From: a virus
Reading direction: 5' to 3' (one strand)
Length of the DNA stretch: 26,561 nucleotides
Virus record (IMG/VR): IMGVR_UViG_3300032236_000105
Coordinates: 1 to 26,561 of that record
A model generated the notes under the pieces. It ran no database searches. It was not told the DNA's origin and saw nothing but the letters and a program-made list of their open reading frames with translations. Each line of letters starts with the position of its first letter. The stretch's first letter is position 1. Shown here one piece after another: positions 1-26,561 of this stretch. The position numbers were made by a program, and so were the translations under genes.

Positions 1-17
1 AAATTACGAGTTTTCAT
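1..17 (-). CDS. Start of a leftward gene, cut by the window edge
   Basis: Only the first five codons (M K T R N) and two further bases are inside the window. The ATG is supported by a strong ribosome binding site, GAGGAG, seven bases upstream on the minus strand, and by a perfect T4 late motif TATAAATA about 20 bases upstream (37-44). The arrangement suggests a late gene, divergent from the neck gene at 107. Too little is visible to suggest a product. Confidence 0.6.
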
Positions 18-36
18 GTCCTTGCTCCTCATCATG

Positions 37-44
37 TATTTATA
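37..44 (-). promoter_or_regulatory. T4-type late promoter, leftward
   Basis: On the minus strand this reads TATAAATA, an exact match to the T4 late promoter recognised by the gp55 sigma factor. It lies about 20 bases before the ATG of the leftward gene at 17, leaving room for the GAGGAG ribosome binding site. Confidence 0.7.
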
Positions 45-93
45 TTAGCAGCACTCTTACCCAAAGTCAAGCCTGTTTTATCAAAAAACCTAC

Positions 94-101
94 GATAAAT
101 A
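94..101 (+). promoter_or_regulatory. T4-type late promoter before the neck gene
   Basis: GATAAATA on the plus strand differs from the T4 late consensus only at the first base. It ends 5 bases before the ATG at 107, so if used as in T4 the transcript would start at or next to the start codon. It forms a divergent pair with the motif at 37-44. Confidence 0.55.
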
Positions 102-106
102 AAGAT

Positions 107-1849
107 ATGCCTAGACTCAGTTTATACCGTCCGAATAAGCAAAACGATTATCGTTTCTTTGATAGAACGATATCAGAACAACTCACTGTGGGTGGTACTG
201 ATTTGTACATTCACAAATATGCGGGTATCACGAATCAGGGGCCATCAATTGACCCTACCCAACCCCAATATCTTGAACCCAATCCTACGCAGATTCAGGA
301 TTTGCTGTTCCTAGAAAACAGAGACAGAAAGTATGACCCGAACATTTATCGTTTGCGCGGTCACTATAATGTGCAGAATTTGGACTTTGATCTAAGTCAG
401 TTTGGATTGTTTCTAAACAATGATATCATCTTTGTCACGGTTCACTATAACGACATGATTGATATCATCGGTCGTAAATTGATGGTCGGAGACGTTCTTG
501 AACTTCCTCACTTGATTGACTACAATCCGTTAGATGAGAAGATTCCTGTAGCACTAAAACGTTTCATGCAAATTACCGACTCTAACTATGCGAGTGAAGG
601 CTTCTCTCAGACTTGGTATCCACATCTATGGCGCATCAAATGCGAACCGCTCGTCAACACTGAAGAATTCGCAGACATTCTGAATGCTCCAACTGAGCAA
701 GATAACTATCTAGGTGACTTTGATCCTACTAAGACTTATCCTCCGGGCTATACTGTAACCTACGGTGGTGTAATTTACAAGTCAATCACTGATGTTCCTA
801 TTGGAATCACTCCACCAAACGCTACTTACTGGCAAGTAGTTGAGAAGGGCAGTATTGCAGACATTCTCTCTACTTACAACAAGAACATTGCAATCAATGA
901 TGCTGCTCTACAAGAAGCACAGCGTATTGTTCCTTTATCAGGTTACGATACAAGTAAATTGTATATTGTTCCTACTTACGGTGAGTATCAGTCCAACGGA
1001 GTAAAGTCTGGTAAGTTCAATCAACCTGCTCCTCCTGTAGGCGTGACGACTAATAATAGCAATACAGTTCCTACTCCAACTGTAGGAACAGTGATGATGG
1101 TTAGAAATCCGAGATATAGAAATACTGCTGCTGGGATCAAGATCAAAAAGTCAGTCCTTGAAAGCATTTGGGATATGACTGCTGACTCTATCGGATTCAA
1201 TGACAAGATTGACAAGTTTGTTCAAGCTCAAATGTCAGTCATTGAGCAAGCACCTCAAAAGACAGAAGGTGGTTCTGGTTCTGTAGAAACTGACAAGATT
1301 CTAAATGTACAGTCATTAGGTATTGTCGTAGGTCCTTATGGTACTGCTGATAACACTTATGCTACCGCAGATCAGGATCCTACAGCACCTGGCTTTACAG
1401 GAGATATTACAATCAACATGGACTATCGTGCAGACTGTATCCCAGGATATCAGTTTATCACACGTTCGAGCCCGCGTACATTTGGTTATTCTACTGGTTA
1501 TATGACTGGTGACGGTTCCGCACCTAACGGCTTCCCGCTAGGAACCACTGGATTAGAAACTACAGGAGCAGGTATTAGCTTCCCTCAAAACCCACAAGTA
1601 GGTGACTACTTCTTACGCATTGACTATCTACCCCAACTTCTATATCGTTGGGACGGTAAGATGTGGATCAGAATCAGCGAGAACGTAAGAACAGACACCG
1701 GCTTCACTGCAACCGATCAATCACTATTGTCAGGATTTATTAATGACAGCGGGGAAATCTATCTAAATAGTGAAGGGAAACTGGTTCCTGAAGCTCAACC
1801 GTTGTCATCAATATTGCAGCCTACACCAGATGTTCTACCACCGGAATAA
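107..1849 (+). CDS. Neck protein gp14-like, enlarged
   Basis: This is probably the neck (head completion) protein related to T4 gp14, which joins the filled head to the tail. In the first 190 residues, spaced features resemble gp14: an ISEQ..GGTD segment near residue 22, DLLFLENRDRKYDP near 65, and GRKLMVGDVLELP near 122. The position directly before a gp15 gene matches T4 order (13-14-15). At 580 residues it is more than twice the length of T4 gp14. Residues 202-246 look like an inserted chitin-binding (CBM5/12-like) module with a Tyr/Trp pattern ending YW. Residues 492-527 form a module with PQNPQVGDY and LYRWDGKMW, common in phage structural proteins. The ATG is 5 bases after a late motif and has no Shine-Dalgarno site. 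A different neck or baseplate protein is possible. Confidence 0.6.
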   Translation: MPRLSLYRPNKQNDYRFFDRTISEQLTVGGTDLYIHKYAGITNQGPSIDPTQPQYLEPNPTQIQDLLFLENRDRKYDPNIYRLRGHYNVQNLDFDLSQFGLFLNNDIIFVTVHYNDMIDIIGRKLMVGDVLELPHLIDYNPLDEKIPVALKRFMQITDSNYASEGFSQTWYPHLWRIKCEPLVNTEEFADILNAPTEQDNYLGDFDPTKTYPPGYTVTYGGVIYKSITDVPIGITPPNATYWQVVEKGSIADILSTYNKNIAINDAALQEAQRIVPLSGYDTSKLYIVPTYGEYQSNGVKSGKFNQPAPPVGVTTNNSNTVPTPTVGTVMMVRNPRYRNTAAGIKIKKSVLESIWDMTADSIGFNDKIDKFVQAQMSVIEQAPQKTEGGSGSVETDKILNVQSLGIVVGPYGTADNTYATADQDPTAPGFTGDITINMDYRADCIPGYQFITRSSPRTFGYSTGYMTGDGSAPNGFPLGTTGLETTGAGISFPQNPQVGDYFLRIDYLPQLLYRWDGKMWIRISENVRTDTGFTATDQSLLSGFINDSGEIYLNSEGKLVPEAQPLSSILQPTPDVLPPE

Positions 1850-1858
1850 TAGTAAACT

Positions 1859-3235
1859 ATGGCACAGTTCTTTTACGATAATCAAGTCAGACGCTTTCTG
1901 ATTCAGTTTGCGAAGATTTTTAGCAACTGGGAAGTTACCAGAGGTAAGGATCCTAATGGTAATGATATTCTAGTTCGTGTGCCGATCATGTACGGTGACG
2001 CTAGCAGACAGGCATCAACAATCATTGCGAATAACTCTGCGAGTAATCTACCTACTGCACCCATGATCACTTACTATATCACAGGTATTGAATATAATCA
2101 GAAGTGGACTCAGGATCCTACTTTTGTTGATAAGCTGAATGTGAGACAACGCGCTTATGATCAAGAGACTCAGAGTTTTCAAACTACACAGGGCCAAGCA
2201 TTTACTGTTGAACGCTTGATGCCGGTTCCGTATACACTGCGAATTAACGTAGATTTTTGGACTACTAACTATCAGCAGAAGCTAGAAATCTTTGAACAGC
2301 TAGCGACTCTATTCAATCCAGCACTTGAAATACAAAGCACTGATAACTTCATTGACTGGACTTCATTGTCAGCAGTCTTTCAGGATGGATTAACTTTCTC
2401 AAGTAGAACTATTCCTGTTGGGACAAACAATCCAATTGATATCATGACTTGGAAGTTCTATATGCCGATCTGGATCAGCACTAGCTCTAAGCTCAAGAAG
2501 ATGGGAGTCATTGAAAAGATCATTGCATCTATCTATCAAGGTAATGCTCTACAAGATGTTCAAGATGATGACTTGCTATTGGGTACTAGACAGAAGATTA
2601 CTCCTTATGGATATAAACTACTACTATTGGGTAACAAACTTCAGTTACTTCCAGCTAATGAAGCATTCAACCCATCAAACAACACACTAGTATTACCAGA
2701 CAACCCTAATACAAGTCTGTATTGGAGTTCGTTACTGAACGTATACGGTGCTGTAAAGCCTGGTATTTCACAGATTTGGTTACAGAATCCTTATATGGAT
2801 CATGACATTGTGGGTACTATTGTTCCTGATCCAACTGATGACAGATTCTTGATCTACAATATTGATCAAGATACGCTTCCGCAGAATACATTGCCGCCTG
2901 TTAATAGTATTATCAATCCCCAATTAACTGGACCTAACGCAGGATTGCCTGGCCCGATGCCAGGAGTAAGATATCTCATTGTTGATAATATTGGTAGCGA
3001 AGGTGCTACTACTGTTTCATGGGGAGGATTAGTTGCTAATGCGAACGACATTATTCAATATGATGCTACCTTAGGGCGATGGGTTGTTTCGTTTGATTCT
3101 CAAGCTGCAACAACAGTTCAGTTTGTTACAAATTTAACTACTAACGTACAATATCGTTATGTTAATACTGATGGTATGTGGATGAAATCATACGAAGGTT
3201 GGTATGATCAAGGTGATTATAGCATTGTCATCTAA
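1859..3235 (+). CDS. Tail sheath stabiliser and completion protein gp15-like
   Basis: The first 235 residues match the T4 gp15 pattern: an opening FFYDNQVRRFLIQFAKIFSN, then RVPIMYGDASRQ near residue 42, YNQKWTQDP near 78, PVPYTLRINVDFWT near 122, and a conserved closing region around WKFYMPIWI. Gp15 forms the hexameric ring that caps the tail tube and sheath and binds the neck, so the place after the gp14-like gene fits. T4 gp15 has 272 residues; this protein has 458. The extra part, about residues 236-458, ends in a short beta-rich module with repeated W and Y residues (GRWVVSF, YEGWYDQGDY) that may be surface exposed. No Shine-Dalgarno site is seen before the ATG, nine bases after the gp14-like stop, so translation may be coupled. 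Confidence 0.82.
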   Translation: MAQFFYDNQVRRFLIQFAKIFSNWEVTRGKDPNGNDILVRVPIMYGDASRQASTIIANNSASNLPTAPMITYYITGIEYNQKWTQDPTFVDKLNVRQRAYDQETQSFQTTQGQAFTVERLMPVPYTLRINVDFWTTNYQQKLEIFEQLATLFNPALEIQSTDNFIDWTSLSAVFQDGLTFSSRTIPVGTNNPIDIMTWKFYMPIWISTSSKLKKMGVIEKIIASIYQGNALQDVQDDDLLLGTRQKITPYGYKLLLLGNKLQLLPANEAFNPSNNTLVLPDNPNTSLYWSSLLNVYGAVKPGISQIWLQNPYMDHDIVGTIVPDPTDDRFLIYNIDQDTLPQNTLPPVNSIINPQLTGPNAGLPGPMPGVRYLIVDNIGSEGATTVSWGGLVANANDIIQYDATLGRWVVSFDSQAATTVQFVTNLTTNVQYRYVNTDGMWMKSYEGWYDQGDYSIVI

Positions 3236-3644
3236 TATATCACACCAAGCAGCAGGCGTTTTCTTTTATAGTAAATCAACAGCTAGATATCTGTATCTAC
3301 TTAGATCAGAAACAAAGAATCCAACGTGGAGTATTCCCGGAGGAAAACTAGAAGATAGCGAGACATTGCTAGATGGTATTGAAAGAGAATGTACTGAAGA
3401 AATAGGATTTTTTAACCCTGATCTAAAGTTTGTTCCTATTCAAAAATTTGTGAATAATACGTTCGTGTATCACACGTTCTTCTGCGAAGTAGCAGACGAG
3501 TTCATCCCCAAATTAAACGATGAACATGTGGGTTATGCTTGGGTAGGAGACGGATTATATCCTAAGCCATTGCACCCTGGATTGTTTAGTACTGTCAATA
3601 TTGATGTTGTGCAAGAAAAATTGAATATATTAACTAGAAGTTAA
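3204..3644 (+). CDS. Nudix hydrolase
   Basis: A complete Nudix box is present at residues 47-69: G x5 E x7 REC TEE IGF, matching GX5EX7REUXEEXGU. The family hydrolyses nucleoside diphosphates linked to another group, such as ADP-ribose, dNTPs, Ap4A or NAD. The substrate cannot be read from the sequence. The 146-residue length and AAGVFFYS start are usual for small phage Nudix proteins, among them T4 NudE. The ATG overlaps the end of the gp15 gene by 32 bases in another frame and has GAAGG five bases upstream, which supports it. It would be transcribed late with the neck genes, unusual for a nucleotide enzyme. Its stop overlaps the stop of the convergent gene at 3641. Confidence 0.88.
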   Translation: MIKVIIALSSNISHQAAGVFFYSKSTARYLYLLRSETKNPTWSIPGGKLEDSETLLDGIERECTEEIGFFNPDLKFVPIQKFVNNTFVYHTFFCEVADEFIPKLNDEHVGYAWVGDGLYPKPLHPGLFSTVNIDVVQEKLNILTRS

Positions 3645-3961
3645 TGAATTCCTAATAATTTAGATAGGGTTGACCAACCCATTGAGCCTGCTAATACGCC
3701 CGCTCCCATTAGCATCCATCTCCACTTTTCTAAAGCAGAAATTTTCTTTTCAACTTCGGCATGTTGGTTTTTATTATCTTCTTTAAACGAGTCAAATGAC
3801 TTTTTCATGTCATTCATATGGTTGTCAATGCTAGTTCGCAAGTCCTTCAGGTCAGTTTTTAGATCATCAACTTTTACGTTGAGATTTCCGTACTGCACCT
3901 GAAGGACCGCTATTTCGGTCTCAGTCTGCTTGAGTTTTGCAACGCTTGAAGTCTGAGCCAT
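3641..3961 (-). CDS. Coiled-coil protein with C-terminal membrane segment
   Basis: The product is unrecognised. About residues 7-78 form a charged heptad-like helix (KLKQTETEIAVLQ..., VDDLKTDLKDLRTSI), and the last 23 residues are a hydrophobic, glycine-containing segment (MLMGAGVLAGSMGW...) likely to span a membrane. Such a plan is seen in XhlA-like proteins and other small lysis or membrane-anchoring phage proteins; a role in lysis or superinfection control is only an inference. It is the last gene of the late fibre operon, 5 bases after the 462-residue structural gene. An in-frame ATG at 3967 is only 3 bases from the AAGG ribosome site; the ATG at 3961 is 9 bases away and is preferred. Confidence 0.7.
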   Translation of the reverse strand: MAQTSSVAKLKQTETEIAVLQVQYGNLNVKVDDLKTDLKDLRTSIDNHMNDMKKSFDSFKEDNKNQHAEVEKKISALEKWRWMLMGAGVLAGSMGWSTLSKLLGIH

Positions 3962-3972
3962 TGTCATCTGCC

Positions 3973-5361
3973 TTATGCGTTATTGATAGTTACGATTGGG
4001 TTAGGCTGACCGTTAGCTGCATTCGCAACTGCGGCTGAGTTGAACGAAGCAATAACGTCAGGGTTAACTGTGTTCAATACAGCTAGACCTGTACCTGAAC
4101 CAGTTGCAGTTGCAGTGAATGTAACACCAGTGATGTTAGATGCTGCACCACACGCAGTCCAGTCAGTAGTACCAGTACGATAAATCGTGTACAATGTTCC
4201 CGGTACTAATGAACCAGGTGCAACAGTTGCTGGGAATAGCTCTGAGCTATGATCGTTCACGCTTGAAACATACTGTGTACCAGAAGCTGCGTTAGTTGCA
4301 ATGATTGACATTGTATTTGGTGTCAATGCAGTGTTAGCAACATTTGCAGTGTAAGCCTGACCAACGATACCAGTTACAGTACCTTTAACAAGATACTTTG
4401 TCTTACCTTTTTGACGAATAATATAACCTGCTTCTGGAAGAACTTGAGCGAATGTGTCTCCGTATCCAGTTGAGCCAGATGCATTGTTTGCAGATACTGC
4501 ACCCAGAACAACACGATTCTGAATAGCATATGCGGAAACGCTAGCATTTGAAGTCAAGGCAACATTTGGGCCGCCTGGAGTTGCAGAAACAGTGAATGCT
4601 GCTGCGTTGGCAATTGTTGCTACAAAGTAAGTAGTACCGGCAGTCAAACCACCGAAAGTAGTGTCAAATACCACTGGGGTATTTGCAGTAAGGGTCTGTG
4701 CGTTACCTGAAGTACCGATGACGTTTCCTGTTGCAGTTGTATTTGCTACAGCAACATTCAGGTTACCCTTAGTTGAAGTTGTAGTACCCAACAACTGATT
4801 AACATTAGGGTCATTTCCCCAGTGTGCAAACAAGATTGTACCAGTTGCTACGTTTGCGAAATCAGTACCGAGACCAACTACAACATTGCTTGAAGTTGAA
4901 GCGAATACAGTACCGGTACCGTTAACACCGAAGCCAACATTGCAAAGAACTTGCTTACCGTAGATTGATGTGTTACCACCAACTACTGAATAAGTGTTTG
5001 CATTAGTTGATGGCCATTGAGGACCAGTTGGGTTATTGAAATACGCATCAACAACTGCTACCGATGCTGCTACAGAACCACCTGTAGTATCAGTCAATGT
5101 TGCCATTACTTGCGGTTGAACACTCAATTGTGTAGCCGAAACATCAAACGTGTGATTAGATAGAATTGAATTAATATAATAAGTCGTGCCGGCTGTTAGA
5201 CCGCCGACTGTAGAAGCAACTACGAATGGCATACCAGCGGCTACACCGACTGTAGGTGAAGTAGTTAGATTTTGTGTTACTGTTACGATACTGCCTGTTT
5301 GTGCAGTGTCAGTGATAGTCAAGACTGCTTGAGCCTTGGCGATTTTTAGTGGGCGTCCCAT
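3973..5361 (-). CDS. Virion structural protein, repeat-containing
   Basis: This 462-residue protein opens with MGRPL, a start seen in structural proteins of aquatic T4-like phages, and is rich in Ala, Thr, Asn, Gly and Val with almost no charged residues until the end. It contains two copies of a beta-type module built around GGLTAGTTYY/F followed by a TFDVSAT or AFTVSAT strand, at about residues 20-95 and 205-280; related modules occur in the neighbouring fibre. A motif GYIIRQKGKTKYLVKG lies near residue 312. It follows the fibre and a 95-residue protein in a late operon and also has its own late motif at 5442-5449 and a strong AAGGAG ribosome site. It is probably a tail- or capsid-surface protein; its exact place in the virion is unknown. 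Confidence 0.75.
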   Translation of the reverse strand: MGRPLKIAKAQAVLTITDTAQTGSIVTVTQNLTTSPTVGVAAGMPFVVASTVGGLTAGTTYYINSILSNHTFDVSATQLSVQPQVMATLTDTTGGSVAASVAVVDAYFNNPTGPQWPSTNANTYSVVGGNTSIYGKQVLCNVGFGVNGTGTVFASTSSNVVVGLGTDFANVATGTILFAHWGNDPNVNQLLGTTTSTKGNLNVAVANTTATGNVIGTSGNAQTLTANTPVVFDTTFGGLTAGTTYFVATIANAAAFTVSATPGGPNVALTSNASVSAYAIQNRVVLGAVSANNASGSTGYGDTFAQVLPEAGYIIRQKGKTKYLVKGTVTGIVGQAYTANVANTALTPNTMSIIATNAASGTQYVSSVNDHSSELFPATVAPGSLVPGTLYTIYRTGTTDWTACGAASNITGVTFTATATGSGTGLAVLNTVNPDVIASFNSAAVANAANGQPNPIVTINNA

Positions 5362-5441
5362 TTGTTTTCTCCTTATGGTTGCGAGTTCTAGTCGCTACGC
5401 AGTGGGTGCTGCATAAGCCCTCCCCATGAGAGCGTATAAAG

Positions 5442-5449
5442 TATTTAGC
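5442..5449 (-). promoter_or_regulatory. Probable late promoter before the 462-residue structural gene
   Basis: Minus strand GCTAAATA keeps the invariant TAAATA core of this phage's late motif. It lies in the 100-base gap between the 95-residue gene and the structural gene and would give a leader of about 75 bases ending in AAGGAG before the ATG. Two mismatches to TATAAATA lower confidence. Confidence 0.5.
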
Positions 5450-5461
5450 TTTATTGCGAAA

Positions 5462-5749
5462 TTATTCGGTACCTGTAGCTGGATGAGGAGCACCTAATTC
5501 TGTGACAGAGAAAGGAGCTGCTGTGCCGTTTGCATTGATATATGCAAGATAATTGCCTTGGCCAACAATGAAGCTACGTTCCACAGAGTTAGCTGGAATG
5601 ATTTCACACGCAGTAGTATTTGCAGTAACACTAGAATTACCTACATTGATTGCAATAGCAGAATTGGTTGTTGCAATTCTTACTTTGTCAGTTGCAATAG
5701 GACCGATACTAGCTGATGACCCTGATGCTGTTTGAATATATGATGCCAT
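5462..5749 (-). CDS. Small virion-type protein, 95 residues
   Basis: A short beta-rich protein with the opening MASYIQTASGSSASIGPIAT, low charge, and many Asn, Ala and Thr residues. Similar small proteins accompany fibre genes in aquatic T4-like phages; a decoration or fibre-associated role is inferred, not shown. It starts 12 bases after the fibre stop in the same late operon and has AAGGA nine bases before its ATG. No catalytic motif is visible. Confidence 0.7.
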   Translation of the reverse strand: MASYIQTASGSSASIGPIATDKVRIATTNSAIAINVGNSSVTANTTACEIIPANSVERSFIVGQGNYLAYINANGTAAPFSVTELGAPHPATGTE

Positions 5750-5761
5750 TTTATTTTATCC

Positions 5762-8700
5762 TTAATATTTGATAATAGGTAGCAATGCTACGTTTGTTGG
5801 GCGGGTTTCAGTGCTTGTTCCCGTGCTTCCATTAGTCTGTGTGAGTCTAGTGAACTCATAAGCAGCCGAATCTAAGTCACCTGTACTCAGATTCAAAGGT
5901 CCAATATTTTCATCGTATGGAACAAAATTGCCATATGCATCTTTTAGACCACCTGATGCTGCTTCTGCGTCATACACATACCATGCATCTTGATAGAAGT
6001 GATTGTGCGGGCCGACTGCTTGCGTTTGAGTAGTACCAAATCCACGACCTGGATCAACACCCTTGCCGGCATCAATGCCTCTGACGAACTGACCGCGAAG
6101 ATCAGGTAGAGCAAAGCTAGAGCCAGTGCCGCCGTACGTGTATCCAATTGCACTGAACAGATTAGCATATGTTGTAGTACTGATAAGAGAACCATTTGCC
6201 ACTAGATACCCTGATGGTACAGCGTTTGCTGCTCTCCAAAATACTGTTCCAACTGGAATAGCAGAAGCAGCTATCGCATTCAAAGCATTCTGTACGTAGG
6301 TGACGATTGCTTGCTGAGTAGCGAGATAATGAGGAGAGTTTGCTGCCATCGTTCCATCATTATCAAATTTAGTTACAGTGTCTCCGAAGTTATCTTGTAA
6401 GGTAGCGAATATGGAAGTCAATGCAGTAGCACTATTGAATAATGCTGACGTTGAAGTAATACCAGTAGTTGTGATATTTCCTGTGACAGCTAGATTACCT
6501 CCTACTCCTAAGTTTCCTGCAACATTAGACCCGCTTCCTGAAGTGACGTTTAGATTGCCGCCGATAGTTGTACTTCCGATGATCGCAGTATTTCCACCTA
6601 CGCTAAGGGTAGCAGATACACTCGCATTTCCAGTAGATAAGTTACCGCTACCTATGTTACCGGTAACATTAACATTACCACCTGCTGTGATATTTCTTAT
6701 AACTGTAGCATTTCCGCTGACTGATGCATTTTGAATAACATTCAAGTTTCCTAAAACATTAGCTGCGCCTGAAATATTAGCTGCACCGTTTACGTTTATA
6801 TTGCCGGTAACATTTGCGTTTCCGTTGAAAATTCCATTCAATGCAGTCACATTACCTGTGATTACAGAATTGCCTGCTACACTAGAGTTACCTAAAACGA
6901 TCAAGTTGGCACCAACATTAGCATTGCTGTATGTTGTAATGTTGCCTACAACTAGTAGAGTTGTACCTACACTTGCTTGACTGCTAATGGTTATATTGTT
7001 TGTTGTGGTATTAAAAGGTACTGCTAGATTTGAATTTAATGTCAAATTTCCAGTGATAGTAGTATTGCCGCCGATACTAGCATTGCCGCTAACATTAAGA
7101 TTCGCAGCAACAACTGCACTACCGTTAATATTAGCATTAGCGGTAACGTTTAGATTACCTCCAACATTAGCATTGCTGCTAGTAGTTAGTACAGCTACTG
7201 TTCCATTACCAGTAATAGCGATGTTGCCACCAACTACTGCATTACCAACAACGTTGGCATTTCCACTAACTCCCAAATCTGCACCAACATTTGCATAATA
7301 ACCAACAGCAATATTGTTAGACGTAGCGTTTCCGGTTACGCGGAGGTTGCTTGCAACATTAGCATTGCCGGTAGTATTAAGATTGCCAGTTAAGTTAATA
7401 TTTGCTGTTACATTAGCATTACCTGTAACGACTACATCGCCGCCTGTAATTAAATTGCCGCCTGTAATATTGCCTGTTGCAACAACTACCCCAGAAGTCG
7501 TGAGATTAGCACCAGTTACATTTCCGGTTGCAGTGAATAAGCCTGCTGCACCTAAATTGCCTACATTAGCATTGCCTGTAGTAGAAATAGTATTTGAACC
7601 AAATGCAGCTAAGAATACAGCAACGTTGCTATTAGCATATAGAACAGGGGCAGTTGCAAACACACCGTTGCCATAGAGAACGTTGCTTGTGCTACCAGTG
7701 AGGTTGACTGTTGCGATATTACCAATACCGCTTACATTAGCTACTGCTACTGAGTTCGCAATCGCAGCGTATCCAACTTGTCCAGTGACGTTAGCACCAG
7801 TGAGTGAGCTTATAGCTGCACCATTGCCAAAGAGATTAGCGGTTACATTGGCTGCGGTGATATTTCCAATTGCAGTGATGCTACCGGGGAATGAAACATT
7901 TGAATTGGCAGAGTAGAAATAGATCGGAGTACTTGCTGTACCCGTTGCATTTTGATTAAAGATACGTAGGGTATTAGAACTATCAACATCTATATTCCAA
8001 GTAGAATTTGCTTGACCAGTTATACCATTGATACCAACATATCCAATCGTAATTTGTCCACCTTCAGCACCGGTTGATCCAACAATAAGGCTATTATTAG
8101 CATATACTCTACCAACAGAATTCAAGTTGCCAACATTTGCATTTGCTGTTACTGCAACTGAACTTAGTGTACCTACTGATGTGATATTTGGCTGTGCTGC
8201 TGTCGTTACAGTACCCGCTGTACCCGCTGTAGCAGCATTGAGATTAGCTACTTGAGTAGTTGAAGTGACTTGAAGAGGTGCAGTACCAGTAGCGATATTT
8301 GAAACTAACCTAGTTCCAGTCACTAGTCCTGCTGAATTCAAGTTACCAACATTTGCATTACCGGTTAGAATCAAAATATTATTAGCGAAGTCGTAAACAA
8401 ATCCTGGATTACCGGCTAGCAATCCTGCGTTGTTATATTGTACTTGCGTGTTTGTCCCAGATGCAACACCAAAGCCATTAGCTCCTCCAACGTTAGAGAT
8501 AGCTCTGCCGCCCTGTTGATAAACGTTAGCAGTCAGTCCGGTAGTAGTCTGCAATGAAAGGATATTTGATGAGTTACCGTCAGCAGACGTTGCAATTCTT
8601 ATTGTAGTTGAAGTTGGCTTGTCATACACATAATAAGTAGTATTCGCTGTAATACCACTAGTTGACATATCACCGATAAAAGTGATTGCTGCATTAGCAG

Positions 8701-9397
8701 TAAATTGTGATGAGCTTCCTACTGTAACTCTGTTAGTAGTTACTGTTGTTCCGCTAACATTAGTGTATGCATACACTCCATATCCAGTCGAGTTCACTGG
8801 AGTAGATAATCCAGAATCAGAATAGAGTGAGAAGGTGTTTGCTGAAATTACATTGGCATAATACGAATTGCCGTTCAACTGAGTCATGCCCGGAGCACCA
8901 GTAATAGTTACTCTAGCACCTTCAGTAAAATAGTTATTTCCTACAGTAGTTACAACAGCAGGATTGGCTTGTGAAACACTCTGAATATTAGCGATGATAG
9001 TTGCTTTAGGAGTCCAGGACAAATTACCTGTGCCGTCAGTCTCAAGTACGTATCCTGTTGCACCACCGGTTATCTTTACATTAGATACATCACCTAATGT
9101 GAGTAGACCACCGGCATTTCCGCCGCGATTCACCCAATTAGTACCATCAAACGCTAGAACTTCCCCGTTAGCAAGAGAAGCAGCAGTTATGTTTAGATTT
9201 CCTACAGCACCGTCAATCTGACCGAAACCGATAGCTGAGTACGAAGTCAAGACTTCAACGTTTTCATTCGGAGTTGTCTTACCGATGAAAAGTCGTTTCT
9301 GATCTGACGCCCAACCGAATTCGGCTTCGTCTAATTGCGGCAGGTCTACTAAGTTACCTGAACGCTGCTGTATTTTCGAAATTTGTAAAATCGCCAT
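5762..9397 (-). CDS. Tail fibre with collar domain
   Basis: The first 45 residues (ISKIQQRSGNL..EAEFGWASDQKRLFIGK) resemble the N-terminal attachment segment of Mtd-like fibres. The middle holds two beta modules with TTYYVYD and NSYYANVISANTFSLY patterns, then a long shaft of about 370 residues made of GNANV/GNLNVTGN units about every 10 residues, encoded near 6465-7590. The end carries a Phage Tail Collar domain (IPVGTVFWRA..GYLVANG, LPDLRGQFVRGID, about residues 1047-1110) and a typical last strand RPTNVALLPIIKY. It is likely a trimeric receptor-binding or collar fibre. The in-frame GTG at 9412 is only about 10 bases from the predicted transcript start, so the ATG at 9397 (MAILQISK, 1211 residues) is preferred. 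Confidence 0.85.
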   Translation of the reverse strand: MAILQISKIQQRSGNLVDLPQLDEAEFGWASDQKRLFIGKTTPNENVEVLTSYSAIGFGQIDGAVGNLNITAASLANGEVLAFDGTNWVNRGGNAGGLLTLGDVSNVKITGGATGYVLETDGTGNLSWTPKATIIANIQSVSQANPAVVTTVGNNYFTEGARVTITGAPGMTQLNGNSYYANVISANTFSLYSDSGLSTPVNSTGYGVYAYTNVSGTTVTTNRVTVGSSSQFTANAAITFIGDMSTSGITANTTYYVYDKPTSTTIRIATSADGNSSNILSLQTTTGLTANVYQQGGRAISNVGGANGFGVASGTNTQVQYNNAGLLAGNPGFVYDFANNILILTGNANVGNLNSAGLVTGTRLVSNIATGTAPLQVTSTTQVANLNAATAGTAGTVTTAAQPNITSVGTLSSVAVTANANVGNLNSVGRVYANNSLIVGSTGAEGGQITIGYVGINGITGQANSTWNIDVDSSNTLRIFNQNATGTASTPIYFYSANSNVSFPGSITAIGNITAANVTANLFGNGAAISSLTGANVTGQVGYAAIANSVAVANVSGIGNIATVNLTGSTSNVLYGNGVFATAPVLYANSNVAVFLAAFGSNTISTTGNANVGNLGAAGLFTATGNVTGANLTTSGVVVATGNITGGNLITGGDVVVTGNANVTANINLTGNLNTTGNANVASNLRVTGNATSNNIAVGYYANVGADLGVSGNANVVGNAVVGGNIAITGNGTVAVLTTSSNANVGGNLNVTANANINGSAVVAANLNVSGNASIGGNTTITGNLTLNSNLAVPFNTTTNNITISSQASVGTTLLVVGNITTYSNANVGANLIVLGNSSVAGNSVITGNVTALNGIFNGNANVTGNINVNGAANISGAANVLGNLNVIQNASVSGNATVIRNITAGGNVNVTGNIGSGNLSTGNASVSATLSVGGNTAIIGSTTIGGNLNVTSGSGSNVAGNLGVGGNLAVTGNITTTGITSTSALFNSATALTSIFATLQDNFGDTVTKFDNDGTMAANSPHYLATQQAIVTYVQNALNAIAASAIPVGTVFWRAANAVPSGYLVANGSLISTTTYANLFSAIGYTYGGTGSSFALPDLRGQFVRGIDAGKGVDPGRGFGTTQTQAVGPHNHFYQDAWYVYDAEAASGGLKDAYGNFVPYDENIGPLNLSTGDLDSAAYEFTRLTQTNGSTGTSTETRPTNVALLPIIKY
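6465..7590 (-). repeat. Degenerate coding repeats of the fibre shaft
   Basis: On the minus strand, variants of the units GGTAAC, AATGCTAATGTT and GGTAATTTAAATGTT recur roughly every 30 bases, encoding GNxxV(T/G)GN units. The units vary in third positions and spacing, suggesting an old repeat expansion kept by protein selection rather than recent copying. Such tracts can expand or shrink by recombination and alter fibre length. Confidence 0.75.
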
Positions 9398-9427
9398 AAG
9401 AGTAATCTTCACCCATTGATATACTCT

Positions 9428-9435
9428 TATTTATG
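9428..9435 (-). promoter_or_regulatory. Late promoter of the fibre operon
   Basis: Minus strand CATAAATA, one mismatch to the T4 late consensus, lies between the exonuclease stop and the fibre start. A transcript would begin near 9422, about 25 bases before the ATG at 9397. The neighbouring bases GCATAAATAA are the same as in the promoter at 12729-12736. Confidence 0.7.
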
Positions 9436-9454
9436 CTTTACGTATTCTAAATCC

Positions 9455-10168
9455 TCATAGGAATTTGGTATAATATTGTTCTAGTCTCTTGTACCATTGT
9501 TGGGTGTAGTTATCAAACTCATTACCCTCAATGATGAACTCTAGATATTGAGGTTTAGCCCATAGTCCATCCACAAGCTCAGGCTTGACGCACATAAAGA
9601 TTACTCCCTTGCGAATCTTTGTTCCATAGACTTCGTTATGAGCCAATGCATATGCTGCGGTCTGAACAAAGTAATCGTCAATCCATTCGCGCTTCTTAGG
9701 TTTATTGGACTGCTTGTGGTCCATGATAGCTTCAGCACCTTCATGTACTCCGCACAAGTCTGTAGTCCCTGCGTATATTTCAGGGAAGTATAGTGAGACT
9801 TCAGTACCCCAAAACTCATCACATTTAGTTAGACCTTGCTCAATGATCTGAGTAGCCATCAGATGGCTTTGCTGACTGTAAGGATTGCTACCGGGCTCGC
9901 TGCGCTTATCTTCTTTGATGAAGTCTTCAATCCACTTGTGCATACGAGTACCGCGACCCGCCGCTTCAGTGGTGATTTCTTGCGCTTTCTTGTACCCGAC
10001 TCGCTTACGCCAGTCTGCTAAGGCTTGTTTTGATTCTTCTGATTTAGTTGCTTCTAGAATCGTAGTCACACTAGGAACTTTGAATCCGTCGGGCGTGACA
10101 TACTTGCGTGAACCGTCTATACTAGTTTTGCTTAGTTGTTGATAGGGATACTTGTTTGTTATTGCCAT
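9455..10168 (-). CDS. PD-(D/E)XK exonuclease, RecB/Cas4/MGME1-like
   Basis: All core motifs of the PD-(D/E)XK exonuclease fold are visible in order: SVTTIL near residue 33, RGTRMH (72-77), a glutamate in GTEVSL (E123), YAGTTD (D137), IMDHK (D150 and K152), and Q169 with Y173 in VQTAAYA. This is the arrangement of the RecB-like, MGME1-type single-strand exonucleases found in many phages. Length, 237 residues, is normal. A role in recombination or end processing during replication is likely; in T4 that role belongs to other enzymes. It is alone in its unit, with its own sigma70-like promoter whose -10 box is 5 bases before the ATG and no ribosome site. That places an early-type gene between two late units. 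Confidence 0.85.
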   Translation of the reverse strand: MAITNKYPYQQLSKTSIDGSRKYVTPDGFKVPSVTTILEATKSEESKQALADWRKRVGYKKAQEITTEAAGRGTRMHKWIEDFIKEDKRSEPGSNPYSQQSHLMATQIIEQGLTKCDEFWGTEVSLYFPEIYAGTTDLCGVHEGAEAIMDHKQSNKPKKREWIDDYFVQTAAYALAHNEVYGTKIRKGVIFMCVKPELVDGLWAKPQYLEFIIEGNEFDNYTQQWYKRLEQYYTKFL

Positions 10169-10173
10169 ACGTT

Positions 10174-10201
10174 ACTATAACAGAACTAGTTAAAGAGTCA
10201 A
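10174..10201 (-). promoter_or_regulatory. Sigma70-like promoter, leaderless exonuclease gene
   Basis: Minus strand TTGACT (10196-10201), 16 bases, TATAGT (10174-10179), then 5 bases to the ATG at 10168. Each box differs from consensus at one base. Transcription should begin at or next to the A of ATG. Confidence 0.75.
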
Positions 10202-10210
10202 CTGAATTGG

Positions 10211-10543
10211 TTAAATCTTCATTGCGTGTTTAGCCATATTCGCAACAGTCTTGTCGTTGTCAGGTGTGGGACCTTTGGTTACTGTATCTTCTTTTTGACC
10301 TTTGAATACTACTCGGTCACCTTGAATATTTTTAATTAAGTCTTTGAGAGGAGGAACCTTGATCATGTTGTATAGATCATTGACATCTAGAATAACGTCA
10401 TAATGTTGGAAGTAATCCAACAGTTGATCTACAGTATAATCGTCTCCGATGTTACCGTCATCCAAATCAGTTTTTAACTGATTTGAAAGTGCAACGAGTT
10501 TTGCTGTAGTGACATTATCGTCATCAAATTCAAAGAGACGCAT
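10211..10543 (-). CDS. Conserved phage protein, unknown function (110 residues)
   Basis: The protein begins MRLFEFDDD and has a middle segment PPLKDLIKNIQGDRVVFKG, a combination I recall from small proteins in T4-like phages of aquatic and soil bacteria, with a C-terminal basic AKHAMKI. It is acidic in the first half. No enzymatic motif is visible. It starts 2 bases after the stop of the 234-residue gene and would be made late from the promoter at 11276-11283, so a head- or virion-associated role is an inference. Confidence 0.75.
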   Translation of the reverse strand: MRLFEFDDDNVTTAKLVALSNQLKTDLDDGNIGDDYTVDQLLDYFQHYDVILDVNDLYNMIKVPPLKDLIKNIQGDRVVFKGQKEDTVTKGPTPDNDKTVANMAKHAMKI

Positions 10544-10545
10544 TA

Positions 10546-11250
10546 TTATCTCTTTGCGCGGCCAACACTACCTGTCTGCATACCCATGTCTTCTTCCGGA
10601 GCAGGTGGGAGTTCTTCTTCCGGAGCAGGTGGAAGATCAGCCATTGCTGCTGCGTCTGCATCTGCTGCTGCATCTACGTCCATTGCATCTTCTGCACCAG
10701 CGAGGTCAGCACCGAAGCCAGGACCTGATTGACCAGTGATACTGTTCAATGCAGTCTGTAGGGTGTTCTTAGTTTCTAATAGAGCAGCGTTAAGGGTAGA
10801 GAGCGAACCTGAAACTTGACTGTTGAATGTAGTGCTTTCGTTAGCACCGATTTCTGACTGAATTGAATCAACAAGAGCAGGAAGTTCCTTAACGAGCATG
10901 TCGTTAACTTCTTCATACATCTTCTGAATTGAATCAACCATATCCTGAGCAGCTAGAATGACCTGTGACTTTTCTACTTCTTCATTCTCAAAAACGATAC
11001 GAGGAGTCTTGATAGTGCGAAGATGCTGAGTGAGAGCTTGTTCCATGAACAATGCTTTCAGATATGAAGGATTGTTCTGAGTTTCATAGAAGTTAGGCGA
11101 CTTCTTTGATTCTCTGATCAAATTAGTTACCTTCTGAAGCATAGCACGAGTCTTTGCTCCGTCCAATACAGATACGTCAACTCCAAAGGAGAAGTTTTCT
11201 TTTAGCGCCTTTGCTGCAACGTTCTTATTTTCTAAATCATTAAGTTTCAT
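10546..11250 (-). CDS. Putative prohead core or head-associated protein
   Basis: A helical 234-residue protein. Residues about 90-165 contain VILAAQDMVDSIQKMYEEV and ELPALVDSIQSEIG, a pattern I recall from structural-region proteins of large T4-like phages. The last 60 residues are rich in Ala, Asp, Glu and Pro, with a doubled unit LPPAPEEE/LPPAPEED, and the end is basic (GRAKR). Helical, acidic-tailed, late-expressed proteins fit scaffolding or prohead core roles, but no assignment to gp22, gp67 or gp68 can be made from sequence alone. A late promoter lies 26 bases upstream and GGAAGAG precedes the ATG by six bases. Confidence 0.7.
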   Translation of the reverse strand: MKLNDLENKNVAAKALKENFSFGVDVSVLDGAKTRAMLQKVTNLIRESKKSPNFYETQNNPSYLKALFMEQALTQHLRTIKTPRIVFENEEVEKSQVILAAQDMVDSIQKMYEEVNDMLVKELPALVDSIQSEIGANESTTFNSQVSGSLSTLNAALLETKNTLQTALNSITGQSGPGFGADLAGAEDAMDVDAAADADAAAMADLPPAPEEELPPAPEEDMGMQTGSVGRAKR

Positions 11251-11275
11251 GGTTAGCTCTTCCGTTTTGATTAAG

Positions 11276-11283
11276 TATTTATC
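11276..11283 (-). promoter_or_regulatory. Late promoter overlapping an upstream stop codon
   Basis: Minus strand GATAAATA. The TGA stop of the 160-residue gene (11282-11284) is part of the motif (TGATAAATA), so the promoter uses coding-end bases. It serves the 234- and 110-residue genes. Confidence 0.65.
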
Positions 11284-11764
11284 ACAGACTTCTAAATTTT
11301 GTCTGGTTGGTTTGACTAAATTTCCTAGCCTGTATCATCTTAGAACTATTTATGTAAGTTTTGATTTCATCTAGTATTTGTCGTTTTTTAATGGTGTCTT
11401 CTTGCAGCTTGATTACATAAATCCATTTGGAATCCCGGTCAGCATGTCTGCGTAACATGTTTCGGTGAACTAATAAATCAGTATCAATACTAGACAATTT
11501 CATGTCTAGTACTTCTATCTTGCCAGCTTCTCTGTGGTTACCGGCATGATGTAAAGTACACCAAGCTACTGCATTACGCATAGATTCAAACTCAAGAGAA
11601 ATGTCTTTACCAAAGACCTTAAATAAACCTCGTCTAGTAGGTACAATAGTGTACTTCCCAAACAAAGAATGTCTACCGTTCTGTTCACGGGTTATCAGAA
11701 CTTCTTTAAGATCAGACCGTAGTTCGTTTTCAAAAAATTGATCTAGCTTGACTTCAGTTTTCAT
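11282..11764 (-). CDS. Conserved phage protein, unknown function (160 residues)
   Basis: Unrecognised enzyme or structure, but the layout HSLFGKYTIVPTRRGLFKVF, then MRNAVAWCTLHHAG, then a helical half containing IDTDLLVHRNMLRRH and a last segment EIKTYINSSKMIQARKF is familiar from proteins near head genes of aquatic T4-like phages. Late transcription from 12213-12220 and the neighbouring genes suggest a virion assembly role. Start and upstream stop overlap as TAATG, implying coupled translation with the gene before it. Confidence 0.72.
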   Translation of the reverse strand: MKTEVKLDQFFENELRSDLKEVLITREQNGRHSLFGKYTIVPTRRGLFKVFGKDISLEFESMRNAVAWCTLHHAGNHREAGKIEVLDMKLSSIDTDLLVHRNMLRRHADRDSKWIYVIKLQEDTIKKRQILDEIKTYINSSKMIQARKFSQTNQTKFRSL

Positions 11765-12207
11765 TACATTACCTCAAAATAAATGTTCTTTAATTCTGCT
11801 GTAGTATCCATAAACGCAGGTAAACCACTTATTTGATTTGGACAAAGTATCATTGGAACACCTTTACAATCATTGTATAGTGCTGCTAATGACTCTGTTT
11901 CCCTATCAAATACGCTAGAGTGTTGAATCTCAAATTCAAACTTCCAGCAGTAACTAACTGTATCTTCTTTCGGAGTATATAAAAACCCAAACAAGTTAAA
12001 TTCATCTTCAGTCATTTCTATCTTAGTAGGAAATCTAACGACTTCGGGCTGAGAACGCATTGAGATAACTTGTAAAATTGTGTCAAAATTGCATTGCGTG
12101 TTTCGCTTATTTAGCCAACCTTCTATATCATCCTGATTTGGTTTGGAACGATTCATTACCCCTGTTTGGGTAATATCAAAAAGCGTGTAACAACATAAGC
12201 GATGCAT
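11764..12207 (-). CDS. Conserved phage protein, unknown function (147 residues)
   Basis: The opening CCYTLFDITQTGVMNR, the middle WLNKRNTQCNFDTILQVISMRSQ and the closing LKNIYFEVM match a protein I recall beside the 160-residue family in aquatic T4-like phages. No catalytic motif is visible. A longer reading frame with a TTG start at 12225 exists, but the late motif at 12213-12220 lies inside that extension, so the ATG at 12207 is preferred. That start is 5 bases from the motif and has no ribosome site, so its message would be nearly leaderless. Confidence 0.72.
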   Translation of the reverse strand: MHRLCCYTLFDITQTGVMNRSKPNQDDIEGWLNKRNTQCNFDTILQVISMRSQPEVVRFPTKIEMTEDEFNLFGFLYTPKEDTVSYCWKFEFEIQHSSVFDRETESLAALYNDCKGVPMILCPNQISGLPAFMDTTAELKNIYFEVM

Positions 12208-12212
12208 GTTAC

Positions 12213-12220
12213 TATTTAGA
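12213..12220 (-). promoter_or_regulatory. Late promoter, near-leaderless
   Basis: Minus strand TCTAAATA, one mismatch to TATAAATA, ends 5 bases before the ATG at 12207. It directly follows the terminator of the upstream gene. Confidence 0.6.
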
Positions 12221-12223
12221 GCC

Positions 12224-12254
12224 AAAAAAAACCCGGGAATTAAATCCCGGGTTT
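12224..12254 (-). terminator. Rho-independent terminator
   Basis: Minus strand stem AAACCCGGGA / TCCCGGGTTT with a 6-base loop (stem arms 12245-12254 and 12229-12238), followed by a run of T. It ends the single-gene unit 12683-12279. Confidence 0.9.
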
Positions 12255-12278
12255 CTCATGTTTTGCTTTCGCTAATTA

Positions 12279-12683
12279 TTAGTTAGTGAAAGTAGCAGTT
12301 GCGGAACCAGTTACTGCGTTAGCAACGCCAGCAGCAGTCAAACCTGTGCGAACAGCAGCTACAACGTTTGCGCCTGCTGAACCGTCTACTGACCATGCAC
12401 CAGTTGGGTAAACTGCGAATGCAATAGTGTCAGGACCTGCAGTAGTGAACTCATACATGTAAACAGTAGCCAACTGCTGAACAGTTTCAACGATTACGTT
12501 TACCTGAGCACCACTGAATGCGCCTGAGGAAGCTGCGGTGATCGTGAAGAAGTCGAGCTTTGGACCTTGTGGCTGAACAGTTGCGGCTGAAGTAACTGCG
12601 TTTAGACCAGTGTTCTGGTATGCTGGTGAGTCTAAGTGTAATACTGGCTTGAAATCACCATTTGTCTTTGTAAATTGTGCCAT
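12279..12683 (-). CDS. Small virion-type protein in its own unit (134 residues)
   Basis: A low-charge, Ala/Thr/Val-rich protein opening MAQFTKTNGDFKPVLHLDSPAY; I recall similar proteins in aquatic T4-like phages but not their function. The composition (beta-rich, few charged residues) fits a capsid decoration or tail protein. Its setting is telling: it alone lies between a late promoter (12729-12736) and a strong terminator (12224-12254), with a leader hairpin at 12706-12722 and a good AAGGAAA ribosome site. This points to a protein needed in large amount late in infection. Confidence 0.75.
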   Translation of the reverse strand: MAQFTKTNGDFKPVLHLDSPAYQNTGLNAVTSAATVQPQGPKLDFFTITAASSGAFSGAQVNVIVETVQQLATVYMYEFTTAGPDTIAFAVYPTGAWSVDGSAGANVVAAVRTGLTAAGVANAVTGSATATFTN

Positions 12684-12705
12684 TTTAATGTTTCCTTATA
12701 ATGTG

Positions 12706-12722
12706 TGAGCGTCTTCGGCTCA
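12706..12722 (-). promoter_or_regulatory. Leader hairpin, TGAGC/GCTCA
   Basis: A 5-base-pair stem with a 7-base loop in the leader of the 134-residue gene, between the late promoter and the ribosome site. It could stabilise the 5' end of the message; the stem is short, so chance pairing is possible. Confidence 0.4.
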
Positions 12723-12728
12723 TACAAT

Positions 12729-12736
12729 TATTTATG
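12729..12736 (-). promoter_or_regulatory. Late promoter of the 134-residue gene
   Basis: Minus strand CATAAATA in the gap between the 390- and 134-residue genes, in the same GCATAAATAA context as the fibre operon promoter. It predicts a leader of about 40 bases. Confidence 0.7.
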
Positions 12737-12769
12737 CCAGGACGAAAAAAAGTCGGTTTTGGTCAACTT

Positions 12770-13942
12770 CTATGAACGTTTTGGGAAACCTGCAAGAGGT
12801 TGTGTAGCGAATCTACCTGCTCCCGGTTGAGCTGGCTGACCTGCTGCGGGTGCTGCGGTCGGGGGAGTTTGCTGAGGCAAAGCATTAGCGATACCAGGAG
12901 GAGTTACCTTAGATACACTTGCAATAGCAAACATTGCATTAGCAAGTGCTATTAGAGCCTTTCTTGGGCTATTCGGATTTGCTGCGACGGCTTGAACTAA
13001 AGGTTCAATTTGAGCTTTCTTATCATGCCATTCAGTTGGACCCATGTACTTGTCAAGCCAAGCATTTAAGAAGTCAGCAACGCCCATTGCGTTTGGATTG
13101 GCTGGAGCCGGTTGCTTCTTGCCGAATCCCAAAAATTCATTAACATTTACGATGCTTTCAAATACTTGATCTAGCTTTCGGTATTCCTCAGTTGCAACCG
13201 GAATCGGCATACAGCGACTGAGGAATACACCGGAGTTACCTGCACTCTCGTAGAGACGGACACGAAGTCCTAAGTTGTCCCACGTTAACCCATGCTCTCT
13301 TAGCATGTTAGTGATAGCGCGATATACGCTCTGAGTCAAGAATCTTTCACCTGCTTTGCTACTTGCGTTCCAAGTAGGAGCTAGCTTGCTTACATCATAT
13401 CCGGCAGCAGCAAACTTAAGAATTTTGTTCGCTGCAAATATTCCGCTTTCTTTATCACCTTTAGCTAACTTAGCCATATCATTATTCAGTTCCGCAGCCA
13501 TCTTAGCAGGAAGAGCCTTAGCACCAGCCTGGGGTTGAAGTTGACGCATTTGACCTTTGATATTTTCATAAGGATCAGTTGCTGCTGCATTCTGTCCTGC
13601 AGGGGCGGCCTTAGGGGCGCCGGCTGGGGTAGCAGCCGCTCCCGGTGCAGCGCCCGGTGCAGCGCCAGCTCCTGGTTCAGCAGGCGAGTCTCCTCCGGGA
13701 TTTGTAGTCGGAGTAGTACCTGTATTAGGATTAATTACACCTGTCTGAAGACCGGTAGTAAGAGAAGCCAACGCATCACCTACGAAGTCTTTAATGAAAA
13801 TGTTTTTAGCTAGTTGAGCTTTAGTAGTCATGCCAGGCTTAAACATGCTCTGCAATCCAGCAGCACCATAGTCACCGATCAACGCATCTAGAAAACCTTC
13901 GTTGATTTCAGGTTTCGGACTTTTGAATTCATTAATCTTCAT
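12770..13942 (-). CDS. Ala/Pro-rich late protein, unknown function (390 residues)
   Basis: Two low-complexity linkers, one at about residues 80-118 (AGAAPGAAPGAAATPAG type) and one near the C-terminus (QQTPPTAAPAAGQ type), separate globular parts. The central part includes FLTQSVYRAITNMLREHG and LGLRVRLYESAGNSGVF; a second helical part follows (ADFLNAWLDKYMG). The N-terminal segment KINEF...FLDALIGDYGAAGL resembles the start of phage proteins of unknown role. It overlaps the 81-residue gene by 11 bases and has AGGAAG four bases before the ATG. It is expressed late by position; a head-interior or scaffold role is a guess. Confidence 0.7.
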   Translation of the reverse strand: MKINEFKSPKPEINEGFLDALIGDYGAAGLQSMFKPGMTTKAQLAKNIFIKDFVGDALASLTTGLQTGVINPNTGTTPTTNPGGDSPAEPGAGAAPGAAPGAAATPAGAPKAAPAGQNAAATDPYENIKGQMRQLQPQAGAKALPAKMAAELNNDMAKLAKGDKESGIFAANKILKFAAAGYDVSKLAPTWNASSKAGERFLTQSVYRAITNMLREHGLTWDNLGLRVRLYESAGNSGVFLSRCMPIPVATEEYRKLDQVFESIVNVNEFLGFGKKQPAPANPNAMGVADFLNAWLDKYMGPTEWHDKKAQIEPLVQAVAANPNSPRKALIALANAMFAIASVSKVTPPGIANALPQQTPPTAAPAAGQPAQPGAGRFATQPLAGFPKRS

Positions 13943-14177
13943 TTTTCTTCCTTAGGCTTTTTGCGAATCTTGTCTGATCCTTACTTTTGATCGCACTCAG
14001 GAGCTTTCTTTCAAGAATCTCAGCCTTTTCGGAAGGGTAATGTTTTTGCATCAACTCAATCAGATAGATGGCGCTGGCAATCACATTGGATGCGCGATTC
14101 TCAATAACATGTGAAATGTCACGAGTGTCGCCATACGCTTGTAGTTCTTCTAAAAGGCTCTTAGTCTTTCTTTGCAT
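13932..14177 (-). CDS. Conserved small phage protein, unknown function (81 residues)
   Basis: Helical and basic, with KSLLEELQAYGDTRDISHVIENRASNVI pattern recalled from small proteins of T4-like phages (LLEEL, then HVIE-RA near residue 24). No catalytic motif. It is the first gene of a two-gene late unit with the 390-residue protein, behind a late motif at 14199-14206. Confidence 0.72.
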   Translation of the reverse strand: MQRKTKSLLEELQAYGDTRDISHVIENRASNVIASAIYLIELMQKHYPSEKAEILERKLLSAIKSKDQTRFAKSLRKKNED

Positions 14178-14198
14178 AGTGTAAGGATCCTATAGTGT

Positions 14199-14206
14199 TA
14201 TTTAGT
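14199..14206 (-). promoter_or_regulatory. Probable late promoter
   Basis: Minus strand ACTAAATA, located in the 43-base gap between the helicase stop and the 81-residue gene. The identical octamer occurs on the plus strand before the gene at 17516. Confidence 0.55.
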
Positions 14207-14220
14207 CTAAGAACTTAAAA

Positions 14221-15624
14221 TTATTTCTTTAGAGAGTTTAACAAAGACTTGAGTTTAGCAGATTGTGCGTCTGCTACTACTGGTCTTTCTGTCTGATCAA
14301 TTGTATTTTGTACAGCACTATTTACCGATCCTACTTGACTTGTTGTCTTGATTTTATCCATGATCTGACTAGGAGTAGCTTGCTTTGGTTCATCTTCTCC
14401 ACCTTCATCTGTGATACGCATAGTCTCAATGTTATAGTCCAAATCAACTTTCATCCCAACACCAGTAGAACTACGAGACTTCATACACTGAATCTGATAC
14501 TTACCGCGTTCACGCATAGACCTAGAAGTAAAGATACCGAACACATAGTCAGCAGTATTGATCTTAGAAATACCACCTGCGATATGACTATGATCAAACT
14601 CAATTTCTTCAACAGCAGAACGATTTAACTGTGATGCAGTGATCATCAGAACACCCAGTTCCTTTGCAAGATTACGCAATTCTTCTGAAACATATTTGTC
14701 TTTGATAAACTGATCGCTGGGATTGACCTTGATACTGACTGGCATGACAAGATCAAGATAGTCAATCATCACGAAGTCAATCTTGATTCCTGTCTGAATC
14801 TGCACTTCTTTGATGTATGCCCGAATTGCATTCACGTTAGACTGTGCGGGTAGACCCTTCACACGATACTGACCCATCTTCTTGCCAGCCATCTTGACCT
14901 TGAGTTCAGCATCGTCAAGATTTTTACGAATGTCCTTCGTACTCATGCTCGTGAGCATGGCGTCAGTACGCAGAGAAGTCAGTTCTTCTGAAAGTTCAAG
15001 AGTCACATAGACACCACTAAGGCCCTGACTGAGCCAATTAAGTGCGATATTCATCATGACTAGAGACTTACCAGAACCAGAACCACCAGCGAAGATATTC
15101 AATTCTCCGCGACTCATCCCACCATACATGACACGATCAAGCTGGGGCCAACCCGTAGACACCTGTCCTCCCTGATTGAAATACTTGTTCAGTCGTTCCT
15201 TAGGATCAGCGAAATAGTCTGTCCCCATGTCACGTTGTAACGAGATTTGCACAGCATCTTTGATTAGCTTTTCAACTGGATCAAACTCTCCCTTCTCAAG
15301 TAAGTCTGCTGCTTTGAGAATAGCCCGTTCGAGTTCCTGACGTTTAGTAAACTGTTCAAATTCTTCTAAGAACCAATCATAATGTCCTTCGTCAAGCTCA
15401 GGAATATTTTCAACATCAACGCCAGTTGTAGCTTTGATTTGAATTGGGTCGGGCATAATACTATACTTCGTAGTATGCTCTATCATGAACTCTGCTACTG
15501 GTCGCAAAGTTCTATCAAAATTTTCTGCATTCATGATGTTCATAACACGAGTATACAACTCTGCATTAGTTACCATCATTCGCAAGAATAAAGCCTGTAC
15601 GTCTGTATTATATTCTTTTATCAA
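14221..15624 (-). CDS. Replicative DNA helicase, gp41/DnaB-like
   Basis: A RecA-type hexameric helicase that would unwind the replication fork together with the primase encoded just before it. Walker A is GGSGSGKS at residues 180-187, Walker B is FVMIDYLDL with D288, and LMITASQLNRSA follows as the sensor-like motif; the N-terminal third matches the small gp41/DnaB N-domain. Length (467) is close to T4 gp41 (475). The only start that keeps the N-terminal EYNTDVQALFLRMM segment is a TTG at 15624, which overlaps the primase end by 17 bases, so translation is probably coupled and held down by the weak start. The C-terminal 60 residues are Gln/Ser/Lys-rich and less conserved. Confidence 0.92.
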   Translation of the reverse strand: MIKEYNTDVQALFLRMMVTNAELYTRVMNIMNAENFDRTLRPVAEFMIEHTTKYSIMPDPIQIKATTGVDVENIPELDEGHYDWFLEEFEQFTKRQELERAILKAADLLEKGEFDPVEKLIKDAVQISLQRDMGTDYFADPKERLNKYFNQGGQVSTGWPQLDRVMYGGMSRGELNIFAGGSGSGKSLVMMNIALNWLSQGLSGVYVTLELSEELTSLRTDAMLTSMSTKDIRKNLDDAELKVKMAGKKMGQYRVKGLPAQSNVNAIRAYIKEVQIQTGIKIDFVMIDYLDLVMPVSIKVNPSDQFIKDKYVSEELRNLAKELGVLMITASQLNRSAVEEIEFDHSHIAGGISKINTADYVFGIFTSRSMRERGKYQIQCMKSRSSTGVGMKVDLDYNIETMRITDEGGEDEPKQATPSQIMDKIKTTSQVGSVNSAVQNTIDQTERPVVADAQSAKLKSLLNSLKK

Positions 15625-16579
15625 GTTTTGTCCTCGCCATTTGAATCTTAATCTTACTATTTGTTGCTGAGTGAAGTATACTTAGTAGCGTCGGAAGTCG
15701 CCCGTATTTTACTACAGCGTCATTAACGTCTTTTACATCCGGTCCCCAATCGGGCAAACTTACTTGAAATCCTAATTCCAAAGCCTGATCGCATATTGCT
15801 AATCCTGTCTTGTCTTGATCAGGCACAACAATGATAGTCTTATTTAGGTTTCTCAGTAAATCAACTTGTGTATCACCTATTGTGTTAGTAGTCAACGCAC
15901 ACCCATTGATACTCAGAGCATCAAATATGCCTTCTACTACGATACAGCAATGCCACTCTGGCTTCTGAAAGTCATAGCCAAAAAGATAACCAGACTGCTG
16001 TTCACTTATAAACTTCGGAGTGCGATTATCTAGATATCTGCTAGTGTTGCCTACAATCTTGTTATTGAAGGTAAAAGGTATGATAACCCTATTAGAGTTT
16101 CTACCCTCTTCATACGGAGTTACCATGTATGGATAATCAGCGTAGTTCAACCCACGTGCTGCTAGATAGTCAATGAACACCTTATGATCAGGATTATTCA
16201 CATCTATAAAATCAGCTTCTGGCAGAGGTACTTCGTCAAACTTGACCTTCTTCTTTTGCTTTATTACCCTAGTCAAATCTAGCAAGTCTTTATGTTGCAG
16301 ACTCTCTAGATTCCATTTGTTTACCTGACTCTCATCTATGCCAAGCCAATTCAACAGCATCTTGGTGTTGCTAGTAAGCTGTCTACCTAAGGTGAAGCCG
16401 CACTTGAAGTTACAGTTGAAGCAATGATAAGACCAGTTTTCTCCGTTTGATTTAACCCCGCCGCGCATACGCTTGTCTTGTTTATGTCCACGGTGATGGC
16501 AGCACGGAGCGTTGAAACTAGTCCAACCGCTACTAGTGTGCTTCTTCTTTCCCGGAATAATAGACAGGATGTCAAACAT
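15608..16579 (-). CDS. DNA primase, gp61-like
   Basis: An N-terminal zinc-binding part has Cys and His around residues 26-32 (CCHHRGH) paired with CFNC at 53-56. A TOPRIM catalytic domain follows: VVEGIFDALS with E216, VVPDQDKTG with D254 and D256, and DVKDVNDA near 281. Together these are the elements of a phage primase making RNA primers at the fork. The 323-residue length is close to T4 gp61 (342). It is first in a two-gene early unit with the gp41-like helicase, its natural partner. The ATG lies 6 bases after the -10 box, so the message should be leaderless. Confidence 0.9.
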   Translation of the reverse strand: MFDILSIIPGKKKHTSSGWTSFNAPCCHHRGHKQDKRMRGGVKSNGENWSYHCFNCNFKCGFTLGRQLTSNTKMLLNWLGIDESQVNKWNLESLQHKDLLDLTRVIKQKKKVKFDEVPLPEADFIDVNNPDHKVFIDYLAARGLNYADYPYMVTPYEEGRNSNRVIIPFTFNNKIVGNTSRYLDNRTPKFISEQQSGYLFGYDFQKPEWHCCIVVEGIFDALSINGCALTTNTIGDTQVDLLRNLNKTIIVVPDQDKTGLAICDQALELGFQVSLPDWGPDVKDVNDAVVKYGRLPTLLSILHSATNSKIKIQMARTKLDKRI

Positions 16580-16585
16580 AAATCT

Positions 16586-16613
16586 ACTATAACATACCTG
16601 ATATAAAAATCAA
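16586..16613 (-). promoter_or_regulatory. Sigma70-like promoter, leaderless primase gene
   Basis: Minus strand TTGATT (16608-16613), 16 bases, TATAGT (16586-16591), then 6 bases to the ATG at 16579, placing the expected transcription start on the A of ATG. Confidence 0.72.
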
Positions 16614-16626
16614 GTGTTACGGTGAA

Positions 16627-17331
16627 TTAACGGGACAAAATATTCGTGACGGCGCCGGCGTTGCTAGTGAAAGTCATACGCACGAAAGGATGATATCCTT
16701 TTACAACATAACCTACTGTTTCAGTCACGTTTGCTAGATCAATGTGAGCTTCAATTGGATACCAATCTACGTCTGGCTGACAGGAACCTTCAATTAATAC
16801 ATTACCGTAGTACTCATCATACTGAGCCTGAATAGTCAAGATAGGGTTATTAGTAGTATTGATTGGGCTTGTATGATATTCCACATACTGCCCGTTGCCG
16901 TAGTAATCTAGATTAGCTTGACTCAAGTTAGGGAAGGGCTGACCAGTTGGAATAGTTACAGTAGCAGAAGGTACGAAAGAAGGTAGGATCGAATTGACAA
17001 CGTTCATATCTCCTCGTGCACCTGCATTCTGATCTACGAACACAGGATAATCAAAATCACCTACTGGAATTTCAAGTGAATAGTGTGCTTTCTGTGGATC
17101 AATGTTTTCTATTTCAGCAGGACCTACGTTCAAAGTGGCAATTCCAGTGAGCGGAAGCTGCAAGTCTAGTGCTTTGTTCAATAGAACAGCAGAGCCATCA
17201 TAGCTAATAAGTCTAAACGTTATAACTTTACCAGTAATGTCTACTGGCTTCTGCTCCTGATTTAGGAACTGAAACTGAATCTGGTTGTCTACCCCTTTGT
17301 TTAAGGTCAACGTTTTAGCATATTGTGGCAT
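16627..17331 (-). CDS. Virion structural protein, baseplate-like N-terminus
   Basis: The N-terminal 100 residues (YAKTLTLNKGVDNQIQFQFL, then ITGKVITFRLIS and GIATLNVGP) resemble the BppU-type beta domain of baseplate and fibre-adaptor proteins. The C-terminal half has VLIEGSCQPDVDWYPIEAHI and VGYVVKGYHPFVRMTFTS, a jelly-roll-like pattern common in aquatic phage structural proteins. It is therefore probably a tail or baseplate accessory. An in-frame ATG at 17412 adds 27 residues without a good ribosome site; the ATG at 17331 has GAGGA six bases upstream and gives the conserved-looking opening MPQYAKTL, so it is preferred. A late promoter lies at 17439-17446. Confidence 0.72.
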   Translation of the reverse strand: MPQYAKTLTLNKGVDNQIQFQFLNQEQKPVDITGKVITFRLISYDGSAVLLNKALDLQLPLTGIATLNVGPAEIENIDPQKAHYSLEIPVGDFDYPVFVDQNAGARGDMNVVNSILPSFVPSATVTIPTGQPFPNLSQANLDYYGNGQYVEYHTSPINTTNNPILTIQAQYDEYYGNVLIEGSCQPDVDWYPIEAHIDLANVTETVGYVVKGYHPFVRMTFTSNAGAVTNILSR

Positions 17332-17438
17332 GTATATCCTCGGTGAATTACCTGAAAGGAGAACAACAATTTGACGCTGCGTGTAGATGAAAACTTGTGT
17401 ACTGTAAGCCATGCAATGTTGCTATCCCTATTGTCTTG

Positions 17439-17446
17439 TATTTATC
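17439..17446 (-). promoter_or_regulatory. Late promoter of the structural gene at 17331
   Basis: Minus strand GATAAATA, one mismatch to the T4 consensus, in the 103-base divergent gap. With the plus-strand motif at 17499-17506 it makes a second divergent late promoter pair, like that at 37-101. Confidence 0.65.
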
Positions 17447-17498
17447 ATCCTAGCACATCTTCAAGCCTAATATTAAATATTCAATTTGGTTTTCCAAA

Positions 17499-17506
17499 AC
17501 TAAATA
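17499..17506 (+). promoter_or_regulatory. Late promoter before the 125-residue gene
   Basis: Plus strand ACTAAATA ends 9 bases before the ATG at 17516. The downstream bases AAGATATG also follow the late motif before the neck gene at 107. Confidence 0.5.
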
Positions 17507-17515
17507 AACTAAGAT

Positions 17516-17893
17516 ATGAGCAACGAATTTTTTAGAAAACTTGGTGAGAATCACCCTTTCATTTCTATCTGTTCCTATGCCAGTCAAGACTATGTAGGTA
17601 TAATTCAAAACCGAGACGATCTAGTAACTACTATGTACGATTACGGTGCTATTGTCCCTGCTGATCTTAAGGCTAAGTTCTTAGAATTGGGGGAGGTATG
17701 GTGGTGGGAATCAAATAGAACCATTCCCATTAATTTGTTTCTAAAAGAAGAATGGGCTATATTTAAGCCCTTCATCAGAACTTTCAACAACAAGAGTCTA
17801 GATATACTTCACGGCCCAGTCGTTAGCATGACTGACTTCACTAAAAAGCGAACAAAGCGAAGATCAATTACTCTAGTTAAGCGGATGCCCTAG
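17516..17893 (+). CDS. Conserved phage protein, unknown function (125 residues)
   Basis: Recalled as a family of aquatic T4-like phages from the sequence SICSYASQDYVGIIQN near residue 17, FLELGEVWWWESNRTIPINLFLK in the middle, and the basic end KKRTKRRSITLVK. No catalytic motif is visible. It is the only plus-strand gene in a long minus-strand stretch, has its own late motif and no clear ribosome site. Its last 17 bases overlap the end of the deformylase gene on the other strand, so both coding sequences share those bases. Confidence 0.78.
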   Translation: MSNEFFRKLGENHPFISICSYASQDYVGIIQNRDDLVTTMYDYGAIVPADLKAKFLELGEVWWWESNRTIPINLFLKEEWAIFKPFIRTFNNKSLDILHGPVVSMTDFTKKRTKRRSITLVKRMP

Positions 17894-18386
17894 ACTTCTT
17901 CTTTAATTCTTTCTTACGCTTTTCTTTAGCCATCATCAGAGTTGTGTCTCCGACCCGTTGATCAAACGTAATTCCCATTAGATGATCCAGCTCATGCAAA
18001 AATACACGAGCTTCCATTCCAGACAACTCACGCTCAACAACAGTACCTTCTGTATTGTGGTATTGAACCACACAAGAAGCCGGACGCTTGACTTTCATAT
18101 ACAAGTCAGGGAATGAAAGACACCCCTCAAGATCAGTCAATCTATCTTCTGATAGCGATACGATCATAGGATTGATGCAAGCTACAAACTTAGTAAAGTT
18201 CCCCATAGTGAAGATGCGCTTCTTGATGCCAACCTGTGGTGCAGCAAGGCCAACTCCACCGTTAGCAGTCATAAATTTTGCCATCTCTGTGATGAGTTCA
18301 GTTGGGTCTCCGTCAATCTCAAAGTCCCATGGTGTTGTCACTTCTAGTAATTGCGGGTCGTTCTCTTTGAGTAGTGCTAAGTTCAT
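17877..18386 (-). CDS. def: Peptide deformylase
   Basis: All three deformylase motifs are present: GVGLAAPQVG (44-53), EGCLS (87-91, metal ligand C89) and HELDH (131-135, ligands H131 and H135, catalytic E132). The enzyme removes the formyl group from N-terminal methionine of new proteins in the cytoplasm. The 169-residue length is like bacterial Def; the C-terminus ends in a lysine-rich tail. Phage deformylases are known in aquatic T4-like phages, where they may speed processing of phage or host photosystem or other proteins. Last gene of the 23278-17877 operon, joined to the preceding gene by an ATGA overlap, with AAGGAA five bases before the ATG. Confidence 0.95.
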   Translation of the reverse strand: MNLALLKENDPQLLEVTTPWDFEIDGDPTELITEMAKFMTANGGVGLAAPQVGIKKRIFTMGNFTKFVACINPMIVSLSEDRLTDLEGCLSFPDLYMKVKRPASCVVQYHNTEGTVVERELSGMEARVFLHELDHLMGITFDQRVGDTTLMMAKEKRKKELKKKSRASA

Positions 18387-18955
18387 GTTTGTTCCTTCAA
18401 TAGATTCATGTGTACAACAACCAACTGTGCATAAGCTACTGCGTGACTACGCTTGAAGCTATAACCAGATTGATCTTTGTCCCAAACAGACTCATTAATT
18501 TCTTTCCACTTCTTCCCTAGCAAATGTCTCTTAGCAGGGCGAATCACTGCGAGGAACATAGCAAGGCGAGGGATACTATCAATAGGTTCAGGCATTCTAC
18601 GCATTAGATCATACGAGTTGCCCAAGTGAATGAGTTGTTCTACGGTAGCTTTATCTTTCAGCATAGACCAATCTGGGTCCTGCATTAGCTGAATGAGATG
18701 CACTTCGTCTCGTACCTGATTGTAGACATGCACATTCAGCAAGTCTAGCTTGAAGTACCCTCTATCCTCTGCTTCTCCGTAGTGCAGCGAAGACATATCG
18801 TGAATGGGATCGTATGGAATATCAGTGATATAGACGCCTGTTGGATGCTTGCGAATAGGATTGACATTACGCATTGACGCAGGAATATGCTTGATGACCG
18901 CTAACAGTTTGTCGCGGTCACCCAAATCAATATCTACATCAGCATCAAGATTCAT
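18383..18955 (-). CDS. Miniature DnaE (Pol III alpha)-like protein
   Basis: In only 190 residues it keeps short segments in the same order as the catalytic subunit of bacterial DNA polymerase III. ADVDIDLGDRD (5-14) resembles the PDFDxDF active-site motif. RGYFKLDLLN (65-74) resembles the KFDFLGL motif with K69 and D71. YSFKRSHAVAYA (165-176) resembles FNKSHAxAYA. Full DnaE has over 1100 residues, and the fingers, thumb and PHP parts are absent, so polymerase activity alone seems unlikely. Similar small proteins occur in other phages, and their function is unknown to me. It starts right after the stop of the 97-residue gene (TAAATG) and lies two genes downstream of a DexA-like exonuclease in an early operon. 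The resemblance is by motif, not by alignment. Confidence 0.65.
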   Translation of the reverse strand: MNLDADVDIDLGDRDKLLAVIKHIPASMRNVNPIRKHPTGVYITDIPYDPIHDMSSLHYGEAEDRGYFKLDLLNVHVYNQVRDEVHLIQLMQDPDWSMLKDKATVEQLIHLGNSYDLMRRMPEPIDSIPRLAMFLAVIRPAKRHLLGKKWKEINESVWDKDQSGYSFKRSHAVAYAQLVVVHMNLLKEQT

Positions 18956-19249
18956 TTACATCCATTTCAGTAGAAAGAAAGTATACAACTTTTCATCCAC
19001 GATGTCATACTTATCGGTTATTTTTCCTTCGTCAGTACGAATTTTAATACCGTATTTAGATTCAACGTATTCACCGAACTTATCGGGATCCAATGGCAAG
19101 ATTGTAGTAGACTCCTGAAGTGATGAGTCTAAATATTCCATACGAATTTTCTTCAATGCACCCCAATAGTCCCAACGCTTCTTACGAAAGTCAATCTCAG
19201 GGTCATCTGGATCGTAGTCCTCAAAGCCATTGCCAAGTGGAACTTTCAT
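18956..19249 (-). CDS. Conserved phage protein, unknown function (97 residues)
   Basis: An acidic small protein with FGEYVESKYGIKIRTDEG and YDIVDEKLYTFFLLKWM at the end, a pattern I recall from short proteins beside exonuclease genes in phages. No catalytic motif. It overlaps the exonuclease stop as ATGA and directly abuts the DnaE-like start, so the three genes are probably translated together. Confidence 0.75.
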   Translation of the reverse strand: MKVPLGNGFEDYDPDDPEIDFRKKRWDYWGALKKIRMEYLDSSLQESTTILPLDPDKFGEYVESKYGIKIRTDEGKITDKYDIVDEKLYTFFLLKWM

Positions 19250-19800
19250 CGTAGATGTGTGAAACCAGCCGAGATGAGTTTCTGATAAGCCTTCTGCACA
19301 ACGACAGCCTGACGCTCTGCGTCTTCAAGTGCTTTGTGCGAAGTTACATGACCGCCGTCTTTCAACGAGACACCTGCAATTTCGTAGATCGTGCGACAGT
19401 CGCGGATGTTCCAAAAAGGCCAGGGGTTCTTGATTTCCAGTTCACGGAAAGCATTTTCAGCAACCATGATATCAAAGACAGAACCGTTGCTCCAAATCTT
19501 ATCAGCACGATTCCAGCAGAACTTATAAAGCTGCTCCATGCAATCCTTGTAAGGGATACGATTCTGATCGCCCATTGCTTCTTCAATAGCTTCGGGATTC
19601 TGTTCGCTCCACCAACGAAGCGTATCATCGCTGATGCTACGACCGTATACATCAGTCTGCTCATCCATCGTAGGACGAAGTTCAATGCGGTCAATCATAC
19701 CCACACCTCGTGGATCAAATAGAACTGCACCAATTGTGAGGATCACAGTTGACGGTGTAGTGTCAAGTGTTTCCATATCGATCATTACGTGACTACTCAT
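19246..19800 (-). CDS. DexA-like 3'-5' exonuclease (DEDDh)
   Basis: The motifs of a DnaQ-fold exonuclease are visible: IDMET (D8 and E10), a middle SNGSVFDIMVAENAF with D110, and SHKALEDAERQA with H155 and D160, the DEDDh set. STVILTIGAVLFDP, LRWWSEQNPEA and FWNIRDCRTI match T4 DexA and the Rv2179c-like family. The 184-residue length is a little shorter than DexA (227). Role: removing nucleotides from 3' ends of DNA or RNA, perhaps recycling host nucleic acid. It overlaps the oxygenase gene by 8 bases and is preceded by GGAG five bases before the ATG. Confidence 0.85.
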   Translation of the reverse strand: MSSHVMIDMETLDTTPSTVILTIGAVLFDPRGVGMIDRIELRPTMDEQTDVYGRSISDDTLRWWSEQNPEAIEEAMGDQNRIPYKDCMEQLYKFCWNRADKIWSNGSVFDIMVAENAFRELEIKNPWPFWNIRDCRTIYEIAGVSLKDGGHVTSHKALEDAERQAVVVQKAYQKLISAGFTHLR

Positions 19801-20488
19801 TAGAACTCCATACGTTATCTATATCTTTAACTTCACTGACTATATCACCATCTAGGTAATTAAGCAATAGTGCAGGGCGCGGATTGGGTAAATGATTGGG
19901 CATACTGCTATGCAATATTCTACAGTTGTACAGCAGCACACTACCTTTAGGCATGGTTAGCTGTTCATAAAAGTCCCAAAAATACTTATTGTATGCACCA
20001 TTGTAGCACATATCAATATCCCAGTCGGGTTCATGACTGTTGGGCACAAAACCAGTAGAACCCATTTCAGGTGTCGTGTCTTGTAATGCAACGATGCACT
20101 GTACACCTAATAATCTAGTATCCGTGTTCCATTGTTTGAATCTATGCGGGGTGTCAACGTGAGGATTAACCAACTTACTATCTCCGTTGATAGTCACAAT
20201 ATCACTATAATAGAATTGCGCGTTGTTTAGTTCTTCGTTCACCTTCGGGAATAAGATATTATTGATTGCTTTGACTTCAAACCAATCCATGACTGACTGG
20301 CTCCACCAAATACTGATTTCATTATCTAAATGATAAATGTCGCCATGCTCTGCGTATACTTTACCCGAGTCTACTGCCCGAATTGGATAGAGCTTATGTA
20401 ATTTAGAATTGATGCTGTCTATTAGGTTAGTAGGAATCACATTCTCAAGAAAGATGTATCCTTCGCCTTCAGTAAGTTCTTTACTCAC
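19793..20488 (-). CDS. 2-oxoglutarate/Fe(II) oxygenase, PhyH-like
   Basis: The iron site HxD...H is present: NPHVD with H110 and D112, and RILHSS with H193, followed by R204, positioned to bind 2-oxoglutarate. The overall plan (EGYIFLENVIP start, VALQDTTPEMGSTGFVPNSH, PKGSVLLYNCRILH) is that of the phytanoyl-CoA dioxygenase superfamily. The substrate is unknown; such enzymes are frequent in aquatic phages and could modify a base, a protein or a sugar. Starts with GTG, with GGAAG five bases upstream, and overlaps both neighbours by 8 bases. Confidence 0.85.
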   Translation of the reverse strand: MSKELTEGEGYIFLENVIPTNLIDSINSKLHKLYPIRAVDSGKVYAEHGDIYHLDNEISIWWSQSVMDWFEVKAINNILFPKVNEELNNAQFYYSDIVTINGDSKLVNPHVDTPHRFKQWNTDTRLLGVQCIVALQDTTPEMGSTGFVPNSHEPDWDIDMCYNGAYNKYFWDFYEQLTMPKGSVLLYNCRILHSSMPNHLPNPRPALLLNYLDGDIVSEVKDIDNVWSSNE

Positions 20489-20762
20489 ATAGCTTCCAAT
20501 GCACGTAAGTCTTTTCGTCTAGTACAATATATCCAGACACTTTGAACCAGTTACCAAGGTATTTTGGTTCCTTATATCGTTCACGACACCACTTCTCTAG
20601 TTCACCGGGACCGTAGCGGTCTGAACCAATAGGAATACGAATGAAAATCCTATCTTCCCATTCGTGTCCAACTTGAATCTTCTTCTTGATCTTCTGAACT
20701 TGTGGCACTACGTCAATAATTTCTTCTTGATAGGGCACTAGCCCCATAGCAGCCTGAACCAT
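20481..20762 (-). CDS. Hypothetical operon protein (93 residues)
   Basis: Not recognised. Contains a charged middle (QKIKKKIQVGHEWEDRIFIRIP) and an aromatic end (WFKVSGYIVLDEKTYVHWKLCE), looking like a small alpha/beta fold with no catalytic motif. AAGGA lies six bases before the ATG, supporting this start even though it overlaps the upstream gene by 25 bases. Confidence 0.68.
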   Translation of the reverse strand: MVQAAMGLVPYQEEIIDVVPQVQKIKKKIQVGHEWEDRIFIRIPIGSDRYGPGELEKWCRERYKEPKYLGNWFKVSGYIVLDEKTYVHWKLCE

Positions 20763-20977
20763 ATAAAATCCTTTTCGTATCTAAACTTGTAGTGTAGATC
20801 ATTGCCACTGTAATACCATCTACAATGATACTCACATTTGCCTATATTGTCTCGTATCCAGTTGACAATCTCTGCATGTCGTTTGATAGTCTTAGCCGGA
20901 TCAGGTTCGTAAATATGAACCTCATACCAACCCGGCTTAGTTAATTCCCAACCGTTCTTTGAGTCATAGTGATTCAT
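20738..20977 (-). CDS. Hypothetical operon protein (79 residues)
   Basis: Not recognised. Rich in Tyr, Trp and His (KPGWYEVHIYEPD, CEYHCRWYYSGNDLHYKFRYEKDFIWF), a composition like small nucleic-acid or protein binding folds, but no motif. Its C-terminal pattern of aromatic residues resembles the neighbour at 20481, so the two could be diverged copies; this is weak. Start and upstream stop overlap as TAATG. Confidence 0.66.
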   Translation of the reverse strand: MNHYDSKNGWELTKPGWYEVHIYEPDPAKTIKRHAEIVNWIRDNIGKCEYHCRWYYSGNDLHYKFRYEKDFIWFRLLWG

Positions 20978-21678
20978 TAATATCCAGCTTGTTTTAGCAA
21001 CTCTTTAACTTGTTTGACAACATTTACATCACGCTTGAACTTGATAGCCCACTGTTCTGGATTGATGTAGTCTAGAATTATCTTCTGCTGTGACTCGTCT
21101 AAGTCTTCAATCAACTTGATTCCGCTCTCACTATGATACAACATCCAAGGGCTGATCTTACCTGCGGTGATTAAATATACCAAACGATTTCTGTTTGCAT
21201 AACGCAGACAGTCTTTTGTTTCAATGCCTGCTGCCTTTGCAAGTTCAATTGTGTTCTCAATACTACGAGCAACAGCATCCATTGGATCTTCATCCTTTAG
21301 ATGCTGAATGAGAAACTTGGTGTAGTTCGTATCACTACACCAGCTATCAATCTTCACGTTGTTCTTAAGCAACCAGTCAGCATAGCGATTGACATTCAAA
21401 CAATGAATGTTCACACAGTAATGTCCGAACTTGACGAACGCAATGTAATACGCTGACTTGCTAAAGTCAAGGTATGTCTTCTGCTTTTTAGTTGCAGTAT
21501 TCTTTGCGTAGAAGCGAAGCCATGACTGAAAGCCGATGCGGTTACCTGGCAAATCTTTATCTTGCCAGCGGCGCTTGTTCTCGCACAGATGCTTCATCAT
21601 GGTTGTCTCACGCTGAAACGATCTGTTGCAAAACTCGCAACTAAATTCTGAGGGCTTAATTGCCCCAGTCTTCTTCAT
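20977..21678 (-). CDS. Zinc-finger phage protein, conserved, unknown function
   Basis: The N-terminus has a single C2HC-type finger, C14, C17, H30 and C32 (CEFCNRSFQRETTMMKHLC). A helical body follows with YYIAFVKFGHYC near residue 76, DSWCSDTNYTKFLIQHLKDEDPMDAVARS, YANRNRLVYLITAGKISPWMLYHSESG, and QWAIKFKRD. I recall this architecture from aquatic T4-like phages, where some annotations link it to baseplate-hub genes, but no function is established that I know of. A GTG at 21711 would add 11 residues and enlarge the overlap with the upstream gene to 56 bases; the ATG at 21678 is preferred. Confidence 0.75.
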   Translation of the reverse strand: MKKTGAIKPSEFSCEFCNRSFQRETTMMKHLCENKRRWQDKDLPGNRIGFQSWLRFYAKNTATKKQKTYLDFSKSAYYIAFVKFGHYCVNIHCLNVNRYADWLLKNNVKIDSWCSDTNYTKFLIQHLKDEDPMDAVARSIENTIELAKAAGIETKDCLRYANRNRLVYLITAGKISPWMLYHSESGIKLIEDLDESQQKIILDYINPEQWAIKFKRDVNVVKQVKELLKQAGY

Positions 21679-22243
21679 ACTGTCTAATATCTTCGTCTGT
21701 AGTAAGGTCACTTAACAACTCAATCTCATCAAATTTTAACTCGGGAAACTTCTTAGCAAGATACATCTTTTTCTTGTGATTGTCAATGAACACTTCACTG
21801 AGAAGGGTTATATCACCGTCGTTAGTTTTAGGATATACCTTCTTGAAGTATTCCTTGATTTCTTTCTGCTTCGGACTATCAAGCAAACGAGAAACACGTT
21901 CACGGATATGCGGGATCCACTGATGAAACTGCTTACCAATACCTGGACTTGCAGCGCATAGCATCAGCCATTGTAGCTTGGGATGCTTCTGCACGTTTTC
22001 ATTAAACAGATACTTATTAGCGTGGTACTCAGTGCTTTGAAGATAGTATGACTGAACGTCCGAACTAGCTTTCACCGCACTGATCCAATGCAACATCATG
22101 AACGGCACAAACTTCTTCTGCTGTTCAGGAGTCAATCTATCATAGTACGAGTAGTCTTTCTTGTCTATAGCCGTTAGGGCGTCAAACAAGTCAAAGTCTT
22201 GACCTGTGAACTTTTCGTCTGCTGATAGTTTCTCTTTAGCCAT
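21656..22243 (-). CDS. Possible clamp-loader small subunit, gp62-like
   Basis: A helical 195-residue protein. Its segments DALTAIDKKDYSYYDRL, KKFVPFMMLHWIS, HPKLQWLMLCAASPGIGKQFHQWI can be laid beside T4 gp62 (187 residues) with similar order, spacing and length: an N-terminal helix, a YSKFMVENALS-like stretch, then the loop before a GKxxxxW segment. If so it joins gp44 in loading the sliding clamp at the fork. The match is by eye, and the downstream zinc-finger gene gives no direct support; a different phage-specific protein remains possible. Confidence 0.5.
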   Translation of the reverse strand: MAKEKLSADEKFTGQDFDLFDALTAIDKKDYSYYDRLTPEQQKKFVPFMMLHWISAVKASSDVQSYYLQSTEYHANKYLFNENVQKHPKLQWLMLCAASPGIGKQFHQWIPHIRERVSRLLDSPKQKEIKEYFKKVYPKTNDGDITLLSEVFIDNHKKKMYLAKKFPELKFDEIELLSDLTTDEDIRQYEEDWGN

Positions 22244-22647
22244 TAAGAGCGCAACGCTTCCAAAGTGATAAGGTGTTCAACAGTCTTGCCCAACTCATTC
22301 AAGTCAGTAATGATAGTGAGACTAGGACCGTCATTATCTTTATAGCGTTCTTGTTTGGAATGTTCAATGATCCATCCACCCGAAGCAGGATAGATAGCGA
22401 ATCGCACACTTGACTTCGGCGTAGGAGTATCAGCATCTCGTACTGCTACCAATTCTGTGCTATTGCGACTCTTTTCCCATGCTTCACGAGACCACTGTGC
22501 AAACTTTCTCTTAAACCATCCCATCTTCTTTTCCTTCTTTATATTACCTGTAAAACTATCTACATTAATTCTAAACACACCATTGCTGGGTGCAGCACTA
22601 GCCATAGTTCTAGCATATGATGCTTGACCGATACTTCCGTTAGACAT
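22243..22647 (-). CDS. Conserved phage protein, unknown function (134 residues)
   Basis: A disordered N-terminus is followed by GWFKRKFAQWSREAWEKSR near residue 43, an amphipathic basic-aromatic helix, then a beta-rich part (SVRFAIYPASGGWIIEHSKQERYK) and a closing helix ELGKTVEHLITLEALRS. I recall this combination in small proteins of aquatic T4-like phages; function unknown. The ATG is separated by a single base from the stop of the 38-residue gene, and its stop overlaps the next ATG (TAATG). Confidence 0.75.
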   Translation of the reverse strand: MSNGSIGQASYARTMASAAPSNGVFRINVDSFTGNIKKEKKMGWFKRKFAQWSREAWEKSRNSTELVAVRDADTPTPKSSVRFAIYPASGGWIIEHSKQERYKDNDGPSLTIITDLNELGKTVEHLITLEALRS

Positions 22648-22648
22648 A

Positions 22649-22765
22649 TTATTTTTTCTTAGTTACAGTGATTTTAATGTTTGGATACAGTGTGCGTACT
22701 ACACCCATAACATCTGACTGCTTATTGTTCTTCTTGAAAGTCTTGATATCTGCTTCTTTAATCAT
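22649..22765 (-). CDS. 38-residue basic microprotein
   Basis: A short reading frame fills the gap between two operon genes almost exactly: it begins 12 bases after the upstream stop and ends one base before the next ATG. GAGGGA lies seven bases before its ATG. The product (MIKEADIKTFKKNNKQSD..., ending KITVTKKK) has 11 lysines and is probably folded as a helix and strand. No homologue is recognised. The tight fit and ribosome site argue that it is translated. Confidence 0.65.
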   Translation of the reverse strand: MIKEADIKTFKKNNKQSDVMGVVRTLYPNIKITVTKKK

Positions 22766-22777
22766 CGTTCTGTCCCT

Positions 22778-23278
22778 CTAAAACACTTGATTGTAGTCTA
22801 CGACTTCACAATTCCTACTGATCTCTTTGACAAAGTAAACACATCTAGGCTTCTCACCGTCATCAATAGGAACACAAAGAAACTGTCCATTACGAAGTCT
22901 TGGGGCATACCAAGTAACGTCTGGATAGATATCTAAAATCTCAATTGGTAAAAACGTAGGAGAGAACGAACTCAAAGGATTAAACTGGAACGCATTAAAA
23001 CCTCTGTCATTAAGACTAGAAAGTGGGAGCGTTTCAAGATCACCGTGTTCTTGCTCTCCTATGAGTATCTGCCAATCTACTGGCATCTTAATAGTCTTGT
23101 TACCAATTCTAAGAACAAGAGCCGGACTGTTAAACGATTCCAAAAAGATCAGAGGGATATAATGATAGTCAACATTTGCGGGTGTTGAGTTATCAAGAAT
23201 AGCGAACCGAAGATCATCTATTTCTTCTGGTAACGTTTCTAAGTTGTAATAGGTATTTTCAAGGGTTAAAATTCTCAT
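22778..23278 (-). CDS. Highly conserved phage protein, unknown function (166 residues)
   Basis: The stretches VDYHYIPLIFLESFNSPALVL, MPVDWQILIGE, LPLSSLNDRGFNAFQFNPLSSF and DIYPDVTWYAPRLRNGQFLCVP match a protein I recall as strongly conserved among T4-like phages of aquatic and soil bacteria, often near uvsW; no function is known to me. No catalytic motif can be named. First gene of the 12-gene early operon, behind a sigma70-like promoter whose -10 box is 6 bases before the ATG. Confidence 0.8.
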   Translation of the reverse strand: MRILTLENTYYNLETLPEEIDDLRFAILDNSTPANVDYHYIPLIFLESFNSPALVLRIGNKTIKMPVDWQILIGEQEHGDLETLPLSSLNDRGFNAFQFNPLSSFSPTFLPIEILDIYPDVTWYAPRLRNGQFLCVPIDDGEKPRCVYFVKEISRNCEVVDYNQVF

Positions 23279-23284
23279 AGTGTG

Positions 23285-23313
23285 ATCATAGCTTTTCTGT
23301 TGTAAAAAGTCAA
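23285..23313 (-). promoter_or_regulatory. Sigma70-like promoter, leaderless operon start
   Basis: Minus strand TTGACT (23308-23313), the ideal 17-base spacer, TATGAT (23285-23290), then 6 bases to the ATG at 23278. It fills the gap between the UvsW stop and the 166-residue gene. Expected start point is the A of ATG. Confidence 0.8.
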
Positions 23314-23317
23314 CACC

Positions 23318-24775
23318 TTAATAGTCCAATTTCTCCAAAGTGAATGGATAGTTGGCCTCTTTATAAAATGCTTTTCTTTGTGTTAGGTGTCTCTTTGCGA
23401 ACTTGCAAGTGCTAGTGATATCCCAGATTTCTACATGGTCCTTGTCTTCGGCTTTTCTGATTCCTCGTCCAATGCTCTGAATAACTCTTACAAAAGATTT
23501 ACCTGGCTCAATAAGAACCAAATTAAAGATGCGAGGAATATTAATTCCCACGGCTGCGACACCATAAGTTGCCACAATGATCTTATCATCGCTTGTAGCG
23601 ACTTCATCGTACTCTTCCTTTCGCTCAGTCAGTTTTGTGCCTCCGTTAACAAACACAGAGCCTGGCATTCTACTGACTAATTCTTTACCTGCATTCACCC
23701 GATCCACAAGCACAAGGGTATTGCCGGTCTCGTTGACTTTTAGAATGAGTTCAGCCATCTTATCTAGACGATGAGTATCTTCTAACAAATGCTTTAATTC
23801 ACTCTGATAGTTGGTGAACTCTACCGTATCCTTAAGCTGAACAATATTCACATGACACTTAGCAAGCACACCGCGCTCTTGCAATTCAGATGCTGCTAGC
23901 TTACCGATAACAGGACCAAGTGAAACAAGAAGGGATACACGGTCCATCTCTGCCTTTGGAATTGTACCAGTCAGTCCCCAGCGAATAGGAACGTATGACA
24001 GAACGCCAGTGAGCAAAGTCTTCAATACCTCAGCCTTAGCCATATGTACTTCATCAACGATAACACAGCCAATGCCGTCAAAGAAAGATTCTGCTAGTTC
24101 AGGATCACCGTCGTCTTCCTTTGAACCCTTGAGAAGATTATTGAGAGACTGCCAGGTGCAGATAGTATGAGTCTTTCCGTAATCCTTGCGATCACCGAAG
24201 TATACCCCTACATCAAGACCGAGATTGATATAGTCTGCTTCTGTCTGAACGACTAGAGACTTATTAGGGACGATCACAAGCGATCTGCCATACGGTTCTG
24301 CACACAGTGATAGTGCAGCAGTCATAACAGTCTTACCTGCCCCTGTAGCAATCTCTTGCAACGCCTGTGGATTAGCTAGAAAGTTATTGATGATTTCTAT
24401 CTGATAGTCACGCAGAACGACAGGCTGTCCTTCTCGCTCGTGTCCTTTCGGCCAGCAGATGTGAGAGAACGTATCTTCGGTTACCTGTTCAAACTTGAGT
24501 TCAGCACGGGGAGGGCGCAGGTCGTGTAGATCAATATCATATCCCTTGTCATAGAGATAAGGAATGATACCATCTAGTAGATTAAGATACGTGCTGCCTG
24601 CTAACGAGAAATAACTGATCTTGCCGTTCCAACGTCCTAAACGCACTGCCGGAAGATATCTTGCTCCTGGCTTCTCGTACTCAAACATCTTCATCAATGC
24701 ACGACGATCACCTACTTCTAGGCCCTCAATCTTTATGTTGACTTCATCTTTAATTATAATCTTTGCTTCGTTCAT
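23318..24775 (-). CDS. uvsW: UvsW-like DNA/RNA helicase
   Basis: A superfamily 2 helicase with ATGAGKT (143-149), DEVH (241-244), LTGT (268-271) and a final QSIGRGIRKA near residue 435. The 90-residue N-terminal domain with FEYEKPGARYLPAVRLGRWNGKISYF is the UvsW-type substrate-binding part, so both halves of the enzyme are present; length 485 is close to T4 UvsW (503). T4 UvsW unwinds R-loops and moves branched DNA, shifting replication from origin-dependent to recombination-dependent mode. It overlaps the 337-residue gene by 4 bases (ATGA) and shares its promoter. Confidence 0.93.
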   Translation of the reverse strand: MNEAKIIIKDEVNIKIEGLEVGDRRALMKMFEYEKPGARYLPAVRLGRWNGKISYFSLAGSTYLNLLDGIIPYLYDKGYDIDLHDLRPPRAELKFEQVTEDTFSHICWPKGHEREGQPVVLRDYQIEIINNFLANPQALQEIATGAGKTVMTAALSLCAEPYGRSLVIVPNKSLVVQTEADYINLGLDVGVYFGDRKDYGKTHTICTWQSLNNLLKGSKEDDGDPELAESFFDGIGCVIVDEVHMAKAEVLKTLLTGVLSYVPIRWGLTGTIPKAEMDRVSLLVSLGPVIGKLAASELQERGVLAKCHVNIVQLKDTVEFTNYQSELKHLLEDTHRLDKMAELILKVNETGNTLVLVDRVNAGKELVSRMPGSVFVNGGTKLTERKEEYDEVATSDDKIIVATYGVAAVGINIPRIFNLVLIEPGKSFVRVIQSIGRGIRKAEDKDHVEIWDITSTCKFAKRHLTQRKAFYKEANYPFTLEKLDY

Positions 24776-25785
24776 TTGACCTCTACTGGTCGTGAATTCT
24801 TCAGCACGACAATTTTATCAATATTGTGATTTACGTAAGTATTTAAGCGAGTGTTTAAGTGGCTATGAGTTTGTAGTAAGAAGGACCTAGGCTGAATCGG
24901 ACTGTCTCGCGTAGTATTATAACTTGATGCCGGCACAATAGTCATACCGACTAGTATGTTTTCAATCTCGGATCGCAGTTTCTTGTCTGCGGATAGTGTC
25001 CTGTCTAAGATGACCCGTTGAACTTTAAGCATCCTCATCCATGCTGCTACTTGAGTAAGGTTGTCTATATCAACTTCTGTTTGATACTCATATGCAAACT
25101 TTAATTTAGGGTCATTCCCGTAAAAATTAGAATGCACAGGTAACTGAAACCCAGCCAATTTGTAAAGGTTGTCTGCGGATATCGTCAAATCAATATTGCT
25201 GATCAGTTCTGCAACAACAGGATTAGCTGCACCTAACAGGATTCTACCGTTGATGTTCATCAACGTAGGCTCCCAAATCAAACCCTCATACGGTTTCAAG
25301 TCTTCTAGTATGCTGCTCAATGTCTCGCAGTAATTTATAACTGTGAAGAATTTGGGTAGAAAGTTGTACAGCAACTTAAATGCAAGTGTACTGAATGGTG
25401 CCCTGTACAACTTTTCTTCCTTAATCCATTGAAAAGGATTGTCATCAAGAGTACGAAAGGCAGAAATAAAATTCTTATTGAACGGGACACGTACAGTGAT
25501 AACATCATCAAACAGATACACATTTGCACCCGTGTATTCAGGTGTGCTTTGTACAACCATTGACTTCCAAGGAAGTACCTTAAGTTCTTCCTTTACTAAA
25601 GCAGCCTTAGACAACTGCTTTGCATACTTACTGATCAGCTTATCAAACAACTCAGCCTGATTGGAAGTTACACGGTGTGAATTATGAATCATCGTTTGAA
25701 GATTCACCATGAACTTATAGTCGTACTGACTTAAGCTAATCTTTCCTTGCAGGAAGAAGTAGAGAAGGTGTTCTTTGCAATCCAT
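24772..25785 (-). CDS. HARP-like domain protein paired with UvsW
   Basis: Not a helicase: no Walker motifs. Residues about 89-147 (YLFDDVITVRVPFNKNFISAF, then FQWIKEEKLYRAPFSTLAFKLLYNFLPKFF) resemble the HARP fold of SMARCAL1-type annealing helicases, where it binds branched DNA. The N-terminal 60 residues (ISLSQYDYKFMVNLQTM, TSNQAELFDKLISKYAKQL) are helical. The gene is first in a two-gene unit with uvsW and overlaps it by 4 bases, which suggests a functional partner that guides UvsW-like fork or branch remodelling. The HARP call is from pattern reading and is the main uncertainty. Leaderless promoter just upstream. Confidence 0.6.
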   Translation of the reverse strand: MDCKEHLLYFFLQGKISLSQYDYKFMVNLQTMIHNSHRVTSNQAELFDKLISKYAKQLSKAALVKEELKVLPWKSMVVQSTPEYTGANVYLFDDVITVRVPFNKNFISAFRTLDDNPFQWIKEEKLYRAPFSTLAFKLLYNFLPKFFTVINYCETLSSILEDLKPYEGLIWEPTLMNINGRILLGAANPVVAELISNIDLTISADNLYKLAGFQLPVHSNFYGNDPKLKFAYEYQTEVDIDNLTQVAAWMRMLKVQRVILDRTLSADKKLRSEIENILVGMTIVPASSYNTTRDSPIQPRSFLLQTHSHLNTRLNTYVNHNIDKIVVLKNSRPVEVK

Positions 25786-25790
25786 GTTTT

Positions 25791-25819
25791 ATCATAGCAC
25801 CGTATAGTAGATTTAGCAA
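25791..25819 (-). promoter_or_regulatory. Sigma70-like promoter, leaderless HARP-like gene
   Basis: Minus strand TTGCTA (25814-25819, weaker -35), 17 bases, TATGAT (25791-25796), then 5 bases to the ATG at 25785. It starts right after the terminator at 25830. Confidence 0.65.
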
Positions 25820-25829
25820 ACATAAAGGT

Positions 25830-25854
25830 AAAAAAATGGGGGCCGAAGCCCCCA
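25830..25854 (-). terminator. Rho-independent terminator with UUCG tetraloop
   Basis: Minus strand stem TGGGGGC / GCCCCCA (48-54 and 37-43 of the 25800s) closed by a UUCG loop with a C-G closing pair, the most stable common tetraloop, followed by seven T. It ends the AAA+ gene. Confidence 0.93.
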
Positions 25855-25876
25855 CATAGTTTAGGAGAGTAATATC

Positions 25877-26561
25877 TTAGTGCTTGATCACAGTATTTTC
25901 TGCGAGAGCCTTCCACTTCGTCGGAGACATCTTGATGAGGTCAGCAATCTTGAGAGCCATACGGATCGACAGTTCACGCAGACGAGACATATTCTGTTCC
26001 ATGAAAGTAAACACCTGCTCACCTTCATCACCTGCAAAACCGTAGTCAGCAAACAGACCACCGGTAACGTCAGCATCACGATGAACCTGACGAATGCGAA
26101 GCATCTTGTCACGCTCACTATCAATCGTCAGATCAAGGAAGTGACACCGCGACTCAAGAGCCTCAAGGTGATCTTGCAGCTTCTTAGAACGAACGTTCTG
26201 AAACTTGAGGTTCGTGATGAAGATAGCAGAACCATTGAAGTTGAAGCTGTTCGGAATACCCTCATCACGCAGCAGACGCGAATCCGAGTTCCAGCAGATG
26301 CGCCGACGCTTGCCACTGTCAAGAGCAGCCTTGAGAATGTTCAGAGCGAGTTCATCAGCGAACACGCTATCGCAGTCATCAAACACAAGGATGTTCTTCT
26401 TATCAGAATACTTGTACAACTGGGTGTACAGACCGAGAGCAGTCATCGCACCCTTGACAACTTCAAAGCGAGGACGATTGCCTGCAATCTGATCAAACAG
26501 CGCAGCCTTCTCAAGCTGACGCTCAACACCGAACGACTTACCGACACCCGGAGGACCCGAA
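25877..26561 (-). CDS. AAA+ ATPase, 5' part outside the window
   Basis: The reading frame is open to the window edge. It enters with Walker A GPPGVGKS, so only the sequence before the P-loop is missing. Walker B is ILVFDDCDS, a sensor 1-like segment is GSAIFITNL with its asparagine, and ESRC may hold the arginine finger. The C-terminal helices (FTFMEQNMSRLRELSIRMALKIADLIKM) are consistent with an AAA+ lid. Similar single-domain AAA+ proteins occur in many aquatic phages, and their partners are not known to me; it is not a clamp-loader gp44 by any motif I can see. Terminates at the UUCG hairpin 23 bases downstream. Confidence 0.82.
   Translation of the reverse strand, partial: SGPPGVGKSFGVERQLEKAALFDQIAGNRPRFEVVKGAMTALGLYTQLYKYSDKKNILVFDDCDSVFADELALNILKAALDSGKRRRICWNSDSRLLRDEGIPNSFNFNGSAIFITNLKFQNVRSKKLQDHLEALESRCHFLDLTIDSERDKMLRIRQVHRDADVTGGLFADYGFAGDEGEQVFTFMEQNMSRLRELSIRMALKIADLIKMSPTKWKALAENTVIKH

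Follow-up and report, generated by a model that had tools for sequence, protein, structure and literature searches.

The viral DNA analysed here (IMG/VR record IMGVR_UViG_3300032236_000105, positions 1 to 26,561; the window hereafter means this whole 26,561-nt stretch) raises the question of whether some of its promoters are placed to yield leaderless mRNAs. A preliminary description had noted four minus-strand units, each opening with a sigma70-like promoter whose -10 box ends just before an ATG that lacks a Shine-Dalgarno (SD) site. All four arrangements were found at the positions described, with 5-6 bases between the -10 box and the ATG, and an SD is absent from every one of the four sites. 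These promoters are called early below on the basis of their type and of the functions of the genes they precede.

10169..10201, minus strand: exonuclease promoter, sigma70-type; TTGACT (10201-10196), 16 bp, TG-extended TATAGT (10179-10174), ATG 5 nt on
9455..10168, minus strand: Cas4/RecB-like exonuclease gene (phrog_298), without SD; predicted leaderless
16580..16613, minus strand: primase promoter, early; TTGATT (16613-16608), 16 bp, TG-extended TATAGT (16591-16586), ATG 6 nt on
15608..16579, minus strand: DNA primase gene (phrog_47); predicted leaderless
23279..23313, minus strand: long-operon promoter, early; TTGACT (23313-23308), 17 bp, TATGAT (23290-23285), ATG 6 nt on
22778..23278, minus strand: gene 1 of the long operon (phrog_11279), no assigned function; predicted leaderless
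25786..25819, minus strand: early promoter of the HARP-like/uvsW unit; TTGCTA (25819-25814), 17 bp, TG-extended TATGAT (25796-25791), ATG 5 nt on
24772..25785, minus strand: HARP-like gene, with uvsW next downstream; predicted leaderless
23318-24775, minus strand: uvsW, with GAGG preceding its ATG

The HARP-like gene has no PHROG or Pfam match, and its name is that of the preliminary description. Three of the four promoters (those of the genes starting at 10168, 16579 and 25785) carry the extended -10 TG. A plain promoter scan of the window gave no clear excess of promoter-like sites (51 against 39 expected); what is unusual about the early promoters is their distance to the ATG, not their number. 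A strong promoter at distance 5-7 precedes 4 of the 31 gene starts in the window, whereas block-shuffled upstream regions averaged 0.09 such genes and never held more than 2, so that four or more occurred in 0 of 2000 trials. The sigma70 -10 hexamer occupies -12 to -7, so that a distance of 6 sets +1 on the A of the ATG. The genes downstream in the same operons had been described as having SD sites; this holds for those starting at 18386, 24775 and 22767, whereas those at 22243, 19800 and 20488 are coupled starts that overlap the previous stop and have no SD. Several of the early promoters lie at or within the 3' end of the preceding gene, and a terminator-like hairpin (25855-25836) precedes the promoter of the HARP-like/uvsW unit.

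The four early sites, although accurately described, are only part of the pattern, as TAAATA boxes of the T4 late type stand 5 nt before the ATG of other genes in the window.

96..101, plus strand: TAAATA box (GATAAATA), T4-type late promoter, 5 nt upstream of the ATG at 107
107..1849, plus strand: late gene (MPRLSLYRPNKQNDY...) with a predicted leaderless message; members of its family in four of four large relatives share the geometry
12213..12218, minus strand: TAAATA box (TCTAAATA), T4-type late promoter, 5 nt upstream of the ATG at 12207
11764..12207, minus strand: late gene (MHRLCCYTLFDITQTG..., 147 aa), predicted leaderless, as is its family in four of four large relatives
12729..12734, minus strand: TAAATA box, T4-type late promoter, with the ATG of a 12-codon mini-ORF 5 nt on
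12685..12723, minus strand: mini-ORF MSRRRSHIIRKH*, in leaderless geometry, its stop just ahead of an SD-led gene starting at 12683

The gene at 11764..12207 probably begins at the ATG at 12207 and not at the TTG upstream of it. In T4 the late box covers -13 to -6 (PMC2988020), and a distance of 5 therefore sets +1 on the A of the ATG in this class too. As in T4, whose late promoters (TATAAATA) depend on gp55, the boxes have a TAAATA core, mostly A at -12 and no -35 box (PMC2988020). However, most of T4's own late boxes are 16-35 nt from the ATG and separated from it by an SD, whereas in the lineage of the window many lie at 4-6 without an SD, and C is tolerated at -12, unlike in T4.

The arrangement in which a promoter abuts the ATG was found in hundreds of related loci from aquatic metagenomes. 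The geometry is present in 75 of 76 relatives of the primase, some with only ~65% protein identity, in 68 of 75 of phrog_11279, in 46 of 50 of the HARP-like gene, down to ~30% protein identity, and in 32 of 67 of the exonuclease, although these relatives share ancestry and the counts are not of independent events. The exonuclease promoter is conserved among relatives that have their own promoter; those found in other contexts carry an SD in place of the geometry (for example, at loci L110 and L139). Mini-ORF variants of phrog_11279 occur at loci L163, L004 and L024. Among 143 non-redundant early contexts, none has GGAG, GAGG or AGGA in the SD region, and 88 have TG before the -10 box; the promoters consist of TTGACA-like and TATAAT-like hexamers 15-19 bp apart, which makes them sigma70-type.

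The preliminary description held that its reading should fail if the 5-6 base spacing were not enriched genome-wide. The enrichment is sharp in all four large relatives (G001-G004, in that order below). Sigma70-type promoters at distance 5-7 numbered 10, 8, 21 and 13 against 1.2-2.5 expected, and late TAAATA boxes at distance 4-6 numbered 23, 29, 50 and 37 against 3.2-4.5 expected (P 6e-10 to 1e-35), the expected counts being taken from positions 36-59, the gene starts from a simple ORF caller, and the promoter score weights and thresholds being our own choice. Each class has its own peak, at 6 for sigma70 and at 5 for T4 late, the latter the commonest ATG distance of the late boxes. A model-free hexamer scan of genes without an SD returned TAAATA at 5 (55 against 3.8), TTGACA at 29 (19 against 0.5) and TATAAT at 6 (17 against 0.9), and the control hexamers AATAAA, AAATAT, TATAAA and AAAATT lacked the late spike at distance 5. 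Between them, the shuffles, the genome-wide counts and the hexamer scan rule out chance as the source of the spacing.

The late boxes are bimodal, with a spike at 4-6, few at 7-15, and a second mode at 16-35 accompanied by an SD. In G001-G004, 129 of 139 late cases are without an SD. Base -12, which was not part of the selection, is A in 72% and C in 22% of the late boxes, and no further strongly conserved base was seen from -20 to -13, consistent with a TATAAATA-like box that has no -35. Pyrimidines occupy -1 in 84% of late cases but in only ~40% of SD-led starts; for the early promoters the preference is weak (52% against 40%, P 0.04), with A clearly depleted. Distances of 4, 7 and 8 are found as well, so that at some genes the message may carry a leader of 1-3 nt. 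The sparse interval at 7-15 resembles the range of 4-14 nt that leaders in Lactococcus avoid (PMC10986495).

Genome-wide counts in T4, 121Q, CBB, PA5oct and S-PM2 gave neither the sigma70 nor the late peak. The jumbo phages of the RaK2/121Q/PA5oct/Atu_ph07 type share with the window the order uvsW, phrog_11279, structural gene, primase, helicase, and several likewise have an early promoter before the primase, but unlike in the window most of these primases have a leader and an SD. This is so in 121Q, RaK2, CBB, Kaldavass and Vibrio 2.275, with a recognisable promoter upstream in four of the five; within this group, only PA5oct (TATAAT-6-GTG) and SCTP-2 (TAGCAT-6-ATG) have the leaderless geometry at the primase. 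The cultured Pelagibacter phage HTVC008M (Kyanoviridae) resembles the aquatic jumbo group in that structural genes have a late box 5 nt before their ATG (11 against 1.5 expected), but its genome is smaller and enrichment of its sigma70-type early signal is unclear (4 against 1.4, P 0.05). Its ATGs predicted to be leaderless include those at 6280, 7562, 11972, 16007, 18916, 18943, 19456, 31132 and 49760.

Given the conserved geometry and spacing, leaderless messages appear to be the best explanation, as the preliminary description had proposed, and we think it very probable that they represent an expression strategy common to a lineage of aquatic T4-type jumbo phages and served by two promoter classes. 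RNA polymerase would start on the A of the start codon, or 1-2 nt off, at early genes from host sigma70 promoters, often TG-extended, with the -10 box ~6 nt from the ATG, and at many late genes from T4-type late promoters (TAAATA) ~5 nt away. Ribosomes would then load directly on the 5'-terminal AUG or GUG, downstream genes of such operons being translated via coupling or SD sites, and other promoters of the same genomes would give ordinary leaders with an SD. The description went further in proposing that DNA-metabolism genes in particular begin leaderless. Genes for replication and repair are indeed prominent in the early leaderless set (primase, Cas4/RecB-like exonuclease, DNA polymerase III alpha fragment, dNMP kinase, SbcD and 5'-3' exonuclease), but the set also includes DnaJ and proteins of unknown function; we reject the rule because leaderless late-promoter genes outnumber the early set.

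Two other accounts would deprive the spacing of this meaning. Phage genomes are tight, and with several promoters at or inside the end of the preceding gene it could be argued that compaction alone pushes promoters onto genes, that starts are loose and that the translated messages are mostly read-through with upstream RNA. Compaction, however, predicts a broad spread of short distances, not a sharp peak for each class at its canonical +1 with few cases at 7-15; 121Q, CBB and RaK2, with the same gene order, keep SD leaders of ~27-32 nt at the primase, and the SD is missing precisely where the promoter abuts the ATG, all of which makes this account improbable. The other account places the real start downstream behind an SD, the promoter-proximal ATG belonging to a 5' UTR. 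A simple count found no clear coding constraint in codons 2-9 of the fast-evolving HARP-like gene, as this would have it, but differences in these codons are mostly synonymous in the primase (56%) and in phrog_11279 (63%), GTG replaces ATG at the unchanged position in one primase subclade (~20 loci), and the leaderless ATGs of HTVC008M between 6280 and 49760 are the annotated starts in 10 of 10 cases, such that misassigned starts are highly improbable.

Explanations for the evolution of the trait are more evenly placed. We give slightly less than an even chance to the view that the hosts translate leaderless mRNAs well and that the phages simply match them, with no infection-specific translation programme; it addresses the origin of the trait and is compatible with leaderless transcription as such. 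The trait is distributed by phage group, and probably by host, and not by gene family, being absent in enterobacterial relatives and present in the aquatic group, with the late promoters also in a SAR11 phage. The leaderless share of genes is above 20% in some bacterial phyla (PMC3160421) and ~13% in Lactococcus cremoris (PMC10986495). Against this, the same phages retain many SD-led genes, evidently in a host that makes use of SD as well. A scan of bacterial genomes with the primase, for a host of the aquatic jumbo phages, found no relative. The preliminary description had instead suggested that ribosomes altered during infection might favour leaderless messages, or that such messages might resist host leader-based control; a change in initiator tRNA could likewise favour them. 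A tRNA-Met(cat) whose ends resemble those of an initiator (C1 opposite A72) is encoded by G001, G002 and G004, and extra initiator tRNA strongly stimulates leaderless translation (PMC9031893). However, such tRNAs also occur in PA5oct, SCTP-2 and CBB, which lack the trait genome-wide, and we rejected them as its marker; phage bS21 fares no better as a correlate, being present in G003, G004, PA5oct and SCTP-2, the last two of which largely lack the trait, and absent from G001 and G002, which have it. Since early and late genes are alike leaderless, the trait is not bound to one phase, and an infection-phase advantage seems unlikely. A broader version, in which host-sigma70 early and phage late-sigma promoters are both tuned gene by gene to the AUG as a phage-wide programme linked to a change in how infected cells initiate translation, possibly aided by a phage initiator tRNA, is offered tentatively and we remain doubtful of it.

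To our knowledge, leaderless messages are rare in well-studied phages, and leaderless translation is usually viewed as a rare, relic-like mode outside a few bacterial phyla. Kasugamycin spares leaderless messages. The cI mRNA of phage lambda, transcribed from PRM, is leaderless, and as in the window a sigma70-type -10 box lies ~6 nt before a 5'-terminal AUG without an SD; there, however, it serves one repressor gene of a temperate phage, whereas in the T4-type lineage of the window each genome would use it for dozens of genes, early and late. Both PMC3160421 and PMC9031893 mention lambda and cI. The 'TA-led' leaderless genes of Zheng et al. 2011 (PMC3160421) are similar at the sequence level, in that a -10-like box is over-represented where it would set +1 on the start codon and the SD is absent, but they are from bacterial chromosomes, whereas here they are in phages and a phage late-sigma box is added. 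AR9 was considered as a precedent and rejected, as its leaders are 26-491 nt (PMC5312081). The aquatic phages would thus provide a conserved leaderless mode that spans two unrelated promoter classes in genomes also using SD. As a given orthologue may have a leader in one phage and none in a related one, what leaderless initiation costs and what it gains can be tested directly. There is also a consequence for annotation: the primases of SCTP-2 and PA5oct look mis-started in their records, a probable effect of start selection that looks for an SD.

The hexamers and spacings that the preliminary description had claimed for four early, sigma70-type promoters on the minus strand, at the exonuclease (10168), the primase (16579), phrog_11279 heading the long operon (23278) and the HARP-like/uvsW unit (25785), were all found in the window sequence, a 26,561-base stretch of a virus record. 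Strong promoters with the -10 box 5-7 nt from the start codon occur at four of the 31 window gene starts, whereas 2000 shuffles gave 0.09 on average and never more than 2. In uvsW, the cultured phages nearest to the window are three jumbo phages, Phosso, PA5oct and Atu_ph07; these three, together with 121Q, SCTP-2 and Vibrio 2.275, have the window's gene order uvsW, phrog_11279, structural gene, primase, helicase. Within the long early operon, 17877-18386 (-) looks like a peptide deformylase, judging by eye from GLAAPQVG, EGCLSFP and HELDH motifs, which is of interest because this enzyme acts on formyl-methionine ends. Similarly, a Nudix-box-like sequence recognised by eye makes 3204-3644 (+) look like a Nudix hydrolase.

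Among aquatic metagenome relatives, which share ancestry so that the counts are of related, non-independent sequences, the early geometry is present in 75 of 76 contexts for primase, 68 of 75 for phrog_11279, 46 of 50 for the HARP-like gene and 32 of 67 for the exonuclease. What is retained is the -10 box together with its spacing from the start codon, in the HARP-like family down to ~30% protein identity; spacer, -35 box and upstream sequence are free to vary. After removal of near-identical contexts, a Shine-Dalgarno (SD) motif was found at the usual place in none of 143 early contexts; exonuclease genes in contexts without the early promoter have an SD instead in several relatives (for example, loci L110 and L139). 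In ~20 loci the primase starts with GTG at the same position. A subclade with a GTG primase start (L026-L030, L050, L060-L066 and others) retains the geometry, and its primase would be a case of leaderless GUG initiation.

The genome-wide enrichment of this spacing that the preliminary description called for is indeed present. We scored sigma70-type promoters at every distance from starts given by a simple ORF caller, with weights and thresholds of our own choice, in four large aquatic metagenome relatives (G001-G004) and, as controls, in T4, 121Q, CBB, PA5oct, SCTP-2, S-PM2 and HTVC008M. In G001, G002, G003 and G004, records that may be incomplete and of which most was read (~400 kb of 525 kb for G003), 10, 8, 21 and 13 genes have the promoter at distance 5-7, with 1.2, 2.5, 2.1 and 1.9 expected and a peak at 6. 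No such excess was seen in T4, 121Q, CBB, PA5oct, SCTP-2 or S-PM2.

The signal of the T4-type late box, TAAATA, is larger still in G001-G004: 23, 29, 50 and 37 genes have it at distance 4-6, against 3.2-4.5 expected (P from 6e-10 to 1e-35), with a peak at 5 and mostly without an SD. In T4, by contrast, late boxes lie mostly 16-35 nt upstream of genes with an SD, and there is no excess at 4-6 in T4, 121Q, CBB, PA5oct or S-PM2. When the pattern and its reverse were counted in the aquatic records and in 12 cultured phages, the outcome was mostly in line with the distance test (28 vs 2 in G001 and 31 vs 6 in G002, but 6 vs 11 in 121Q). Window genes 107(+) and 12207(-) both have TAAATA-5-ATG, as do their families in all four large relatives. 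The cultured pelagiphage HTVC008M shows the late signal too (11 against 1.5 expected), and the ATGs concerned match starts in its annotation, those of structural genes among others. In this SAR11 phage (L403-L410), ~12 late boxes have a distance of exactly 5 nt to the start codon, ATG, of an ORF of at least 50 codons, and most are followed by G (TAAATAG).

A model-free scan is consistent with the result from our chosen weights and thresholds. In the 717 genes without an SD in G001-G004, the hexamers most strongly tied to one position before the first ATG were TAAATA ending 5 nt before it (55 vs 3.8), TTGACA ending at 29 (19 vs 0.5), which equals a 17-bp spacer, the -10 box and 6 nt, and TATAAT ending at 6 (17 vs 0.9). 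None of these three came from the corresponding gene sets of T4, 121Q and CBB together, S-PM2 or PA5oct, and SD-led genes of G001-G004 returned ordinary SD hexamers.

The sigma70 -10 hexamer occupies positions -12 to -7. For the T4 late box the span is -13 to -6 (PMC2988020). Distances of 6 and 5, respectively, are therefore exactly those at which transcription would start on the A of ATG, and leaderless messages are predicted. That each of two unrelated promoter classes meets its own +1 is hard to explain by packing alone. Few boxes lie at 7-15, and a second mode with SD lies at 16-35; this scarcity resembles the avoidance of 4-14 nt by mapped leaders of Lactococcus cremoris (PMC10986495). 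Furthermore, 84% of late cases have a pyrimidine as the base before ATG, vs 40% of SD-led starts (P = 2e-12); in early cases this preference is weak, but A is depleted there (29% vs 52%, P = 4e-5). A TA-like box ~10 bp upstream is an established mark of leaderless genes in bacteria (PMC3160421).

As to purpose, matching to the host seems likelier to us than an infection-specific advantage. The presence of phage-encoded bS21 does not track the trait, and initiator-like tRNAs are found in trait genomes yet also in phages without it. bS21 is encoded by G003 (two copies), G004, PA5oct and SCTP-2; in G004 its gene comes after a ClpX-like one and before ORFs resembling Hsp20 and ClpS, names assigned by eye from sequence. 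The tRNA genes number 28-43 in each of G001, G002 and G004; one of them in each genome is a tRNA-Met(cat) whose acceptor ends resemble those of an initiator, with C1 facing A72 (by eye).

The preliminary description had proposed a rule for DNA-metabolism genes. The early set leans that way: families with predicted early-type leaderless starts in at least two of G001-G004 include primase, phrog_11279, DnaJ, a DNA polymerase III alpha fragment, exonuclease, HARP-like protein, dNMP kinase, 5'-3' exonuclease and PP-loop ATPase, and SbcD is a case in G004. However, the rule is too narrow, as there are also 79 late-type families, 30 of them in at least two of these genomes.

In other jumbo phages, the primases of 121Q, CBB and Kaldavass have a promoter with the same TG-extended -10, followed by a leader of ~27-32 nt with SD; that of RaK2 has a similar promoter, and that of Vibrio 2.275 a leader with SD. 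PA5oct has TATAAT-6-GTG and SCTP-2 TAGCAT-6-ATG, at starts that differ from the annotated ones. Both annotations (SCTP-2, L309 ~12256 (+); PA5oct, L307 7891 (+)) look mis-started because the leaderless ATG or GTG fits the conserved N-terminus or the promoter spacing better.

At four relative loci (L163:10001, L004:3196, L024:3020 and L032:1659), the phrog_11279 ATG is lost; its place is taken by AUU or CUG, with an SD. Even so, the sigma70 promoter places an ATG at distance 6. The mini-ORF from this ATG, of 12-15 codons, reads ...RGEVKFAS* or MKRHIGEKPCAS* and overlaps phrog_11279 in the -1 frame; it is a candidate leaderless leader peptide with coupling or frameshift. The window has a mini-ORF behind a late box:

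12685-12723, minus strand, mini-ORF MSRRRSHIIRKH* of 12 codons, opened by a late box 5 nt before it; an SD-led structural gene follows directly
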